64,000 bases of DNA from Bifidobacterium sp. (GTDB taxonomy: Bacteria; Actinomycetota; Actinomycetes; Actinomycetales; Bifidobacteriaceae): assembly GCA_024104275.1 (NCBI GenBank), contig JAGGHK010000001.1, positions 372,001-436,000 on the forward strand, read 5' to 3'. This document shows positions 1 to 64,000 of the stretch, one piece after another (position 1 is the stretch's first letter; each line of letters opens with the position of its first letter). The notes under the pieces are model-generated. The model worked only from the letters and a program-made list of their open reading frames with translations, had not been told where the DNA came from and made no database searches. The position numbers and the translations under genes are program-made.

Positions 1-1070
1 CCGGCAGCGAAGTTGATCGAAGGCTGCGTCTGATGCTCTTCCTTTCTGCTCACTTGGGTGAGGAATATTCCTTGGAAGAGCTCGCGGAACGTTTTATCGG
101 CGAACCCAAGACCGAAGATGAAAAGAAAAAGGGCGTCGCCGTCATTCGTAAAGACATCAACACTTTGACCACGGTTTCCGATGACGGTGAGATGGCCGGC
201 AGCCAGTTCTTCGATATCGATTGGTCGCTGCTTGACGCAGACGGTATCGTTTCGGCCACCAATTCGTTGGGTCTCGAGCGTCTCGCCGGCATCTCGCAGC
301 AATATCTGAGCATGCTGACCGCTTCCGTGAGCTACCTTGCACATTCTTCCGTGCTTCCGATGGAACAGCGTGAACAGGCGGAATCGCTCTATGTTCGTCT
401 GCGTCAGCACGTCAAGCCGGGTGAGACACCGTGGCTGAGCCTCACTGGTTACGAGGTTGAACCTCGCAGTTTCAGCGTGGTGAAGCGCGCCATCTCCACG
501 GATTCGCTTCTTGATATGGAATACACTGACGGCACCGGCCGTACACGCCGCAAACTCGTTGCACCTTCAAAGATTTTCGTGGATGAAGGCGTATATTACG
601 TTGCCGTTTGGACGGATGTCGCCAAGGCCGCGCCAAAGGACGAGAAGAAATTCGTTTCCAAGGATACGACCATCAACAAGGCAACCGGCCAGCCACGAAT
701 CTGGCAGGTGTTGCGGCTTTCCCGCATCGAAAAGGCCGATCTGGTCAAGCCGACCGCACAGCTTGATATCCCGGATGTGCCGGTAGCCGAGCTGCGCAAG
801 TGGAGTTTCGACAACGGTACCCCTACCGTGTTCATCACCGACAAGCCGGATCTGCCGTTCATCAAGACGCTTCCGGGCGCGACGGTCGAGCGTTGCGGTG
901 ACGGTGAGAAAGTGCATCTGACGGTTTCCTCGGATTCCTGGTTCGTCGCGTTTGCCATCGCGCATGCCAGGCATATCACGGCGGTCGCGCCTGAACCGCT
1001 GCTGACGATGATCGTGGCACGTGCGCATCGCGAACTGAGCCTTGAGAACAACCAGCAGCAGGACAAATAA
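1..1070 (+). CDS. pafC: WYL-domain transcriptional regulator, PafC-like (5' end outside window)
   Basis: The frame is open from base 3 to the left edge, and residues before the first ATG (RRLRLMLFLSAHLGEEYS) look like the N-terminal winged helix of PafB/PafC proteins. The ATG at 33 is therefore unlikely to be the true start, and the gene is cut by the window edge. The visible part continues LAERF (helix-turn-helix), then a long middle and a WYL-type region (residues about 150-240 of the visible part, with the ligand-sensing core around SLLDMEYTDGTGRTRRKLVAP). In mycobacteria PafBC activates the LexA-independent DNA damage response and is encoded just upstream of tatA/tatC and helY. Here helY follows after one small gene, which supports the PafC assignment. 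Product and family are well supported; the specific role is inferred. Confidence 0.8.
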   Translation, partial: GSEVDRRLRLMLFLSAHLGEEYSLEELAERFIGEPKTEDEKKKGVAVIRKDINTLTTVSDDGEMAGSQFFDIDWSLLDADGIVSATNSLGLERLAGISQQYLSMLTASVSYLAHSSVLPMEQREQAESLYVRLRQHVKPGETPWLSLTGYEVEPRSFSVVKRAISTDSLLDMEYTDGTGRTRRKLVAPSKIFVDEGVYYVAVWTDVAKAAPKDEKKFVSKDTTINKATGQPRIWQVLRLSRIEKADLVKPTAQLDIPDVPVAELRKWSFDNGTPTVFITDKPDLPFIKTLPGATVERCGDGEKVHLTVSSDSWFVAFAIAHARHITAVAPEPLLTMIVARAHRELSLENNQQQDK

Positions 1071-1160
1071 TCACTATTTTGCTTCGAAATTGCTGATTGT
1101 TGCTTACCGATTAAAAACAATAATTCAATATCGCAAAACGTTACTGGAAAGGGGAGTCAC

Positions 1161-1625
1161 ATGCCTTGGTGGGGTTGGATTATCGTTGCGATGGTCATGC
1201 TTGCTGCTCTTGCCGTCGGTCTCGTTTACGCCGGTATTCATGCGGTCCGTGCGGCTCATAGCGTCGCCGACACCGGCAAAGAAGTTCAGCATTATCTCGA
1301 TGCGATGCGGCAATCCTCACCGTCGGGTGAACACCAGGAAAAACCGCTGTTCACCCAGCCTCTTTCCACTGCATCTCACCGTTACAGCCTTGCGCAAACC
1401 GAGGTGGAACGCAGACGGATTACCCGGCATAATCGCCACGCGGAACGTTGGAGCATCTGGAGGCATAACCGCGTGCCGTTCACCGGAAACGTACCTGAAG
1501 GAAGCAACCAAGCGGTTTCCATATCGTCAAATCAGGCTTTCGATGGAATCATGGCAGAAACTGCAACTCCGGCAAGCGATGCGCATCGGGAAAATATCAA
1601 TCGAAATACCTCGAAGGTCGATTAG
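1161..1625 (+). CDS. Unknown single-pass membrane protein in the tatA position
   Basis: A 154-residue protein with one N-terminal membrane helix (about residues 4-27, WWGWIIVAMVMLAALAVGLV) followed by a polar, Arg-, Ser- and Asn-rich tail with no recognised domain. The start is supported by an AAAGGGGAG-like ribosome binding site a few bases upstream of ATG 1161. It sits between the PafC-like gene and the HelY-type helicase, where many actinobacteria carry tatA and tatC. It lacks the TatA hinge and amphipathic helix pattern and there is no tatC, so I do not call it TatA. Function unknown. Confidence 0.6.
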   Translation: MPWWGWIIVAMVMLAALAVGLVYAGIHAVRAAHSVADTGKEVQHYLDAMRQSSPSGEHQEKPLFTQPLSTASHRYSLAQTEVERRRITRHNRHAERWSIWRHNRVPFTGNVPEGSNQAVSISSNQAFDGIMAETATPASDAHRENINRNTSKVD

Positions 1626-1708
1626 ATGACGGTTCTGCTGCCCTTTACGTGTATTTTGCCAGCATTTAAACGCATATCCTTCTTTCACGAATCGACAGTT
1701 TCATTCCT

Positions 1709-4477
1709 ATGAGTCATTCACATCATTACCACCATAAAAACCATTCCGATCTTGATTCTGAGGATTTCAACCCATCGGTTGACTGGGATTCTGCAGAAGA
1801 ACAGCCATTATCACCATCGCAACGTTATGCGGCGTTCAAAAAGCACAGTACTTACGAACGGTCCGAAGCCGCACGTTTTGCCAGAACACTGCCTTTCGAA
1901 CTCGACCCGTTCCAAATCGAAGCAGACGAGGCCCTTGAGGCAGGCAAGAACGTTTTGGTCGCAGCTCCGACGGGCGCAGGAAAGACCATTGTAGCCGATT
2001 TCGCCATGCATCTGGCCCAGGAAAAGAACGTGAAGGCGTTCTACACCACACCGATCAAAGCCCTGAGCAATCAGAAATACCATGATCTGGTACAGATTTA
2101 CGGCAGCGATCATGTCGGTCTTCTGACCGGCGACACCTCCATCAACTCCGAAGCTAACATCGTGGTGATGACCACCGAAGTGCTGCGCAACATGCTCTAC
2201 GAAAATTCGGAGACGTTGCGGGCATTGCGTTACGTGATTCTTGATGAGGTCCATTATCTGGCCGACAAATTCCGCGGACCGGTGTGGGAGGAAGTCATCA
2301 TCCACCTGCCCAAATCTGTCAAAATCGTCGGGCTCTCGGCCACAGTCTCCAATGTGGAGGATTTCTGCGCCTGGATCGAGTCGGTGCGTGGCGCCACGAA
2401 ACTTGTCGTTTCCGAAAAACGACCCGTACCGCTCGAACAACACGTCATGTTGCAGAGCGACGACCAGCACGAACCCGAACTCATCGACCTCTACCGTCAC
2501 AACAAAAACGGTGTTCAGACCGACAAGCTCAATGCAAAACTCGTCGACCGCATCGACCAGCTCGACAGAAAAGCCACCTCACGGGCCCATGAGGAATGGA
2601 GAGGCGGCAAAAACAGACATCGTAGGGGAGCCGAGAAGCGGCGCCGCAGGCCCGGACAGGTACGCCGTTATATACCACGCAGATGGGCCGTGGTCGATGA
2701 ACTCAACTTTATGGGACTCCTACCGGGCATCTATTTCATTTTCTCGCGTAACGGCTGTGACGAGGCCGTTGAGCAATGTCTTCGTGCCGGTCTTGAACTG
2801 ACCACCAAAGACGAGGTGATGCGTATCCGCGCCATCGTCGACGAGATGGTGGAAGGCGAACTCGACCATGCCGACCTCAAGGCGCTCGGTTTTGCCCGTT
2901 TCCGCTACGCGTTGGAAGAAGGCTTTGCACCTCACCACGCCGGCATGGTGGCGCTGTTCCGCCAAATTGTCGAACGGCTTTTCGAAGAGGGCTTGGTCAA
3001 GATGGCCTTCGCCACCGAAACGCTGGCACTCGGCATCAACATGCCGGCCCGTTGCGTGGTCATCGAAAAGCTTGAGAAATTCAACGGCGTCGACCATGTG
3101 ACGCTGACCCCAGGCGAATACACCCAGCTAACGGGCCGTGCGGGTAGGCGCGGCATCGACACCATCGGCCACGCCGTTATCGTCGACCATCGAGGATTCG
3201 TACCGGCCACCGCCGCGTCCCTCTCCAGCAAGCGCGTCTATCCGCTGCATTCCAGCTTCAAACCGACGTTCAACATGGCCGTGAACTTGCTCAATTCCAG
3301 CAGTTACGAGACAGCACGAGACACGCTCGACCATTCGTTCGCGCAATGGGAGGCGAACGAGTCGGCGGAGGATCTTGTCTCCCGCATCCAGACGCTTGAA
3401 AAGGCCGTCGAAGGGTACGAAAAAGCCTTCACCTGTTCGCACGGCGATTTCAAGGAATTCATGACCATTCGCCAGAAACTTTCCTACCTGCAGAAGGAGG
3501 AACGCCGGCATCTGAAACGTAGAAACTTTACGAGCGATAAGGCGCGTAACGAAGCTTTCCGGAATCTTGACAAACGCATCGCGGAACTGAAAACCGAAGA
3601 GGGCGAACACCCTTGCAAGTCCTGCCCGGACTTCCAGAATCATCTCAAATGGGGGCATCGCTGGCTACGCGAATCCAAGGAATTGCAGCATGCACGAGGA
3701 CGTTACGAATCGCGTACCGGATTGGTGGCGCGTCAGTTCGACCAGATCTGCAACGTGCTTTCTTCGCTCGGCTATTTGAAGGAAACCGGAAAGAATGCTG
3801 GAAAGGATTCCGCAGCGGAAGATAGCGAAAATTCGTTCCCGTCGGATATGAGTGACGGGTCGGATTTACAGGATTGGAACCGCTCGAAAGTTTCATCATC
3901 AGAAAAGACTGAATCGCAGCCAGTGCAAGATGTTCGCGATTACCACCTCACCATGCGTGGGCAGCTGCTCCGTCACTTGTATAGCGAATACGATCTGGTG
4001 CTGTCCGAGGCCATCACTGACGGTTTTCTGGATGAACTCGAACCGGAAGAGCTCGCGGCGACCTTGTCGGCGTTGGTCTATCAGGCACGCAGGGGAGGGG
4101 ACAACGAACCGCGGCGCTACCCCGGCGGTCCCGGCGGTCCTGTGGCGTCAAGTTGCCGGCAGCTGCGGGACGTTTTCTCGGATGTCGAGATGATGCGTGA
4201 AGATGCTGATCTGGACGAATTGGAACCGCTTGATTTCGGGCTTGTCGATATCATGTATGACTGGGCCAGGGGAGAGGACCTCGCTCAGATTCTACACGGC
4301 ACCGAGCTGACCGGCGGTGATTTCGTTCGCAACGCCAAGCGCCTTTCGGACGTGCTCCAGCAGATTTCGACTGCTGAAAAATACTATGAAAACGACGACC
4401 CGCACTTGGCCGAGAACGCGAGAAAAGCCAATAAACTGGTCAATCGTGGTATCGTTGCATATTCAGGAGTTGACTGA
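1709..4477 (+). CDS. helY: DEAD/DEAH-box RNA helicase, HelY / Ski2-like
   Basis: A 922-residue superfamily 2 helicase of the Ski2/Mtr4 type, expected to unwind RNA in the cytoplasm. Visible motifs: Walker A AAPTGAGKT (about residues 85-93), motif Ia TTPIKALSNQ, the DEVH box (about 179-182), SAT as LSATVSN, and motif VI QLTGRAGRRG (about 472-481). The C-terminal part has a paired-Cys segment (CKSCPDFQNH) and an arch-like helical region, as in actinobacterial HelY. The first 40 residues are His-rich and acidic and are not part of the fold. A basic insertion (about 295-325, many Arg/Lys) sits between the two RecA lobes. It follows the PafC-like gene and precedes rbpA on the same strand, as is typical of actinobacteria. 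Confidence 0.9.
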   Translation: MSHSHHYHHKNHSDLDSEDFNPSVDWDSAEEQPLSPSQRYAAFKKHSTYERSEAARFARTLPFELDPFQIEADEALEAGKNVLVAAPTGAGKTIVADFAMHLAQEKNVKAFYTTPIKALSNQKYHDLVQIYGSDHVGLLTGDTSINSEANIVVMTTEVLRNMLYENSETLRALRYVILDEVHYLADKFRGPVWEEVIIHLPKSVKIVGLSATVSNVEDFCAWIESVRGATKLVVSEKRPVPLEQHVMLQSDDQHEPELIDLYRHNKNGVQTDKLNAKLVDRIDQLDRKATSRAHEEWRGGKNRHRRGAEKRRRRPGQVRRYIPRRWAVVDELNFMGLLPGIYFIFSRNGCDEAVEQCLRAGLELTTKDEVMRIRAIVDEMVEGELDHADLKALGFARFRYALEEGFAPHHAGMVALFRQIVERLFEEGLVKMAFATETLALGINMPARCVVIEKLEKFNGVDHVTLTPGEYTQLTGRAGRRGIDTIGHAVIVDHRGFVPATAASLSSKRVYPLHSSFKPTFNMAVNLLNSSSYETARDTLDHSFAQWEANESAEDLVSRIQTLEKAVEGYEKAFTCSHGDFKEFMTIRQKLSYLQKEERRHLKRRNFTSDKARNEAFRNLDKRIAELKTEEGEHPCKSCPDFQNHLKWGHRWLRESKELQHARGRYESRTGLVARQFDQICNVLSSLGYLKETGKNAGKDSAAEDSENSFPSDMSDGSDLQDWNRSKVSSSEKTESQPVQDVRDYHLTMRGQLLRHLYSEYDLVLSEAITDGFLDELEPEELAATLSALVYQARRGGDNEPRRYPGGPGGPVASSCRQLRDVFSDVEMMREDADLDELEPLDFGLVDIMYDWARGEDLAQILHGTELTGGDFVRNAKRLSDVLQQISTAEKYYENDDPHLAENARKANKLVNRGIVAYSGVD

Positions 4478-4560
4478 GCGTAAAACACAGCGACAAGGGA
4501 ATAATCGACTCGTCCGAACTGTTCTGTACTTTAGAAATAGACTATGAATAAGGAGAATGT

Positions 4561-4908
4561 ATGGCGGAACGCAGCCTACGCGGTATGAGCATCGGAGCCA
4601 AGTCTCTCGAATCCGATGAAAATGTTGATTTTGCGGCAAGAACTGATATGGCTTACGTGTGTCCGAAAGGCCATCGTACGATTCTTCCGTTCGCCGAAGA
4701 CGCCGAAGTTCCCGACGAATGGGAATGCCGTTGCGGTGAGGTCGCCAAGCGCGAGGACGCTGATTCTGACGAAATCGACGAGATCAAAAAGCCGACCCGT
4801 ACGCACTGGGACATGCTCATGGAACGTCGTACCGAAGACGAACTCAAGGAACTGCTTGACAAACGTTTGAAGATGCACCGCGAAGGTTGGTTCCCGGATT
4901 ACGAGTAA
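4561..4908 (+). CDS. rbpA: RNA polymerase-binding protein RbpA
   Basis: A 115-residue protein with the full RbpA layout: an N-terminal segment (MAERSLRGMSIGAKSLESDE), a small zinc-ribbon-like core with VCPKGH and CRCGE, an acidic linker, and the C-terminal sigma-interaction helix (KPTRTHWDMLMERRTEDEL onward). RbpA binds the RNA polymerase beta subunit and the principal sigma factor and stabilises the open complex in actinobacteria. A clear AAGGAG ribosome binding site precedes ATG 4561. An 83-bp gap separates it from helY, enough for its own promoter. A rho-independent terminator follows. Confidence 0.97.
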   Translation: MAERSLRGMSIGAKSLESDENVDFAARTDMAYVCPKGHRTILPFAEDAEVPDEWECRCGEVAKREDADSDEIDEIKKPTRTHWDMLMERRTEDELKELLDKRLKMHREGWFPDYE

Positions 4909-4942
4909 TTGATTCGGGTTGGTTCGTGAAAATAATTTTTTT

Positions 4943-4990
4943 AAAACGGTGATTGCTGGATTAGTCCAAGTGGTCACCGTTTTTGTATTT
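4943..4990 (+). terminator. Rho-independent terminator of rbpA
   Basis: Inverted repeat AAAACGGTGA (4943-4952) / TCACCGTTTT (4974-4983), a perfect 10-bp stem followed by a T-rich tail. Confidence 0.85.
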
Positions 4991-5215
4991 GGTTTTGTAT
5001 TTCTGACTCGTAGAATCGCTCTGGGAAAACTTTGATGAATGATCAACAACTAACTTAATATTCTTTCATTTGAGTCAATTTTCAGTTGCATGATTCTTGA
5101 AGTAGCCTCTTAGAATCCACGCTGGGAAAATTTCAGAGAAGATAAGAACACTGTATAACTCGCGAGAAGCGGATAACTGAATAATTTTAAAGTAACTAAT
5201 TTATCCGATAATGTA

Positions 5216-5369
5216 CGTTATGTCAGATATTAAAGAAATCTTACATAACGTCGTTACGTTATATACCGAAGCTGCGCTTCGCTTACATAACGTAACGCCC
5301 ATACAATTGCACAGGAAATCTGACATAACGTCTCGCGGTTATATACCAAGCTACGCTTGCATACATAAC
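5216..5369. repeat. Tandem, hairpin-forming repeats
   Basis: Two related units, 5238-5291 and 5318-5369, with an 80-base period. Each runs ATCT-K-ACATAACGTC, a variable stretch, GTTATATACC, an AAGCT-R-CGCTT core, then TACATAAC. Within each unit GTTATATA pairs with TACATAAC and the core forms an inner stem (GAAGC/GCTTC in unit 1, AAGC/GCTT in unit 2). In unit 1 the outer stem is longer: 5252-5264 against 5285-5297, 12 of 13 pairs. A further inverted arm CGTTATGTCAGAT at 5216-5228 is the exact reverse complement of 5318-5330 and a 12/13 match to that of 5238-5250. Function unknown. Confidence 0.8.
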
Positions 5370-5553
5370 ATGTTTCGCCTTTCATTGATGGGTTTTGCGA
5401 AGAGATAAAGCCCGCAATTACCTATGAGCTGCGTTTTCGGCTTGCATAGTAAAGCGCGTCGCATTAATGACGACCGAGAAATTTCATATGATGGTCTCGC
5501 GGTTATGTGGCCAGACTTGATTATCTATGCGCTTTGCATCCTCATTAAATTAA

Positions 5554-5599
5554 AAATTGGCTTTGCTTGTTCAGATGAATGATTAAGCAAAGCCAATTT
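5554..5599 (-). terminator. Terminator downstream of the DapA-family aldolase gene
   Basis: Perfect 15-bp inverted repeat AAATTGGCTTTGCTT (5554-5568) / AAGCAAAGCCAATTT (5585-5599), about 20 bases past the aldolase stop. On the minus strand the stem ends in T and is followed by TTTAATTTAATG. Confidence 0.85.
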
Positions 5600-5618
5600 C
5601 TGAAATCGATGTCAACGG

Positions 5619-6506
5619 TTAGTTCAGCAATTCCTCGATTGCCTCATACTGCTGTTGGGTCAGCTGAATGGCGGGCTCACGTATGTCAGTGCTGATCGGC
5701 AGGCCCTTGGCCTTGACTCCGCCTTTGATGGCGGAAACGAAGAGATCGGCAACATCGTACACGGCCATCAGTTTGTTGATGTGCTGTGCGCACTCGAGCA
5801 TGGTGTCGTAGTCTTGTGCGTGATAAGCCTTGTTCATTTTCACGAACAGTTCAGGTTCCACATTGGTCAATCCGCAGATGACCCCGTTGCCGCCGGCGAT
5901 TCTGTTCGGAGTGTAATATTCGTCGAATCCGGAGAAAACGCTGAATTCCGGGTTTACTTTTCGCACGGCTGCAATCATCTTGCGCGTATGGCTGATGGTG
6001 TCCACCGTATCTTTGATACCGACGATATTGGAATGCTTGGAGACCAAATCGGCAACAAGTTCAGGAGAAAGGTCGGTACCGGTCCTCGGCGGGAAATTGT
6101 AAAGAATCACGGGAACGGATGACGCTTCACAGACAAGGTCGAAATAGCGTTCGGCTCCTGCATTGGTCGGTCCGAAATAATACGGGGAAACGGCAACCAC
6201 TGCATCGGCGCCGGCCTTTGAAGCATAACCGCAGAACTCCCTGACCTCATCAGGATTGGTACTGCCGACTCCGATAAGCACCTTCGCACGCCCGGCGACA
6301 CGCTTGATGGCGAAATCGGTGACCTGTTCCTTGACGTCAAGAGGGAATGCATAGAACTCCCCTATGCTTCCGAAAATCAGGATACCGTCGATGCCTGCAT
6401 CGGCCAGATGATCGAGGTGCCTCCCCCACATCTCGTAATCAATACTTCCATCATCCTTGGTGATAGTGATGGATGGACAAAACACTCCATCAAAATTCTT
6501 AGTCAT
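5619..6506 (-). CDS. DapA-family aldolase, probable L-2-keto-3-deoxyfuconate aldolase
   Basis: A 295-residue TIM-barrel protein of the dihydrodipicolinate synthase / N-acetylneuraminate lyase family. Visible features: GSIGEFYAF (the family's GTTGE-like loop), YNFPPRTG carrying the catalytic Tyr, and the Schiff-base Lys in VGIKDT at about residue 165. Start chosen at ATG 6506 because an AAAGGAG site lies just upstream; the frame also runs to 6566 but without support. True DapA works in lysine synthesis, but this gene lies next to the fucose permease, dehydrogenase, lactonase and dehydratase. The known bifidobacterial L-fucose route ends with a DapA-family enzyme that splits 2-keto-3-deoxyfuconate into pyruvate and lactaldehyde. 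A strong hairpin and an operator-like palindrome in front suggest its own promoter. Confidence 0.88.
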   Translation of the reverse strand: MTKNFDGVFCPSITITKDDGSIDYEMWGRHLDHLADAGIDGILIFGSIGEFYAFPLDVKEQVTDFAIKRVAGRAKVLIGVGSTNPDEVREFCGYASKAGADAVVAVSPYYFGPTNAGAERYFDLVCEASSVPVILYNFPPRTGTDLSPELVADLVSKHSNIVGIKDTVDTISHTRKMIAAVRKVNPEFSVFSGFDEYYTPNRIAGGNGVICGLTNVEPELFVKMNKAYHAQDYDTMLECAQHINKLMAVYDVADLFVSAIKGGVKAKGLPISTDIREPAIQLTQQQYEAIEELLN

Positions 6507-6580
6507 ATGCTTTCCGCTCCTTTGATTACCTTCATAAAATTTTAGCCATTTTCCCATACGATACAAAAGGAAAACCTGTT

Positions 6581-6598
6581 ATCGTAAACAATTACGAT
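6581..6598. promoter_or_regulatory. Candidate LacI-type operator upstream of the aldolase gene
   Basis: Palindrome ATCGTAAACAATTACGAT with perfect 7-base arms (6581-6587 and 6592-6598) around a 4-base spacer, about 75 bases before the aldolase start. A TATCGT box that could serve as -10 lies between it and the gene. Regulator not known; the neighbouring LacI protein is the obvious candidate. Confidence 0.5.
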
Positions 6599-6636
6599 TA
6601 TTCAGCTTCATACAATTCAAGTGTCATTCAAATAAA

Positions 6637-6693
6637 ATTGTCTGTCGCCGCCATCGTCATCAGGATGACGGCGATATGGCGGCGACAGACAAT
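6637..6693 (-). terminator. Long terminator hairpin between lactonase and aldolase genes
   Basis: Perfect 18-bp outer stem, 6637-6654 against 6676-6693 (ATTGTCTGTCGCCGCCAT and its complement), enclosing an inner 7-bp stem CGTCATC/GATGACG (6655-6661 / 6664-6670). On the minus strand the stem is followed by TTTATTTGAATG. It starts 8 bases past the lactonase stop, so it should end or attenuate the upstream operon. Confidence 0.85.
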
Positions 6694-6700
6694 CACTTAC

Positions 6701-7480
6701 TCACAGAACAATTCCATAAGCGTTCTTTGTATTGTTCATGAAGAAGTCCTCGTCTTCGCCGAAGATCTTGAGCATCAGCTCAAAATGCGCGGCGAAGCTG
6801 GAATGTTCGTTGACCACTGGCCAGTTCGAGCTGAACAAGACCCGAAGCGGACCGAAGGTATCACGGACGAACTTGACGATGTCCGGGTCAACTGGATTGT
6901 CTCCAGAAACCTTAATATAGCTGTGTGGCAGTCTGGCCATTGCCTTCAGGGCTGAACGGGATTTGTCGTCAAGTGTGGTCACATTACCGAGATGGTTGAT
7001 GATCACGGTCTCCTCCGGCACCTGGGAGAACGCTTTGGCCATATCCCCCAGCTCGTTGCCCCGGCAGCACAGGTCGAACGGCATATGCCGCTTGGCCAAC
7101 GCCCTGAGACCGCCGATGAACTCGGGCTCGAGGCAACGCCCACGAGGCTCGCTGTCGATATGCAGCGGTTCCCTGATGCCTGTGGCATTGAGAGGCACGC
7201 GCATATAGGGGCTGAGCCTGGCACGAAGCATTCTGACAAGGATTCTCGGATCACCGTTCTTGTACACGATTTCGTCCTCAAGCTCATGATCGGTGCAATC
7301 GACCTCGACATAAACACCGCCGAGGAAATCGACGCCAACCCGCTCATACTCTGCCTTGAGGTCATCGAAGGTATACTTGCGATTGATCTTTTCCATGCCC
7401 GAAAGCCAAGGGAGGTTTTCAACCGACGGATCCCACATGTGGAAGTGAGAATCAATCACCTTCAGTTTCGTATCCGTCAT
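6701..7480 (-). CDS. Amidohydrolase-family lactonase, probable L-fuconolactone hydrolase
   Basis: A 259-residue amidohydrolase-2 family protein. It opens with the metal-binding HxH motif in VIDSHFHMWDP (His12, His14) and has a later conserved His in INHLGNV. Relatives include fuconolactonase and 2-pyrone-4,6-dicarboxylate lactonase. In the fucose pathway it would open L-fucono-lactone to L-fuconate. It begins one base after the FucP gene ends (on the minus strand), so the two are almost certainly translated from one message. Substrate is inferred from context. Confidence 0.85.
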   Translation of the reverse strand: MTDTKLKVIDSHFHMWDPSVENLPWLSGMEKINRKYTFDDLKAEYERVGVDFLGGVYVEVDCTDHELEDEIVYKNGDPRILVRMLRARLSPYMRVPLNATGIREPLHIDSEPRGRCLEPEFIGGLRALAKRHMPFDLCCRGNELGDMAKAFSQVPEETVIINHLGNVTTLDDKSRSALKAMARLPHSYIKVSGDNPVDPDIVKFVRDTFGPLRVLFSSNWPVVNEHSSFAAHFELMLKIFGEDEDFFMNNTKNAYGIVL

Positions 7481-7481
7481 T

Positions 7482-8765
7482 TCAGCGGTCCTCCTTCTTC
7501 AATCCGATCTTTGAACCCCAGACCGCATACCATGCGACATAGAGGAAACCGGGAACCATGACCAGCACGGCCGTCTCGATGCCGATGGCATCCTGAATCG
7601 CGCCAAGGAGCAGTGGAATCAACGCCGCACCCACAATGCTCATGGTCAGGGCCGAAGAACCGGTCTTGGCTGCATTGCCGTGCATACCCTTGATGGTCAG
7701 CGAGAATATGGTCGGATAGCCGATCGAGATGAACAGGTAGGCAACCAGGAAGCAGATCACGGAGAACTTGCCAAGTCCAAGGAACGCCAGGAACATCAGT
7801 ATGGCGCTCAAAAGCATGTAGACACCCAGAATCTTGCCTGGATCAAACCTTGCCATCAATGGCGTGGTCAGAAAACGGCCGAGCGTGAAGAGCAGCGAGA
7901 GCAGAGCAAGCATCGAGGCTGCCAGGCCTACAGTGATGCCAGAACCCCAGTGCTTCAACGCGTAAGCCGAGAAGATAGCCATGCCCGCCACCTGCAAGCC
8001 GATGAAAATGAACTCAGCAAGGACGCCAAGCACAAAGTACGGTTTCTTGATCAGCGTTGAGAAGGAACCGGATGATTCTCCTCCCTCTTCGTCTTCGTCA
8101 CCTGGAGGCGTCGGAAGCTTGAAGAACACGAACACCAGGAGCACCAATACCAGTATGATGCCGATGACAATGTAGATCATGCGGGTGTCGGAAAGGAACT
8201 TCATCTTGGCGAAATCGAAGCCTGGCTTACCTGGATCGACGGTCTTGGAGAGAATCTGACCTAGGATAAGCGGGCCGACCACGTTGCCGACACCATTGAA
8301 GCTCTGCGCGAGGTTCAGACGGAACGACTCACCTTTTTCGTCACCAAGCTTGGTGATATACGGATTGCAGTTGGTTTCCAGCGACGAAGCTCCGAGCGCG
8401 ATGACGAACATCGCGAAGAGGAACAGGCCGTAGCTGGCCGCGTTCGTGGCCGGGATGACCGTGAACGCGCCGATAGCGAACAGCACCAGTCCGGAGATGA
8501 CCCCGCCCTTGTAGCCGAAGCGCTTGGAGATCATGCTGGCCGGAATGGCCATGATGAAGTAGGCGCCGTAATAAGCCACCTGCAGCAACGACGACTCCGT
8601 ATGGTTGAGCTGCATGTAGTGCCCGAAGGGACTGTCGAGGGCGTTGACCAGGTTCATGGTCAGGCCCCAGATGAAGAACAGGGAGGTGACCAGAACTATG
8701 GCAATGGTTGCCTTGGAGCCTTTGGTCCCTGAGGACTGTTTTGATGATGTGTTTGTTGAAGACAT
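7482..8765 (-). CDS. fucP: L-fucose permease, MFS (FucP family)
   Basis: A 427-residue membrane protein with about 12 hydrophobic segments, of the fucose:H+ symporter family of the major facilitator superfamily. Characteristic segments include SLFFIWGLTMNLVNALDS in helix 1 and the SSLETNCNPYITKLG stretch, which carries a conserved acidic residue of helix 4. A short acidic loop (GDEDEEGGES) lies between the two six-helix halves, and the N-terminus is Ser/Thr/Lys-rich. It lies 13 bases after the SDR dehydrogenase gene and 1 base before the lactonase gene. The sugar is most likely L-fucose, given the neighbours. Confidence 0.92.
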   Translation of the reverse strand: MSSTNTSSKQSSGTKGSKATIAIVLVTSLFFIWGLTMNLVNALDSPFGHYMQLNHTESSLLQVAYYGAYFIMAIPASMISKRFGYKGGVISGLVLFAIGAFTVIPATNAASYGLFLFAMFVIALGASSLETNCNPYITKLGDEKGESFRLNLAQSFNGVGNVVGPLILGQILSKTVDPGKPGFDFAKMKFLSDTRMIYIVIGIILVLVLLVFVFFKLPTPPGDEDEEGGESSGSFSTLIKKPYFVLGVLAEFIFIGLQVAGMAIFSAYALKHWGSGITVGLAASMLALLSLLFTLGRFLTTPLMARFDPGKILGVYMLLSAILMFLAFLGLGKFSVICFLVAYLFISIGYPTIFSLTIKGMHGNAAKTGSSALTMSIVGAALIPLLLGAIQDAIGIETAVLVMVPGFLYVAWYAVWGSKIGLKKEDR

Positions 8766-8778
8766 GATGCTACTTTCT

Positions 8779-9570
8779 TCAGCTCAGGGCACGATCGAGA
8801 TGGACATAGCCGCCATCGACGAACACCCACTGACCGGTGGTGTGCGACGCCCTGTCGGAGAGTAGGAATGCCGCAGTGTTGCCGATTTCCGCCGGAGTTG
8901 TCATACGATGCTCAAGAGGAATCTTATCGGTGATCACCTTGAGACGCGCATCCTGCTGTTCCTTGCTGCCGAAGGTCTTGATCCAATCGGCATAGAGCGG
9001 GGTCCAGCATTCGGAGACGACAATGGCGTTGACGCGGACGTCGTCGCCTACCAGAGCAGCGGCCCATTCGCGGGTGAGCCCGAGAATTCCGCCCTTCGCG
9101 GCCGCATAAGCGCTGGTCTTGCCCTGACCAGTGACAGCGGTCTTCGAAGTGATGTTGACGATGGCACCGTGGCTTTCCTTCAGATAGGCGCAGGCGGAAT
9201 GAACCATCTCATAATAATGGGTGAGGTTGCCGTGTACGGATTCCTCGAACTCACGCCACGAGGTGGTCTCCAACGCCTTGTTGTCGTTGACTCCGGCATT
9301 GTTGACGATGCCGTCGATATGGCCGTACTTCTTGTAGGCACCATCAACGATCGGGGCGATCTTGTCGGTGTCCCTCAGATCGATGATATGGGTTGCGTAA
9401 TTCTTGGTGTATTTCTCGATGTCCTTGCAGAAAGCAGGACGTTCCTTCTCGTCCATGTCAAGGATGACGACGGTGGCACCCTCCTGTGCCAGCTGCATGG
9501 TGATGCCTTTGCCGATTCCCTTGAAACCTCCGGTAATCAGGAACACTTTGCCTGAAAGATGCAAATCCAT
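8779..9570 (-). CDS. SDR oxidoreductase, probable L-fucose dehydrogenase
   Basis: A 263-residue short-chain dehydrogenase. The Rossmann cofactor motif is TGGFKGIG (residues 13-20), NNAG is present, and the catalytic YxxxK is YAAAK at about 155-159, with the Ser/Thr of NITSKTAV before it. Asp38 after the second strand suggests an NAD preference. In bifidobacterial fucose use an SDR oxidises L-fucose to the lactone. An AAGGAAG site precedes ATG 9570. It leads the three-gene run dehydrogenase-permease-lactonase. The 158-base gap from the dehydratase gene contains hairpins but no gene. Confidence 0.88.
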   Translation of the reverse strand: MDLHLSGKVFLITGGFKGIGKGITMQLAQEGATVVILDMDEKERPAFCKDIEKYTKNYATHIIDLRDTDKIAPIVDGAYKKYGHIDGIVNNAGVNDNKALETTSWREFEESVHGNLTHYYEMVHSACAYLKESHGAIVNITSKTAVTGQGKTSAYAAAKGGILGLTREWAAALVGDDVRVNAIVVSECWTPLYADWIKTFGSKEQQDARLKVITDKIPLEHRMTTPAEIGNTAAFLLSDRASHTTGQWVFVDGGYVHLDRALS

Positions 9571-9596
9571 AATAACTTCCTTGTTTTTGTTTTTAT

Positions 9597-9624
9597 CGAG
9601 TATTGGCCGAAAATGGCCGACTCG
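9597..9624. repeat. Hairpin in the dehydrogenase leader
   Basis: Inverted repeat CGAGT..GGCC (9597-9608) / GGCC.ACTCG (9615-9624) with a GAAAAT loop and one bulge on each side, 27 bases before the dehydrogenase start. Nearby (9697-9720) the sequence CTTAAGAA occurs twice around TTTTCAT. Could be a processed intercistronic hairpin or a regulatory site; unproven. Confidence 0.45.
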
Positions 9625-9728
9625 TGTTTTATTTTTCCGATTGGCACCTCGCCTGGCTTCAGCACCAAAAGCGAGACATCAATCATAAATTTTGTCTCTT
9701 AAGAATTTTCATCTTAAGAAAAGTGCAA

Positions 9729-11012
9729 TCAGCCCCGATACAGATACTTCTGAGCAGTTTCGACGGTCATTTCGGTACCGTTGCCGGGTGCCGTCGGAGT
9801 GACGTAATTGCCATCTTTGATCTGTGTGGGATGGACGAAATATTCGTGCTGATTGTCGACATATTCGATCATGCGACCGTCCATGGTTCCGGAGACCGCG
9901 CAATAGTCGAACATGGCGAAGTGGCAGACGGCCTCGCACAACCCCACTCCCCCTGCATGTGGGCAGACGATCTTGTTGAACTTCTTCGCCATCAGATATT
10001 CGAGGACAATCTCCTGTGGCCCAGCCACACGGGTAGCGTCGATCTGCATGATACCGAAGGCATTGGCCTGCAGATACTGCTTGAACATAATGCGGTTCTG
10101 CATCTGCTCGCCGGTGGCCACAGGAATCGGGTTGATTGCCCTGGCGATGGTCGCATGTCCGATGATGTCATCCGGGCTCGTGGGCTCTTCGACCCAAGCG
10201 AGATTGAAGTCCTGGAACTTGTTGATCCATTCGATGGCCTCAGGCACATCCCAGACCTGGTTGGCATCAACCGCGAGCCGGACGTTGGGACCAATGGTCT
10301 CTCTGGCGAGTCCCAGACGGCGGATATCGTCATCAACGTTATGGCCGACCTTGAGCTTGATCTGCTTGAACCCTTTTTGCTCGGTCTCCTCTTTGGCGAT
10401 TTCAACCATCTTCTCATCGGCATAGCCAAGCCAGCCGGCGGCAGTGGAATAACCGGGATAACCTACTTCGAGCAGATGCTTGATACGTTCCTGCTTGCCC
10501 TTTTGTCCGTCCTTGAGGATGTCGATGGCCTCTTGCGGTGTCAGGGCGTCGGTGAGGTAACGGAAATCGAGCGTGGAAACCAGCTCTTCAGGTTCCATCT
10601 CGGCAAGCAGCCTCCACAGCGGCTTGCCGGCGCGCTTGGCTTTAATGTCCCACAAAGCGCTCAGAACGGCGCCGATGGCCATATGCTCTACACCCTTTTC
10701 GGGGCCCAACCAACGCAGCTGCGAATCGCGCACGAGCAGATCCCAGGCCAGACGCATGTTGTCCAGCAGCTCCTCCGCGTTGCGGCCCATCAACGTCTGT
10801 GACATGGATTCGATGGCGCGACACACCACATCATTGCCACGACCGATGGTGAAGACAAGTCCTGTCCCCTTGATGCCATCATCGGCATCTGTATGGATTT
10901 CAACGTATGCCGCCGAATAATCAGGATCTGGATTCATCGCATCAGATCCCGACAAGGTCTGAGAAGTGGGGAAACGGAAATCGAATGTCTCCACTTTGGT
11001 GATAGTGCTCAT
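9729..11012 (-). CDS. Enolase-superfamily dehydratase, probable L-fuconate dehydratase
   Basis: A 427-residue member of the mandelate racemase / enolase superfamily, close to the usual length of L-fuconate dehydratases (about 430). Visible motifs: KLKVG (the catalytic Lys pair), metal ligands in AVDANQVWD, WVEEPTSPDD and GEQ, and the very characteristic CPHAGGVGLCE near the C-terminus. It would convert L-fuconate to 2-keto-3-deoxyfuconate. Start set at ATG 11012 (MSTITKVETF), which has AAGGAAG in front; the open frame extends to 11030. It is the promoter-proximal gene of the fucose operon and is divergent from the LacI gene. Confidence 0.93.
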   Translation of the reverse strand: MSTITKVETFDFRFPTSQTLSGSDAMNPDPDYSAAYVEIHTDADDGIKGTGLVFTIGRGNDVVCRAIESMSQTLMGRNAEELLDNMRLAWDLLVRDSQLRWLGPEKGVEHMAIGAVLSALWDIKAKRAGKPLWRLLAEMEPEELVSTLDFRYLTDALTPQEAIDILKDGQKGKQERIKHLLEVGYPGYSTAAGWLGYADEKMVEIAKEETEQKGFKQIKLKVGHNVDDDIRRLGLARETIGPNVRLAVDANQVWDVPEAIEWINKFQDFNLAWVEEPTSPDDIIGHATIARAINPIPVATGEQMQNRIMFKQYLQANAFGIMQIDATRVAGPQEIVLEYLMAKKFNKIVCPHAGGVGLCEAVCHFAMFDYCAVSGTMDGRMIEYVDNQHEYFVHPTQIKDGNYVTPTAPGNGTEMTVETAQKYLYRG

Positions 11013-11060
11013 ATCAGGCTTCCTTACCATGTATGTTGAGTTTTATTATTAACAGTTCCT

Positions 11061-11088
11061 ACGATACCAAGCATTTCGAAAATTGCAA
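11061..11088 (-). promoter_or_regulatory. Candidate promoter of the fucose operon
   Basis: Minus-strand TTGCAA (11083-11088), a 16-base spacer and TATCGT (11061-11066), ending 48 bases before the dehydratase start. The palindrome TTTCGAAA (11074-11081) lies in the spacer and could be a repressor contact. Confidence 0.55.
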
Positions 11089-11094
11089 ATCCAC

Positions 11095-11131
11095 TTTAGA
11101 AATTTTCTAAAAAAGTTTTTGATGCTATACT
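11095..11131 (+). promoter_or_regulatory. LacI-gene promoter region with operator palindrome
   Basis: A -10-like TATACT lies at 11126-11131. The expected -35 position is covered by the palindrome TTTAGAAATTTTCTAAA (11095-11111; perfect 7-base arms, 3-base spacer). The site sits between the divergent dehydratase and regulator genes, as expected for an autoregulated LacI repressor. Confidence 0.5.
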
Positions 11132-11216
11132 GAACAAATAACATTGAAGTCTCGAATCTCGGTTGATTATGGAGTTCTTCATTGTCCTTGTTCAGCCACG
11201 GCGCAAAGGAAAGATG

Positions 11217-12206
11217 ATGAAAATCAATGAGTTGGCAACAATGGCAGGAGTTTCGCCATCCACCGTTTCCAGAGTCATCAATGGAAGGTCTGGGATTTCG
11301 CCCAAGACCAGAGAGCATGTAGAGAAGATTCTCAAAGACAACGGCTATTTCAAGCCACTGACGAGTACAAAAGTTTCGAAGAGCATCGAACTGGTGCTTG
11401 ACCATATCGAATCGGATTGTACCCTTTCGTTCATTCGTTCGGTCTCATATTGGGCTCAGCAAGCAGACTATTCACTGAGCATCACTCAACTCAATGCTGG
11501 GCTTGATATCGATCGCTGTTTCCGGGGGATCATCGACCGAAATCCGACAGGTGTGATTATTCATCAGATATCGAAAATTCCAGAAACACAAAAGAAATTG
11601 CTGGAATCGAGGGACATCCCCTACGTCATCGTGAACCCGATTAAACCGGTCGACGACGATGCCATGTGGATTTCCATCGATCGATGGACCGGCAGTTTCC
11701 AAGTCGTTCAATATCTCATTCAACAAGGTCATCAAAGAATCGGGCTGATCAACGGACCCGAGAATTCACAGGCGGCTATTGCGCTCGACGGAGGTTTCCT
11801 CGCCGCGGCTCACCACACGAACGTCGATTTCACCTCCGAGCTGGAACAATATACCGATCTGACTCCAGCAAGTGCTTATCGAGCGGCATGCACATTGTTG
11901 GACCTACCAAACCGCCCAACGGCCATATTCGTGAGCAATGACCGCATGGCGGCGAGTGTCTATCGCGCCGCGTACGAGCGAAAACTGAATATCCCAGAGG
12001 ATTTGTCGGTCATCGGGTTTGAAGACGACTACCCGGCCGATGTCATGGCTCCACCCTTGACAACTCTCTATCAATCGTTCCATACCGAAGCCCGAAAAGC
12101 CGTCGAAATGATCATTGACGAAAGACGTGACCGTGCTGTGGACAAGCACATAATACTTCCCATGTTCTTGGTCAAACGAGACAGTGTACGAAAACTTCGG
12201 GATTAA
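11217..12206 (+). CDS. LacI-family transcriptional regulator of the fucose cluster
   Basis: A 329-residue repressor. The N-terminal LacI helix-turn-helix is exact (MKINELATMAGVSPSTVSRV, then INGRSGIS), followed by a periplasmic-binding-like ligand domain with RIGLING, the family's TAIFVSND and VIGFEDD segments, and LTTLYQS. Start chosen at ATG 11217, six bases after an AAAGGA site; ATG 11214 is possible and the frame extends to 11163. Divergent from the catabolic operon, so most likely its repressor, released by fucose or a pathway intermediate. The ligand is inferred. Confidence 0.88.
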   Translation: MKINELATMAGVSPSTVSRVINGRSGISPKTREHVEKILKDNGYFKPLTSTKVSKSIELVLDHIESDCTLSFIRSVSYWAQQADYSLSITQLNAGLDIDRCFRGIIDRNPTGVIIHQISKIPETQKKLLESRDIPYVIVNPIKPVDDDAMWISIDRWTGSFQVVQYLIQQGHQRIGLINGPENSQAAIALDGGFLAAAHHTNVDFTSELEQYTDLTPASAYRAACTLLDLPNRPTAIFVSNDRMAASVYRAAYERKLNIPEDLSVIGFEDDYPADVMAPPLTTLYQSFHTEARKAVEMIIDERRDRAVDKHIILPMFLVKRDSVRKLRD

Positions 12207-12222
12207 TATCTGCAGATCCTCT

Positions 12223-12268
12223 GAAAAACGTACATGATTATTTAACGATTCCAACGTTTTTCAATTTT
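12223..12268. terminator. Bidirectional terminator between LacI and membrane-protein genes
   Basis: Perfect 9-bp inverted repeat GAAAAACGT (12223-12231) / ACGTTTTTC (12254-12262), followed on the plus strand by AATTTTTT. It lies between convergent genes. Confidence 0.7.
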
Positions 12269-12652
12269 TTAAACAATGTTCTGCTGATGATGGCGCTTGG
12301 AAAGGACCTCGTCGATGATGCTGCGTTGGGCTTGCTTGGCCTGCAGATACATCAAAACCAATTCGGCCACGAAGAAAACGCCGAGAACGACGGCGGACGG
12401 AATGCCCGACATGGCGTAGAAATGCCGAATGGTGCCATGGATTTGGGCGTGAAGCAGCTTGTAGACGCCGTATGGCGCGCAGCACAGGAACATCGAAACG
12501 ATCTGCATGATAATGACCGACCATTGAACGGTTTCGACCTTGCGATGGTCGTCTTTCTTCCGTAGGGCCCCGTTGACCAGGCAAATCGCGCAGATTCCCA
12601 GCGCCCACAGCAGGGCGAAAACCCATAAGAATCCTGGAAGTATAGCAGCCAT
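12269..12652 (-). CDS. Small polytopic membrane protein, unknown
   Basis: A 127-residue protein with three or four hydrophobic segments (about residues 3-26, 43-63, 75-100) and a basic, Gln-rich tail (SKRHHQQNIV). No catalytic motif or known family recognised. It stands alone: convergent with the LacI regulator and separated by 134 bases from the MerR gene upstream. A second open frame in another phase over the same bases (12261-12626) is Arg/Pro-rich and not convincing. Function unknown. Confidence 0.6.
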   Translation of the reverse strand: MAAILPGFLWVFALLWALGICAICLVNGALRKKDDHRKVETVQWSVIIMQIVSMFLCCAPYGVYKLLHAQIHGTIRHFYAMSGIPSAVVLGVFFVAELVLMYLQAKQAQRSIIDEVLSKRHHQQNIV

Positions 12653-12786
12653 GTGTTCAAACCCTTTATGTTGATTTCCATCGATATTAAGAAAACTGTA
12701 GATTCTTGATAACGAGAATAAACTGAAATATCAAATACTAAATAATGATAATTGATAACTTTGGGCAAACGTTCAAAATACGAATA

Positions 12787-13464
12787 TCAGTGTTCCGCAA
12801 CCCGTTCTATATGTTGATTCTCAAGCTTTTTGCGCATACGTTCGGCCGCGATGTCGTCGATAGGCAGCGTGGGCAAAGGTGAAACAGAAGAGTCAGCGGG
12901 TGTGATATCGACGTATTTCTCCTGTTCAAGTTGCTCCTCGACCTGATGCCACAATTTCCCGACCGAAACCGCAAAAACTGCCGTTCCCTGATCGATCAGC
13001 TTGAGCACTTCGTCGCCATTCTCGCATTCCTTGACATCCTGGCCATCACAAATGATGGTCATGTGCTCCAATTGCGCCGTTTGGTGACGCGAAAGGAAGC
13101 CGATGGCCGCAGTAACGTTCTGCAGGTTAACGCCGGTGTCCAGAAGTTTCTTTGAGACGGCTAGAATCAGGACATCCTTGAACGAATACAGTCTTCTTGA
13201 ACCTGAGCCGTGAGAAGGCGTAATCGAGGGGACCACAATCTGTTTGCGGGCCCAGTAATCTAGCTGACGGTAGGTGATACCGGCGACCTTGGAAGCAACG
13301 GTTCCTCGATAACCTCGGGTGGCAGCCCCATCAGTTGATTCGGAGAACAGCTCCCCCTGCACCAAGCTGGCAGAATTTGCTCGTTGTTTTTTGGAAGTCT
13401 TGCCGAGAGAAGAAGAACGAGATGGAGCCTTGGCTATTGTTGTCACTGTGTTGGCGGCATCCAT
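12787..13464 (-). CDS. MerR-family regulator (FtsR / Rv1828-like)
   Basis: A 225-residue protein with a disordered 50-residue N-terminus. A MerR winged helix follows at about 50-120, with segments GITYRQLDYWARKQIVVPS and SRRLYSFKDVLILAV. The C-terminal domain ends in a Gln/Glu-rich tail. In corynebacteria and mycobacteria the homologue (FtsR, Rv1828) lies directly after the FHA protein GarA, as here, and in corynebacteria FtsR controls ftsZ. Synteny and sequence style agree; regulatory target inferred. It is last in the pgsA-to-merR run. Confidence 0.82.
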   Translation of the reverse strand: MDAANTVTTIAKAPSRSSSLGKTSKKQRANSASLVQGELFSESTDGAATRGYRGTVASKVAGITYRQLDYWARKQIVVPSITPSHGSGSRRLYSFKDVLILAVSKKLLDTGVNLQNVTAAIGFLSRHQTAQLEHMTIICDGQDVKECENGDEVLKLIDQGTAVFAVSVGKLWHQVEEQLEQEKYVDITPADSSVSPLPTLPIDDIAAERMRKKLENQHIERVAEH

Positions 13465-13510
13465 GGCAATCTCCTTTCTTTCTCACGAGTTCCGATTCAG
13501 AGCAAACGCC

Positions 13511-13951
13511 TTATTTGGCAACCACAGCGGAGGGTGAGAAGAACACCAGACGGAACTTTCCGATCATGATTTCATCCCCGTTGTGCAACGTCGCACGATC
13601 CACGCGCTGGCGATTGACATACGTTCCGTTCAGACTTCCTGCATCCGCGACTTCGAAGGTGTTGCCATTGCGACGGAAAACCGCATGCGCACGCGAAACC
13701 GTGGAATCGTCCAAGAGAATGTCGGCATGGGGGTCGCGCCCAACGCTTACCTCGTCCTCGTCGAGGAGGTAGCGTGAACCGGACACCGCTCCCCTGGTCG
13801 AAATGAGCAATGCCGAACCCGGCGACAGTTTGGTGATGGTGTCCAGATCGTCTTGGGTCAACGGACGATCACCCGCAGAGGTGGCAGGGATATTGACAGC
13901 AGGCAGACCGATGATGGTCGTTTCGCCCGCACTTGGAATCGGATTAGTCAT
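13511..13951 (-). CDS. FHA-domain protein, GarA/OdhI-like
   Basis: A 146-residue protein. The FHA domain (about residues 50-140) has the canonical GR (71-72), S86-x-x-H89 and NGT (108-110). The N-terminal tail contains an ETT motif (residues 10-12), similar to the ETT site that PknB/PknG-type kinases phosphorylate in GarA and OdhI. Those proteins switch 2-oxoglutarate dehydrogenase and glutamate metabolism. Its place between DUF881 and the MerR gene matches mycobacterial garA. It starts 4 bases before the DUF881 stop, so it is probably translationally linked. The metabolic target in this organism is unknown. Confidence 0.87.
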   Translation of the reverse strand: MTNPIPSAGETTIIGLPAVNIPATSAGDRPLTQDDLDTITKLSPGSALLISTRGAVSGSRYLLDEDEVSVGRDPHADILLDDSTVSRAHAVFRRNGNTFEVADAGSLNGTYVNRQRVDRATLHNGDEIMIGKFRLVFFSPSAVVAK

Positions 13952-13955
13952 ATTT

Positions 13956-14768
13956 TCATTCTACCGTTTTCGCGTACTGATATTGCCCGACATCGCGTGT
14001 CTCGCTGATATCTACACTTTCGCTCGGTGTCACGGTGACGTCGGCACCGAATTTCACTTTGAATCTCGAACCCACGCCTCCCGCGATGTTAACAGCATTG
14101 GTCAGATTCTGCGGATCGCCGATGGCCTTGACCTTGTATGGCGTCTTCAACGCCTGTCCGTCGCATTCCAGACCTTTTTTGGTATCCGAAATATAAGTCG
14201 AAGTCACCACGCGCACGTTGTCAAGCGCCATGACCTCGACGCCGGCGTTACGCAGCTCCTCGAGCAACTGGAACATGGTGGCCGCGTCGATGTGTTCCTT
14301 GCTGCCTTGGGTAATCGTGATGATGACGCCTTTGCCTTCGGCTGGGAGACGACCGGAAAGAATGCCGCTGGTGTCCTCGTTCTCCTTGGCGATTCGTTGG
14401 GCCTCCTGCTGCTTGTTGGCCGCGGCTTTCAGGGAATTGAGCTGGCCGGTGAGCTCGGTCTTACGCTGCTGCAGGTTCTGCACCTGGGTGCTGGTTTCGC
14501 TGATGAGCCTGGTGAGCTCTTCTTCGCTCATGGTCTCATAGCTGGAGGTCTTGTTGTTGAGCTGGATGGCGTAGCCGAAACCAAGCAGGGCGCACAGAAG
14601 GACGATCAGGAGGCTGGTCATCAGCCTGGTGACTATGCCTCCGCCTATTTTCCGTGGTTTCTTGCGCACCATGGGGAATGAACCGGTGTCGGTACGGTCG
14701 TTCTCCCGATCCTGGGCATGCTGAACATGCATGCGGTTGAGAATGTTATGTGTCCTTTTGCCTGCCAT
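13956..14768 (-). CDS. DUF881 membrane protein (first of two)
   Basis: A 270-residue DUF881 protein: cytoplasmic basic N-terminus, one membrane helix at about 48-69, a coiled-coil stalk (about 75-125, Gln/Leu/Lys-rich), and the globular DUF881 domain with GKGVIITITQ, LRNAGVEVMALDNVRV and PYKVKAIGDP. The family occurs in Gram-positives next to DUF1290 and often near cell-division or envelope genes; no biochemical function is established. It follows the DUF1290 gene by 6 bases and precedes the FHA gene by 4, so it belongs to one tightly packed operon. Confidence 0.88.
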   Translation of the reverse strand: MAGKRTHNILNRMHVQHAQDRENDRTDTGSFPMVRKKPRKIGGGIVTRLMTSLLIVLLCALLGFGYAIQLNNKTSSYETMSEEELTRLISETSTQVQNLQQRKTELTGQLNSLKAAANKQQEAQRIAKENEDTSGILSGRLPAEGKGVIITITQGSKEHIDAATMFQLLEELRNAGVEVMALDNVRVVTSTYISDTKKGLECDGQALKTPYKVKAIGDPQNLTNAVNIAGGVGSRFKVKFGADVTVTPSESVDISETRDVGQYQYAKTVE

Positions 14769-14774
14769 TTGAGA

Positions 14775-15110
14775 TCAGCCCTTGAAGATGAACCGGCGGA
14801 TGGCAGAGACGTTGGAGAAGATTCGTATGCCAAGCACGACGATGACGGCGGTCTGCAGTTGGGAGCCGACACCGAGCTGGTTGCCGAGCAGAACGAGCAG
14901 CGTGGCGGTCAGGACATTGGAGATGAAGGAAATGACGAAGACTTTGTCGGAGAAGGAGCGTTCGAAATAGGCCCTTGCGGCACCCAGGAGGGCATCAAGG
15001 GCCGCCACCACCATAATGGGCAGATATGGCTGCAAGACTATGGGGATATCCGGCTTCACGAAGATGCCGATGATGACCCCGATGATCAGACCGAGCACTG
15101 CTGCCATCAT
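14775..15110 (-). CDS. sbp: Small basic membrane protein, DUF1290 (Sbp family)
   Basis: A 111-residue protein of the DUF1290 / small basic protein family, with three or four hydrophobic segments (about residues 3-22, 25-45, 55-75, 80-97) and the family-typical VKPDIPIVLQPYLPIMVVAA. In Bacillus and mycobacteria it is encoded beside DUF881 proteins. Its ATG (15110) overlaps the stop of the preceding DUF881 gene in an ATGA arrangement, indicating translational coupling. Exact role unknown. Confidence 0.9.
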   Translation of the reverse strand: MMAAVLGLIIGVIIGIFVKPDIPIVLQPYLPIMVVAALDALLGAARAYFERSFSDKVFVISFISNVLTATLLVLLGNQLGVGSQLQTAVIVVLGIRIFSNVSAIRRFIFKG

Positions 15111-16084
15111 TTGCTCCTTTTTGCTTGGGTTACGTTGGTGGTTTCCGCCGCCGCGAGTTTCAATGAATAGGTTCGTGATATCTGGGGATTGATACCGGCC
15201 GCGTTCAGCGTACGGTACAGATCCGGTTGCGATTTGCCACTCATCTGATTCGACAGGTCTTTCGGATTGCCAATCGCTTCTATCTTATAAGGACTTGTCA
15301 CCTGATTCACCCCTATGAGAATCGTTTGCCCTGCGGTTCGTACCGATGTCGAAACGCCGATGCGGTAGCCGTTGATGGAAATCGCCTCGGCGCCGGCCTT
15401 CCAGAGCAGGTTGACGATGCCTTGAAGATCGGCATCGGTGACCACCCGAATATGGTTCGTGCTGTTTTCTCTCGGAGCAGCTCCGTTCGCGGCCCCGGAT
15501 GCCACCGGATCGGCAAGAGTGAAGACGATTCCGGGGCCTTTGACGGCCAACGCGCCATTCGCCATTTCATCCTGGGTAAGGACGGAATCCGGTCCGGAAT
15601 CGGGCATGGAATCGGATTGCTTGACCACTTTGGCGTGCAGGTCAGTCACTTCGTTGGTGATTTTCTTGAGACTGGCATTCTGCTGCTCGAGCTCCGAAAT
15701 GAGGCTGGCGCGCACCTGCTTGCGCGGGTCGGTATTGAGCTGACGGACGAAAACGCTGCCTACGAAACCTACTGCAATGCAGATGATGAACACGATGATG
15801 CGTGTGAACCAGATGGAGAATTTCGAGTGAGGCTTCTGCTGGGTGAGTCTGGCGTCCGAAAACAGAGGATCGAGGGGGCGATTGGTGAGATCGTCGATGA
15901 GCCGAAGGCTGTCGTCGTCGACTTTGCGACGGTGACGGGATGCAAGGGCCAAAGCATCATCTTCGCTGACAACGTGCCACGACCCCACATTTTGAACGCC
16001 CTTGGAGAACACCGCGCGTCGTTTGCTCGGTTGTTCGTCGATTTCAACGGAAAAGGACGCTGGTGTTCGTTCCGGTTTCGTCAT
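15107..16084 (-). CDS. DUF881 membrane protein (second)
   Basis: A 325-residue DUF881 protein: acidic/basic cytoplasmic N-terminus of about 90 residues, a membrane helix at about 92-112, a coiled-coil segment (SELEQQNASLKKITNEV), and a DUF881 domain with GPGIVFTLADP, LLWKAGAEAISINGYRI and PYKIEAIGNP. Start placed at ATG 16084, which overlaps the pgsA stop as ATGA; the open frame runs further to 16231, but that part lies inside pgsA. It pairs with the downstream DUF1290 and DUF881 proteins, probably as one envelope complex (inference). Confidence 0.88.
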   Translation of the reverse strand: MTKPERTPASFSVEIDEQPSKRRAVFSKGVQNVGSWHVVSEDDALALASRHRRKVDDDSLRLIDDLTNRPLDPLFSDARLTQQKPHSKFSIWFTRIIVFIICIAVGFVGSVFVRQLNTDPRKQVRASLISELEQQNASLKKITNEVTDLHAKVVKQSDSMPDSGPDSVLTQDEMANGALAVKGPGIVFTLADPVASGAANGAAPRENSTNHIRVVTDADLQGIVNLLWKAGAEAISINGYRIGVSTSVRTAGQTILIGVNQVTSPYKIEAIGNPKDLSNQMSGKSQPDLYRTLNAAGINPQISRTYSLKLAAAETTNVTQAKRSK

Positions 16085-16701
16085 TGATTGTCCGGTTTGT
16101 CTGAATCGTGACGAAGCAAAGTGATGCCCTGACGGATATAGATGTATCCCGCGAGCCAATAAAGGACGATGCCCCAGATTCCCGCGGCCAGAGCGGCGAG
16201 ATGAAGGACCTGCGTAAAGGTGTTGCTCCACAGATCTGCAAAAATCAACGCAGTAATTGAGATCATCAGCAACGCGGTTCCGGCTTTTCCTACGAAATGA
16301 ACCGGAAGCGGCCCATAGTCGTGCTGTGCCAGAATGACGATCAGCACCAGCAATATCAAATCACGCAAACCCACAATGAAGAGCATCCACCATGGAATGA
16401 TGCCTGCCAATCCGAGCGCCAGGATGCTGCAGAATATCAGCAGTCTGTCAGCCACAGGGTCGAGAATCTGGCCAATTTTGCTGACCTGGTTCCATTTGCG
16501 GGCAAGGGTACCATCCAAGCCGTCACTGGCCGCCGAAATCGCGAGGACGATCAGCGCCGCGATCATCTTGTGCTGCGCGGTCAACCATGAGATGAACGGT
16601 ATCGATACGATGCGCAGAAGGCTGATGAGGTTCGGCACGGTGAGGTAGATATCACGCGCGTCAGGACTGTAACGGTTGTTGGAATTGATTGGCAGTTTCA
16701 T
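16081..16701 (-). CDS. pgsA: CDP-alcohol phosphatidyltransferase (PgsA)
   Basis: A 206-residue integral membrane enzyme with five or six helices. The CDP-alcohol phosphotransferase signature is complete: DGLDGTLARKWNQVSKIGQILDPVADR, starting at about residue 60 and matching DG-x2-AR-x8-G-x3-D-x3-D. It transfers a phosphatidyl group from CDP-diacylglycerol, most likely to glycerol-3-phosphate, for phosphatidylglycerol or cardiolipin synthesis. First gene of the run pgsA-DUF881-DUF1290-DUF881-FHA-merR, the same order as mycobacterial pgsA2-Rv1823-Rv1824-Rv1825 and garA-Rv1828. Exact polar head group inferred. Confidence 0.9.
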   Translation of the reverse strand: MKLPINSNNRYSPDARDIYLTVPNLISLLRIVSIPFISWLTAQHKMIAALIVLAISAASDGLDGTLARKWNQVSKIGQILDPVADRLLIFCSILALGLAGIIPWWMLFIVGLRDLILLVLIVILAQHDYGPLPVHFVGKAGTALLMISITALIFADLWSNTFTQVLHLAALAAGIWGIVLYWLAGYIYIRQGITLLRHDSDKPDNQ

Positions 16702-16710
16702 CAGTCAGGT

Positions 16711-17562
16711 TCAGATTCTTGAAGCTTGCAGAGCGGTGACGATGATGGCACGTGCGCCGACGTCGTAGAGTTGGTCCATCGTCTGATTCACCTTCTCGCG
16801 TTCCACCATGGCGCGGACAGCGCACCATTGCTGGTCGTGAAGCGGGGAGATGGTAGGGCTTTCCAAGCCGGGGGTCAGGGCTACAGCTGCGCCGACTTTG
16901 CTGACGGGTACGTCATAGTCCATCATCACATATCGTCGGGCGGTCAGCACACCTTCAAGACGTCGTTTGAAAATCTGCAGCTGCTTGTCATTCTCTGAAA
17001 GATGCGGCGAACAGATGAGAATGGCTTCGGAATGCAGAATCGGCTCGCCGAAAATTCGTAGTCCCGCATTGCGCAGCGTGGTACCCGTCGAGACCACATC
17101 GGCGATGAGGTCTGCAACACCAAGCTGCACCGAGGATTCGACGGCACCATCGAGATGGGTGATATTGGCGTGAAGGCCATGCGCAGAAAGATAGTCGCGG
17201 ACCAGCTTGTCGAACGAGCTGGCGATGCGCTTGCCATCGACGTCCTCAAGCTTGGTAATCGGCGAATCCTTGGGGGCGGCGAAACGGAAGGTCGACGCGC
17301 CGAAACCGAGCGGTAGATCCTCGGTAGCTTCGGTGTCGGTGTTCAGCAGCATATCGCGGCCTGTAATACCGATATCGATGGCGCCTTGCCCCACGTAAAT
17401 GGCAATGTCCAAGGGGCGGAGGTAGAAAAGCGCAACCTGGTTGTCGTGATCCTCGACCACCAATTGACGTGGCTGGGTGCGCAGTTGATATCCGGCTTCC
17501 TGCAACAGACTCCAAGCAGGTTCGGAGAGCATGCCCTTGTTGGGTACAGCGATTCTCAGCAT
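16711..17562 (-). CDS. hisG: ATP phosphoribosyltransferase (HisG, long form)
   Basis: A 283-residue long-form HisG, first enzyme of histidine synthesis (ATP + PRPP to phosphoribosyl-ATP). The N-terminus [11 protein letters not shown] is typical, the PRPP loop region [12 protein letters not shown] is visible, and the C-terminal regulatory domain (about 205-283) is present. That domain normally gives feedback inhibition by histidine and removes the need for HisZ. An AGGAGG-like site lies just upstream of ATG 17562. It follows hisE by 64 bases. Confidence 0.97.
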
Positions 17563-17626
17563 TTTCTTTCCTCCTTTACCTCTCTGTTTTTGATTGACGC
17601 CAACCGGCGCGCAATGTCATCGGCTC

Positions 17627-17890
17627 CTACAGGTTTTTATACAAATCTTCCAGACTGATGCCATCCTTGATCATCATCACTTGAATGTGGTAGATAAGCT
17701 GGCTCATCTCCTCGGCGGTGCGATCCGCACCTTCGTATTCGGCGGCGATCCAGGTCTCCCCCGCCTCTTCATTGATCTTCTTGCCAATGAAATGCGTGCC
17801 CTTGTCCAGCTCGTCGACCGTCTTGGAACCGGCCGGACGGGTCTCGGCCTTTTCACTGAGTTCTCTGAACAGTGATTCGAATGTCTTCAT
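17627..17890 (-). CDS. hisE: Phosphoribosyl-ATP pyrophosphatase (HisE)
   Basis: An 87-residue all-helical protein of the MazG-like fold, second enzyme of histidine synthesis (phosphoribosyl-ATP to phosphoribosyl-AMP). The sequence [14 protein letters not shown] and [17 protein letters not shown] carries the metal-binding Glu residues. Start set at ATG 17890, because upstream in-frame sequence to 18046 runs into rpe and has Arg-rich, non-protein-like composition. Encoded between rpe and hisG. Confidence 0.95.
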
Positions 17891-17942
17891 CGTTATTCTC
17901 CGTTGTTTTCCGCACTTCGTAGTGTAACGGCGTAGTTGCTTA

Positions 17943-18608
17943 TCAGGCTTGATATGCGGCTTGTGCCTTGGCGCGGATATCGTCAATCGCCTTGGCACGG
18001 TCGTCGGCCCCGTAAACCGCGGAACCCGCGACGAGCACATCGGCACCGGCCTCGGCCACGATGTCGGCCGTCTTAGGACTCACACCACCATCCACCTGAA
18101 TGTGCGTGTTGAGGCCGCGACGCGTAATCTCGTCACGCAGACGACGGACCTTGGCCATTTGGTTGTCAAGGAACTTCTGGCCGCCAAACCCGGGCTCGAC
18201 CGTCATGATCAGAATCATGTCGAACTCAGCAAGGATATCGAAAATCGGTTCTACCGGTTCTGCAGGACGCACGGCAAAGCAGGCCTTGCAACCCATTTCA
18301 TGCAGCTGACGGGCGAGGCGCACCGGTGCATGAACAGCGCCCATATGGAAGCTCACCGAGGAAGCTCCAAGCTTGGCGTATTCCGGAGCCCAACGGTCGG
18401 GATCATCGATCATCAGATGCACATCGACGGGCAGATCGGTCACTTCGCAGATACGTTTGACGACAGGTTCGCCAATCGTGAGATTCGGGACGAAATGATG
18501 ATCCATCACATCGACATGGACCAGATCGGCATGGTCGATGGCCTTGAGGTCACGTTCAAGATTGCAGAAATCCGCGGAAAGAATGCTTGGTGCGATTTGA
18601 ATGGTCAT
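17943..18608 (-). CDS. rpe: Ribulose-phosphate 3-epimerase
   Basis: A 221-residue TIM-barrel enzyme interconverting ribulose-5-phosphate and xylulose-5-phosphate. Motifs: APSILSADF, the metal-binding [31 protein letters not shown] and QVDGGV. In bifidobacteria it feeds xylulose-5-phosphate to phosphoketolase in the bifid shunt. Only 52 bases separate it from hisE, so the two may be cotranscribed. Confidence 0.97.
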
Positions 18609-18744
18609 AATTGTATATCTTATGCTGTGCGAACGACTTGAAAAGGGCTTATAACAAAGCCTGCGAGAATACTAGTCACCTTTTTAGACAACTATATTTG
18701 GGATGTAATAATAATGATTTGGACTATCGAGATTTTTGATTGAC

Positions 18745-19743
18745 CTAGTTCTTCTCGGCCTTGTTTTTTTCCTTTTGCGCATCGGCTTCGACCTGTTCCT
18801 CGACTTCGGTCAGGGTGCGCAGACGCTCGGAAAGGCTTATGGTCGAACTCCCCAACCGTTGGACGACGATGAAAGCCACCACTCCCAGCACGAAGACAAC
18901 CATGGAAACCCAGACATTGACGCGCACACCGAGGATTTCGTGCGCAAAATCGATACGCAATGCCTCGATCCAGGTGCGCCCGGCAGTGTACCACATCACG
19001 TAAATGGTGAACAGGCTTCCGGCCTTGAGTCTGTTCATCGCTTTGTGACCGATCCAGATGATGAGAGCCGCGCCGATAAGGTTCCAGATCATTTCGTAAA
19101 GGAACGTGGGCTGGAAAAGGGTCCCTGTGGGGCAGGTTTCGCCGTCGTAGCACTGTTCTCCGTGGCCGATGGCCGAGCCGGTCATGTTGAGTTTCAGGCC
19201 CCAAGGCAAAGTTGTAGGAGCTCCGTAGAGCTCCTGATTGAACCAGTTGCCGAGCCTGCCCACCGCTTGAGCGACTAACAGCCCAGGTGCTACGGCGTCA
19301 GCGAGCAATGCCATGGGATAATGCTTGTGACGGCACCATGCCCACGCCGCCAAGGCTCCGAAAAGCACCCCTCCCCAGATACCGAGGCCACCGTTCCAGA
19401 TGCGCAGTATTTCCATCGGGTCGCCATTTGGCCCGAAGAACCGTTCCGGTGTGGTCACGACATGGTAGAGGCGTGCGCCGATGATACCGGCTGGAACCGC
19501 GCATAACGCGATGTCGAGAACCTGATCAAAGTTGCCGCCGAGTTTCTTCCATCGTTTTTCGCAGATCCATACGGCAAGTACGATGCCGGTAAGAATGCAC
19601 AGGGCGTAAAAATGAATCTGAATCGGGCCGATCGACCAGTTGCCGATCTTCAACTGTGGTATGACAACCTTTGAAATGGTCGGTGATGGAATATAAGCCA
19701 GGTTATGTCCCGCAAACATGTTCAGTGTCAATCCTTGTATCAT
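18745..19743 (-). CDS. lgt: Prolipoprotein diacylglyceryl transferase
   Basis: A 332-residue membrane enzyme that attaches diacylglycerol to the lipobox Cys of prolipoproteins. The Lgt signature GRLGNWFNQELYGAPTTLPW begins at about residue 162; a conserved Tyr/His region (FYALCI) and about seven hydrophobic segments are present. The C-terminal tail is charged (Glu/Lys-rich). ATG 19743 has a short spacing to GAGGGG; ATG 19719 is an alternative start. The window encodes at least two clear lipoprotein substrates. In other actinobacteria lgt closes a hisI-trp-lgt run; here hisI is directly upstream. Confidence 0.96.
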   Translation of the reverse strand: MIQGLTLNMFAGHNLAYIPSPTISKVVIPQLKIGNWSIGPIQIHFYALCILTGIVLAVWICEKRWKKLGGNFDQVLDIALCAVPAGIIGARLYHVVTTPERFFGPNGDPMEILRIWNGGLGIWGGVLFGALAAWAWCRHKHYPMALLADAVAPGLLVAQAVGRLGNWFNQELYGAPTTLPWGLKLNMTGSAIGHGEQCYDGETCPTGTLFQPTFLYEMIWNLIGAALIIWIGHKAMNRLKAGSLFTIYVMWYTAGRTWIEALRIDFAHEILGVRVNVWVSMVVFVLGVVAFIVVQRLGSSTISLSERLRTLTEVEEQVEADAQKEKNKAEKN

Positions 19744-19958
19744 GGCCCCTCAAAGCAACTTTCGCCGATATTGTCTCTGTCGGCCATCATACCCGAGGCC
19801 ATAACCGCTTTGATTGCCGGACTTTGACTTGTTATCAGAACAAAAGCAGAAACTTCACGATTGGTTAAAATGAGTCCAACCGTTCCAAGGAATCATGCCT
19901 CATGACTGTATTACGTGGAAAAACGAGTTCTCGATTCATCCGATGAAACTGAGCCGAT

Positions 19959-20381
19959 TCAGCGACAGACATCGTAGACCTCATCCTCGGGCTTGCGTTG
20001 ACCGACGACGACAGGAACTTTCCCACCTTCATCGAAGCAGGAACGTGAGCCTGTGTGGCAGGCCGCTCCCACTTGGTCGACCTCGACCAACAGCGCGTCG
20101 CCGTCACAATCGAATGAGAGGCTTTTGACGTACTGGACATGGCCGGACGTGTCGCCTTTGCGCCAGTATTCCTGACGAGAACGCGACCAGAAAGTGACCC
20201 GGCCAGTGGTCAGCGTACGGCGCAGCGCCTCGTCGTTCATGTAGCCGACCATCAGCACCTGCCTGGAATCGTACTGCTGGATGACCGCTGCCACCAGGCC
20301 CTTGTCATCACGTTTCAGACGTGCCGCGAGTCGCGGATCCAACGTTTCGCTGTTATCGTAAGTGATATCGTCGTTGTTCAA
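19959..20381 (-). CDS. hisI: Phosphoribosyl-AMP cyclohydrolase (HisI)
   Basis: A 140-residue monofunctional HisI, third step of histidine synthesis. Visible motifs are the family-typical [31 protein letters not shown], the metal-binding DCDGD, and the Cys pair in [10 protein letters not shown]. It has no HisE fusion, consistent with the separate hisE gene. It follows hisF after 115 bases. Confidence 0.97.
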
Positions 20382-20496
20382 CTTGTCCTTCAGTCTTCCT
20401 TGCTTTTCTTTTTTGCTGCGGGCTGCGATTGCACTCTTACCAGCGAGTCGGTTACATGCCCGGCAACTATTGAGTTATGTTATGTTTCATTCGATT

Positions 20497-21285
20497 TTAA
20501 CGAACCTTAGCCGGTTCACGCACCGTGATGCCGTGCTCCTTCATCGTCTGCTTGACTTGGGCGATGGTCATCTTTCCGTAGTGGAAGACGGAGGCCGCGA
20601 GTACCGCGTCCGCACCGGCTTCGACCGCGGGCGGGAAATCCTCGAGCTTGCCGGCGCCACCACTGGCGATCAACGGGATATTGACCACCTTGCGCATGGC
20701 CTTAAGCATTTCGATGTCAAATCCGTCCCCGGTGCCGTCTGCATCCATGGAATTGAGCAGAATTTCACCGACTCCGAGTTCCTGCGCCCGTTGAGCCCAC
20801 CAGAGGGCATCGATACCGGTGGAATGCCGGCCGCCCATCGTGGTGACTTCGAAGCCTGATTTGGTATGCTGCTCGCCTTTTTCACGTCGTGCGTCCACGG
20901 AAAGCACCAACACCTGGTTGCCGAAACGTTGAGCGACCTGACTGATGAGTTCGGGATTGTTGATGGCTGCCGTGTTGACACTGACCTTGTCGGCTCCACT
21001 GCGCAGCAACGCGTCGACGTCGCTGACCGTGCGGACTCCCCCGCCGACGGTAAGCGGAATGAAAATCTGTCCGGCCGTTCGAGTGACGACATCCATCATA
21101 GTCTGACGATGGCTGCTGGAAGCCGTTACGTCAAGGAAGGTAAGCTCGTCCGCACCTTCGTCGTAATAGCGGCCGGCAAGTTCGACCGGGTCTCCGGCAT
21201 CGCGCAGATTCTCGAAATGGACGCCTTTGACCACACGCCCGTCATCCACATCCAGGCATGGAATCACTCGTACCGCCAATGACAT
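20497..21285 (-). CDS. hisF: Imidazole glycerol phosphate synthase cyclase subunit (HisF)
   Basis: A 262-residue TIM barrel that, with HisH, makes imidazole-glycerol phosphate. Motifs: [15 protein letters not shown] at the N-terminus, LTVGGGVR, and LIASGGAG in the second half-barrel. Start set at ATG 21285 because GGAG lies eight bases upstream; the frame reaches 21303. The HisH partner is not in this window. Confidence 0.97.
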
Positions 21286-21486
21286 AAAGCCACTCCTAGT
21301 CAACCGTCAAATATCTCATTCAAGACTAATTCATCATCCGGAATTGAGAACATGCCGTCTCAAAACGATGATTTCGCTGATATGAATTTCATTGGCGCAA
21401 ATCGGAGTATATATCCAATGGTCAGCATGCAGGAAATTCTTCGAATCCGGTAAAGACTTCAATTGGTAAACGTAACCGCGCCTTGC

Positions 21487-22710
21487 CTATGCCCGAATAT
21501 TCTTTGCCGCAAGCTGACCACAGGCTCCGTCGATATCGGAACCGCGGGTGTCACGCAAAGTTGCGGTGATGCCGGCGCTGTGGAGGATGTCGAGGAAGCG
21601 TTGCTCGTCCTCCGGCTTAGAGGCGGTCCACTTCGAACCTTCGATGGGGTTCAACGGAATCGGGTTGACATGCACCCAGTTGTCGCCGTAATGGTTAAGA
21701 CGATGCGCCAGCTGGCGGGCGTGTTCGGCCTGGTCGTTGATGCCGCGCATCAGCGCGTATTCGATGCTGACACGGCGATGGCTGGCCAAGTAATAATCGT
21801 GGGCGGCATCGAGCACCTGCTCGGAATTGAAACGTCGGTTCATCGGCACCAGTTCGTCGCGCAGTGTATCGTTCGGCGCGTGCAACGAGACGGCGAGACG
21901 TACTGGGATGCCTTCTTGGGTCAGTTTCTTGATGCCGGGAACCACGCCGACTGTCGAAACCGTGATGTTACGTGCGGAAATGCCGAACCCCTCAGGCGGC
22001 ATGGCACTGATCTGATGGACGGCGGAAAGTACGGATTTGTAGTTGCCCATGGGCTCGCCCTCGCCCATGAATACGACGTTGCTCAAGCGTCCAGGGCCTC
22101 CGGCGACTTTGCCATCTGCCATCGCCTTGGCAGCGACACGCACCTGTTCGAGGATTTCGGCAGTGGAAAGGTTACGGGTTAGCCCAAGCTGGCCGGTGGC
22201 GCAGAACGGGCAGCCCATTCCGCAGCCAACCTGGCTGGAAATGCAGAGCGTTGCTCTGTTCGGATAGCGCATCAGCACGGATTCGATATGGGAACCATCG
22301 AAAAGCTCCCACAGGGTCTTGATTGTGGTGCCGTTGTCGGCGACCTGATGGGTCACTTCGGTGATCAACGTCGGGAAGAACGCCTGTTGCGCCTGCTCAC
22401 GTTTCGCCGCCGGAAAGTCCGTGAACGTGGAAACGTTATTGTTGAAATGCTCGAAATAATGATTGCCGAGCTGCTTGACCCTGAATTTCGGCATCCCAAG
22501 CTGCTTAGCCGTTTCAGTGCGCTGCTCATCGGTCATATCGACGAAATGCAGCGGCGGCTTGCCGCGACGTGCGTGGTTCTTGGCCAGCACATCACGGAAT
22601 GCTCCCGACTCTCCCCCGGCGGTCACCCCAGATTCGACAGATTCAGAGGCGCTACCAGAAGTATCTGCCGATTGGGAAAGTCCTGAATCTTCTTTTTCAA
22701 CATCATTCAT
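21487..22710 (-). CDS. rlmN: 23S rRNA m2A2503 / tRNA m2A37 methyltransferase (RlmN)
   Basis: A 407-residue radical-SAM enzyme methylating adenine C2 in 23S rRNA and tRNA. The CxxxCxxC cluster motif is CGMGCPFC (Cys at about 163, 167 and 170), with QVGC before it and GEPMGNY after it. The C-terminus has the family's CGQL segment, whose Cys forms the methyl-transfer thioester. A Ser/Glu-rich extension of about 35 residues precedes the fold. Neither ATG 22710 nor ATG 22722 has a good ribosome binding site, so the start is uncertain. Confidence 0.95.
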   Translation of the reverse strand: MNDVEKEDSGLSQSADTSGSASESVESGVTAGGESGAFRDVLAKNHARRGKPPLHFVDMTDEQRTETAKQLGMPKFRVKQLGNHYFEHFNNNVSTFTDFPAAKREQAQQAFFPTLITEVTHQVADNGTTIKTLWELFDGSHIESVLMRYPNRATLCISSQVGCGMGCPFCATGQLGLTRNLSTAEILEQVRVAAKAMADGKVAGGPGRLSNVVFMGEGEPMGNYKSVLSAVHQISAMPPEGFGISARNITVSTVGVVPGIKKLTQEGIPVRLAVSLHAPNDTLRDELVPMNRRFNSEQVLDAAHDYYLASHRRVSIEYALMRGINDQAEHARQLAHRLNHYGDNWVHVNPIPLNPIEGSKWTASKPEDEQRFLDILHSAGITATLRDTRGSDIDGACGQLAAKNIRA

Positions 22711-22808
22711 AATTATCAACATTCAATAATCAGATACATTTCAGTATCCACGAAATGGAACGGTCACTGATCACAGCAATTCGTAAGAAATCTAAAGTTG
22801 GCCGAAGC

Positions 22809-23795
22809 CTACATGCCGGTCGCCCAAAGTAACACGGTGAAGAACGGCGCACACAGCAGGATCGAATCGACTCGGTCGATGACCCCGCCGTGGCCTTTCA
22901 ACAGATGACCCATATCCTTCAAACCCATGTCCCGCTTGAGCATTGAGGCGCACAAATCGCCGAACGTACCGATGACCCCGACCATCACACCGGTAAGAAT
23001 CGGCACCCACCAGCGCGTCGCCGACAGGTTCGGATAGGTGATAGCAAAAATGACGAAAGCGCCGACCATGGCGAAAAGTATGGAACCGCAAAGCCCTTCG
23101 ACGGATTTCTTGGGCGAAATACGCGGCGAAAGCTTGTGCTTACCCAAGAACGCGCCGAAGAAGAGCCCGCCTGTGTCGGAAAGAGCCGGCAGGAAGACCA
23201 CCATGATCGCATGGGCCACCGGATGGCCGTTGAACGTTTCGGGGAGGATGATACATGAAGCCAACACGAGGATGTAGAGCACCAAAAAGACCGAAACCGC
23301 AACATTGTCGATGCTGCTTTCACCGATTTTGCTATTGGAAGCAGCAGAGTCCGACGTTTTCTCGACATCCTTCGCGGCAGCGAGCTTGCCTTCGATAGCT
23401 CCTGCAAGCCGCTTGCCTACGTTGTGATGGACGTTGGCCGCAATGGCCACAGCAACGGCGGAAACCGTGATACCCACGCCGGCTGCCAGCACGTGGTTCG
23501 GAACGTAGTACATGGACAGCAGTGTGCCCGCGCAGCACAGCCACAACACGACCAGCGGAATATAAAGATGAACCGTGGCAAAGGAAACATGAAGCTCACG
23601 CAAGGCCAGCACCAGGAAAACGGCAATCAGCAGGATATAGAGATCGATTTTGATGAGCAGACACGCCACGATGAGAGCAATGAGGAACACGGCGGTGGCA
23701 ACGGCCTGGGGCATGTTGCGCCCTGTCTTCTTATTGATGTCGTTGAGCTTGGCGCTTACTTCGTCGCCCGCCTCATGCCGTTGTTTGTCGCTCAT
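22809..23795 (-). CDS. cdsA: Phosphatidate cytidylyltransferase (CdsA)
   Basis: A 328-residue membrane protein with about eight hydrophobic segments that makes CDP-diacylglycerol from phosphatidate and CTP. The C-terminal family signature is present (DMGHLLKGHGGVIDRVDSIL), as are LSDTGGLFFG and RISPKKSVEG. The product feeds PgsA encoded 6 kb away. It belongs to the rpsB-tsf-pyrH-frr-cdsA-rlmN run on the minus strand, a standard bacterial order. Confidence 0.95.
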   Translation of the reverse strand: MSDKQRHEAGDEVSAKLNDINKKTGRNMPQAVATAVFLIALIVACLLIKIDLYILLIAVFLVLALRELHVSFATVHLYIPLVVLWLCCAGTLLSMYYVPNHVLAAGVGITVSAVAVAIAANVHHNVGKRLAGAIEGKLAAAKDVEKTSDSAASNSKIGESSIDNVAVSVFLVLYILVLASCIILPETFNGHPVAHAIMVVFLPALSDTGGLFFGAFLGKHKLSPRISPKKSVEGLCGSILFAMVGAFVIFAITYPNLSATRWWVPILTGVMVGVIGTFGDLCASMLKRDMGLKDMGHLLKGHGGVIDRVDSILLCAPFFTVLLWATGM

Positions 23796-23894
23796 TGCTC
23801 TTCTCTTTCATGCTCGTCCAAGAGGTTTATCGCGCGGTTAAAGAACTTAAAAACCTACTCGCTTAGAATCCGAAAAACCACGCAACATACCGAA

Positions 23895-24449
23895 TCAGAC
23901 CTCCATGATCTCCTTTTCCTTGGCATCAAGAAGCTGATCGATCGTCTCGGTGGTCTCTTTGGTGGCCTTGTCGAGATCCTTCTGAAGACGGTCGCCCTGA
24001 TCTTCGCCCATGTCGCCATCCTTAACGGACTTGTCGATGGACTCTTTGGCCTTGCGACGGATGTTGCGCACCGCGACCTTGCCGTCTTCGGCCTTGCCCT
24101 TGGCGAGCTTGACGTATTCCTTACGGCGATCCTCGGTCAGTTCCGGCATGGTCAGGTGGATGACGTTGCCATCGCGACGGGTGCTGCCACCAAGGTCGGA
24201 ATCACGAATGGCCTTTTCGACGGCATTGGCCTGCGAACCATCGAACGGAGTAATCGATAGGGTGCGAGGTTCGGGCACGCCGATGGAGGCTACGTTCTTG
24301 ATTGGTGTCGGGGCGCCGTAATAGTCGACGAGCAGGCCGTTGAGCAGCGCCGGGTTGGCACGGCCTGTGCGAATGCCGGAGAAGTTCTCCTTGGTCGCCT
24401 CAACGGACTTCTTCATCTGTTCCTTGGCTTGTTCTACAGGGTTTGCCAT
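23895..24449 (-). CDS. frr: Ribosome recycling factor
   Basis: A 184-residue RRF that splits post-termination ribosomes together with EF-G. The hinge and helix bundle sequences FSGIRTGRANPALL and RRDGNVIHLTMPELTEDRRKE are diagnostic. Start set at ATG 24449 (MANPVEQ), with AAGGAGAAC in front; an in-frame upstream start at 24473 is unsupported. It lies 103 bases from pyrH. Confidence 0.97.
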   Translation of the reverse strand: MANPVEQAKEQMKKSVEATKENFSGIRTGRANPALLNGLLVDYYGAPTPIKNVASIGVPEPRTLSITPFDGSQANAVEKAIRDSDLGGSTRRDGNVIHLTMPELTEDRRKEYVKLAKGKAEDGKVAVRNIRRKAKESIDKSVKDGDMGEDQGDRLQKDLDKATKETTETIDQLLDAKEKEIMEV

Positions 24450-24552
24450 GTTGTTCTCCTTTTCGGCCCGCAAAGGGGCCTCTGGTTTTACGGTTTTAAT
24501 TGCATTGATTATTTATCGATTGAAGGCATCAAAAACGACAATGCCAAATACA

Positions 24553-25302
24553 TTATTGAGCGAGTTCCGATTCAAGATTCGAAACTAGTGTGCCGATCGG
24601 TTCGCCGACCAATGCCTTGGTGACGTTTCCAGCCTCTTCCAAACCGAACACACGAATATGCTGGTCGTTTTCACGAGCCATGGAAAGCGCCGCAGCGTCC
24701 ATGACGGCAAGGTTATCGACCAACGCACGCTGGTAGCTCAAGGTCTTGAAACGCTTGGCGCTAGGATCCTTGCGCGGGTCGGCGGTGTAGATGCCATCAA
24801 CGCCGTTCTTGCCCATGAGCACCGCGTCGCAGTGGATCTCCAGCGAACGCTGGATGGAGACGGTGTCAGTGGAAAAGTACGGCATGCCGGCGCCTGCACC
24901 AAAAATAACCACCCGTCCCTTTTCGAGGTGGCGGATGGCCTTCAACGGAATATACGGCTCGGCGACCTGCCCCATGGTGATGGCGGTCTGGACGCGGGTT
25001 GCCTGGCCTTCCTGCTCGAGGAAGTCCTGCAAAGCGAGGCAGTTCATGACGGTGCCGAGCATGCCCATGTAATCGCCGCGGCTGCGTTCGATACCGGCCT
25101 GCTGGAGTTCGGCTCCACGGAAGAAATTGCCGCCGCCGACGACGATGGCAACCTCAACACCCTGTTCAACAGCCTTGTGGATTTCCTGAGCGATACGACG
25201 AATCACCGTGGTATCAATGCCGATGTGGCCACCTCCAAAGGCTTCCCCTGAAAGTTTCAGCAGCACCCGTCGGGATGTATCGTCCTTGCCATCTTTAGTC
25301 AT
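24553..25302 (-). CDS. pyrH: Uridylate kinase
   Basis: A 249-residue bacterial UMP kinase of the amino-acid kinase fold. Motifs: [20 protein letters not shown], and [14 protein letters not shown], plus the [13 protein letters not shown] segment. It makes UDP for RNA, DNA and sugar-nucleotide synthesis. It sits in the conserved tsf-pyrH-frr order, but a terminator and a 285-base gap after tsf indicate a separate promoter. Confidence 0.97.
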
Positions 25303-25504
25303 CAGCGGCCTCTCTGTTTCTTGTATGGCGGCATATTACTGACTAATAGGTTATCTGTTCACAACGACAGCAACAGTGCTTGTGCCTTCGCTTATCAATC
25401 GATTCGGCACGGCCTTCAATCTTCGTTTACACGTATGGTTATGTATTATCGAATTATAAAAGTCCAATTTCGAATGAATTGACGCTGACAGATTGACGAC
25501 CCGA

Positions 25505-25553
25505 ACAAACAAAAAGTGTTGGTCGATATCCTTGAGATATCAGCCAACACTTT
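25505..25553 (-). terminator. Terminator downstream of tsf
   Basis: Stem AAAGTGTTGG (25513-25522) / CCAACACTTT (25544-25553) with an inner GATATC/GATATC stem, followed on the minus strand by TTGTTTG. Confidence 0.85.
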
Positions 25554-25587
25554 ATTTTAAATTACAAAAGCGGGGAAAAGCGAGGAA

Positions 25588-26439
25588 TCACTTCTCGTCA
25601 CCCTTGCCGACCTCGATGCGGGCGAAGGCGAGAAGCTCTCCACCGACCTGCTTGAAGAGATCACCGACGGACTTGGAAGTGTCCTTGACATATTCCTGCT
25701 CGAGCAGGACGTTCTCCTTGTAGAAGGCGTTCATGCGACCTTCAACGATCTTGGGGATGATCTTCTCGGGCTTGCCTTCGGCCTGGGACTTCTCGGTGGC
25801 CACACGACGCTCGGAGGCGACGACATCAGCCGGAACGTCCTCGCGCTTAAGCCACTTGGCACCCATTGCGGAAATCTGCAGCGCGGCCTCATGAGCAACA
25901 GCGGCGCCTTTTTCGTCGGTGGCGACGATGGCGACGATGCTCGGCGGCATTTCGGCGGACTTCTTGTGTGCGTAGATCTCGACCTTCGGGCCTTCGACCT
26001 TGCCCACCTGACCGACCTTGACGTGTTCGCCGAAGAGTGCCGCGGCTTCTTCCACGGTCTCCTTGACGGTGCCGTCTGCGGACGAGGCTGCAAGGACCTC
26101 GTCGGCGGTGGATGCGCCGGCCTTGATGGCGTCATTGAGCACACCGTCGGCGAACGCGACGAACTTCGGGGTCTTGGCCACGAAGTCGGTTTCGGAATTG
26201 AGCTCGACGGCATAGCCGGCCTGGCCGTTGTCGGTGTCGACCACGCGGGAGGCGATGGTGCCTTCCTGAGCGGTGCGGCCTTCGCGCTTGCCTGCGGCCT
26301 GGATGCCCTTGGCGCGGATGATTTCCTTGGCGCGTGCCACATCGCCTTCGGCTTCGGTGAGCGCCTTCTTAACGTCCATCATGCCGGCACCGGTGTCTTC
26401 GCGAACCTGCTTGATCAAAGCTGCTGTAATTGCTGCCAT
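25588..26439 (-). CDS. tsf: Elongation factor Ts
   Basis: A 283-residue nucleotide-exchange factor for EF-Tu. It has the N-terminal UBA-like domain ALIKQVREDTGAGMMDVKKAL and the core contact motif LNSETDFVAK. The length fits actinobacterial EF-Ts. It follows rpsB by 96 bases, and a strong hairpin lies between them. AAGGAG precedes ATG 26439. Confidence 0.98.
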   Translation of the reverse strand: MAAITAALIKQVREDTGAGMMDVKKALTEAEGDVARAKEIIRAKGIQAAGKREGRTAQEGTIASRVVDTDNGQAGYAVELNSETDFVAKTPKFVAFADGVLNDAIKAGASTADEVLAASSADGTVKETVEEAAALFGEHVKVGQVGKVEGPKVEIYAHKKSAEMPPSIVAIVATDEKGAAVAHEAALQISAMGAKWLKREDVPADVVASERRVATEKSQAEGKPEKIIPKIVEGRMNAFYKENVLLEQEYVKDTSKSVGDLFKQVGGELLAFARIEVGKGDEK

Positions 26440-26480
26440 GTATATCTCCTTGAAATGTTGTAAATCGTACTCAATGCGTC

Positions 26481-26520
26481 AAAGGCGGTGCGGAAGCCAG
26501 AAGTTTCCGACACCGCCTTT
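26481..26520 (-). terminator. Hairpin between rpsB and tsf (attenuator-like)
   Basis: Stem AAAGGCGGTG (26481-26490) / CACCGCCTTT (26511-26520) with an inner CGGAA/TTCCG pair. The following minus-strand tail is only weakly T-rich (TTTGACGC), so partial termination or mRNA processing is likely. Confidence 0.6.
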
Positions 26521-26535
26521 TGCACGTCAATGCTC

Positions 26536-27396
26536 TCAGGCCTTGGCTTCTTCGACCTTGGTCTCCTCGACCTTGGCCTCGGCAGGGCTGGTCTCGGCGG
26601 TAGCCGTTGCATCCTCAGCGGGCTTTTCGTCCTTGTCCTTGAGCAAGTCCTTCTCCCAAGCGGCCATCGGCTGCTCGGACTTGTCTTCGGTCTTCTCGGC
26701 CTTGCCGCTGCGCTCGAGCAGGCCGTCGGCAACGGCGTCAGCCATGAGCGAAGTCAACAGCTCGATGCCGCGAATAGCGTCATCGTTGGCCGGAATCGGA
26801 TAGTCCACGAGGTCGGGATCGGTGTTGGTGTCGACGATGGCGACGACCGGGATGCTCAGCTTATGGGCTTCCTCGACGGCCAGCGCTTCCTTGTTGATGT
26901 CGACGACGAACATGGCCGAAGGCGTACGGGTCATGTTGCGGATGCCGCCAAGCTGTTTCTCCAGCTTGTTCTTCTCGCGCTGCAGGAGCAGGAGCTCCTT
27001 CTTGGTCAGCCCGGAGCCGTGGACATCGGTGAAGTCCATTTCTTCCAGTTCCTTCAGACGTGCTACGCGCTTGGAGACGGTCTGGAAGTTGGTGAGCATG
27101 CCGCCAAGCCAACGCTCGGAGACGTACGGCATGTTAACGCGGGTGGCCTGGGTAGCGATGGCTTCCTGGGCCTGCTTCTTCGTGCCGACGAAGAGAACGG
27201 TGCCGTTGTGGGCGACGGTCTGCTTGATGAAATCGTAGGCCTTGTCGATCTGGTCTAGCGACTTGAAGAGGTTGATGATGTGGATGCCGTTGCGTTCCAT
27301 CAGGATGTACTGCTTCATCTTGGGGTTCCAGCGACGGGTCTGATGGCCGAAGTGCAGTCCTGCCTTCAGCATTTCGCTCATAGTGATCTGAGCCAT
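26536..27396 (-). CDS. rpsB: 30S ribosomal protein S2
   Basis: A 286-residue S2 protein with the diagnostic [41 protein letters not shown] and [12 protein letters not shown]. The last 50 or so residues form an acidic/Ala-rich tail, as in other bifidobacterial S2 proteins. GGTAG precedes ATG 27396. A leader of roughly 170 bases separates it from the candidate promoter at 27571-27599. Confidence 0.98.
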
Positions 27397-27570
27397 GATA
27401 ATGCTACCTTTCAGTCGGTTATTGCCTGGCCATGCGGGCCTGCGTGCAACGGTTCCGCTTCAAAGCAAACCATCGACCGACACAGTCCGTCACGTGCATA
27501 GCGCGAATTCGTGCGTTTGATTGACAATATTCGTTGGATTCCTCGGCAACGTGACCGCTTCGGAACCCGC

Positions 27571-27599
27571 TTAACACACTGTTCTTTAAAATAGCACAA
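27571..27599 (-). promoter_or_regulatory. Candidate rpsB promoter
   Basis: Minus-strand TTGTGC (27594-27599), a 17-base spacer and TGTTAA (27571-27576). The leader from here to the rpsB start (about 170 bases) has no gene and could carry an S2 autoregulatory structure, which I could not verify. Confidence 0.5.
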
Positions 27600-27706
27600 A
27601 CGTGGTATAAAAGGCTGCTATTCGGTATCCGCGTAATAAAGACGTCTTTTCGTCTCCGAAACGAAGAGATGACGAATATTCAGCCAAGGTGAAGAGGACA
27701 ATAAAA

Positions 27707-27741
27707 TGTTCGGATGCCGACTTTTCATCGACATCCGAACA
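27707..27741 (-). terminator. Terminator downstream of def
   Basis: Perfect 10-bp stem TGTTCGGATG (27707-27716) / CATCCGAACA (27732-27741), followed on the minus strand by TTTTATTG. Confidence 0.85.
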
Positions 27742-27786
27742 ATTCACTGAGTTTCTAAGCGTTTGGGCTACGTTGAGCTATGTGAT

Positions 27787-28269
27787 TCAACGTCCTTCAC
27801 GCATGCGACGCATGGCCTCGCGGCGTTCCTCCTTCTCCAGACGATCGAGATAGATATGGCCGTCGAGATGATCCGTCTCATGCTGGAGCATACGGCCCAT
27901 AAGTCCGGTGCCTTCCACGACGATGGTCTTGCCGTCGAGGTTGATGCCACGGACTCGCGCGTAATCGGCGCGACGCGTCTTGTACCAAAGCTTGGGAACC
28001 GAAAGGCAGCCTTCGTCGCCGTACTGCTCTCCCCTGGTCTCCTCGATGACAGGATTGAGAACGTAGCCTAGCTTGCCGTCGATGTTGTAGGAGAAGGCGC
28101 GCAGGCTGATGCCGATCTGGTTGGCGGAAAGACCTGCACGGCCCGGATCGTCGACGGTATCCAACAAATCCTGCACCATGTTGCGAACCGCGGGGGTGAT
28201 CTCGCGAATCGGCTCACACGGGGTCCTCAACACCGGATCGGGTACGACCCTTATTTCTCGTAACGCCAA
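27787..28269 (-). CDS. def: Peptide deformylase
   Basis: A 160-residue metalloenzyme that removes formyl groups from nascent N-terminal Met. The three motifs are GLSANQIG (46-53, usually GLAAxQIG), EGCLS (86-90, metal Cys88) and QHETDHLDG (metal His130 and His134, catalytic Glu131). It is slightly shorter at the C-terminus than many relatives but complete. The gene stands between the acyl-CoA ligase and rpsB, on the same strand, with its own terminator. Confidence 0.97.
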
Positions 28270-28302
28270 TGCACTGCTCCTCTCGATGCCGTTAACGGCT
28301 GT

Positions 28303-30348
28303 TTACTTTTCGGCTGGCGAGTCGTGTTCCTGAGCCTCATCCTTCGGAGCTTCTTTCCAGGGATCATCGCTTTCACGCTCTGCCTCATGCTCGGCAAGAC
28401 GGACTCCGACGTTCTGTTTGGCCTGTTCATAGGCCTCACGAACCTTGGGCGTCATAGCATCAGTGGCCTGGCGAACGGATTCAGCGGTCTTGTCGATGAA
28501 GCCTGTCGCGGCGGATGGTGCCGGCTTGACTCGCGTCTTAGGAGTATAGACCTTCGTGTTGATGAGATCGGCATAATGCTTGAGGACTTCACCACGCACG
28601 ACCTTCATGCTCGGGGTGAGCATGCCGTTCTCCTGGATGAACTGGTCTTCGACGATGACGAACTTGCGTACGGATTCGGCGCGGGAGACGGAACTGTTGG
28701 CTTGATCGATATATTGCTGAACGTAGGCGCGGACGGCATCGTTCTTGCAGATTTCGGCAATCGGCATGTTTTCGTCCATGCCGTTGTTGGCCAGCCAGGA
28801 ACGCACCATTTCGGGGTCGAGCTCGATAAGGGCTGCGATGAAGGGGCGGCCGTCGCCGATGACGACGGCGTGGGAGACGATCGGGCAGGTGCCGATGGTG
28901 TCTTCCACTGGGGCAGGGCTCACATTCTTGCCGCCGGCGGTGATGATGATGTCTTTCTTGCGGCCGGTGATATAGACGAAACCGTCGTCATCGATCTGAG
29001 CGATGTCGCCGGAATGGACCCAGCCGCCCGGCTCCTTGGCTTCGGCGGTGAGTTCGGGCTGCTTGTAGTAACCGAGGAAGACGTCTTCGCCATTGATCAA
29101 CAGCTCATCGTCATCGGCAAGTTTGACGGCGATGCCGGTGCCCGGGCGACCTACGGCTCCGACCTTGTTGAAGTCCTGGAACGCGACGATGCAGGGGGCG
29201 GCGGTTTCGGTCATGCCGTAACCCTGAATGAAGGTGATGCCGTCCATGCCGTTGAAGAAGTGGGCCAAGTCGGCATTCATCGGGGCACCGCCACAGGCGA
29301 CGTACTTGAGGTTCGGCCCCAAGGCACTGCGCACCGAAGCACCCACGGTCTTCATGTAGAACTTGTGCTTCAAGCGTTCGGAAAGGCTATGGCCGCGGCC
29401 TTCCTGCTGATCTTTCGACCACTTGACAAAATGATCGAATGCCATATTGAACACACGACCCTGCAACCCCGCTCCGGCTTTCTGTGAAGCGGCGTTGTAG
29501 ACCTTCTCGAACACGCGCGGGACACCAAGCAGGTAAGTCGGCTTGAAGGTGCGCAGGTCGGTCAGCAAATGCTTGGCACTTGACGTATAGCCGACAACGC
29601 CTTTGGCACCGATGGCAACGTATTGGATATAGCGGGCGAAGCAGTGGGCCAACGGCAGGAAGAGCAGCAGACGGCTCGGTTGGAAGAGCATGTCGTCGAG
29701 CACGGCCCAACCGATGAAAACGGTCGAAACGAAATTGCGGTGCGAGAGCATCACGCCCTTTGGCGCTCCTGTGGAACCGGAAGTGTAAACGATGGTCAGC
29801 ATGTCGTCGGCACGCACACGCGAAATGGCCTCATTAAGCTCTTCATCGCTTACCGAAGTTCCGAAATCGGAGACGGCTTCAAGCCCGTCCTCCTGCAGAT
29901 TGAAGACATACTTGAGACCATCACGGTTACGACGGAATTCCTCGAGTGTCTGGGCGTGTTGTGCATCCCCTCCAAAAGCGACGATGGGATCGACGTCCTC
30001 GACGATGCCCTTGGCTTGCTTGGGTGAATCCGTTTCGTAAATCGGTACGCTTACCGCTCCGATGGCGGCGCAGGCGAAGTCGACCACTCCCCATTCGTAG
30101 CTGGTGGCCGCATAGATGACGACCATGCTTCCAGCCTTGGCTCCCAACCCGATGAGTCCTTTCGCGACTTTGCGCACTCGGGCAAGCATCTGGCCGGCGG
30201 TTACGGTGTGCCATTGCTGAGTACCTTCATCGAGCCATTCGGCTATTGGACCATCCGGATCTTTCCTGGCTCTCCTTGATAACAAGGCGTATATAGTGTC
30301 CTTATCCGTGGTTTTGGTGACAGGATCCAAATAGAATTCTCGCAACAT
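28303..30348 (-). CDS. Long-chain fatty acid-CoA ligase (FadD15-like)
   Basis: A 681-residue AMP-binding enzyme. Motifs: the P-loop IVYTSGSTGAPKGVMLSH, FIQGYGMTETAAP, GWVHSGDIAQIDDDGFVYITGRKKDI, and GGKNVSP near the C-terminal domain. It would activate long-chain fatty acids with ATP and CoA. The charged C-terminal tail (about 60 residues) is not part of the fold. ATG 30348 is preferred over a TTG in frame at 30378; neither has a strong ribosome binding site, and TATAGT seven bases before the ATG allows a leaderless message. Exact chain-length preference is not readable. Confidence 0.92.
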   Translation of the reverse strand: MLREFYLDPVTKTTDKDTIYALLSRRARKDPDGPIAEWLDEGTQQWHTVTAGQMLARVRKVAKGLIGLGAKAGSMVVIYAATSYEWGVVDFACAAIGAVSVPIYETDSPKQAKGIVEDVDPIVAFGGDAQHAQTLEEFRRNRDGLKYVFNLQEDGLEAVSDFGTSVSDEELNEAISRVRADDMLTIVYTSGSTGAPKGVMLSHRNFVSTVFIGWAVLDDMLFQPSRLLLFLPLAHCFARYIQYVAIGAKGVVGYTSSAKHLLTDLRTFKPTYLLGVPRVFEKVYNAASQKAGAGLQGRVFNMAFDHFVKWSKDQQEGRGHSLSERLKHKFYMKTVGASVRSALGPNLKYVACGGAPMNADLAHFFNGMDGITFIQGYGMTETAAPCIVAFQDFNKVGAVGRPGTGIAVKLADDDELLINGEDVFLGYYKQPELTAEAKEPGGWVHSGDIAQIDDDGFVYITGRKKDIIITAGGKNVSPAPVEDTIGTCPIVSHAVVIGDGRPFIAALIELDPEMVRSWLANNGMDENMPIAEICKNDAVRAYVQQYIDQANSSVSRAESVRKFVIVEDQFIQENGMLTPSMKVVRGEVLKHYADLINTKVYTPKTRVKPAPSAATGFIDKTAESVRQATDAMTPKVREAYEQAKQNVGVRLAEHEAERESDDPWKEAPKDEAQEHDSPAEK

Positions 30349-30429
30349 AGGTCTAACTATACGCAACCGTAACCCCAATGCTACGTTAGCATAACTTCTG
30401 CTATGTTCGAATAGCCATTGATGGCAGGC

Positions 30430-30936
30430 TCATCCCAGGTCGGCTGTGGTGCAAATCCAACGTGAGCCGCTACGTCGGAATACCAACGTGACCCAGTAGG
30501 TCGACTTGCCGACGGAAAGACTGACGACGGTCTCGATGGTGTCAGGGCTGACCAACGTCGCATAGACCAGCATCGGCACGGCAGGAAGATAACACAACTT
30601 GGCCTTGAGCTCCTGATGCGTACGCAGATGGTTCTCCAGAAGGTATGACATCGTTTCGAGACGTTGGATGCACTGGCCGCTCAGAGCATGCTGAAGGCTT
30701 TGCGGGGGTGTTCGGCCACGAATCACGTCCATGCTCATGCATGCCAACCTGCAACAAGCGAGGCTGAACTTGCTGCATTCGGCTTCACTTAGCGTTCCCG
30801 GGTAGCAGCGCGAGATATGGTATGGGACAGGCCGATTCGACAACTCGATCCGAATGGAACCGTCGTATGCGGGCAATCCCGTATGATGCGTTATCACCAT
30901 TTGCTGCGGTTGAGTCTGCATCTGTGCGGTCATCAT
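30430..30936 (-). CDS. Rv3235/DUF6459-like protein
   Basis: A 168-residue protein. The C-terminal half (RTPPQSLQHALSGQ, RLETM and the ending SRWICTTADLG) resembles actinobacterial Rv3235-family proteins, which end with a strand reading RW-x-CTA-x-x-G and are usually encoded near secA. The N-terminus is Gln/Thr-rich and probably disordered. Start at ATG 30936, which has AAGGAGG five bases upstream. No membrane segment or signal peptide. Family assigned by eye, so moderate certainty; function unknown. Confidence 0.6.
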   Translation of the reverse strand: MMTAQMQTQPQQMVITHHTGLPAYDGSIRIELSNRPVPYHISRCYPGTLSEAECSKFSLACCRLACMSMDVIRGRTPPQSLQHALSGQCIQRLETMSYLLENHLRTHQELKAKLCYLPAVPMLVYATLVSPDTIETVVSLSVGKSTYWVTLVFRRSGSRWICTTADLG

Positions 30937-31107
30937 TGAGCCTCCTTGTTTCGATTTCTTCCGTATCCAGAGCAACAGATATCAACGGCATTGTCAAGTG
31001 AGATGAGGCAGATCCAGCAAAAATCAAGATTATTGCAGGATTTTCTTGAAAACCTTGAATCATTTAGGACGATAAATTGCATAATCCGATGATCGAATAA
31101 CAAAAAC

Positions 31108-31133
31108 GGGCCACCCCATCATGGAGGCGGCCC
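31108..31133 (-). terminator. Terminator downstream of guaB3
   Basis: GC-rich stem GGGCCACC (from 31108) / GGCGGCCC (to 31133) around ATGATGG, with TTTTTGTT following on the minus strand. Confidence 0.8.
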
Positions 31134-31164
31134 ATTGAAGATGACGAGTCGATTACTGAATGAA

Positions 31165-32289
31165 TCAGCCTAGATGCGACAGCGTAACGGCGACGTCGCA
31201 ATGCTGGAAATTCTTGAGATCGACATAACCGGTGGAAGCCATGGCGCGTCGCAACGCACCGATGAAATTTACTGTACCGTCGGCGTTATGGCTCGGCCCG
31301 AAGAGAATCTGCTGCAACGGGGCGACCGTGCCGACCTTCGTGCGCTTGCCACGCGGAAGGGACGGATGACGGGCTTCGGCACCCCAGTGCGTGCCCTTAC
31401 CCGGAGCCTCATTCGCACGTGCCAAAGGAGCTCCGAGCATCACCGCGTCGGCTCCCATCGCCAAAGCCTTGACGAACGAGCCGGAAGTGCCCATGCCTCC
31501 ATCGGCGATGATCTGCACATAACGGCCGCCGGATTCGTCCATGTAATCCCGACGGGCCTCGGCCACATCGGCAATCGCCGTGGCCATGGGGGCGTGCACG
31601 CCGATGGTGGCGCGAGTGGCAGAAACCGCGCCGCCGCCGAAACCGACGAGAACGCCGGCGGCACCGGTGCGCATGAGGTGGAGGGCCGCGGTGTAGCTGG
31701 CCGCTCCCCCGACGATGACGGGTACATCAAGGTCGTAAATGAACTTCTTCAGGTTCAGCGGCTCATGGCTTTCCGAAACGTGCTCGGCCGAAACCGCCGT
31801 TCCGCGAATGACAAAGAGATCAACACCGGCGTCGACTACGGTCGAATAGAATTCCTGCGTACGCTGGGGCGAAAGCGCGCCAGCGACGGTGACACCGGCG
31901 TCACGAATCTCGTGAAGACGCTTGGTGATCAGCTCCGGTTTGATCGGCTCCGCGTAGATTTCCTGCAAGCGGTTTGTAGCATCGGCCTCATCAAGCTGGC
32001 TGATTTCATCAAGCAACGGCTGTGGGTCATCGTAACGTGTCCACAATCCTTCGAGGTCGAGTACGCCGAGAGCGCCAAGCTTACCCATGGCAATCGCCAT
32101 GGCAGGGCTGGTCACCGAATCCATCGGAGCCGAAAGCACGGGGACGTCGAACTGATAGGCATCGATCTGCCAAGCCGTCGAAACATCCTTGGGATCGCGG
32201 GTCCTGCGGGAAGGGACAATGGCGATATCGTCCAAGGAATAGGCCAAGCGGCCCTTTTTGCCTAAACCGATTTCAATTTCCTGAGTCAT
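31165..32289 (-). CDS. guaB3: GuaB3-family IMP dehydrogenase-related protein
   Basis: A 374-residue TIM barrel of the IMPDH/GMP reductase superfamily, matching actinobacterial GuaB3: IEIGLGKKGRLAYSLDDI, PVLSAPMDSVTSP, VIVGGAASY and ADGGMGTSG, without the CBS domains of true GuaB. By hand alignment the stretch GFGGGAVSATRATIGV sits where IMPDH has GIGPGSICTTR, so the catalytic Cys position appears to be Ser. Start placed at ATG 32289 (MTQEIEIG); the frame continues to 32310. Role in guanine nucleotide metabolism is likely, but the reaction is not certain. Confidence 0.9.
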   Translation of the reverse strand: MTQEIEIGLGKKGRLAYSLDDIAIVPSRRTRDPKDVSTAWQIDAYQFDVPVLSAPMDSVTSPAMAIAMGKLGALGVLDLEGLWTRYDDPQPLLDEISQLDEADATNRLQEIYAEPIKPELITKRLHEIRDAGVTVAGALSPQRTQEFYSTVVDAGVDLFVIRGTAVSAEHVSESHEPLNLKKFIYDLDVPVIVGGAASYTAALHLMRTGAAGVLVGFGGGAVSATRATIGVHAPMATAIADVAEARRDYMDESGGRYVQIIADGGMGTSGSFVKALAMGADAVMLGAPLARANEAPGKGTHWGAEARHPSLPRGKRTKVGTVAPLQQILFGPSHNADGTVNFIGALRRAMASTGYVDLKNFQHCDVAVTLSHLG

Positions 32290-32438
32290 GGCTTCCAGAT
32301 TACTTCCCATACGTGACGAGCAAGGCTAATCGGCAACCTTAGAAAAGCAGCGTCTCGCCAGTCAGTCAAAGCAACACCGATGACATATTTCAGGGAGATA
32401 ATAGCCGCATATTCCTTATTTTAGGAGAAAGGGCAAGC

Positions 32439-33662
32439 ATGGAAAAAATCAAGGTCAAAGGGACGATAGCCGAACTCGACGGCGACGAGATGACGAGGGT
32501 GATTTGGAAGGATATCAAGAACCGCCTTATCCTGCCTTACCTTGATGTCAATCTTGACTATTACGACCTTGGCATCGAAAACCGCGACGCGACCGACGAC
32601 CAGGTGACCATCGACGCGGCCAACGCCATCAAGAAACACCACGTCGGCGTCAAATGCGCCACCATCACCCCTGACGAGGCGCGTGTCAAGGAATTCAACC
32701 TCAAAAAGATGTGGAAATCCCCGAACGGCACCATCCGCAACATTCTGGGCGGCACGATCTTCCGCGAACCCATCGTCATCTCCAACATTCCCCGGCTCGT
32801 TCCCGGTTGGACGAAACCCATTGTTGTAGCCAGGCACGCCTTTGGCGACCAGTACAAGGCGACCGATTTCAAAGTCGACAAGCCGGGACGCCTGAACGTC
32901 ACCTTCACCCCAACTGACGGCAGCGAACCCATCGAACACGTCGTCTACGACTACCCCGGCGCTGGAGTCGCGCAAGTGCAATACAACCTTGACGATTCCA
33001 TCCGCGGCTTCGCGCGCGCCTGCTTTAACTACGGCCTGATGCGGCATTATCCGGTCTACCTTTCCACCAAAAACACGATCCTCAAGGCCTACGACGGCGA
33101 ATTCAAGGATATTTTCGCGCAAATCTACGAGACCGAATACAAGGACCGCTTCGAAGCCGAGGGCCTGACTTACGAGCATCGTCTGATCGATGACATGGTG
33201 GCCAGCACGATGAAATGGCACGGCGGCTATATCTGGGCTTGCAAGAACTATGATGGCGACGTTCAGTCCGATTCCGTTGCGCAGGGCTTCGGTTCTCTGG
33301 GACTGATGACTTCCGTACTGATGACACCCGACGGCAAGACCGTGGAAGCTGAAGCCGCCCATGGCACCGTGACCCGTCACTACCGTCGTTGGCTCAAGGG
33401 CGAGAAGACCTCGACCAATCCCATCGCCTCGATCTACGCATGGACCGGCGGGCTCAAGCAGCGCGCCAAGCTCGACGAGACGCCGGAAGTGGCGCGTTTC
33501 GCCGAAACCTTGGAACAGGTCATCATCAAGACCGTGGAAAACGGGAAGATGACCAAGGATCTGGCCATGCTCATCGGCCCGGACCAGCCCTGGCTCGATA
33601 CCGAGGGCTTTATGGACGCGTTGGACGAAGAGCTGAAGAAGGAACTCAGTCAATCGCGTTAA
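32439..33662 (+). CDS. icd: Isocitrate dehydrogenase, NADP-dependent (homodimeric type)
   Basis: A 407-residue enzyme of the eukaryote-like (subfamily II) isocitrate dehydrogenases: [18 protein letters not shown] at the N-terminus, [17 protein letters not shown] for isocitrate binding, and [17 protein letters not shown] for NADP binding. It decarboxylates isocitrate to 2-oxoglutarate, supplying glutamate in bifidobacteria, which have an incomplete citric acid cycle. AGGAGAAAG precedes ATG 32439. A terminator follows. Confidence 0.97.
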
Positions 33663-33688
33663 CTTCTCGTCAAAGGTTTGATTCGACG

Positions 33689-33732
33689 CCACCGCACGAT
33701 AATCGTAAGTATGTAAATGCGGTGGTGCTTTC
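33689..33732 (+). terminator. Terminator downstream of icd
   Basis: Inverted repeat CCACCGCA (from 33689) / TGCGGTGG (33718-33725), followed by TGCTTTCAT. Confidence 0.7.
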
Positions 33733-33793
33733 ATATCGGCCCAAGACTAGTATCGATATTGGTTGATTCGAAATGCGTAAAGAAGGAAGACTT

Positions 33794-35410
33794 ATGACGA
33801 CGCGCGGCAGGCATTCCTTGGCACGTTTCCTGGCTCTTGTCACGGCTGCGGTTCTGACGATGACGTCGGCAGCTTGTGGCGAGGGGCAGCAAGATCCGGA
33901 AGCTGCTTCAATCGATACCGATAAGGTTTCTCTCAGTTCGGCAGCATCCAAAAGCAACGTCATGATTTTCACCCCTTCCGACGGCATCTCGATCTCGTCG
34001 CACACACCGCTGAACAAATGGGCCAAGTTCGCACCTGCCATCGCAAAATCTCTCACGGATGCCGGCTTCCAATCCAAAAACGTCAAAGTGGAGACCGATG
34101 GCAGCCTCGCCAAGCAGAGTGACGACGTGCAGGACTACGTGGTCAATCAGCTTTCCAGCGCAACCGACGACACCAATCGTCATACGACATTGATCGTCGC
34201 ACCCGCCACCTCAGGCAACAAAGGCAACGAACAATACGGCGATTACGTCACCAATCCGGCCGACGCATCCCTATACGACACCGAAAAACCGGCGACCGCT
34301 GCCAGTATGGCCACGAACAACACTACGAATTCCCAGCCCCAGTCCAACAATTCGACTCAGGCGCAAGGTGGAAACGGCAAAGACAATGACGAGGCCACTG
34401 CCGCCAAGCGTCTGGCAAAGAGCCTGAAACTGGCAAAGAAGGCCGGGGCACACACCGTCATCCTCGCCAATCCTTTGGCCGGGTTCACTCCAGACATTTT
34501 TGTGAGCATGTCGACCCCGCGTCAAATCGGCGCATTGCAGGCACAACAGCTCGTCTCAAAACTCGCTTTGGAAAAGACCACGAAGATGCATCCCAAATCC
34601 ATCGAGGTGATGATTCCTATCGGTGAAGACAACGATTCGACTCTCAGCACGACTGAGACATTCGCTCAGGAGGCATTCGCGGGGATATGGGATGTTCTGC
34701 AACCCTATTTCAAAGATGGTCGGGCCATCAGCCCATCGAAGAGACTCAATGCCACCAGTTCCGAAAAGGACTGGGAATCGGTTTCGTTCAAGGCCACAAA
34801 AACAGCGGAAATAAAAAACGAACTGAACGACAGGCTGAGCAGTTCGTCCAAAGACGGTAAGCCGCTTCATGTTGACGGCATCCTCACGATGAACGATTAT
34901 GTTTCATCAGCAGTGGTCGATGAGCTGACCAGTCTTAAGTTCACGGGGAGCGCAGCCGACATCAATCCCGAGATCGAAGTTTCCGGGATAGTGGGATCGC
35001 TGACCGGCAAGCACAATCTCGATAAACAGGCACCGCCGAAACCAAAGAACAGCAGCCAAAGCACCAACCAAACCGCCCCACAGACACAGACAGACAACGA
35101 TGGCGATATGGCTTGGCCCATTGTTACCGGTTACGGCGCTTACGTCGATATGATGCCGGATATCGTCAATGGCAAACAATGGATGACGGGCATGGAGAAT
35201 ATCCAAAAGCTTACACGAGATATCGCAGGTGCCACCGCCACGATTGAAGCAGGGAAAAACGTGACCGACCTTTCCTATGTCAAGGAGACGACGATCAACG
35301 GTTCAAAGATGGACGTCATCCATGAAAAACCGATGGCCATCAGTGCCAGCAACCTCAAACATCTGCTGATTGAACCCGGATATATTTCTTTGGCGGATGC
35401 GGGACTGTAA
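33794..35410 (+). CDS. Lipoprotein with periplasmic-binding-like fold, unknown ligand
   Basis: A 538-residue predicted lipoprotein: signal peptide with lipobox TSAAC, Cys28, then two lobes resembling sugar-type solute-binding proteins (alternating strands and helices, for example VMIFTPSDGISIS, HTVILANPLAG, DGILTMNDYVSSAV). A Gln/Asn/Thr-rich linker (about residues 168-205) interrupts lobe 1, and a second Pro/Asn/Gln/Thr-rich stretch lies near 415-435. Start at ATG 33794, with GAAGGAAG upstream; the frame extends to 33773. No permease or ATPase gene is adjacent. The ligand and whether it transports at all are unknown. Confidence 0.8.
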   Translation: MTTRGRHSLARFLALVTAAVLTMTSAACGEGQQDPEAASIDTDKVSLSSAASKSNVMIFTPSDGISISSHTPLNKWAKFAPAIAKSLTDAGFQSKNVKVETDGSLAKQSDDVQDYVVNQLSSATDDTNRHTTLIVAPATSGNKGNEQYGDYVTNPADASLYDTEKPATAASMATNNTTNSQPQSNNSTQAQGGNGKDNDEATAAKRLAKSLKLAKKAGAHTVILANPLAGFTPDIFVSMSTPRQIGALQAQQLVSKLALEKTTKMHPKSIEVMIPIGEDNDSTLSTTETFAQEAFAGIWDVLQPYFKDGRAISPSKRLNATSSEKDWESVSFKATKTAEIKNELNDRLSSSSKDGKPLHVDGILTMNDYVSSAVVDELTSLKFTGSAADINPEIEVSGIVGSLTGKHNLDKQAPPKPKNSSQSTNQTAPQTQTDNDGDMAWPIVTGYGAYVDMMPDIVNGKQWMTGMENIQKLTRDIAGATATIEAGKNVTDLSYVKETTINGSKMDVIHEKPMAISASNLKHLLIEPGYISLADAGL

Positions 35411-35425
35411 TAGACTTCTGCGGTA

Positions 35426-35454
35426 AAGTCGGCTCATCAGGGTGAAACCGACTT
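35426..35454. terminator. Terminator at the convergent lipoprotein/M23 gene ends
   Basis: Stem AAGTCGG (35426-35432) / CCGACTT (35448-35454), overlapping the last codons of the M23 gene, with TATTTTCCTTTTTG following on the plus strand. Confidence 0.6.
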
Positions 35455-36165
35455 CAGCACTATTTTCCTTTTTGTCGCCAATTTCTCGGGATCGCGGTAC
35501 TCCTTTCTGCTCTTCCTCACGCCCCAATGCACGCAGATTCCGGTGCAGTGGCCCGAAAGGCCAGTGACCGTTCCGATCGGCAATCCCTTGACCACCGGCG
35601 TCCCTATTGGCAAAAGCGTCTGTGCGGGCTCAAGGGTCAACGTAAGATCCTTATGACGGATGCTTACCACCGATTTTCCTGCAACGTTGCCAACAAAACT
35701 GATGAAACCGTTTGCTGGGGCAAACAGAGGCGTATTTTCCACCGCTGCAATATCGACACCGCGATGGCCCGGCCCCCAAGCCTGTTTGGGGGCCTTGAAC
35801 CGTCTGATTACCATGTGCGCAAGCACCGGCCATCTCATGTCCGACTTGCAGCCTTTTCCGCTAAGAACGGGAGGGTCCGAGAACTCAATCGGCTCAATGA
35901 CACCCAGCGAATCGTGACGCAACGGTGTCGAGGACTCATAGGCCTCGCCCACACTCAGGTCCGTATCAAGCGATCCATCAAAAGTCTCATTGGTCGCCGC
36001 CGATGCCTCGTGACTTCCTACGGACAAACCAATGAACAATACCGCGAATACCGCAAGAACCGTGATCAGTCCCCAAACCAGGCCAATCATCCTCTGCCTG
36101 CGCTGTTCTCTTTGGATTCTCAGCCGTTCCCGTTTACACCGTTGCTTTTCCCTATCATCCATCAT
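35437..36165 (-). CDS. M23-family (LytM-like) peptidase with altered HxH motif
   Basis: A 242-residue membrane-anchored protein: highly basic cytoplasmic N-terminus (about 25 residues), one membrane helix (about 27-50), then an extracellular M23 domain. The HxxxD metal motif is HRGVD. The usual HxH reads CVHWGV: the last His is kept and the first is Cys. Possible peptidoglycan endopeptidase or a regulator without activity. Start at ATG 36165, with AAAGGAG at good spacing. Upstream (36262-36306) is an element nearly identical to the one before comEA. Confidence 0.85.
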   Translation of the reverse strand: MMDDREKQRCKRERLRIQREQRRQRMIGLVWGLITVLAVFAVLFIGLSVGSHEASAATNETFDGSLDTDLSVGEAYESSTPLRHDSLGVIEPIEFSDPPVLSGKGCKSDMRWPVLAHMVIRRFKAPKQAWGPGHRGVDIAAVENTPLFAPANGFISFVGNVAGKSVVSIRHKDLTLTLEPAQTLLPIGTPVVKGLPIGTVTGLSGHCTGICVHWGVRKSRKEYRDPEKLATKRKIVLKSVSP

Positions 36166-36261
36166 GGTTGCGTCTCCTTTCCATTGGTGATTTTGTTCCA
36201 ATAGTTCCTGTCTCTTCCACTATGCCTCTTACCATCAAAATAGCGGGTTAAAAACGGGTGA

Positions 36262-36306
36262 TGTGGTCGGATGACCCCGGTTATCCACATCGTCCGGGCG
36301 TGTCGC
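36262..36306 (-). promoter_or_regulatory. Shared regulatory element upstream of the M23 gene
   Basis: Reading on the minus strand: GCGACACGCC (36297-36306), 7 bases, TGTGGATAACC (DnaA-box-like TTATCCACA at 36281-36289 on the plus strand), 4 bases, then TCATCCGACCACA. The same order and nearly the same bases occur upstream of comEA at 47060-47102. Confidence 0.65.
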
Positions 36307-36316
36307 AAAAGTTATG

Positions 36317-36353
36317 CACCGGATATCCACTGCGCAGTGGTGAATATCCGGTG
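36317..36353. promoter_or_regulatory. 37-base near-perfect palindrome upstream of tag
   Basis: Outer arms CACCGGATAT (36317-36326) / ATATCCGGTG (36344-36353), enclosing the perfect 14-base palindrome CCACTGCGCAGTGG (36327-36340) and three extra bases. No T tract follows on either strand, so not an ordinary terminator. It lies just before the tag promoter, as an operator or RNA hairpin would. Confidence 0.6.
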
Positions 36354-36385
36354 CCGCCGAGGCTCGAGAGTATAAAAGACTTACA

Positions 36386-37048
36386 GTGAAAGAAAGTAAC
36401 GCTCGACGTATGAGTGCCAAACGGAAGTCGGCAAAGACCACCGCAGCCAAGGCCGGGGAGAGGTCAACGGAACAACACAATGACGACCTGCAACGCTGCT
36501 GGCCGCAACCGTATCTGGGCCTGAGCCACGACATGTTGATTTATCACGACACCGAGTGGGGCACGCCCTGCTACGATTCGCAGGCCTTGTTCGAGCGGCT
36601 CGCGCTGGAGGCCATGCAGACCGGACTTTCGTGGAATACCATCATCAACAAACGCAAGGCCATTGACTCGGCCTTCCATGATTTCGATATCGAACGCGTC
36701 GCACATATGGATGACGAAATACCCGAACTGATGGAGAACAAAGCCATCATCCGCAACAGAAGAAAGATCGAAGCCACCATCCATAACGCACGGATCGCAC
36801 TGGACTTGGGAATGCCCCTCGCCGACTATATCTGGAGTTTCGCCCCCGACGGCCCTCACATCAACAGTCCGAAAAGCCGTGAGGAAGTGCCGGCGGTCAC
36901 GCAGGAATCAATCGATATGAGCAAGGCCATGAAGAAGGCCGGGTTCAAGTTTGTCGGGCCGACAACCATGTACGCATACATGCAGTCAATGGGTATGGTA
37001 AACGACCATCTGCAAGGTTGCTTCAGATGCCCCGAAATAAATAATTGA
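36386..37048 (+). CDS. tag: DNA-3-methyladenine glycosylase I
   Basis: A 220-residue (from GTG) TagI protein removing 3-methyladenine from DNA. Diagnostic residues: RCWPQP, LIYHDTEWGTP (Glu and Trp of the active pocket), FERLALEAMQTGLSW, FKFVGPTTMYAYMQSMGMVNDH, and the zinc-binding C-terminus with GCFRCP. Two starts are possible: GTG 36386, nine bases after TATAAA (36371-36376), which would fit a leaderless message, or ATG 36410 with no clear ribosome binding site. A basic, Ala/Lys-rich N-terminal tail precedes the fold. Confidence 0.93.
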   Translation: MKESNARRMSAKRKSAKTTAAKAGERSTEQHNDDLQRCWPQPYLGLSHDMLIYHDTEWGTPCYDSQALFERLALEAMQTGLSWNTIINKRKAIDSAFHDFDIERVAHMDDEIPELMENKAIIRNRRKIEATIHNARIALDLGMPLADYIWSFAPDGPHINSPKSREEVPAVTQESIDMSKAMKKAGFKFVGPTTMYAYMQSMGMVNDHLQGCFRCPEINN

Positions 37049-37086
37049 TAAACGATTCAATACGGGTTTGTATGACTCTGCTCGAA

Positions 37087-39132
37087 TCATTGTCCGCACA
37101 AACCTTGCCGTAGCATGATGCCGTAAGCCTCGCGGCCGCCTCCCTCGCCCGGGGTCAGATGGGTACCATCGTCGTAGAAATACTCGGGATGGGCATTGCT
37201 TAACGAATACCAGTCGAGCAGACCGACGTTCTTGTGTTTGGCGACTACCGAACGCAGAATACGGTTGTTGGAATCCTGCCATTCGGTAGGCGAACGGACG
37301 GTGGTGAGATACAGCGGCTCGTTGCCTACCGACGCTATCAGATCCTCCACCTGTTGTTCGTCAGCGATTCTGTCGTTGGTCCCGAGGGCCATGATGACGA
37401 CGCTTCCGGCCTGACCTTGCGCCTGATGCTGGCGATAGAGGTCGGCACCCGTGCCGAAATGACGACCGACCATATTGTCCTGAACGCTTGCCGGAATGTG
37501 CTCCTGGACGAAATCGTGCGCACCCATTTCCACGGAATCGCTGATGATCAAAGGATTCGCGCTGCAGGTACCAGTCGCAGCGTCATACGTCCAGCCTTTA
37601 GTACTGAGGTTCTTCGGCACTTTGGCGGCAATCGGCACCAGACGTGGTGGCAGGTTTCGCGAAGGCTTGGGTACCGCGGACTTGCGCAGTGTCAAAAGGT
37701 CGCGTTTGATCGGGGTGGCTATGCCAAGGCTACGCCCGACGGAAAGATATTCCTCACGCAGAGCATCCGAGCGTTTGGCGGCAATCTGGTTGAAATCGAC
37801 AGGAAGGACCGTGCAAAACACCACGGCCACCACACCCAAAAGAGCAAGGATTTTGGTGACCAGACGCATTTCGCGGAACGGTGCCCTCCCCTCGGGCATG
37901 ACTTTGCGCACTGCCTCGGCCATCTGATAGAAGGCCTCGCTGACACCCCAAAGTATGAGGAACTGGACGATCCACTCCCACGAACGCAAAGGTTGGGTAC
38001 GAATGGCAGGGTTCATGAATTCGAGCAGCGGGTAATGAACCAGATAGATCGAGAACGAACGAGAACCAATATAACGTAATACTTTCGATCCCAGCAGCGA
38101 ACGGCAGACGTTGCCAGGAACGAGGATGACGGCAATCAACAACGCGACGATAAGCGCGATGGCCTGAAAACCGCCACGGTAGAGCACGGTGTCGTTGCCT
38201 TTGGAAATGCAATATAGGATGATTAGGGCGCCAAGAAGGCAAAATCCTGCGGCAGCTAGGAGAAGGTTTACCGATGATGACCAAGGTTCGGTATTCGTAG
38301 TTTGGCCGTTTTCTGCTTTTCCGGCTTCCTTATTCGATTCATTCTGTTTTTTTCTCGCTTGTTCTACTGTGAACGCAAGTAAGGCACCGATCATAAGTTC
38401 CGAAAAGCGAGTGTCAAGCCCATAATAGACGCGGGAAACATCGGCTCCAGGCACATAAAGAATCATCATCAAAGCTGTGGAAACGATGGCTAGCGCCAAA
38501 GTTATGAGGAACTTGGCATGTAACTTGAGATTGAGCCGGCGCATCAGCCAAAGCAAGGACACCCAGACCAGATAGAATTGCATCGTAACTGCAAGAAACC
38601 ACAGATGCGTGAGTGGTGACGGAAGTCCTGACGCGGCGAAATAGGAGACCTTACGAAAGATGTAAACCCAGTTGCTGACATAAAGCGCACTCGGCAAAGC
38701 ATCAAGATGCAGTTTGGGAAGCATTCCCGGGGACAGGAAATAAGCTGCGGGCACGACCAAAGCGATCAGAGAAAGCAGAGGAAAAGTCAGACGTTTGATT
38801 TTCCGCCAAAGATACTTTGCGTAATGAAAGCCTTGTTTACTGGCCATTCGTCTCTCGACACTTCCGGTAATCAGGAAACCGGAGATGACAAAGAATATCG
38901 TGACGCCCAGGAATCCACCGCTCAATAGCGATGGGCGGACATGGTAAGCCACCACTCCGATGATTGCCAAGGCACGCAAACCATCGATTGCGTTATTTCT
39001 GGAAGAACCGGAGGGACGGGAAGCGCTGGAGGACTCAGAAGAATCAGATTGATGGGAGCCGACAGCAGAACATAAAGAACCGGAAGCCTTCATTCCAGCC
39101 GTCTCTAGGCTTTTCCCGGTGCGTGGCAACAT
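37087..39132 (-). CDS. Acyltransferase-3 / SGNH fusion membrane protein (OatA-like)
   Basis: A 681-residue protein. The N-terminal half is an acyltransferase-3 domain with about ten membrane helices, starting AIDGLRALAIIGVVAYHVRPSLL and including FFVISGFLITG. The C-terminal part (about 490-681) is an extracellular SGNH-type domain with IISDSVEMGA (catalytic Ser), MALGTND (Asn) and DDGTHLTPGEG (Asp/His). It probably O-acetylates a cell-wall polymer or exopolysaccharide, as OatA does for peptidoglycan. A Ser-rich stretch precedes the membrane part. Start uncertain: ATG 39132 with GAGG close by, or ATG 39207 without one. Confidence 0.9.
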   Translation of the reverse strand: MLPRTGKSLETAGMKASGSLCSAVGSHQSDSSESSSASRPSGSSRNNAIDGLRALAIIGVVAYHVRPSLLSGGFLGVTIFFVISGFLITGSVERRMASKQGFHYAKYLWRKIKRLTFPLLSLIALVVPAAYFLSPGMLPKLHLDALPSALYVSNWVYIFRKVSYFAASGLPSPLTHLWFLAVTMQFYLVWVSLLWLMRRLNLKLHAKFLITLALAIVSTALMMILYVPGADVSRVYYGLDTRFSELMIGALLAFTVEQARKKQNESNKEAGKAENGQTTNTEPWSSSVNLLLAAAGFCLLGALIILYCISKGNDTVLYRGGFQAIALIVALLIAVILVPGNVCRSLLGSKVLRYIGSRSFSIYLVHYPLLEFMNPAIRTQPLRSWEWIVQFLILWGVSEAFYQMAEAVRKVMPEGRAPFREMRLVTKILALLGVVAVVFCTVLPVDFNQIAAKRSDALREEYLSVGRSLGIATPIKRDLLTLRKSAVPKPSRNLPPRLVPIAAKVPKNLSTKGWTYDAATGTCSANPLIISDSVEMGAHDFVQEHIPASVQDNMVGRHFGTGADLYRQHQAQGQAGSVVIMALGTNDRIADEQQVEDLIASVGNEPLYLTTVRSPTEWQDSNNRILRSVVAKHKNVGLLDWYSLSNAHPEYFYDDGTHLTPGEGGGREAYGIMLRQGLCGQ

Positions 39133-39332
39133 CAACCTCTTTTTCGCCCTTGTGCTTTCGTGACCATTCCAGCTTGGGTCACAAGGCAGTACATTAACAA
39201 AAGGCATAGATGCTTTGACATGATTGACACGCCGCTATTGTGTCTATTGGAACGCAAATGATAAGAAACTTTTCTGCGCGGATTTCTGGAACCAAATACC
39301 ATAAGCCGATCAGACTGACCGTGACTCATTAC

Positions 39333-39366
39333 GAAAAATTCCCGGAACCTTTAAGATTCCGAGAAT
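39333..39366 (-). terminator. Terminator downstream of tRNA-Asn
   Basis: Stem ATTCCCGGAA (39338-39347) / TTCCGAGAAT (39357-39366), one G-T pair, followed by TTTTTCG on the minus strand. Confidence 0.85.
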
Positions 39367-39376
39367 TTTCCTTCCG

Positions 39377-39449
39377 CTCCCGCAGCTGGGCTTGAACCAG
39401 CGACATTCTGATTAACAGTCAGACGCTCTGCCAACTGAGCTATGCGGGA
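39377..39449 (-). tRNA. tRNA-Asn (anticodon GTT)
   Basis: 73 bases without encoded CCA. Acceptor TCCCGCA/TGCGGGA with discriminator G, D arm GCTC-AGTTGGCA-GAGC, anticodon arm TCTGA-CTGTTAA-TCAGA with anticodon GTT, variable loop ATGTC, T arm GCTGG-TTCAAGC-CCAGC. All stems pair fully. Confidence 0.97.
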
Positions 39450-39488
39450 ATGTCCCGTGTGGAGCTTGAAGCACCGCACAAGAAATAT

Positions 39489-39516
39489 ATCTTATACAAG
39501 AATCGTCTTCGCGCAA
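39489..39516 (-). promoter_or_regulatory. Candidate tRNA-Asn promoter
   Basis: Minus-strand TTGCGC (39511-39516), a 16-base spacer and TAAGAT (39489-39494). The GCGACACGCC motif (39524-39533) lies seven bases upstream of the -35 box. Confidence 0.55.
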
Positions 39517-39570
39517 CCCCAATGGCGTGTCGCTTGGATTTTGCGGAGTGTCTCTACTCTGGCATCGTGC

Positions 39571-40614
39571 TCAGACGCTGATGACGTTCATGGGCATGGC
39601 GGAGTCGATGGGGAAATCCGGGGACGACGGACGCACGCCGGCCTCGACCAGGTTGACGCCGAGCATGGCGACCATGGCCCCGTTGTCGGTGCACAGCTTG
39701 ATCTGCGGGATGCGGACCTCCACACCGTGTTCCTTGCCGACCTCGAGCAGCTTGGCGCGCAGCTGGGAATTGGCGGAGAAACCGCCGCCGACGATCAGCG
39801 TCTTGGAACCGTATTCCTCACAGCCATGCATGGCCTTGTTCGCCAGCACAGTAGCTACGGAATCGGCGAGCGAAGCGCAGACGTCATCGACAGGAATCTC
39901 TTTGCCGGCCGCTTGCTGGGCCTCGACCCAACGAGCCACAGCCGTCTTGACACCCGAGAAGCTGAAATCGTAGGGATGTTCCTTGCCGGCCTTGCCTTTG
40001 GTGAGACCTTGCGGCACTTTGATGGCGTGTGGATCGCCGAGCTGGCCGTGTTTGTCGATATGCGGGCCGCCCGGATACGGGAAGCCAAGGAGACGCGCGA
40101 CTTTGTCGAAGCACTCCCCTGCCGCGTCGTCAAGTGTCGTACCGACCACATCCACGTGACGTGCGACATCCTCAACGTGCAGCAGCGAGGTGTGGCCTCC
40201 TGAAACAATCAACGCCAACGTATCCTTCGGGAACGGGCCGAACTGCAGCTGGGTGACGGCGATGTGGCCGATGACATGGTTGATGCCGTAGATAGGCTTG
40301 TTTGCAGCCCATGCCAGCGCTTTGGCACCGGAAACGCCGACCGCCAGGCATCCGGCCAAACCAGGACCTGCCGAAACAGCTATGGCATCGACGTCGGACA
40401 GTTCCATATTCGCGTCGGCCAGAGCCTTTGAGACCACGGGCACGAATGCCTCTGCATGGGCTCGTGAGGCGATTTCCGGGATGACCCCGCCGTAACGTGC
40501 GTGCTCCTCCATCGAGGACGCCACGACGTTGGAAACCAGTGTACGTCCCCGAACGATGGCCGCTGCGGTTTCGTCGCAGGTCGATTCGATGCCCAGTACT
40601 GTCGGTTCGCTCAT
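39571..40614 (-). CDS. tsaD: tRNA t6A threonylcarbamoyltransferase (TsaD)
   Basis: A 347-residue Kae1/TsaD enzyme, catalytic subunit for N6-threonylcarbamoyl-adenosine at tRNA position 37. Motifs: GIESTCDETAAAIV, the metal-binding HVIGHIAV, GPGLAGCLAVG, VSGGHT and GGGFSAN. Its ATG overlaps the stop of rimI (ATGA). The set tsaE, tsaB, rimI, tsaD lies on one strand, giving all dedicated t6A proteins except TsaC. Confidence 0.98.
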   Translation of the reverse strand: MSEPTVLGIESTCDETAAAIVRGRTLVSNVVASSMEEHARYGGVIPEIASRAHAEAFVPVVSKALADANMELSDVDAIAVSAGPGLAGCLAVGVSGAKALAWAANKPIYGINHVIGHIAVTQLQFGPFPKDTLALIVSGGHTSLLHVEDVARHVDVVGTTLDDAAGECFDKVARLLGFPYPGGPHIDKHGQLGDPHAIKVPQGLTKGKAGKEHPYDFSFSGVKTAVARWVEAQQAAGKEIPVDDVCASLADSVATVLANKAMHGCEEYGSKTLIVGGGFSANSQLRAKLLEVGKEHGVEVRIPQIKLCTDNGAMVAMLGVNLVEAGVRPSSPDFPIDSAMPMNVISV

Positions 40615-41222
40615 TGATGTTGCTCCATGTTCTGTTTTTCGCTGTTAAATCCCATGATATGCGGCTCGAGGTCCAACGCCATTTCGATGGCATCGACGTC
40701 TTCGGGCTGATAGTAATGCCGCAAGAGGCCGATGTCCTTGAATCCAAAGCCATGGTAGAGACGTTTCGCCGGTTCGTTGTCGACTCGGACTTCCAGTTTG
40801 ATGCGACGGATGCCTTGAAGTCGTGCAAGGTGAATCAGACGACCCAAAAGGCCTTTGGCGACACCGTTTCGTTGAAACCGTTTGGCGACGCCTATGGTCG
40901 TGATTTCAGCTCCGCCATCGGCATGCCACATTCCGGCGTAGCCGCGCATGATCGTACCAGCTGTGCTCCGTTGAAGCTGTTGCTTTTGCGCTTGGGCATG
41001 TTCTCGAATATCGCGGGCATCATTGGTGGAATCGGCAGCGGCATTGGCAACGTTCACTTCAGTGACATCGGTGACATCGGCAAGATAGATCCTTGAGGGA
41101 TCCGTCACCTCGCTGCGCAAGGTTTCTTTATCCCAAGCCTGCGAGGCGAAAAGCTTTGTTTCGAGTTTGGTCGCAGAATCCAAAGCCCATTGCTGGTCAA
41201 GCTCATCAAATTTGATGATCAT
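40611..41222 (-). CDS. rimI: Ribosomal-protein-alanine N-acetyltransferase-like (RimI)
   Basis: A 203-residue GNAT-fold acetyltransferase. Acetyl-CoA-binding motif A is ITTIGVAKRFQRNGVAKGLL (RxxGxA/G type), followed by LEVRVDNEPAKRLYHGFGF, as in RimI. A variable Ala/Asp/Gln-rich insertion of about 40 residues splits the front half of the domain. ATG 41222 fits the family's N-terminus; ATG 41252 would overlap tsaB by 23 bases. Neither has an ideal ribosome binding site. In actinobacteria rimI is regularly sandwiched between tsaB and tsaD, as here. Confidence 0.93.
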   Translation of the reverse strand: MIIKFDELDQQWALDSATKLETKLFASQAWDKETLRSEVTDPSRIYLADVTDVTEVNVANAAADSTNDARDIREHAQAQKQQLQRSTAGTIMRGYAGMWHADGGAEITTIGVAKRFQRNGVAKGLLGRLIHLARLQGIRRIKLEVRVDNEPAKRLYHGFGFKDIGLLRHYYQPEDVDAIEMALDLEPHIMGFNSEKQNMEQHQ

Positions 41223-41229
41223 CTGGTGT

Positions 41230-42171
41230 TCAGGCCTTCGTGGCTCCGGCATGATTCAGGACATGTTTCAGTGGATTGGGCACGGAAACGTCCGGACGAC
41301 GCAGGTACAGCGGTTCCACTGGTTTTGTGGGGTTCTCACCATTGTTGCCATTGCCACCAAGTTTGCCGTTTGCATCGCTTGCATCATTTGAATCAATGCC
41401 GTTGCCTTCCAAGGCGCATTCGGTGAAAATCTGCAGGCCCGTTGCCCCGGCGTCCAATACGGAGTGGTCGATGACACAACCAAGTATGTCGCCAAATCCC
41501 TGCCAGGCATCCGCATATTTCAAAGCGCCATGACCGACGATATCGATGCGGTATTCGCTCTGTACAGGATTTTTCGCATGTAGCTTTTGGACGGCCTGAT
41601 TGATTCGCTCGACGATATGCTGGGGATAATCGATATTCATATCGATCAGTGTGGAAACGAACGGTTTCGTATTACCGGAGGCAGGTTCCTGGCTTACGTC
41701 ATTGCCGTCGATGGTTTGCTTTTCATCGCTATATAGCGCGAAGTACAGCTGGCGACGTCGAGCGTCGTTGACGGCCAATGTCAGGTGATGGACAGATTCA
41801 GCGTTTGTCGCCGTTTCGGTTCCCGTGAGAAAATCGCAATCCGCAAGCCGGGTATCGCCCTCACGCTTGAGTTTCATCATCCACGTCTGAGGCTCAAGGA
41901 TATCCTGACCGAGCAGCTGGGCACCGGTGGCGTACGCGATGGCTTTCGCCGCCACCACGCCGGCACGAAGACCTGTGAACGGGGCAGGCCCAATGCCGAC
42001 GACAATGCGGTCAAGGTCCTGCGGCGTGAGCCCGGCTTGACCAACGGCCTTGCCGATATTGACCTGCAATTTTTCGACGTGGGTGCGTGAATCGGTCTCG
42101 ATAATGGGTTCATCGCCCAAAACACCTACCGTCGAACCGAACGAGGTGTCGATGACCAATGTGTTCATCAT
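41230..42171 (-). CDS. tsaB: t6A scaffold protein TsaB
   Basis: A 313-residue ASKHA-fold protein that heterodimerises with TsaD. N-terminus NTLVIDTSFGSTVGVL and the VVGIGPAPFTGLRAGVVAAKAIAYATG segment are typical. It is longer than Escherichia coli TsaB (231): the centre has a Thr/Asn/Gln-rich insertion and the C-terminus a Gly/Asn/Asp repeat-like stretch (about 265-290). Start at ATG 42171, with GGAG eight bases upstream. A direct repeat of TTGTAC (42250-42270, minus strand) lies in front and may be part of its promoter. Confidence 0.95.
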   Translation of the reverse strand: MMNTLVIDTSFGSTVGVLGDEPIIETDSRTHVEKLQVNIGKAVGQAGLTPQDLDRIVVGIGPAPFTGLRAGVVAAKAIAYATGAQLLGQDILEPQTWMMKLKREGDTRLADCDFLTGTETATNAESVHHLTLAVNDARRRQLYFALYSDEKQTIDGNDVSQEPASGNTKPFVSTLIDMNIDYPQHIVERINQAVQKLHAKNPVQSEYRIDIVGHGALKYADAWQGFGDILGCVIDHSVLDAGATGLQIFTECALEGNGIDSNDASDANGKLGGNGNNGENPTKPVEPLYLRRPDVSVPNPLKHVLNHAGATKA

Positions 42172-42354
42172 ATTTGCTGCTCCTACCACTCACGCTGACC
42201 GCCCAGCGATCATTTAATTTCCGGACGTCAAAGATTCATGCCGTTGTTACTGTACAACTTTCGTACAACCGACGAAAACCGCCACGTCCTGAACGACGCG
42301 CAGAACATTGGTAATTCCCTCATAATGCCGTGAAACGAATCCACCGACTTCCGC

Positions 42355-42951
42355 TTACTCCATTGAATCCAATTGGCCGGTGAAATCCTCCCAGCGCTTG
42401 CCGATGGGAGCGAATGTCACGGTGCGCATGCCGTCGCCGGTCAGTTCAGCATTCGGGTTTTCCACTTCGGCATCAAGCGTCGCTTTGTCGATCGGACGGT
42501 CGATATGGACTTCGAGACGCTCCTGCGCGAAAGCAGAGGCCATCTGCTCGCCCCATTCCATCAGAATCACCGTATGCTCGCCTGGGTCCTCGAGTTCCTC
42601 GTCGAGTCCCAACGATTCCAGCTCGTCTAGAAGCCTATCGACCGTGTCCTGCCCGGGCGCGAAATCGTTGCCGCCAAGCCGATAGGCATCGACATGCACC
42701 AGATGTGCTGGCGTCCCGTCCGCGAATCTGCCGTCAAGTTCCCGGGCGATGGTGAAAGTCGGAGAGACGATGGGTTCGTCGATATGAATCCCGGCCCCAA
42801 AGCCTTGTACAAACGTCGTTTTGCCCGCTCCCAATGGCCCGGAAAGCAGCAGGACATCACCGCCGTGAACGCAAGTGGCCACTTTCGCGCCAAGCTGTTG
42901 CATATCTGCACCAGTCGGCACTTTAATCGAATATGATGATTCTTCTTTCAT
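42355..42951 (-). CDS. tsaE: t6A ATPase TsaE
   Basis: A 198-residue P-loop ATPase that assists the TsaB-TsaD pair. Walker A is GPLGAGKTTFVQG, the switch region VSPTFTI, and the Walker-B-like segment is LVHVDAYRL. The Glu-rich C-terminal third is longer than in E. coli TsaE (153). Its ATG overlaps the holA stop in an ATGA arrangement, so it is translationally coupled to holA; 183 bases separate it from tsaB. Confidence 0.96.
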   Translation of the reverse strand: MKEESSYSIKVPTGADMQQLGAKVATCVHGGDVLLLSGPLGAGKTTFVQGFGAGIHIDEPIVSPTFTIARELDGRFADGTPAHLVHVDAYRLGGNDFAPGQDTVDRLLDELESLGLDEELEDPGEHTVILMEWGEQMASAFAQERLEVHIDRPIDKATLDAEVENPNAELTGDGMRTVTFAPIGKRWEDFTGQLDSME

Positions 42952-43937
42952 ACTGACATACGTCCTTTATGGCTGATCAGCTCGATGGAGCGCTCCAGCG
43001 CATACATCGGGTCTCCCCCGTTGGTCTTGTTTTGTTCGTCGGCCCACGCGAGCGTCTGGATGCACTTTGAAAGGCCGTCGGACGTCCAGCCGCTCAGCTG
43101 CCTTGTCGCGTTGCGCAGCACCCACGGATTGGTCTTCGCCTCGGCCTGCGAAATGCTGCCGGAGCGCACCGCCGAAGCCTTGGCTAACGTCCGCAGTTTC
43201 ATCGCCAGAGCACCCACCAATGCGATGGGGTCGGTGCCTTGGGCCACCGCCGCACGCATGTCGATGATGGCTTTGGCGTCGTTGCCGGCGAGCGCCGCAT
43301 CAGCCACTGCGAATCCGGTTACCTCGGCGTTTCCGGTCAGGTACTGGTTGACCAGATCAAGACCGATTGGATCGTCGTCGAAATCGAAGCAGAGCTGCTC
43401 GCACATAGCTGCGAGTTCCCCGGTCTTCTCCCCCAGCACGGCCACCAGTTGCTGGGCGGCGGCAGGGTCGACACGACGCTTGCGAAGCTCGAAGCATTGG
43501 ATGACGAAGTTCAGCTTGGCATCGGCACGCTTGAGGTCGGGAATGGCTTTTTTCTCGGCCCCGGCTTTGGCAAGGCGATCGATGATCCGCTTGCCCTTTT
43601 GCCCGCCATCATGCTGGGCGATAACCGTTCCCGTTGCGGCCATCGGGTCCTTGCTTACGGAGGAGCAATAACTCACCATGGTATCCGCCAGAGCGTCGTC
43701 GGCATTCTGAATGTGCCGGATGATGACGATGGAACTGGCGCTCAGCAGGGACGGACTCACAGCTTCGTCGAAGTCGTATTGGCTCGCTTCCCCCGCGTCG
43801 AGTTCGATGATCTCCGTTTCCGGATCATTCTTCGCGGCTTCATCGCGACAATCGCGTACCTGTTGTTCGTTGAGGAATTCGTCACCGCCGATGACGAGCA
43901 CGAATCGGGTACATTGTTTGGTTCGTTTTCCGGCCAT
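42948..43937 (-). CDS. holA: DNA polymerase III delta subunit
   Basis: A 329-residue clamp-loader subunit. Features: VLVIGGDEFLNEQQVRD at the N-terminus, IIELDAGEASQYDFDEAVSPSLLS, and the family-typical C-terminal helical region (LRTLAKASA, NPWVLRNATRQLSGW). It opens the sliding clamp. Start at ATG 43937, with GAGG six bases upstream; a GTG at 43940 precedes it. It follows comEC after 115 bases, the widespread comEA-comEC-holA order. Confidence 0.95.
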   Translation of the reverse strand: MAGKRTKQCTRFVLVIGGDEFLNEQQVRDCRDEAAKNDPETEIIELDAGEASQYDFDEAVSPSLLSASSIVIIRHIQNADDALADTMVSYCSSVSKDPMAATGTVIAQHDGGQKGKRIIDRLAKAGAEKKAIPDLKRADAKLNFVIQCFELRKRRVDPAAAQQLVAVLGEKTGELAAMCEQLCFDFDDDPIGLDLVNQYLTGNAEVTGFAVADAALAGNDAKAIIDMRAAVAQGTDPIALVGALAMKLRTLAKASAVRSGSISQAEAKTNPWVLRNATRQLSGWTSDGLSKCIQTLAWADEQNKTNGGDPMYALERSIELISHKGRMSV

Positions 43938-44052
43938 CACATTCCTCGATTCTTGAGACTACCTGATACAACCGCCGTAACGGCACAACGCTTACGACTT
44001 TCTATGATATTCAATGTGGTGTCACAGGTGGACATACCCCGTGTCTTCCCGA

Positions 44053-46125
44053 TTAATCGGGCTTTTGAAGCCGTTCGAACATTTGTTCGGTTTCTTTGAG
44101 CCATATTGTTCCTTTGCTTCGCAATTGCATGAGATGACCGTCATTACCTACAGCAGAACCATCGCTACTATGTCTCGTCGTTATTGATGACATTGCTTTG
44201 AACAGCGCCACCAAACCGATTTCGCATACCACAATCATCAATGCGCCACCGACGCCTCCAGGCCATGGCATGGTCGCGGTTTGGCAATCGCCAATGGTAT
44301 CCGCACACCACTGCATCACCGACGTCCCACAGCTGGAGAGCCAGACAAAGGCGAACGCCAGATGTGGAGCCCATGACGACAACACCAAGCCTGCCAGCCC
44401 GGTAAGCGTCGAGAAATCCACGAACGGTGCCACCACGAGGTTTGCAGGCATAGACAGCAGCGGCAGCGTCGGTGTCATAAGCACCTGTATCGGCAGAGTG
44501 AAAAGCTGGGCCGCGATAGTCACAGACATGCCTTCAGCAAGGAATTTCGGCAGCAGAGCCGAAAGACGTTCAGCTATGGGTTTTGCACACAGCACAATAC
44601 CCAGCACTGAGGCGCAGGAAAGCGCGAATCCGTAACTTCTGGACATGGCCGGGTTGACGAGCAGCACGAGGATGACCGTCCAACTCAACGCGCTGATCGC
44701 CTGTGGCCTTCTGCCCGCAAACATCGCGGACGAGGCGAAGATGTCCATGATCAGAGCCCGCATCACCGAGTCGGAAGGGTACATGGCGCTCGCGAGCGCC
44801 ACATAGGCCAGCACCGTGAGCACGGCGACCACCTGCCGTGGCAATAGGAACCGGGCGCAACCCGAGCGTATCAGGCTGCCGATCAGCGCGAAATGCCCGC
44901 CGGAGACAGCCATCAGGTGCATGATGCCGGAATCCTTGAAATGCATCTGAAGCAGCGTGGCGAACGTGGCATTCACAGGTTCCCGCTTGAGCGCGCTCGC
45001 GCCCATGAAATCCTGCCCCAAAAGACCGATGGTCAGCCCCGGAACAAGCACACGCCCTTGGTCGGAAAGGCCTTCCGTCACCGAAAAGAATGAACGTTGC
45101 ATGGAGTCAACCAGCCGTTTCGCAGGCGGCGCGCGTTCTATAAGTCTTGTTTTCGCGTTGTCATCTATGGTCAGCCAGATTGGCCGCATCCCGTAGCGGG
45201 CGGTCTGCAGCGTACCGGAAGTCTCTATCGTCTGACCGTCCGAAAGCCGCCCGCACACCTGTTTGTTGGCATATAGGACGATACGTGACCTGCTGGCTTG
45301 ATAAATACCGTTATGGCCGATGCTGATCAAACGCGCGTTCGCCTGACAGTCGGCTTGCCAAGAGCTCGCCGCAGTAACCGGCGAATCAATACGCACACTT
45401 GCTCCGACTGCACTTTCTCCTTCACGCACAAGCGCCATAGCTGGATCTCGATAAGCCATCGCATCTGCACTCATCGAGGCGATGAACGCGGCCAAGGCCG
45501 AACACGCGAGAACGGCCACCCCAATCGTCCGGTTCCCATGTAATTCTTTGAAAATCAGCGAAATTCCGGCTTCCAACTGATGGGATTCTTCTTTTGTATG
45601 GGGCTCATCAGGCACAGGATGCGCAGCTAAGGACGATATATTCGAGACCGGAACGTTTGTTCCATTTCCGAATTGCGGCTTTCTGCGGATTCTTGTCGAT
45701 TTCTGAGCATTGGACTTGGTAGCAGGATATTGTCCAACTAACCCGTTTGAAAGCGACTGGCTTCGACCGAACCACCGACGAGATATGGCAAGCAGGGCAA
45801 CGATACCGGCCAGTAACAAAAACAATACGACTATCGGTAAAATGGTTTCAGTGTTCAATGAAGTTTTCAGCGGGTTCATGACTTTGTCCAATGGAGAAAT
45901 CGCCAATGAAGTGCTGTCAGATCCAACAGCATTATGATTTGACGAAGACGCGCTGCTTTCCTGCCCCGTAATCAGAGCGAACAAAGTGTGCGAGCCAAGA
46001 GCCGCGATCCACACGCATAGCGCCACCGGCAGCATCCGCCAGTCACGACTGCCTTGTTCATGGTCGTCGCCCTTGTCGAACCTGTCGACGGGATTACTGC
46101 CTAGAGGGCTATCAATACTTTTCAT
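44053..46125 (-). CDS. comEC: ComEC/Rec2-family DNA uptake channel, without beta-lactamase domain
   Basis: A 690-residue membrane protein. The ComEC core follows after about 260 residues: LPGLTIGLLGQD, the characteristic FKDSGIMHLMAVSGGHFALIG, LMDIFASSAMFAGRRPQAISAL and many helices. The N-terminal part has three helices and an OB-fold-like segment. The protein stops soon after the last helix and lacks the C-terminal metallo-beta-lactamase domain seen in Bacillus ComEC. It begins one base into the comEA stop (TGATG), so the two are coupled. It could form the inner-membrane channel for single-stranded DNA. Confidence 0.9.
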   Translation of the reverse strand: MKSIDSPLGSNPVDRFDKGDDHEQGSRDWRMLPVALCVWIAALGSHTLFALITGQESSASSSNHNAVGSDSTSLAISPLDKVMNPLKTSLNTETILPIVVLFLLLAGIVALLAISRRWFGRSQSLSNGLVGQYPATKSNAQKSTRIRRKPQFGNGTNVPVSNISSLAAHPVPDEPHTKEESHQLEAGISLIFKELHGNRTIGVAVLACSALAAFIASMSADAMAYRDPAMALVREGESAVGASVRIDSPVTAASSWQADCQANARLISIGHNGIYQASRSRIVLYANKQVCGRLSDGQTIETSGTLQTARYGMRPIWLTIDDNAKTRLIERAPPAKRLVDSMQRSFFSVTEGLSDQGRVLVPGLTIGLLGQDFMGASALKREPVNATFATLLQMHFKDSGIMHLMAVSGGHFALIGSLIRSGCARFLLPRQVVAVLTVLAYVALASAMYPSDSVMRALIMDIFASSAMFAGRRPQAISALSWTVILVLLVNPAMSRSYGFALSCASVLGIVLCAKPIAERLSALLPKFLAEGMSVTIAAQLFTLPIQVLMTPTLPLLSMPANLVVAPFVDFSTLTGLAGLVLSSWAPHLAFAFVWLSSCGTSVMQWCADTIGDCQTATMPWPGGVGGALMIVVCEIGLVALFKAMSSITTRHSSDGSAVGNDGHLMQLRSKGTIWLKETEQMFERLQKPD

Positions 46126-47021
46126 CAGACCGTCACCTGCCCGCGCATCTTCTCCAGCGTCTTCTGCCCGATGCCCGAAACCTTGAGCAACTGGTCAACG
46201 CTGGTGAAACGGCCTATGGACGACCGGTAGTCGATGATCTTCTGGGCCATCACCGGGCCCACGCCCTTGATTTGTTGCAATTGCGTGCTGTCCGCGGTGT
46301 TGAGGTTGATCAAATCACTGCCATTGCTTGAAGGCCCAGTCTGCCCGGCAGAAGGGTCAGCCTGAACAGGTGAATTTGTCTGTGTCGCAGAGGCATCACT
46401 TCCGGGGTTTTGCCCTCCAGCTCCAGCGGATGTTGAAGTGGAACCTGCAGCCCCACCGGATTTCGGAGCATTCCCTTGTGCCGGACCTGAACCCTTGACT
46501 TTGGAACCGCCACCTGTCACAGTTGAACTGATGGACGAAGCTTCGGCCTGTTGCCTGTTGTAATTGATCGCCTGTGTCACCAACATGGTCAGACTTGCAC
46601 ACAACGCCACCACCAACACCAAAATCACCACCACCGCCTGAGTGGGTTTGAACACCAATCTTGGGATGGTTCGTTGTTTGGTAGCGGATTCGGCGATCGG
46701 ATCCACTTGCATATCCTCGCTGACAGGAGTATTCATGACAGAATCAAAATCATCAACTTCTAAAGTATGGTCGATGCTCGTAGATTGCTTTTTGGGTTTG
46801 CTTTCCGACGTGTTTTTCTGCTCGATAAGCCAGCTATCAATGGGCGGCAACGGCGGCAGACCGACACGTAGCAGATCCGCATCGAGATCTTGCTTGTTTT
46901 CGTACGATTCATTTTCAGGTGATTCAGTATGCGAAACGGCAGAGGAATATAGCCGTTTCGTCAAAGACCGGCTTTTATCGTTTGTCCTGCCATGGAAATG
47001 AATACCCATACCTTCAAGCAT
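46125..47021 (-). CDS. comEA: ComEA-family helix-hairpin-helix DNA-binding protein
   Basis: A 298-residue protein with a long acidic cytoplasmic N-terminus (about 125 residues), one membrane helix (about 127-150), a Gly/Ser/Pro/Gln-rich linker (about 165-230), and the C-terminal HhH pair INLNTADSTQLQQIKGVGPVM and QLLKVSGIGQKTL. It binds incoming double-stranded DNA in natural transformation. The linker and N-terminal tail are longer than in Bacillus ComEA (205). Upstream lies the shared element at 47060-47102 with DnaA-like boxes. Confidence 0.93.
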   Translation of the reverse strand: MLEGMGIHFHGRTNDKSRSLTKRLYSSAVSHTESPENESYENKQDLDADLLRVGLPPLPPIDSWLIEQKNTSESKPKKQSTSIDHTLEVDDFDSVMNTPVSEDMQVDPIAESATKQRTIPRLVFKPTQAVVVILVLVVALCASLTMLVTQAINYNRQQAEASSISSTVTGGGSKVKGSGPAQGNAPKSGGAAGSTSTSAGAGGQNPGSDASATQTNSPVQADPSAGQTGPSSNGSDLINLNTADSTQLQQIKGVGPVMAQKIIDYRSSIGRFTSVDQLLKVSGIGQKTLEKMRGQVTV

Positions 47022-47277
47022 GGCCGGACAGAATGCGAAAGTCCAGCCAGAACGACCACTGTGGTCGAATGATAGGGGTTATCCACATTTGAGGCGTGTC
47101 GCGCCCTCGACCGCCGGATCGTCCACATTCATCCACAGCATGTCACCAAAATAAATGGGCCTCAACGGCAGCATTCAAACCAAACCCATCCGACAATCTC
47201 CCATATCCTCTATATCTTCCAGTATTGAACCGTAATGTATCGATGAAAAAATTCAGAAGAACCATGAATACAAAAGA
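47022..47277. other. Region between comEA and leuS ends
   Basis: No gene seen. It holds the comEA upstream element, three DnaA-box-like 9-mers on the plus strand (TTATCCACA 47079-47087, TCGTCCACA 47119-47127, TCATCCACA 47129-47137), and AT-rich sequence leading to the leuS terminator. Confidence 0.6.
47060..47102 (-). promoter_or_regulatory. Shared regulatory element upstream of comEA
   Basis: Minus-strand order: GCGACACGCC (47093-47102), 5 bases, TGTGGATAACC, 4 bases, TCATTCGACCACA ending at 47060, about 40 bases before the comEA start. It matches the M23 upstream element in every block. Confidence 0.65.
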
Positions 47278-47313
47278 AAAAGGACACCGGGAGTTCAATC
47301 CCTGTGTCCTTTT
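47278..47313 (-). terminator. Terminator downstream of leuS
   Basis: Perfect stem AAAAGGACAC (47278-47287) / GTGTCCTTTT (47304-47313) with an inner GGGA/TCCC pair, and TTCTTTTG following on the minus strand. Confidence 0.9.
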
Positions 47314-47395
47314 GTTCGTTTTCTGCCTTTTCGCTCAAGCCATCAAACGGCTATAAGATCCATTCCGAATCGCCGCCCGACGGATAATTCGACTG

Positions 47396-50374
47396 CTATT
47401 CGGCTGGAACGATGGAGACGATTTTCGGGGCTTTGACGATGACCTTGCGTGGTTCCTTGCCGCCCAGGCGGTCGGCGACGGCCTTCAGAGCCATGTCCTT
47501 GAGCTCGTTGGGTTCGATCGAGGGGCTGACCTCGAGCTTGGCGCGCACCTTGCCCTTGATCTGCACGACGGCGGTGACGGATTCCTCGCCCACGTAACGT
47601 TCGTCGGCCTTCGGCCACGGCTCATGCGCCAAGGATTCGGCGTGGCCGAGCTTCGACCACAGTTCCTCGCAGATGTGTGGGGCGATCGGCGAGAGCATGA
47701 GGATCAGCGGCTCGACGGCGGCGCGCGGCACGGCCTTCAGACCGGTCAGGTGGTTGTTCAGCACGATGAGCTTGGCGATGGAGGTGTTGGGGCGCATATG
47801 CTCCATTTCCTCGGTCACCGCGGCGATGGTGTTGTTCAAGAGCTTCAGCGTCTTGGCATCGGGCTCGACGTCTGAGACGGTGACCTCGCCGGTGTTCTCG
47901 TCGACGACGTTACGCCAGAGGCGCTGCAGAAAGCGCATGCCGCCCACGACGTTGCGGTCGTTCCACGGGCGGGACTCATCGAGCGGGCCCATGCTCATCT
48001 CGTAGAGACGGAACGTGTCGGCGCCGTAGCGTGCGTACATGTCGTCGGGGGTGATGATGTTCTTGAGGCTCTTGCCCATCTTGCCGAACTCGCGGAAGGC
48101 AGGCTGGCCATGCCAGGTGAAGGTCGGTTCGCCTGACTTGTCGGCCGGGCCTCCCTCAACTTCGGCGGCAGGCACGTATTGGCCGCGGTCGTCGGTGTAG
48201 GCGTAGGCCTGGATCATGCCCTGGTTGAAGAGCTTGTAGAACGGTTCCGGGGTGTCGACGTAGCCCAGGTCGAAGAGGATCTTGTGCCAGAAACGCGAAT
48301 AGAGCAGATGCAGCACCGCGTGTTCGACGCCACCGACGTAGAGGTCGACGCCACCGGTCTTGCCTGATTCCTTGTTGTGGTTCGGGCCCATCCAATACTC
48401 GTACTCATCGGAGTCGACCATATGCTCGGTGTCGTTCGGGTCGAGGTAGCGCATGTAATACCAGCAGGAACCGGCCCAATTGGGCATGGTGTTGGTGTCG
48501 CGATAGTAGGTCTTGGGGCCGTCGCCCAGGTCGAGAGTGACCTTGACCCAATCCTCATTGCGGGAAAGCGGGGCCTCGGGGTTGCTTTCGGCGTCCATCG
48601 GGTCGAAGGTCTTGGGGCTGTAGTCCGGCACGTCGGGCAGGTTGATCGGCAGCATGGAATCCGGCAGCAGATGCGGTACGCCGTCCTCGCCGTAGACGAT
48701 CGGGAACGGTTCGCCCCAGTAGCGCTGGCGGGAGAAGAGCCAGTCGCGCAGGCGGTAGCTGACGGTGCCCTTGCCGACGCCGGCGGCTTCGAGCCATTGG
48801 TTGACCTTGTCGATGGCATCATTGACACGCAGACCATTGAGGTTCAGCGCGTCGCCTTTGGCTTGGGTATGTTCGGTCGAGGAGTTGATGACGATGCCGT
48901 CGTGCGAGACGAATGGTGCCTTGCCCTCATAGTTGGCCAGGTCGTCACCGGAATCGGGCAGGGGCTTGACGGTATAGATGACCAGCAGGTCGAACTTCTT
49001 GGCGAAGTCGTAATCGCGCTGGTCTCCGCCGGGCACTGCCATGATGGCGCCGGTGCCGTAGTCCATCAGCACATAATCTGCGGTGAAAAGCGGCAGTTTG
49101 TCACCGGTGATGGGGTTGGTGGCGTAGAGGCCGGTGAAGAGGCCGGTCTTCTCGCCGGCCTCGTCGACGCGGTCCTGCGCGGTCTTGGACTCGGCCGCGA
49201 GACGATAGGCCTTGATACCTTCAGCAGGTGTGGCGTAGCCGCCCTTCCAACTTTCCGGTGTATTCTCCGGCCAAGCTGCGGGCACGTGCTGGAGCAAATC
49301 ATGCTCAGGCGAGACCACGGCGAAGGTGGTGCCGAAGAGCGTATCGGGACGGGTCGTGTAGATCTCCATATCCTGCCCGCCGTCGGGGGTTTCGACCTTG
49401 AAGTGGACGGAGGCACCGTGGGATTCACCGATCCAGTTGCGCTGCATCAGCTTGACCTTCTGCGGCCAGTCGATGATGTCGAGGTCTTCGATGAGGCGGT
49501 GGCCGTAGGCGGTGATGCGCATGGACCACTGGCGCAGCTCGCGCTGGAAGACGGGGAAATTGCCGCGTTCGGACTTGCCTTCGGCGGTGACCTCCTCGTT
49601 GGCGAGCACCGTGCCGAGGCCCGGGCACCAGTTGACCGGCGACTTGGAGATATAGGCCAGGCGGAAGTCGTTCAAGACGTCGGCCTGCTCGGCTTCGGTG
49701 AGTTGATCCCATGATTTTCCGGAATCCTCGAAACCGGGGATGGCGCGTTTCCCGCTCCTGAACTGATCGATCAACGTGTCGATATGGCGTGCGGAGCCCT
49801 TGCCGCCATCTGGACGGACAAAATCAGAGTCGTACCAGGCGTCGTAGATGCGCGAGAAGATCCACTGCGTCCAACGCATGTAGCCGGGGTCGATGGTGGC
49901 GAAGGTGCGGCGATTGTCGAAGCTCAGACCCATGCGATGCAACTGACGGCGCATGTTGGCGATGTTGGCCTCAGTTGTGACACGCGGGTGCTGGCCGGTC
50001 TGTACCGCGTACTGCTCGGCGGGAAGGCCGAAGGCATCGTAGCCCATGGCGTGCAGCACGTTCTCGCCCTTCATGCGGTGATAGCGGCTGACCACGTCGG
50101 TGGCGAGATAGCCCAACGGATGCCCGACATGCAGGCCCTTGCCGGAGGGATACGGAAACATATCCATCGCGAAGTACGGCGTGCGTCCGTCGGCGTGCCT
50201 GCCCTTGCCGTCGGTCAGATCGCCCTTGACGTTCGCGGCCCAGAAAGTGCCTTTTTCATCCCACGTTTTCTGCCATTTTTCCTCGATACCTTGCGCCATC
50301 TTGGCGTTGTAACGGTATGCCGGAACACTGGAAATATTGGCGCTCGAATCCGCGCCCTGCTCATTGTCGCTCAT
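47396..50374 (-). CDS. leuS: Leucyl-tRNA synthetase
   Basis: A 992-residue class I synthetase. The HIGH motif appears as HVGH in PYPSGKGLHVGHPLGY, and KMSKS as KMGKS in FGKMGKSLKNIITPDD. A long CP1 editing domain (about residues 250-480) with TTRPDTLFGTTF and the threonine-rich editing site is present, as are the LeuS-specific and anticodon-binding domains. It is longer than E. coli LeuS (860), as usual in bifidobacteria. It ends with its own terminator. Confidence 0.98.
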   Translation of the reverse strand: MSDNEQGADSSANISSVPAYRYNAKMAQGIEEKWQKTWDEKGTFWAANVKGDLTDGKGRHADGRTPYFAMDMFPYPSGKGLHVGHPLGYLATDVVSRYHRMKGENVLHAMGYDAFGLPAEQYAVQTGQHPRVTTEANIANMRRQLHRMGLSFDNRRTFATIDPGYMRWTQWIFSRIYDAWYDSDFVRPDGGKGSARHIDTLIDQFRSGKRAIPGFEDSGKSWDQLTEAEQADVLNDFRLAYISKSPVNWCPGLGTVLANEEVTAEGKSERGNFPVFQRELRQWSMRITAYGHRLIEDLDIIDWPQKVKLMQRNWIGESHGASVHFKVETPDGGQDMEIYTTRPDTLFGTTFAVVSPEHDLLQHVPAAWPENTPESWKGGYATPAEGIKAYRLAAESKTAQDRVDEAGEKTGLFTGLYATNPITGDKLPLFTADYVLMDYGTGAIMAVPGGDQRDYDFAKKFDLLVIYTVKPLPDSGDDLANYEGKAPFVSHDGIVINSSTEHTQAKGDALNLNGLRVNDAIDKVNQWLEAAGVGKGTVSYRLRDWLFSRQRYWGEPFPIVYGEDGVPHLLPDSMLPINLPDVPDYSPKTFDPMDAESNPEAPLSRNEDWVKVTLDLGDGPKTYYRDTNTMPNWAGSCWYYMRYLDPNDTEHMVDSDEYEYWMGPNHNKESGKTGGVDLYVGGVEHAVLHLLYSRFWHKILFDLGYVDTPEPFYKLFNQGMIQAYAYTDDRGQYVPAAEVEGGPADKSGEPTFTWHGQPAFREFGKMGKSLKNIITPDDMYARYGADTFRLYEMSMGPLDESRPWNDRNVVGGMRFLQRLWRNVVDENTGEVTVSDVEPDAKTLKLLNNTIAAVTEEMEHMRPNTSIAKLIVLNNHLTGLKAVPRAAVEPLILMLSPIAPHICEELWSKLGHAESLAHEPWPKADERYVGEESVTAVVQIKGKVRAKLEVSPSIEPNELKDMALKAVADRLGGKEPRKVIVKAPKIVSIVPAE

Positions 50375-50472
50375 AAATAGGATTATCGCGGCTCAACTGG
50401 ACACGGGCAAGCCGCTTTCCGCAACTTGGTCATATCGCCATGAAAACAGTGCTTCCCGCTACCAAGAGACCA

Positions 50473-50588
50473 AACCAGTGCGAAAAGCACCAAAACGTGC
50501 CCGAAAAGGCGCTTTTCGCCTCAGTTAAAAGCCTAACCAGTGAGAAAAGCACGAAAAACGGCCCGAAAAAGTGCTTTTCGCACTGATT
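50473..50588. repeat. Two tandem 54-base hairpin repeats (62-base period)
   Basis: Copies at 50473-50526 and 50535-50588. Each reads AACCAGTG, GAAAAGCAC, a spacer with GCCCGAAAA, GCTTTTCGC, then an AGTT/GATT end. In copy 2 AGTGAGAAAAGCAC pairs with GTGCTTTTCGCACT (13 of 14); copy 1 pairs GCGAAAAGC with GCTTTTCGC. They lie between the leuS start and the end of the solute-binding gene. No T tract follows, so simple termination is not the obvious role. Confidence 0.75.
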
Positions 50589-50611
50589 GGAGTAGCCCCT
50601 GGCATACGGCG

Positions 50612-51544
50612 TCACTTTTGGGCTGGACGGTTCAACACTGGGTCGGGAGCATAGCCGATGTCCTTATGCATTGCCCTGGCGGCCTTCTGCCATGTGTCGT
50701 CCTTGACCATGTCGGCGAGGATGGTGTTGATCTTGTTGGTGAGTTCACCGTCGGATGGGCGGATCATGACGGCATGCGGAACCGCAGAAACCTGGGCGAC
50801 GGTTTTGGCCAACGACGTAGATGACGGCGAATCCCCATCTCCCAGAACGGTGACATCGTGTTCAACGACGCTGGAGGCAAGCCCATGCAGGATGGCAGCA
50901 TCGGCCGAGACGGCATTCGCCTCGCCCACAAGCAACGCGGTGAGGCATTGCGGATAGGTGTCGCGTTCCTGGATTCTGACCGTCGGAATCGCCGAGGCGA
51001 GTTTGCCGCCGTCGGCCGTCCCCTTGACCGTACAGATGCTCTGATTGTTCAACGAAGAAATATCGTTGAAATCCTCTTGCAGACGTGCCGGCACCAACAG
51101 CCCCAACGGATTGGTGAGATAGGGCTTGGAAACCCCGAATTTTTTGCCTGTACTTGAAACCGTGGCTGTTGGCAGGGCGGAAACGAACATATCGGCCTTG
51201 GATTCCTCCAACGCCTCTGCGGCAGAGGAAACGTTCACGGGCTTGTAGACGATCTGCTTGTGCGCGTAGCCAAGTTTCTGGGCCACATAATGGGCGACTT
51301 CGATGTCAAAACCGGAATATTTGCCTTCATGGTCGAGACCAAGACCGGGCTCGTCGTTGGATACGGCAATCGTAATGGTCGGCCCTTCGGGGACGTTGGC
51401 GGAAGGCGGGGTTTGGGCCATGCCGCACGCCGAAGCCGAGAACAGCACTCCAATACCACAGGTCAGCGCCAATATCGATTTCAGATACCTGCGAACGCTT
51501 CTTTTGCCGGACGATGAAGTCGCTTTCATCCTTGTCAACCGCAT
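50612..51544 (-). CDS. Amino-acid-type ABC solute-binding lipoprotein (orphan)
   Basis: A 310-residue lipoprotein: signal peptide with lipobox FSASAC, Cys40, then a type-3 solute-binding domain (TITIAVSNDEPGLG, YSGFDIEVAHYVAQKLGY, ADMFVSALPTAT and TKPYL-like SKPYLTNP). Such proteins bind polar amino acids such as glutamine or glutamate for an ABC importer. No permease or ATPase gene is adjacent. Instead corA ends only seven bases upstream, suggesting one message. ATG 51544 has AGTAGG six bases before it; ATG 51529 is possible. Confidence 0.88.
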   Translation of the reverse strand: MRLTRMKATSSSGKRSVRRYLKSILALTCGIGVLFSASACGMAQTPPSANVPEGPTITIAVSNDEPGLGLDHEGKYSGFDIEVAHYVAQKLGYAHKQIVYKPVNVSSAAEALEESKADMFVSALPTATVSSTGKKFGVSKPYLTNPLGLLVPARLQEDFNDISSLNNQSICTVKGTADGGKLASAIPTVRIQERDTYPQCLTALLVGEANAVSADAAILHGLASSVVEHDVTVLGDGDSPSSTSLAKTVAQVSAVPHAVMIRPSDGELTNKINTILADMVKDDTWQKAARAMHKDIGYAPDPVLNRPAQK

Positions 51545-51551
51545 CCGAAAC

Positions 51552-52520
51552 CTACTTGAACAGCTTGGACCGCGTCAGCCACCATGCCACAAGGCCGGTG
51601 ATGACCATGGAGATGGCGATGACGATGAAGAAGCCACAGCGCGAGTTGGTGAACGGCATGCCGAACATGCCGTCCTGGAAATTCATGCCGTACATCGAGA
51701 AGATCAGGGTCGGGATCGAGAGGACGATCGAGATGATGGTGAAGATCCTCATCACGTTGTTGAGGTTGTTGGAGACAATCGAGGCGGAGGCATCGGTCAT
51801 GTTGGCAAGAACCCCGCTGTAGATGTTCGCCATCTCGATGGCCTGCTTGTTTTCGGTGATGACATCGTCAAGCAGGTCCTCGTCCTCCGGATACTGCTTG
51901 ATGTGCGTCAACGAATTGAGCTTCTCGGTAACCCGCAGCTTTTCCATCACGATTTCGTTGGACTTGAGGCTGGTGGTGAAATAGACCAAGGTCTTCGAAA
52001 GTTCCAGCAGTTGCAGTATTTCGCGGTTCTGCATCGAGTGCTGGAGCTTGAGCTCGAGATTGTCGGAACTGCGGTCGATGATACGCAGATAACGCAAGTA
52101 CATCGTGGCATTGCGGTAAAGAATCTGCAATACAAAACGTGTCTTCATATACGTGTTGAAACCGCGGATGGTGCCTTCCATGAAGGGATGCAGAACCGGC
52201 GTGTCCTGCATGCAGACGGTGATGATTGTATGTGACGCCACGATGATGGCTAGAGGGATGGTCTCGTAGTGGTCGCGCCCATCGCGCTGCTCAACGGTGG
52301 GAATATCGACGATGATCATGGTGTAATCATCCTCGGAATCCACGCGCGAACGCTCCTCGTCATCCAAAGGTGCGCGCAAATCAGCCAAGTCCACCCCTGT
52401 CTGGGAGGAAACGGTGGCAAGTTCGACGTCGGTGGGGTTCGACAGACAGATCCATGAGCCGTTTTCCAGCTTGTTTATCTGTTCGACCTGCCCGTTGATT
52501 GTATTGAACATCCTCAACAT
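51552..52520 (-). CDS. corA: CorA-family magnesium/divalent cation transporter
   Basis: A 322-residue CorA protein with a cytoplasmic alpha/beta funnel, long helices, and two C-terminal membrane helices. The pore signature is YGMNFQDGMF between the helices (about residue 290), and the basic tail ends TRSKLFK. It would import magnesium, or export cations in ZntB-type relatives. ATG 52520 is used because GGCGGG lies eight bases upstream; a GTG at 52529 is possible, and the frame continues to 52670 through non-conserved Arg/Gly-rich sequence. Confidence 0.92.
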   Translation of the reverse strand: MLRMFNTINGQVEQINKLENGSWICLSNPTDVELATVSSQTGVDLADLRAPLDDEERSRVDSEDDYTMIIVDIPTVEQRDGRDHYETIPLAIIVASHTIITVCMQDTPVLHPFMEGTIRGFNTYMKTRFVLQILYRNATMYLRYLRIIDRSSDNLELKLQHSMQNREILQLLELSKTLVYFTTSLKSNEIVMEKLRVTEKLNSLTHIKQYPEDEDLLDDVITENKQAIEMANIYSGVLANMTDASASIVSNNLNNVMRIFTIISIVLSIPTLIFSMYGMNFQDGMFGMPFTNSRCGFFIVIAISMVITGLVAWWLTRSKLFK

Positions 52521-52757
52521 GTCTGCCACCCGCCTTTCGCGCCATTCGCTGTACGGATCGTGCAGGAGACGCCGGCTTGCGCGCCGAGCGTCCTGGCCAC
52601 CGGAATGTCTGCCTCCACAAAAAGAAACACAGACGAAAATCCGGATTCCTGCTGTTAACCCAAAATTCAAGAATAACCCTTGAGGTGGAACTTGTTGGCT
52701 GTACTTTGCCCATAGCGTTGCGGAAAACGCAGAAAAAACAACCTGCCGATTTGATTT

Positions 52758-53597
52758 TCAGACCGTGTCGGTCACAGGCAGCGGTTCCATCAGTTTCATG
52801 CCTTCATAGCGCAGTTCCTGCGGCCCGTTAGACCAATCGGCGATTGTCGAGATGGCCGGACCACAGTTGAATTCCGCAAGCGTCCAATTACAGCTTCCGT
52901 CAGCCTGCGCGCGGGGCTTTAAGGTTGACCAATAAGCGTTGGGAATGTTGCCGAGCTCATCGACCTCAGGGTCCATGCCAAGCAGCGTCTCCACGGTCGC
53001 TGCGATGAAGGATCCGTGACTGACCAGCATCAGCGTGGTCGGGGTGTCATCCTGTGCATTCTCGTCAAGAAGCTCCAGTACAGCCTTGGCTCCCCTGGCA
53101 CCGACCTGGGTACGGGATTCGACCCCGTACTTGGCTTCGCCTCCTTGGTGTGCTCGCCACGAACGATAGGCTTCTGCATCCATCGCTTTGATTTCCGGAC
53201 GGGTCTTGCCCTCCCATTGCCCGAAGCTGCGTTCGCGCAGACGCTTGTCAAGCGTTACCGGAAGACCGAGGATGTCGGCAAAAGCGTGTGCCGTTTGTGC
53301 GGCACGGAAAAGATCGCTTGACATCACTTTCATCTTCCGTTTGGCCGCAGGTACCTTCTGGTATTCGCTGATATCACTTTGCTCCGCGGCTTTCGGTCCG
53401 GGTTGGGGCAGCAACTCCGGATTGCCGGCGACATTGCTGACCTTGGCCCAGTAATAGCGTTTCGCAAGATCAAGACCGGTCTGATCCACCTGCCATTGGC
53501 CAACAATGTCAAGCGGGACGTCGATCTGCCCTTGCAGGCGGTGAACGACGTTGTAGGACGTCCTTCCGTGACGCAACAAAATGACTTCATCAATCAT
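52758..53597 (-). CDS. Histidine phosphatase family protein (phosphoglycerate mutase-like)
   Basis: A 279-residue enzyme with the RHG motif ILLRHGRTSYNV at the N-terminus, catalytic Glu in RLRERSFGQWEGK, and the second His in LVSHGSFIAA. Start at ATG 53597, with AAAGGAG upstream; the frame runs on to 53789 but is not needed. Substrate not evident: such proteins include phosphoglycerate mutases and broad phosphatases. Its C-terminus (WTLAEFNCGPAIS) resembles that of the partial gene at the right edge, suggesting two paralogues 10 kb apart. Confidence 0.9.
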   Translation of the reverse strand: MIDEVILLRHGRTSYNVVHRLQGQIDVPLDIVGQWQVDQTGLDLAKRYYWAKVSNVAGNPELLPQPGPKAAEQSDISEYQKVPAAKRKMKVMSSDLFRAAQTAHAFADILGLPVTLDKRLRERSFGQWEGKTRPEIKAMDAEAYRSWRAHQGGEAKYGVESRTQVGARGAKAVLELLDENAQDDTPTTLMLVSHGSFIAATVETLLGMDPEVDELGNIPNAYWSTLKPRAQADGSCNWTLAEFNCGPAISTIADWSNGPQELRYEGMKLMEPLPVTDTV

Positions 53598-53731
53598 ATT
53601 CACTCCTTTTGCCGGGTATCCCCTGTCGTCTGACACACAAATGTGTGCCATCTCACTGTTTTCATTGTGCCGCACCCCGCCGATGAAAGGAACGCCGACG
53701 GATCCAGTCATGGTTACCATGCTCACCAAGG

Positions 53732-54895
53732 TCATCTGACCAGCAACATCCATACGGCCCACAGAGCGAAGACGGCCACATACGGCCAAAAATGTGACTT
53801 ACTGATGGCGATGAACTCGCGGATAAAGGCCGTCGGCCAGTAATAGCTTTTGGTATGGCTGCCGATGCCATCGGATTTAAGCCCCATTTTACGGGCGTAT
53901 TCGCTGGCACGGAACACGTGGTAGTCACTGGTGACTACGGCCACGCGGTAAGGGCAAGACATGCGGTTTTTCATTCGCTCGACACGACCGGGCTTGCCTT
54001 CTGGCGATGAGACAGAAGGCGGTACTGAAGAAGATACTGATACTTCTTGATTATTGTTACTGTTTTTAGACGCTGATTGATGTCCCTGCAAATCTGGATT
54101 CCGGGATGCAACGGAATCATTCAAACCGCAACGTTCGTCCATAATCACTTTGGAATTGCGCAGATTTTCCAAGGTCGTGGTGGATCGGTCTTCCTTGATG
54201 ATGTCGTCGGCGGGCACTCCCCTCACTTCGATCAGATAGCGTTTCATCGCCTCGGCCTCGCTGATTTCCTCGTCGGCTCCCTGGCCGCCTGAAACGATGA
54301 ATAGGCCATGCCCGTCCTGCCGGTTCCACAAGTCGACCGCCTTGTCGATTCGCCCGCGCAGCAGCGGCGTCGGTTTGGTGCCTTGCAACCCTGCCCCGAG
54401 AATGATGATGTAATCGTATTTTCGACGTCTTGGAAGGATTCGATAAATCGTGGAATAGAGCAACAGCGCTGCGAACGTGAAGAAGAACCAAAGTCCTTCC
54501 AAGGCAATCAGGGCACCCACGCCTTTGCCCCAGCGGGGCGCATTGAAATATAAAGTCAACGGATAAACCGCAACACAAACCATCATAACCAGGGCGAACA
54601 AAGCAGGCAGGATAGTGGAAAGCGAAAACCCTTCGTGATGGATGACGATAACAGTGTTGACGAACAGGAATCCCACGACGATAACCGGCGTGAACACGGC
54701 CACCAGCACAATCGGGATGAAGGCCCAATCGCGCCAAAAATCAAGCATCAGGGCACCGGAAAGGCTCAACACGAACAACGCGAGCCAAATAGCATTCCGG
54801 AAACGTCGCGGTTCCTGGATGACGGAGAAAACAAGCAGCAAACCTAACAATACGGCAGGCCCATACAATAAAGCAGTCTGCCACCAATCAGTCAC
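53732..54895 (-). CDS. YdcF/DUF218-family membrane protein
   Basis: A 387-residue protein with five or six N-terminal membrane helices (about 1-150), then a DUF218 domain: YIIILGAGLQGTKPTPLLRGRIDKA, IVSGGQGADEEISEAEAMKRYL and STTTLENLRNSK, and later VVTSDYHVFRASEYARKMG. A Ser/Asn-rich loop (about 265-300) interrupts the domain. DUF218 proteins (ElyC, SanA, YdcF) are implicated in envelope metabolism; reaction unknown. The C-terminus ends in another hydrophobic segment. Confidence 0.88.
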   Translation of the reverse strand: MTDWWQTALLYGPAVLLGLLLVFSVIQEPRRFRNAIWLALFVLSLSGALMLDFWRDWAFIPIVLVAVFTPVIVVGFLFVNTVIVIHHEGFSLSTILPALFALVMMVCVAVYPLTLYFNAPRWGKGVGALIALEGLWFFFTFAALLLYSTIYRILPRRRKYDYIIILGAGLQGTKPTPLLRGRIDKAVDLWNRQDGHGLFIVSGGQGADEEISEAEAMKRYLIEVRGVPADDIIKEDRSTTTLENLRNSKVIMDERCGLNDSVASRNPDLQGHQSASKNSNNNQEVSVSSSVPPSVSSPEGKPGRVERMKNRMSCPYRVAVVTSDYHVFRASEYARKMGLKSDGIGSHTKSYYWPTAFIREFIAISKSHFWPYVAVFALWAVWMLLVR

Positions 54896-55068
54896 CGTTC
54901 GTCTCCCCTGTCATTCCTATTTTTTCAAGCATTGAGTATTTATTTTGTATATTTGATACGTTTGCATGCTTTGGATTTGCGTATTCGACGTTCTTTACCT
55001 ATCGGCTTTGCCGCTCTTGCGACGTTCTTGCGAACCGTAAGAACGGCAAAACTCCTCTTCTATGACGT

Positions 55069-56640
55069 TCAGGCCTTACGCTCGTTGATGTCGGCAAGAC
55101 CGGAGACATCGCTGGCATAGAAGCGGGACAAATCACCGGCGAACTTCTTGATGCTTTTCGGGGCGGTATAGAGCATGTGCCCTGCCGGGTAATAAGTGAA
55201 CGCCACGTTTCCGCGCAACGGCTTGGGCAGCTCCATATGGTCGATGTCGTATTCGGTCTGGTTGAACGGCGTACACAGGTCGTAGATGCCGTTGCCGATC
55301 ATCACCTTCAGAGTCGGTTCGTGGGCAATGGCTGCGGCGAGATCCGTCGTTACCAGCGGGAACGGGATATGCGGGCCCCAAGACGTCTTGGCACCTTCCG
55401 GCAGCGTGTGCCACCAGGTCCATCCCTTGCCGGGTTCCATGGAATCCCAGTCGAAATCGGCGAAACCACGGCGTTCCTCGGTGCCGTCCCAGCCGAGTTC
55501 GTCACGCAGGTAGGCGTTGGCGACGCTGGAATAGGCGGGGTCGAGGAAACTGTCGTCGACCACGAAGGTCTCTTCCTGGGCGGTGCGGTCGAGGTCGTAG
55601 CCCTTCGAGCGACCGTCGTAGCGACCGACGATCATGCCGGTGTCTTCACCGCTGTTGCGGCGAAGCAATTCCTTGCGGAAGCGCATGTCTACGACTCGCA
55701 GGTCGGAGTCGTAGACGTACCGCTCATCGAGCCCGGTCAATTCCGCGTAACGTTTGGCGACGTTGCGCTTCGTGTTTTCGTCGATGGCATCGCCTTGCGC
55801 CAAGGCGGTGCGTAGCTCTCCGTTGGCGAATTCACGCGCGACGTTCAGATGCGTTGCGATGTCCACGTCCTGGCCGGCCTTGCCGTGGTAATGTGCGACC
55901 GTGGCGAACGTCGGGAAATAGCCGATGTAGAACTGGTCGGAGGTGTCGAACGTATGGGCATAATCCAAAATGTTCGAAATCAAAACGAGACCGTTGAGCG
56001 CGACCCCGTCCTGCTGAAGCCGGTACGACAATGCCGCTCCGCGCGTGGTGCCATAGGATTCGCCCAGCACGTATTTCGGCGAGTTCCAGCGGTGGAAGCG
56101 GGTCAGATAGGCGCGAATGAACGCGCTGAAGCCTTTGACGTCGCCATCAACGGAATAGAGCTCCTTCTTGGCCTTTTCAGCAATCTGCGAGAATCCGGCG
56201 CCCGGTGCGTCGATGAAAACGATGTCGGAATAGGGCAGCATGGTGTAGGGGTTGTCTTTCAGACCATAGGGAGCTGCAGGAACCGGAGCGGCATCGGGGA
56301 TGTCGATTCGCTTGGGACCCAGCGACCCCATCATCAGGAATGTCGAGGATGAGCCGGGGCCGCCATTGAAGATGAAGGTGACCGGACGCGAGGTGTCGGT
56401 TTTGCCGGTTTCATCACTCAGTTCGAAAGCGGTATAGAAATCGCTGGCCGCAGGTTTCACATCCTTGGTATCGATGGTGATGGTCCCGACGGTCGCCCGA
56501 TAATGAATCGTCTCACCGTTGAGTTCCATAGTGTGATTTGTCGTGCGTTCGCCGGTCGGCCGAAGTTTCGGCTCCGCCGGCTTCTCGGTTGGCATATTTT
56601 CCTTGGCATTGGTTTGCACCGATGACGCTTCCTCGCTCAT
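55069..56640 (-). CDS. S10-family serine carboxypeptidase
   Basis: A 523-residue alpha/beta hydrolase of peptidase family S10. Signature: oxyanion region FIFNGGPGSSST, catalytic Ser in YVLGESYGTTRGA, Asp in GNGIYDLCTPF, and His in YPAGHML. No signal peptide or membrane helix is seen, so it is probably cytosolic, with a role in peptide degradation. An AAGGAG site precedes ATG 56640. S10 enzymes are mainly eukaryotic but are regularly found in bifidobacteria. Confidence 0.92.
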   Translation of the reverse strand: MSEEASSVQTNAKENMPTEKPAEPKLRPTGERTTNHTMELNGETIHYRATVGTITIDTKDVKPAASDFYTAFELSDETGKTDTSRPVTFIFNGGPGSSSTFLMMGSLGPKRIDIPDAAPVPAAPYGLKDNPYTMLPYSDIVFIDAPGAGFSQIAEKAKKELYSVDGDVKGFSAFIRAYLTRFHRWNSPKYVLGESYGTTRGAALSYRLQQDGVALNGLVLISNILDYAHTFDTSDQFYIGYFPTFATVAHYHGKAGQDVDIATHLNVAREFANGELRTALAQGDAIDENTKRNVAKRYAELTGLDERYVYDSDLRVVDMRFRKELLRRNSGEDTGMIVGRYDGRSKGYDLDRTAQEETFVVDDSFLDPAYSSVANAYLRDELGWDGTEERRGFADFDWDSMEPGKGWTWWHTLPEGAKTSWGPHIPFPLVTTDLAAAIAHEPTLKVMIGNGIYDLCTPFNQTEYDIDHMELPKPLRGNVAFTYYPAGHMLYTAPKSIKKFAGDLSRFYASDVSGLADINERKA

Positions 56641-56765
56641 TTCGTAACTCCTTGGATTGACTGCTGTTCTTCTTCAAGCCTAACGCAGAGCCGTCTCAAT
56701 GAAATATCCGGGAAACGAAGCAATACTCAAAACCGAAACCGCGTCTACGCCGATGTGGCCAGAAC

Positions 56766-56803
56766 AAATGAAAAAGGCTTTTGAGGATTTCCTCAAAAGC
56801 CTT
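56766..56803 (-). terminator. Terminator downstream of tRNA-Ala
   Basis: Perfect 13-bp stem AAGGCTTTTGAGG (56774-56786) / CCTCAAAAGCCTT (56791-56803) and TTTTTCATTTG on the minus strand, six bases past the tRNA. Confidence 0.92.
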
Positions 56804-56808
56804 AACCG

Positions 56809-56881
56809 TGGAGCTAGGGAGATTCGAACTCCCGACCCCCTCCATGCCATGGAGATGCGCTACCAGCTGCGCCATAGCCCC
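56809..56881 (-). tRNA. tRNA-Ala (anticodon GGC)
   Basis: 73 bases without CCA. Acceptor GGGGCTA/TAGCTCC (one G-T), discriminator A, D arm GCGC-AGCTGGTA-GCGC, anticodon arm TCTCC-ATGGCAT-GGAGG with anticodon GGC, variable loop GGGTC, T arm GGGAG-TTCGAAT-CTCCC. The GCGACACGCC motif lies 71 bases upstream (56952-56961). Confidence 0.96.
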
Positions 56882-57126
56882 ATTCTTTTAAGTTGCTGGC
56901 CTCTTGCGAAGCCTTAGATATCCTACAACAAACTGGCCCGATGACCAAACCGGCGTGTCGCTAAAGGATTATCAACAACAATCGAAAGAAGACGACACCA
57001 TGGTTTTGTTCGATTACCACTCTTAGAAAAACCAAGAGAACGCAATGGAACAAAACATACAAAGAGAATACAAACGCAAGGAAAGTCAGACTAAAAAGAC
57101 TTATGCCAGTCCTTGTCCAACCGTAC

Positions 57127-58389
57127 TCATTTCGCAGTGCCTGACGTCCCGGTAGTGCTGCCTCCCGACTGAGAACTGGAAGTGGAACCAGACTCATTGC
57201 CGCCGGTACCCGTGCCGCTTGAAGTCGAACCTCCCGTGGAACCGGAGTCTGTAGCACCGCTGCCAGTGCCCGTACTGCCATGCGAGGAATCCGTGGAACC
57301 ACTGCTGGAACCAGTTGAATCCGAACTCGTGCCGCCAGTGGTTGTACCAGAATTGCTGTTGCCAGAATTGCTGCCGTTTGAATTGCCTGAGCCAGTGGTG
57401 CCGGAATTATTGGAAGTCGACCCGCTCTGCGAACCGGAATCAGAGGTGGAACCGGAGTTGTTCTGATTGGTCGTTCCGTTGTTCTTTTGCGTGTCGCCGT
57501 CGGTTTTCTGGTTGTTGTCGGTCGAGGTATTGCCCGAATCGTTTTGCTGTCTGCGGTTCTTGGTGGCCGAGTTGGTGACGATATTGCGCACCACATCGTC
57601 GGTCCCCTGCCCCTTCGTGGCCAGCGAAATGATTCCAGCAGTGATTCCTACTGCAACCAAAGCGCTGACGACAGCGACCACGATTGCCAGCCGCTTGTAG
57701 CGCTTCTGTTTCGAGGAATCAAACACGCGAATATGGCCATCACTCTGCCCTGGACCACCCTTGAGCTTTTGGCCGTTAAGGGCTTTGGTCGAATCTGAGA
57801 CCGTTTTTGCCGCCTCTTTTTGACCGACCGTCGCCATCACACTGGTCTTGCCCGAAGCCGAAGGTGTCAGTACTTGTGTTGCATCCGACTCAGCTTTGGC
57901 GTTTTCTGCGGCATTCTTATTGCTGGCGTTCTTGCCGTCCTTAGCATTTGCAGCCAAGGTCTTGGTTGCATCTTTCCGCCCTGAGGCTTGCTCGGCTTTT
58001 TGGGTACGCGCCAAAGCAGCCAGACTCGGCGACGTTCCATCCATGCGCAACACCGGCGCACCGGAAACACCTTGAGCCGGATTCGCCAATCGACCATGAT
58101 ATTGGACATCGGAACCAATAACCCGTGTTTCGTCATCAGAACCCGTACTGACAGCACCTTGCTGTTCCCCATCATCGCTCTGAGGGACGTTTCCCTGCAA
58201 TTTCCTGCCGGATTCGTTGAGCACATTCTGATAGATCTGCGAGGCCACCGCAGACACGATGGAACCAACCGCCACACCGATCACGGAACCTGCGATACCG
58301 ATTTTGGCCGAGAGCAGGAACGAAGTGACCGCAGCAAGCGCACCGGCTATGATCTGCGAGACCGAAATCCCCTTGAAAAAATTCTTCAT
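57127..58389 (-). CDS. Membrane protein with long Ser/Gly/Thr-rich tail, unknown
   Basis: A 420-residue protein. The N-terminus has two close hydrophobic segments rich in Gly, Ala and Ile (about 7-55, GALAAVTSFLLSAK and GSVIGVAVGSIVS), then a charged cytoplasmic region of about 170 residues. A third membrane helix (LAIVVAVVSALVAVGITAGII) lies at about 230-255. The last 140 residues are almost only Ser, Gly, Thr, Asn and Asp, presumably extracellular. No LPxTG anchor or catalytic motif. ATG 58389 is preferred to a TTG at 58398. Function unknown. Confidence 0.75.
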   Translation of the reverse strand: MKNFFKGISVSQIIAGALAAVTSFLLSAKIGIAGSVIGVAVGSIVSAVASQIYQNVLNESGRKLQGNVPQSDDGEQQGAVSTGSDDETRVIGSDVQYHGRLANPAQGVSGAPVLRMDGTSPSLAALARTQKAEQASGRKDATKTLAANAKDGKNASNKNAAENAKAESDATQVLTPSASGKTSVMATVGQKEAAKTVSDSTKALNGQKLKGGPGQSDGHIRVFDSSKQKRYKRLAIVVAVVSALVAVGITAGIISLATKGQGTDDVVRNIVTNSATKNRRQQNDSGNTSTDNNQKTDGDTQKNNGTTNQNNSGSTSDSGSQSGSTSNNSGTTGSGNSNGSNSGNSNSGTTTGGTSSDSTGSSSGSTDSSHGSTGTGSGATDSGSTGGSTSSGTGTGGNESGSTSSSQSGGSTTGTSGTAK

Positions 58390-58540
58390 GATACACAAGG
58401 TTAACGGAAAGAAATAGGAAAAAGCTGAAAGCCGACAAAACCTTGCCGAACGCTTACAGGACGACTATTTCGCATGACGGAATCCAATGAGGAAACGCCA
58501 TTTACTTTCTCATCTCATCTGCAAGAAATTTTTCCTTACT

Positions 58541-59605
58541 TCACTTCTTGCGCCGATCGTGCGCCCAATCCTCCACCCGACGGAACAGATTGACGATGAC
58601 CGAACGGTCCACGATGGACATCAACACCGCCATGAAAATCAACGCAAAACCGATCAGCGTCGTCAATGTCAATGCAGTTCCCCAAAACAGGATCGAAAAC
58701 AGTTCGGAAAACAGGCTTTCCGTACACATCACCACGGAAGCAGAGGACGCGGAGACGTGGGCGAGACCGATGTTCTGCATGAGCTGGGCCAAGGTCGTGG
58801 CGCCGATGAACAGGTAGAGGAAGCTTACGACGATTTTCGGTTCCAGCCATGAGGCGTTCGGCAAGGGTTCGGTCAGCAGTGCGCCGATCAGGAACAACAC
58901 GCAGGCCACGGCGAACTGGACGAAGGTGACCGCGATGGCATTGAATTTCTTGGAATAGATGCCAAGATAGGTCAGGTTGAAGGAGAAGATGACGGCGCAA
59001 CCGATGGTGAGCCAGTCACCCAACGACAAGGAAAGCGAGAAGCTGCCGGGTTTCAGCGAGACGAAACCGACACCGATCAGGCAGATGACACCGGCGATGA
59101 TGTTGATGTTATGCGGCCTGTTTTTCGTGGCGAACCAGGCGGCGAACGGCGTGAGTACGCAATAGGAAGCGGTCAGGAACGCACTTCTGCCGGGGTCGAT
59201 CGTCAAAAGCCCCTTGGTCTGCAGCACCATCGTTCCCCAATAGGTGGCTCCGACGATAAGGGCGGGAACAAGCATTGACTTTTTAAGCGCGGGAATGATG
59301 CTTCTATGGAACAGCAGCAGCATGATCAGGCACGCGCCTCCGGTACGCATGGCCATGAGCCATTGCGCGGTTATCGCCGCCATCGCGATTTTGGCGACCA
59401 GATAGCTACCACCCCAAAGTGCGGCGCAGCACAGCAGCATAAGACAAGCCAGATTGGGCGGAAAATTGCGGGAAAGACGGCTGCGCAGACCTTGGAAACC
59501 ACGGCGTCCAGTGCCTTTCGACGCAAGGTAGGCAGCAAATGAATGGGCCACGGCCTTCTCCCCCTTGTTCATCTTCGACATGCTCGCGTGAATATCAGCT
59601 GCCAT
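58541..59605 (-). CDS. EamA/DMT-superfamily transporter
   Basis: A 354-residue membrane protein with ten hydrophobic segments in two EamA repeats. Repeat 1 starts at ACLMLLCCAALWGGSYLVAKIAM (about residue 53) and repeat 2 at LGDWLTIGCAVIFSFNLTYLGIYS; the second ends with ASSASVVMCTESLFSELFSILFWG, a typical conserved segment. A basic cytoplasmic N-terminus of 50 residues precedes it. Substrates of this family are metabolites such as amino acids or nucleotide precursors; not predictable here. AAGG lies seven bases before ATG 59605. Confidence 0.88.
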   Translation of the reverse strand: MAADIHASMSKMNKGEKAVAHSFAAYLASKGTGRRGFQGLRSRLSRNFPPNLACLMLLCCAALWGGSYLVAKIAMAAITAQWLMAMRTGGACLIMLLLFHRSIIPALKKSMLVPALIVGATYWGTMVLQTKGLLTIDPGRSAFLTASYCVLTPFAAWFATKNRPHNINIIAGVICLIGVGFVSLKPGSFSLSLSLGDWLTIGCAVIFSFNLTYLGIYSKKFNAIAVTFVQFAVACVLFLIGALLTEPLPNASWLEPKIVVSFLYLFIGATTLAQLMQNIGLAHVSASSASVVMCTESLFSELFSILFWGTALTLTTLIGFALIFMAVLMSIVDRSVIVNLFRRVEDWAHDRRKK

Positions 59606-60026
59606 GCCGGGCCTTCTCTTTCATCTTCCGTCTCAGGCGAAGCACCTCAACATTCTGCGCCAGCTATGTTTCTCTTCACATCCGACACCAAAACAACCAT
59701 GGGGCACATCGCTTCAACAGACATTTAAACCACATATGTTGTTATCTAAATTAGGTCATCTTTCCATCGCGACACGCCTAGAAATACAACGAAATCACTG
59801 CAGGATGAACTTTTCACGCGTTGGTTACATTTCTGTATCACAGGGTCGCGGATTCGAGCGCTGAAAGCGGGAAACCCAACCACGCAATGCATTTTCCTTC
59901 CGGCTGTTTCCCGGATCGAACCGGATAGGTGCGGTGAGCAATGTCACACGATTTGATTAACGAACACGGGCTTCAAGACGTAAGATGGAAGCGTATAGAA
60001 AGCAGTTCGATTGAAAGGACAGCATT
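59606..60026. other. Intergenic region between divergent EamA and PNPOx-like genes
   Basis: No gene or tRNA seen. It contains one copy of GCGACACGCC on the plus strand (59769-59778), about 250 bases before the PNPOx-like gene, and a weak promoter for that gene (TTCAAG 59972-59977, 16 bases, TATAGA 59994-59999). Confidence 0.5.
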
Positions 60027-60431
60027 ATGGCTACTCTTACCCCTGAAATGAAGGAATTCATCAACAACAATCTCGCGTGGATCGCGACGGTGAGCAAGGA
60101 AGGCCAGCTCGATCTCGGCCCGAAGATGTCGATGTTCGTGCTCGACGACAACCACCTCGCCTATCACGAGCGCACCGCCGGTCAGCACTATAAGAACCTC
60201 GAAGACGGCAGCCCGCTGGTCATCTGCTTCGCCAACCTCGAACAGAAGAAGGGCTACCGCTTCCGCGGCAACGTGACTCTGCACTCCGACGACGCGATTT
60301 ACGACGAGCAGGTCAAGGTGGCCGAGAAGAACGGCACCAAGAAGCCCGCCACCATCCCGGTGCTCGAGATCACCGAGATTCAGGACCTCTCCGCTGGCCC
60401 CAAGGCCGGCACCACCATCAGCAAGGACTGA
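60027..60431 (+). CDS. Pyridoxamine 5'-phosphate oxidase-family (FMN-binding split-barrel) protein
   Basis: A 134-residue protein of the PNPOx-like split-barrel fold: LAWIATVSKEGQLDLGPKMSMFVLDD resembles the FMN/F420-binding N-terminal strands, and FANLEQKKGYRFRGNVTL the central barrel. It is too short for true PdxH and lacks the PdxH C-terminal signature, so the reaction is unknown. GAAAGGACA precedes ATG 60027. Base use is strongly GC-ending, suggesting good expression. A terminator follows. Confidence 0.88.
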   Translation: MATLTPEMKEFINNNLAWIATVSKEGQLDLGPKMSMFVLDDNHLAYHERTAGQHYKNLEDGSPLVICFANLEQKKGYRFRGNVTLHSDDAIYDEQVKVAEKNGTKKPATIPVLEITEIQDLSAGPKAGTTISKD

Positions 60432-60488
60432 ATATTGCTGAGAATGGTTTGAATCTTCAATGTTATGGTTTCAAGCCATTGATCAGAT

Positions 60489-60520
60489 GAGGGTCTCCAA
60501 ACCGGAGGCCCTCGTTTTTT
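60489..60520 (+). terminator. Terminator downstream of the PNPOx-like gene
   Basis: Stem GAGGGTCTCC / GGAGGCCCTC around AAACC, then TTTTTT at 60515-60520. Confidence 0.9.
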
Positions 60521-60722
60521 ATGCGGTTTTGTATATGCTTATGGGAATTTTGCTGAACTATTCGTTCTTTTTTCCTCAACTCAGAGCATCGTTATCAGCT
60601 CTCGGCGCATCGTCTTCTCGACAAGCCGAAAACAATGGTTGCTTCCCGACCCTGCGGGACAATGGAAACCAAGGGTCATCGACCCGTAGCAAATCTTCTC
60701 ATAACGAAAGGAATACATAGTT

Positions 60723-61682
60723 ATGGCAGAAAATCGCATCAATGTCGGCCAAAGTGATCTCAAGGTCTTCCCGCTGGTACTGGGAGGCAACACCTTCGGT
60801 TGGACCAGCGATGACAAGACCAGCGACGCCGTGCTCGACAAGTACGTAGAAGCAAGTGGCAATTTTGTCGACACTGCCGATGTCTATTCGGCTTGGGTCC
60901 CGGGGCATTCCGGTGGCGAATCCGAAATCGTGCTCGGCCGGTGGCTCGCCACCCGCAAAAACCGTGGCGATATAGTCATCGCCACCAAGGTGAGCGAACA
61001 CCCGCAATATCCCGGGCTTTCCGCCAAGAACATCGCTGCGGCCGCCGACGAATCTCTGCTGAGACTCGGAACCGATTACATCGACCTTTATTACGCGCAT
61101 TTCGACCACAAGGATACCCCGCTTGAGGAAACCGTCGCAGCCTTCGACAAGCTGGTCAAGTCCGGCAAGATCCGCGCCATCGGCATTTCCAACTTCTCGG
61201 CCGACCGCATCGAGGAATGGTTCAGGATCGCCCGCGAAAACGGCTATACCCTGCCTGTCGCCCTCGAACCGCAATACAATCTCGTCTTTCGTGGCAATTA
61301 TGAGAAGACGCTGGCTCCCGTCGCCAAGCGCGAGCAGCTTTCCGTGTTCCCCTACTTTGCCTTGGCCGCAGGCTTCCTGACCGGCAAGTACCGTTCGGCC
61401 GCCGACGCCGAGGGCAAGGCACGTCAGGGCATGGTCTCCGACTATCTGACGCATGACGGCTTTGCACTGATCGACGTGCTCGACAAGGTCGCCAAGGCCC
61501 ACAACGTCGCCATCGCCACCGTTTCTCTGGCATGGCTGCGCCATCGCCCGCAGGTCGCCGCCCCCATCGTCTCAGCCCGTATCCCCGAGCAACTGCCCGA
61601 TCTGCTGGCTTCCAGCACACTCGCGTTGAGTGATGCCGAGGTCGCGGAGCTCAACAAGGCTTCGGAGCCGTTCGCCGAATAA
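60723..61682 (+). CDS. Aldo/keto reductase
   Basis: A 319-residue TIM-barrel oxidoreductase. The catalytic tetrad is visible: Asp and Tyr in FVDTADVYS, Lys in VIATKVS, and His in DLYYAHFDH. The C-terminal NADP-binding part reads PIVSARIPEQL. AAAGGA precedes ATG 60723. It stands alone between terminators. Possible roles include reducing aldehydes; in principle it could act on lactaldehyde from the fucose pathway, but nothing in the sequence shows that. Confidence 0.92.
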   Translation: MAENRINVGQSDLKVFPLVLGGNTFGWTSDDKTSDAVLDKYVEASGNFVDTADVYSAWVPGHSGGESEIVLGRWLATRKNRGDIVIATKVSEHPQYPGLSAKNIAAAADESLLRLGTDYIDLYYAHFDHKDTPLEETVAAFDKLVKSGKIRAIGISNFSADRIEEWFRIARENGYTLPVALEPQYNLVFRGNYEKTLAPVAKREQLSVFPYFALAAGFLTGKYRSAADAEGKARQGMVSDYLTHDGFALIDVLDKVAKAHNVAIATVSLAWLRHRPQVAAPIVSARIPEQLPDLLASSTLALSDAEVAELNKASEPFAE

Positions 61683-61755
61683 CAACGCACGATAAGGGCT
61701 TGGCGAAGGTTGTCCGAACCGACCAACCCGGAACCGGCCCTAGACAAATAAAGCA

Positions 61756-61797
61756 ATTCCCATCCTGATTTCAGCAATCATAGATGGGAATTTCGTT
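61756..61797 (+). terminator. Terminator downstream of the aldo/keto reductase gene
   Basis: Perfect 9-bp stem ATTCCCATC (61756-61764) / GATGGGAAT (61783-61791), then TTCGTTTCT. Confidence 0.75.
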
Positions 61798-61834
61798 TCT
61801 ATTGGCCTCGCAAGTAATTTTGCCTAGCCATCAT

Positions 61835-63130
61835 CTAAGAGGCATGATGTTCAACGTGGAGCAGAGGTGTGTCACTGTCATCTTCGTAGATGTCGGCGTG
61901 AGGGGTGTCATCAAGGTTCATGTCGACATGAAGCTTCGCGTTGCCGTCGCGAGCCTTGATGTCGTATGCGTAATGCCGGTTTTCGAGCAGTGTAGGCTCG
62001 GTAGTGGCGTTAAGCATCCAAGGACGCGCGCTCCGGATCGCGGCCAGTTGCCCGGTGAGCTTGTACATCCATTTCCCATCCTCTGGCAGACCTTCCGGAG
62101 TTTCCGGATATTCGGGACGGACGATGTCGTCGCCGCCGACACCCTCGGTTTTCTCGCCGGGCATAGCCCTTTCGTCTCCGTAATACACTGAGGGGGTACC
62201 GCCGACGGTGAAAAGCACGACCGCCGCCAACGTAAGCTTTTCCTCGTCGCCGATCTGGCTGGCGATCCTGGTGACGTCGTGGTTGCCGATGAACGTCTGG
62301 GGCGTAAAGGTTTCAAGGAACGTATCGTGACGTTTCAGGCACCAATCCAGCTCGAAGAAATTACCGTCCTTGAGGCTGCTCCAGATGGCTTTCCACAGCT
62401 CGTACTGGGTGACGGTGTCGATGGTCGAGTCTTTTACGAACTGCTGGTAATCGCCGTGGATGGCCTCGCCCATGAACCAGGCGTCGGGAATCTGACGACG
62501 CACGCGAGGCAGAACCTTGGCCCAGAATGACGTCGGCACCGTCGTCGCCGCATCCAACCGCCAGGCTTCGACGCCGCGGCGCATCCAATAGGTCATCACG
62601 TTGGTCACCAGATCGGCGACCTGAGGCGCATCATGGTTGAAGGCGGGGAGGATGGCATGGCCCTCGAATTTTTCATAATCAAGAGTCCCGTCTTTGGCCT
62701 TCGAGAAGCTGAACATGTCATCGCTATCGTGCCCGACAAGCTGGCCCGCTTCCATCTCTTCTTGCGCTCGTTTGAGCTCGCGCCGGAACTCCGGGAAGTC
62801 ACGGCCTACATGGTTGAAGACACCGTCCAGCATCAGGGCAATGCCGCGCTTGCGACAGGCTTTCACCAGACGATCGAACGCCTCATCGTCGCCAAGCCTC
62901 GGGTCAATTTTATAGAAATCAATGGTGTCATAACCGTGGGTATCGGAATCGAAAATCGGGCCGAGCAACAGGCCGTCGCAACCCATGCCTTTCATATAAT
63001 CCAACCAATTAATCAAACGGTCAAGCCGTGGAACCGTCTCCCGGTCGGCGTCAGATTCCGGCCGCACGGGCGCTCCACAAAAGCCCAAAGGGTAAACCTG
63101 CCACCAGATTCTACGGCTCATGTCGTTCAT
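61835..63130 (-). CDS. GH13 alpha-amylase-family glycosidase
   Basis: A 431-residue glycoside hydrolase family 13 enzyme without signal peptide. Conserved regions: LDGVFNHVG (region I), WRLDAATTVP with the nucleophile Asp (II), WFMGEAIHG with the acid Glu (III), and FIGNHDVTRI with the third Asp (IV). It ends soon after the barrel with a short beta domain, smaller than oligo-1,6-glucosidases (about 550-600), so it is probably an intracellular glucosidase or amylase of a short subfamily. GAGG six bases before ATG 63130 supports the start. Substrate unknown. Confidence 0.9.
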   Translation of the reverse strand: MNDMSRRIWWQVYPLGFCGAPVRPESDADRETVPRLDRLINWLDYMKGMGCDGLLLGPIFDSDTHGYDTIDFYKIDPRLGDDEAFDRLVKACRKRGIALMLDGVFNHVGRDFPEFRRELKRAQEEMEAGQLVGHDSDDMFSFSKAKDGTLDYEKFEGHAILPAFNHDAPQVADLVTNVMTYWMRRGVEAWRLDAATTVPTSFWAKVLPRVRRQIPDAWFMGEAIHGDYQQFVKDSTIDTVTQYELWKAIWSSLKDGNFFELDWCLKRHDTFLETFTPQTFIGNHDVTRIASQIGDEEKLTLAAVVLFTVGGTPSVYYGDERAMPGEKTEGVGGDDIVRPEYPETPEGLPEDGKWMYKLTGQLAAIRSARPWMLNATTEPTLLENRHYAYDIKARDGNAKLHVDMNLDDTPHADIYEDDSDTPLLHVEHHAS

Positions 63131-63336
63131 ATCACGCCTCGTTTCGTGTCGGTTTCCTTTCTCGCTGCGCTTTCACCGTTCAACTTTACCAGCAGAAAGG
63201 CTAACGACGGGCGATTCATCTGATTCCTCATATATTCGATCGCATTACATTTCATCATCGAGAAACAAACTTTATTGGATCCGCCCCGGTTATTGCACAG
63301 GGCTCTTGAGAGAAGGAATGAATAGATTAAAAAATA
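63131..63336. other. Upstream region of the GH13 gene
   Basis: No gene seen. It presumably carries the GH13 promoter on the minus strand; I found no clear operator. Confidence 0.4.
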
Positions 63337-63375
63337 AAACCCGCCGAAACGTTGCTTAAACGTACCGCCGGGTTT
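63337..63375 (-). terminator. Terminator downstream of the small amphipathic protein gene
   Basis: Stem AAACCCG (63337-63343) / CGGGTTT (63369-63375) with an inner AACGT pair, followed on the minus strand by TATTTTTT. Confidence 0.85.
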
Positions 63376-63440
63376 AATTTTGCTGTGGATGCCTTGCTGG
63401 GTTTCCCAGTCTCAAGCCTCCACATCAGCCACAGGCATGC

Positions 63441-63695
63441 TCACTTGTTGTCGCGAACCTGCTGCTTGACCGCGTTCTTGGCCTCGGTGGCCTGCTCCTT
63501 GCCTTGAGCTACCGCACTTTCGCCCTTGGCCTTGGCCTCGTCGGCCTTGTCGGAGAACTTGTCCTTGACGTCGTCGGCCTTCTTTTTGGTGTCTTCAGCC
63601 ATGTCAACGGCCTTGTCTTTGACGTCTGCAGCGGCCTTGCCGAGCTTGTCGCCGGCCTGCTTGGCTGCGTCCTTGGCATCATCGAAAATACCCAT
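63441..63695 (-). CDS. Small amphipathic Ala/Lys/Asp repeat protein
   Basis: An 84-residue protein, MGIFDDAKDAAKQAGDK onward, built of imperfect 11-residue repeats rich in Ala, Lys, Asp and Glu (AAADVKDKAVD, KKADDVKDKFS, KADEAKAKGES). It is similar in style to LEA-like, CsbD-like and mycobacterial MT0933-type antitoxin-annotated proteins, and should form one long amphipathic helix. Start at ATG 63695, with AAGGGGAA upstream; the frame runs on to 63836 but is not convincing there. Probably stress-related, by family style only. Confidence 0.8.
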   Translation of the reverse strand: MGIFDDAKDAAKQAGDKLGKAAADVKDKAVDMAEDTKKKADDVKDKFSDKADEAKAKGESAVAQGKEQATEAKNAVKQQVRDNK

Positions 63696-63907
63696 AATAA
63701 TTCCCCTTGTCGTTCTTAGAGATTCAATCCGCCCGACCCTCATCGAATAGTGATTATTGACAGCCGGGGTATGAAAACATATCGTTGCCATACGCTTACT
63801 ATTGTAGCATATAAATTCATATGTAAGACTAAACACCTATGTATTGTATGACTGGGCTAAACGGCTTGAAAACCTAGAAAACAGGGCAATCTCCACCGAA
63901 AAGCAAA

Positions 63908-64000
63908 TCAGAGCTTGGGATTCTCCCATTCGGGGGTATCGGCGATGGCCGGCCCGTGGTTGTAATCGGAAAGCGCCCAGCGCAAAGGCTTGCCCGCGAT
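63908..64000 (-). CDS. C-terminal end of a histidine phosphatase-like protein (partial)
   Basis: The last 31 codons of a minus-strand gene whose remainder lies beyond the right edge. The readable end WALSDYNHGPAIADTP matches the C-terminus of the histidine phosphatase at 52758-53597 (WTLAEFNCGPAIS) in spacing and key residues. Probably a paralogue, but only this fragment is visible. Confidence 0.6.
   Translation of the reverse strand: MAGKPLRWALSDYNHGPAIADTPEWENPKL

Follow-up and report, generated by a model that had tools for sequence, protein, structure and literature searches.

In this Bifidobacterium sp. genome the ten-base sequence GCGACACGCC probably serves as a binding site for WhiA, a conserved regulator, judging from its sequence and its position at rpsJ. 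We favor, with a probability of about 0.7, a reading in which the WhiA core is used in two types of promoters. The first type would serve the translation machinery (tRNA units and rpsJ). The second would be a composite competence element in which the core is joined by DnaA boxes and by a competence box bound by a separate activator. The competence box and the co-location of WhiA and DnaA sites are new, while the likely binder of the shared site is already known.

Copies of the motif and the WhiA-like core

The window, i.e., the whole 64,000 nucleotide stretch analyzed, contains five exact copies of GCGACACGCC, at the coordinates and on the strands originally predicted. The prediction of well under one copy from base composition agrees with a mean of 0.27 in 100 dinucleotide shuffles (maximum 4; 0/100 reached five). 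All five are intergenic, as claimed, when tRNAs and the longest ORFs that do not overlap are taken as the likely genes. The distances of 71–75 bases to tRNA-Asn (39449), tRNA-Ala (56881), and the first ATG of comEA (47021) were also reproduced. Across the whole genome, where a count had been proposed, there are 20 exact copies versus 8 for the reversed pattern, an enrichment factor that is only rough because CpG steps are scarcer in the reversed word. Nine of the 20 are in competence elements, three sense and one antisense copies are at tRNA promoters, two are inside long ORFs (L002, L012), and five fit none of these classes (L004, L006, L011, L013, L014). L011 is the fifth copy in the window:

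59769..59778, plus strand: 10-mer, exact match; by eye, neither an adjoining competence box nor a -10 at the tRNA-type spacing

Chance is extremely improbable as a general explanation for the recurrence of this CpG-rich word at a genomic G+C content of 55%. With one mismatch allowed the window count is ordinary (11 versus 8.3 expected), but the five exact copies are not, and the WhiA core, which was not used to choose the competence elements, was found in 54/55, 23/30, and 14/21 of them in the three samples described below. Chance is thus already disfavored for the com and tRNA copies. It may hold for 59769 and for the two copies in ORFs.

GCGACACGCC includes GACACGCC, which by sequence comparison matches the published WhiA core GAYACRCY/GACAC. 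GAYACRCY is described from rpsJ promoters across many phyla (PMC11701221) and GACAC as the WhiA site in Streptomyces (PMC3781837). Among related species, GACACGCC marks this known target in 26/30 rpsJ loci (a raw count; loci were obtained for 30 of 41 genomes), and two of the four remaining loci have its reverse complement. The genome has a single match to whiA, supported by its domains, and the protein aligns to WhiA chain 8dy7 over residues 22–325 of 333, including the HTH (E 4e-79). The original prediction suggested instead, as one possibility, that GCGACACGCC is bound by an unrecognized activator, at tRNA genes as well as at competence genes. A factor other than WhiA is unlikely. Compared with GACAC of Streptomyces, the 10-mer is longer and varies less, and its link to WhiA is drawn from sequence and position. 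Against this, the core and its position at rpsJ coincide with published WhiA sites, whiA is in the genome, and the leading GC of the 10-mer is lost at many sites of relatives. Given the fit to the published core and target, the site is thus probably one already recognized.

The motif resembles the known WhiA regulons (GACAC in Streptomyces; GAYACRCY of the rpsJ operon in several phyla) in its core, its presence in the rpsJ promoter, and its asymmetric site. It differs in occurring also within competence promoters and, with a favored spacing, in front of many tRNA genes. WhiA is described as a repressor in Mollicutes (PMC11701221) and as an activator or repressor in Streptomyces (PMC3781837). 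Thus, the effect of WhiA here could be of either sign.

Promoters of tRNA units

Two of the window copies precede tRNA genes:

39524..39533, minus strand: 10-mer/WhiA-like core 5′ of tRNA-Asn, exact match
39511..39516, minus strand: putative -35 TTGCGC of tRNA-Asn, from sequence
39489..39494, minus strand: putative -10 TAAGAT of tRNA-Asn, 29 bases past the motif, from sequence
39376..39449, minus strand: tRNA-Asn(gtt)
56952..56961, minus strand: 10-mer/WhiA-like core 5′ of tRNA-Ala, exact match
56943..56948, minus strand: putative -35 TTGGTC of tRNA-Ala, from sequence
56920..56925, minus strand: putative -10 TAGGAT of tRNA-Ala, 26 bases past the motif, from sequence
56808..56881, minus strand: tRNA-Ala(ggc)

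The motif had been placed directly upstream of the -35 box of tRNA-Asn, and the tRNA copies do sit just 5′ of the -35. Within one mismatch, CGACACGCC is found 5′ of 17/40 tRNA units in the genome (antisense 5; shuffle mean 0.44, maximum 3); the other 23 unit heads do not have the core at this threshold. A TANNNT sequence follows 25–28 bases past the motif at 11 of the 17 heads, versus 0–3 in five other 4-base bins. The 118 loci from relatives hold seven tRNAs (the two of G097 are counted twice, in L064 and L203), and three of these are unit heads, judged by eye. The core is present at the tRNA-Asn heads of G097 and G067 and is not at the tRNA-Arg head of G005. At these tRNA units, as at rpsJ, the WhiA core would mark promoters of the translation machinery, and directly 5′ of the -35 WhiA could contact sigma region 4.

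A composite element at candidate competence promoters

The window copies at 36297 and 47093 are part of a longer element with the layout GACACGCC-N5/7-TGTGGATAAC-N9-YCGACCACA, whose distance to a sigma-A-like promoter is constant:

36297..36306, minus strand: 10-mer/WhiA-like core 5′ of the M23 peptidase gene, within the competence element, exact match
36262..36289, minus strand: element core of the M23 gene, TGTGGATAACCGGGGTCATCCGACCACA (DnaA box, N9, competence box), from sequence
36219..36224, minus strand: putative -10 CATAGT of the M23 promoter, 37 bases past the core, from sequence
35440..36201, minus strand: M23 peptidase gene (ORF), Pfam PF01551, E 6.5e-11
47093..47102, minus strand: 10-mer/WhiA-like core 5′ of comEA, within the competence element, exact match
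47060..47087, minus strand: element core of comEA, TGTGGATAACCCCTATCATTCGACCACA, with the DnaA box as left half and the competence box as right half, from sequence
47040..47045, minus strand: putative -35 TGGACT of comEA, from sequence
47017..47022, minus strand: putative -10 CATGCT of comEA, from sequence
46128..47009, minus strand: comEA, PF12836 and TIGR00426 above cut-offs; probable leaderless start at 47009 from the ATG position
44056..46125, minus strand: comEC, directly after comEA, PF03772, E 4.8e-38

The leaderless start of comEA at 47009 is likelier than the first ATG because the latter overlaps the putative -10. For the M23 gene, the downstream ATGATGG start after the RBS-like GGAAAGGAG is the likelier one. 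The original prediction also offered an extended promoter class common to tRNA and competence genes. The shared site is well supported by its position just 5′ of the -35 at tRNA genes, by the fixed architecture at competence genes, and by recurrence among relatives. The single class did not stand up, as the two contexts differ. The tRNA motif abuts the -35, whereas the competence motif stands farther 5′ by about 45 bases, accompanied by a DnaA box and a separate competence box.

At ≤3 mismatches the genome has 12 copies of the element (control 0), all 12 with an ORF downstream on the same strand. The element was found in 39/101 genus genomes, with a control of 0 in every one. A comEA scan of genome contigs gave 11 loci, and both named bifidobacteria among them bear the element. 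The word YCGACCACANNNCCCG matches 71/101 genus genomes, but alone it is of little use because the reversed word also matches many. We compared 55 elements from seven genomes. They were picked by the 28-base core in copy-rich genomes, so conservation of that core is by construction; the WhiA core, -35, and -10 played no part in the choice. The WhiA core at ≤1 mismatch lies 3–7 bases 5′ of 54/55 elements. A strict T[TG]G -35-like sequence is at exactly +14 in 30/55, and a -10-like sequence is at +37 or +38 in 48/55 (the best other adjacent pair of offsets gives 11). G000 and G094 look closely related, and their copies are partly non-independent. The core (≤1 mismatch) is also present in 23/30 elements of a second sample (29 loci, one per genome, with some overlap with the 55) and in 14/21 of a third. 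The five elements of G005 all carry a variant right half, CGTCCACA, and all lack the WhiA core, as does the one tRNA found there. Thus, the regulon does not include WhiA in every genome.

The 10-mer is very unlikely to belong to a mobile or structural repeat that is scattered through the genome and lacks a regulatory role. Some copies are alike over about 75 bases (L001, L018), but across the 55 elements positions outside the modules mostly carry <0.2 bits of information, which increases once more at the -35, -10, and ATG. The genes that follow form a coherent set, a same-strand ORF follows every one of the 12 copies, and the middle varies between species while the ends are kept. The copies do not show the conserved body of a mobile repeat, whose sharp ends would be unrelated to where genes start. 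Reading the 28-base core itself as a promoter for an alternative sigma factor (TGTGGA as -35, CCACAG as -10) is disfavored by the recurrent sigma-A-like -35 at +14 and -10 at +37/38.

Promoters regulated by DnaA can carry clusters of DnaA boxes. The left half of the element is a perfect DnaA box, the same 9-mer TTATCCACA (the DnaA box consensus) as in the oriC region of this genome. There are 40 perfect TTATCCACA sites in the genome (control 6): 13 at C15:54.9–70.3k, the oriC/dnaA region, three in the dnaB promoter, and 16 no more than 150 bases from a competence box. DnaA could be proposed to bind both halves, with YCGACCACA as a weaker site than TTATCCACA, and to activate com and tad genes on replication stall or initiation with no separate activator. 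We consider this possible and somewhat unlikely. Extra copies of TGTGGA[TC] or its reverse lie upstream in 26/55 elements versus 1.6 in mononucleotide shuffles, and they are phased, with 28/34 same-strand copies at -19/-20, -29 to -32, -40, -50, or -70. The dnaB promoter reads GACACGCC-N5-TGTGGATAAC-N8-TTATCCACA, with a true DnaA box in the place of the right half, and the right halves of G005 look more DnaA-like. The right half of the element, however, is conserved in the form CGACCACA and not in that of a DnaA box, and YCGACCACA fits TTATCCACA at 6/9 at best. The five bases preceding it have an identity of 0.87 within genomes versus 0.54 between them (0/500 label shuffles). They behave as expected for a factor with drifting specificity, while the DnaA box is constant. 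Moreover, recA (L236), yraN (L232), and ssb (L231) are among the sites without a perfect DnaA box within 150 bases. The element is like known DnaA-regulated promoters, and the dnaB promoter of this genome, in having perfect phased boxes 5′ of a promoter. It differs from them as a fixed composite with a competence box and WhiA core.

In the composite that we favor, the WhiA core at about -87 would be one module. DnaA boxes (TGTGGATAA), in many cases more than one and in helical phase, would lie near -78 and farther upstream. The competence box YCGACCACA-N3-CCCG would span roughly -59 to -44, ahead of the sigma-A-like promoter, which may often read almost straight into the ATG from the transcription start that we infer. 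The competence box would be the regulon-defining site, probably bound by the candidate activator, and WhiA and DnaA would contribute information on growth, ATP, or replication status. Gene neighborhood and co-occurrence did not single out this activator.

The candidate competence regulon

Shared boxes define other competence regulons, e.g., the ComK box of Bacillus, the SigX cin-box of Streptococcus, and CRP-S of Haemophilus/Vibrio. The competence box CATYCGACCACA has 20 sites in the genome (reversed control 0), among them sites that precede comEA-comEC, a comF-like gene, yraN-comM-dprA, recA-recX, and ssb. One box is thus common to DNA-uptake and DNA-processing genes, and we treat the genes behind it as a candidate competence regulon. 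Other sites precede Tad-pilus-like genes (tadZ-like, DUF4244 pilin-like, cpaB-like), M23, and toxin-antitoxin-like genes. One of the 20 (L237) is within open reading frames, of 203 and 504 codons. A strict -35 is present at nine sites and a -10-like sequence at 14. Neither is recognizable at L229, L232 (yraN-comM-dprA), and L237, and the WhiA core is missing at L242, L245, and L237. Some gene labels are weak. For AbiEi, PADLOC gives E-values of 0.011 and 2.3e-6 for two members and no hit for the ORF of L263, with matches for 0/3 members scanned against Pfam and 0/1 against NCBIfam. One member of the "RIHxRHPDITDEDV" family matched nothing in Pfam, NCBIfam, or PADLOC. The HicB-like label was given by eye, and P0001 has no Pfam match.

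Like the ComK, SigX, and CRP-S regulons, this set has one box before comEA/EC, comF, dprA, recA, ssb, and pilus genes. It differs from them in that CATYCGACCACA is unlike those boxes, the pilus is of the Tad type, the WhiA core and DnaA boxes are attached, and toxin-antitoxin-like genes are included. Micrococcus luteus is also an actinobacterium with comEA-comEC and tad genes, and its transformation requires both (PMC4322843). The upstream regulatory cascade of its competence is stated to be unidentified (PMC12849477). In Gardnerella, of the same family, ComEA and ComEC are recorded in three genomes and competence is proposed; the portion of that paper drawn on here reports neither a promoter box nor a Flp1 pilin gene (PMC2928729). 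No bifidobacterial competence regulon was described in the titles and abstract openings among the matches listed in our literature search.

More tentatively, bifidobacteria may have an intact replication-coupled competence program, although we rate this as possible rather than probable. DnaA (replication state), WhiA (growth/ATP state), and the candidate activator would read one composite promoter to turn on DNA uptake, Tad pili, recA/dprA/ssb, and toxin-antitoxin genes, and the same WhiA site would tune tRNA and ribosomal output. With a defined box at a fixed distance to a promoter, placed before the majority of the genes expected, the control of DNA uptake becomes testable. Bifidobacteria are hard to manipulate. 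If this reading is true, WhiA would gain a role at tRNA promoters, DnaA would be linked to DNA uptake, and natural transformation of bifidobacteria might become possible.

Occurrence of the 10-mer

The five exact window copies of GCGACACGCC in the original prediction are all present, and its estimate of well under one copy by chance is borne out by a mean of 0.27, with 0/100 dinucleotide shuffles reaching five. One-mismatch copies are at an ordinary level (11 seen, 8.3 expected). Across its 19 contigs (2.16 Mb), the genome has 20 copies against eight of the reversed pattern, a rough control given that reversal leaves the word with fewer CpG steps. Nine of the 20 are inside a longer competence element, four are in tRNA promoters (three sense, one antisense) and two are in long ORFs. 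The remaining five, including that at window 59769, fall in none of these contexts. In many of the 101 genomes of the genus, though not in all, CGACACGCC by itself outnumbers its reversed word about twofold.

The window copy at 59769-59778 lies between RpiR-like and pyridoxamine-oxidase-like genes (labels by eye) and has no recognisable promoter spacing. Elsewhere in the genome, two inverted 10-mers 268 bases apart (contig C11:846188-846465) adjoin a stretch of Ns.

A WhiA-like core at tRNA and rpsJ promoters

Forty of the 48 tRNA matches are unit heads, i.e., have no tRNA within 130 bases upstream. With up to one mismatch, CGACACGCC is found at -125 to -35 of 17/40 heads in the sense and 5/40 in the antisense orientation (shuffles: mean 0.44, maximum 3). 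TANNNT starts 25-28 bases past the motif in 11 of the 17, compared with 0 to 3 in five other four-offset bins. The end of the tRNA motif therefore typically lies a few bases ahead of the -35.

10-mers at tRNA promoters in the window
39524-39533: tRNA-Asn promoter; putative -35 TTGCGC, putative -10 TAAGAT at 29, just outside the 25-28 bin
56952-56961: tRNA-Ala promoter; putative -35 TTGGTC, putative -10 TAGGAT at 26

The rpsJ locus was obtained for 30 of 41 genomes. In 26/30 of these genus loci (a raw count that includes our genome), sense-strand GACACGCC, the core of the 10-mer, lies 222-257 bases ahead of the start codon, and two of the other four have its reverse complement at -245.

This core agrees with both GAYACRCY and GACAC. 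In excerpts of the published work, GAYACRCY is the core bound by WhiA of Mycoplasma gallisepticum, is conserved in the rpsJ promoters of most examined whiA-keeping species from several phyla, including Actinobacteria, and takes on more G+C in G+C-rich genomes (PMC11701221). GACAC is given as the Streptomyces WhiA site (PMC3781837, excerpt). Our genome has a single whiA match with three WhiA domains above cut-off; the product matches NCBIfam TIGR00647 at 1.1e-71 and aligns with the WhiA chain 8dy7 at 4e-79 (residues 22-325 of 333). Since GACACGCC fits the published cores and whiA is in the genome, we infer that the 10-mer is probably a WhiA site. The original prediction of a site shared by tRNA and competence genes is well supported, but its unrecognised activator probably gives way to WhiA, whose published core GACACGCC fits. 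The same excerpts describe WhiA as activator and repressor about equally often in Streptomyces (PMC3781837) and as a repressor in Mollicutes (PMC11701221). That the sites are bound, the sign of their control and the uptake of DNA are likewise inferred here.

Architecture of the putative competence element

At the comEA and M23 copies, GACACGCC is followed after five and seven bases, respectively, by TGTGGATAAC-N9-YCGACCACA. This 28-base core, at up to three mismatches, occurs at 12 places in the genome (reversed control 0) and in 39/101 genus genomes, none of which has a control match. When one mismatch and an open middle are allowed, it matches 55/189 family genomes in 3/16 genera. We selected 55 elements from seven copy-rich genomes by the 28-base core only. 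GACACGCC within one mismatch lies 3 to 7 bases upstream in 54/55. Downstream, T[TG]GNNN is at exactly +14 in 30 elements and at +10 in 12 (at most five at any other tested offset), and a -10-like [TC][AT]NNNT is at +37 or +38 in 48 (best other adjacent pair 11/55). The WhiA core is less general elsewhere, with 23/30 elements at 29 loci (one per genome, some of them also among the 55) and 14/21 from eight further genomes. At four sites of our genome it is shifted 10 bases toward the competence box (-31 vs. -41), one helical turn. Because an ATG often comes six or seven bases after the -10, the layout suggests leaderless mRNAs, and 47009 is the likelier comEA start. Relative to the predicted transcription start, the WhiA core would lie near -87 and the 28-base core would span about -78 to -51.

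The left half, TGTGGATAA, is TTATCCACA, which we take to be the DnaA box and which also occurs between dnaA and dnaN; the genome has one DnaA_C match. Of 40 perfect DnaA boxes (reversed control 6), 16 are no more than 150 bases from a competence box, 13 are at C15:54.9-70.3k (dnaN/dnaA, a ParA-like gene by eye, crgA), three are in the dnaB promoter and eight elsewhere. Upstream of 26/55 elements, against 1.6 in mononucleotide shuffles, there are extra TGTGGA[TC] copies or their reverse: 34 share the strand of the element and six are reversed. Of the 34, 28 are at -19/-20, -29 to -32, -40, -50 or -70. The dnaB promoter (C12:165640-165708) reads GACACGCC-N5-TGTGGATAAC-N8-TTATCCACA, a WhiA core and then two facing DnaA boxes in the layout of the competence element. 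The region upstream of a GrpB-family gene (C11:486324) likewise has a DnaA box, together with a WhiA core that points toward the gene.

The five bases before YCGACCACA have a mean identity of 0.87 within genomes (224 pairs) and 0.54 between genomes (1261 pairs; 0/500 label shuffles). Bases alike within and different between genomes, next to a constant DnaA box, are as expected of a factor of drifting specificity. At recA, yraN and ssb the right half is kept, with no perfect DnaA box up to 150 bases away. On these two grounds we favour a separate candidate activator at the right half. In the relative G005, 5/5 elements have CGTCCACA as their right half and lack the WhiA core, while tadZ-like, cpaB-like and comEA-like genes are retained; thus, at least one lineage can do without the WhiA module. 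YCGACCACANNNCCCG matches 71/101 genus genomes, but single matches mean little because the reversed word also matches many (0-2 per column).

Candidate regulon

The genome has 20 copies of the right half CATYCGACCACA (reverse 0), at the 12 core-pattern places and eight more. One of the eight, L237, lies inside open frames (203 and 504 codons) and is probably a chance site. Strict patterns find a -10-like box at 36-38 in 14/20 sites, a -35-like box in 9/20, either in 17/20, and neither at L229, L232 and L237. The WhiA core (up to one mismatch) is upstream in sense at 16/20 and reversed at one (recA).

Genes behind the CATYCGACCACA sites
DNA uptake/processing: comEA with comEC next, ComF-like, yraN-comM-dprA, recA-recX, ssb
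Pilus-like: TadZ/CpaE-like ATPase, DUF4244 pilin-like and TadE-like (by eye), CpaB-like
Others: M23 peptidase, DUF4160 pair, HicB-like (by eye), RelB-PIN, AbiEi-like, membrane protein (by eye)
No known label: four copies of a small family

Matches to the comF and CpaB models are significant but fall short of the curated cut-offs. Across the seven genomes, the genes represented are first genes of the TadZ-like cluster (in 6), CpaB-like (6), comEA (5), M23 (5), pilin-like (4), AbiEi-like (4) and an FtsK/EssC-type ATPase (3), and 21 further elements precede mostly the same kinds. The element also precedes comEA in ESL0784 and ESL0682, both named bifidobacteria from the comEA scan.

The four copies of the small family, all under competence boxes of our genome, are paralogues with 'RIHxRHPDITDEDVxAAW' (L033, L036, L038, L040), each followed by a small acidic protein in a toxin-antitoxin-like layout; the one member tested had no family match. 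HicB-like, HicA, BrnT, RelB-PIN and AbiEi-like genes (L041, L162, L188, L264, L214) also lie under competence boxes, as do, in relatives, type VII secretion-like genes (FtsK/EssC-type ATPases and a weak WXG-like one) among L165, L167, L176, L180, L207 and L211.

Among the matches listed, open-access titles and abstract openings held no description of a bifidobacterial competence box or of WhiA at tRNA promoters, and an excerpt on Gardnerella notes competence genes without a box (PMC2928729). In Micrococcus luteus, tad genes are needed for transformation (PMC4322843, abstract), which supports reading the Tad and com genes as what may be one uptake system.
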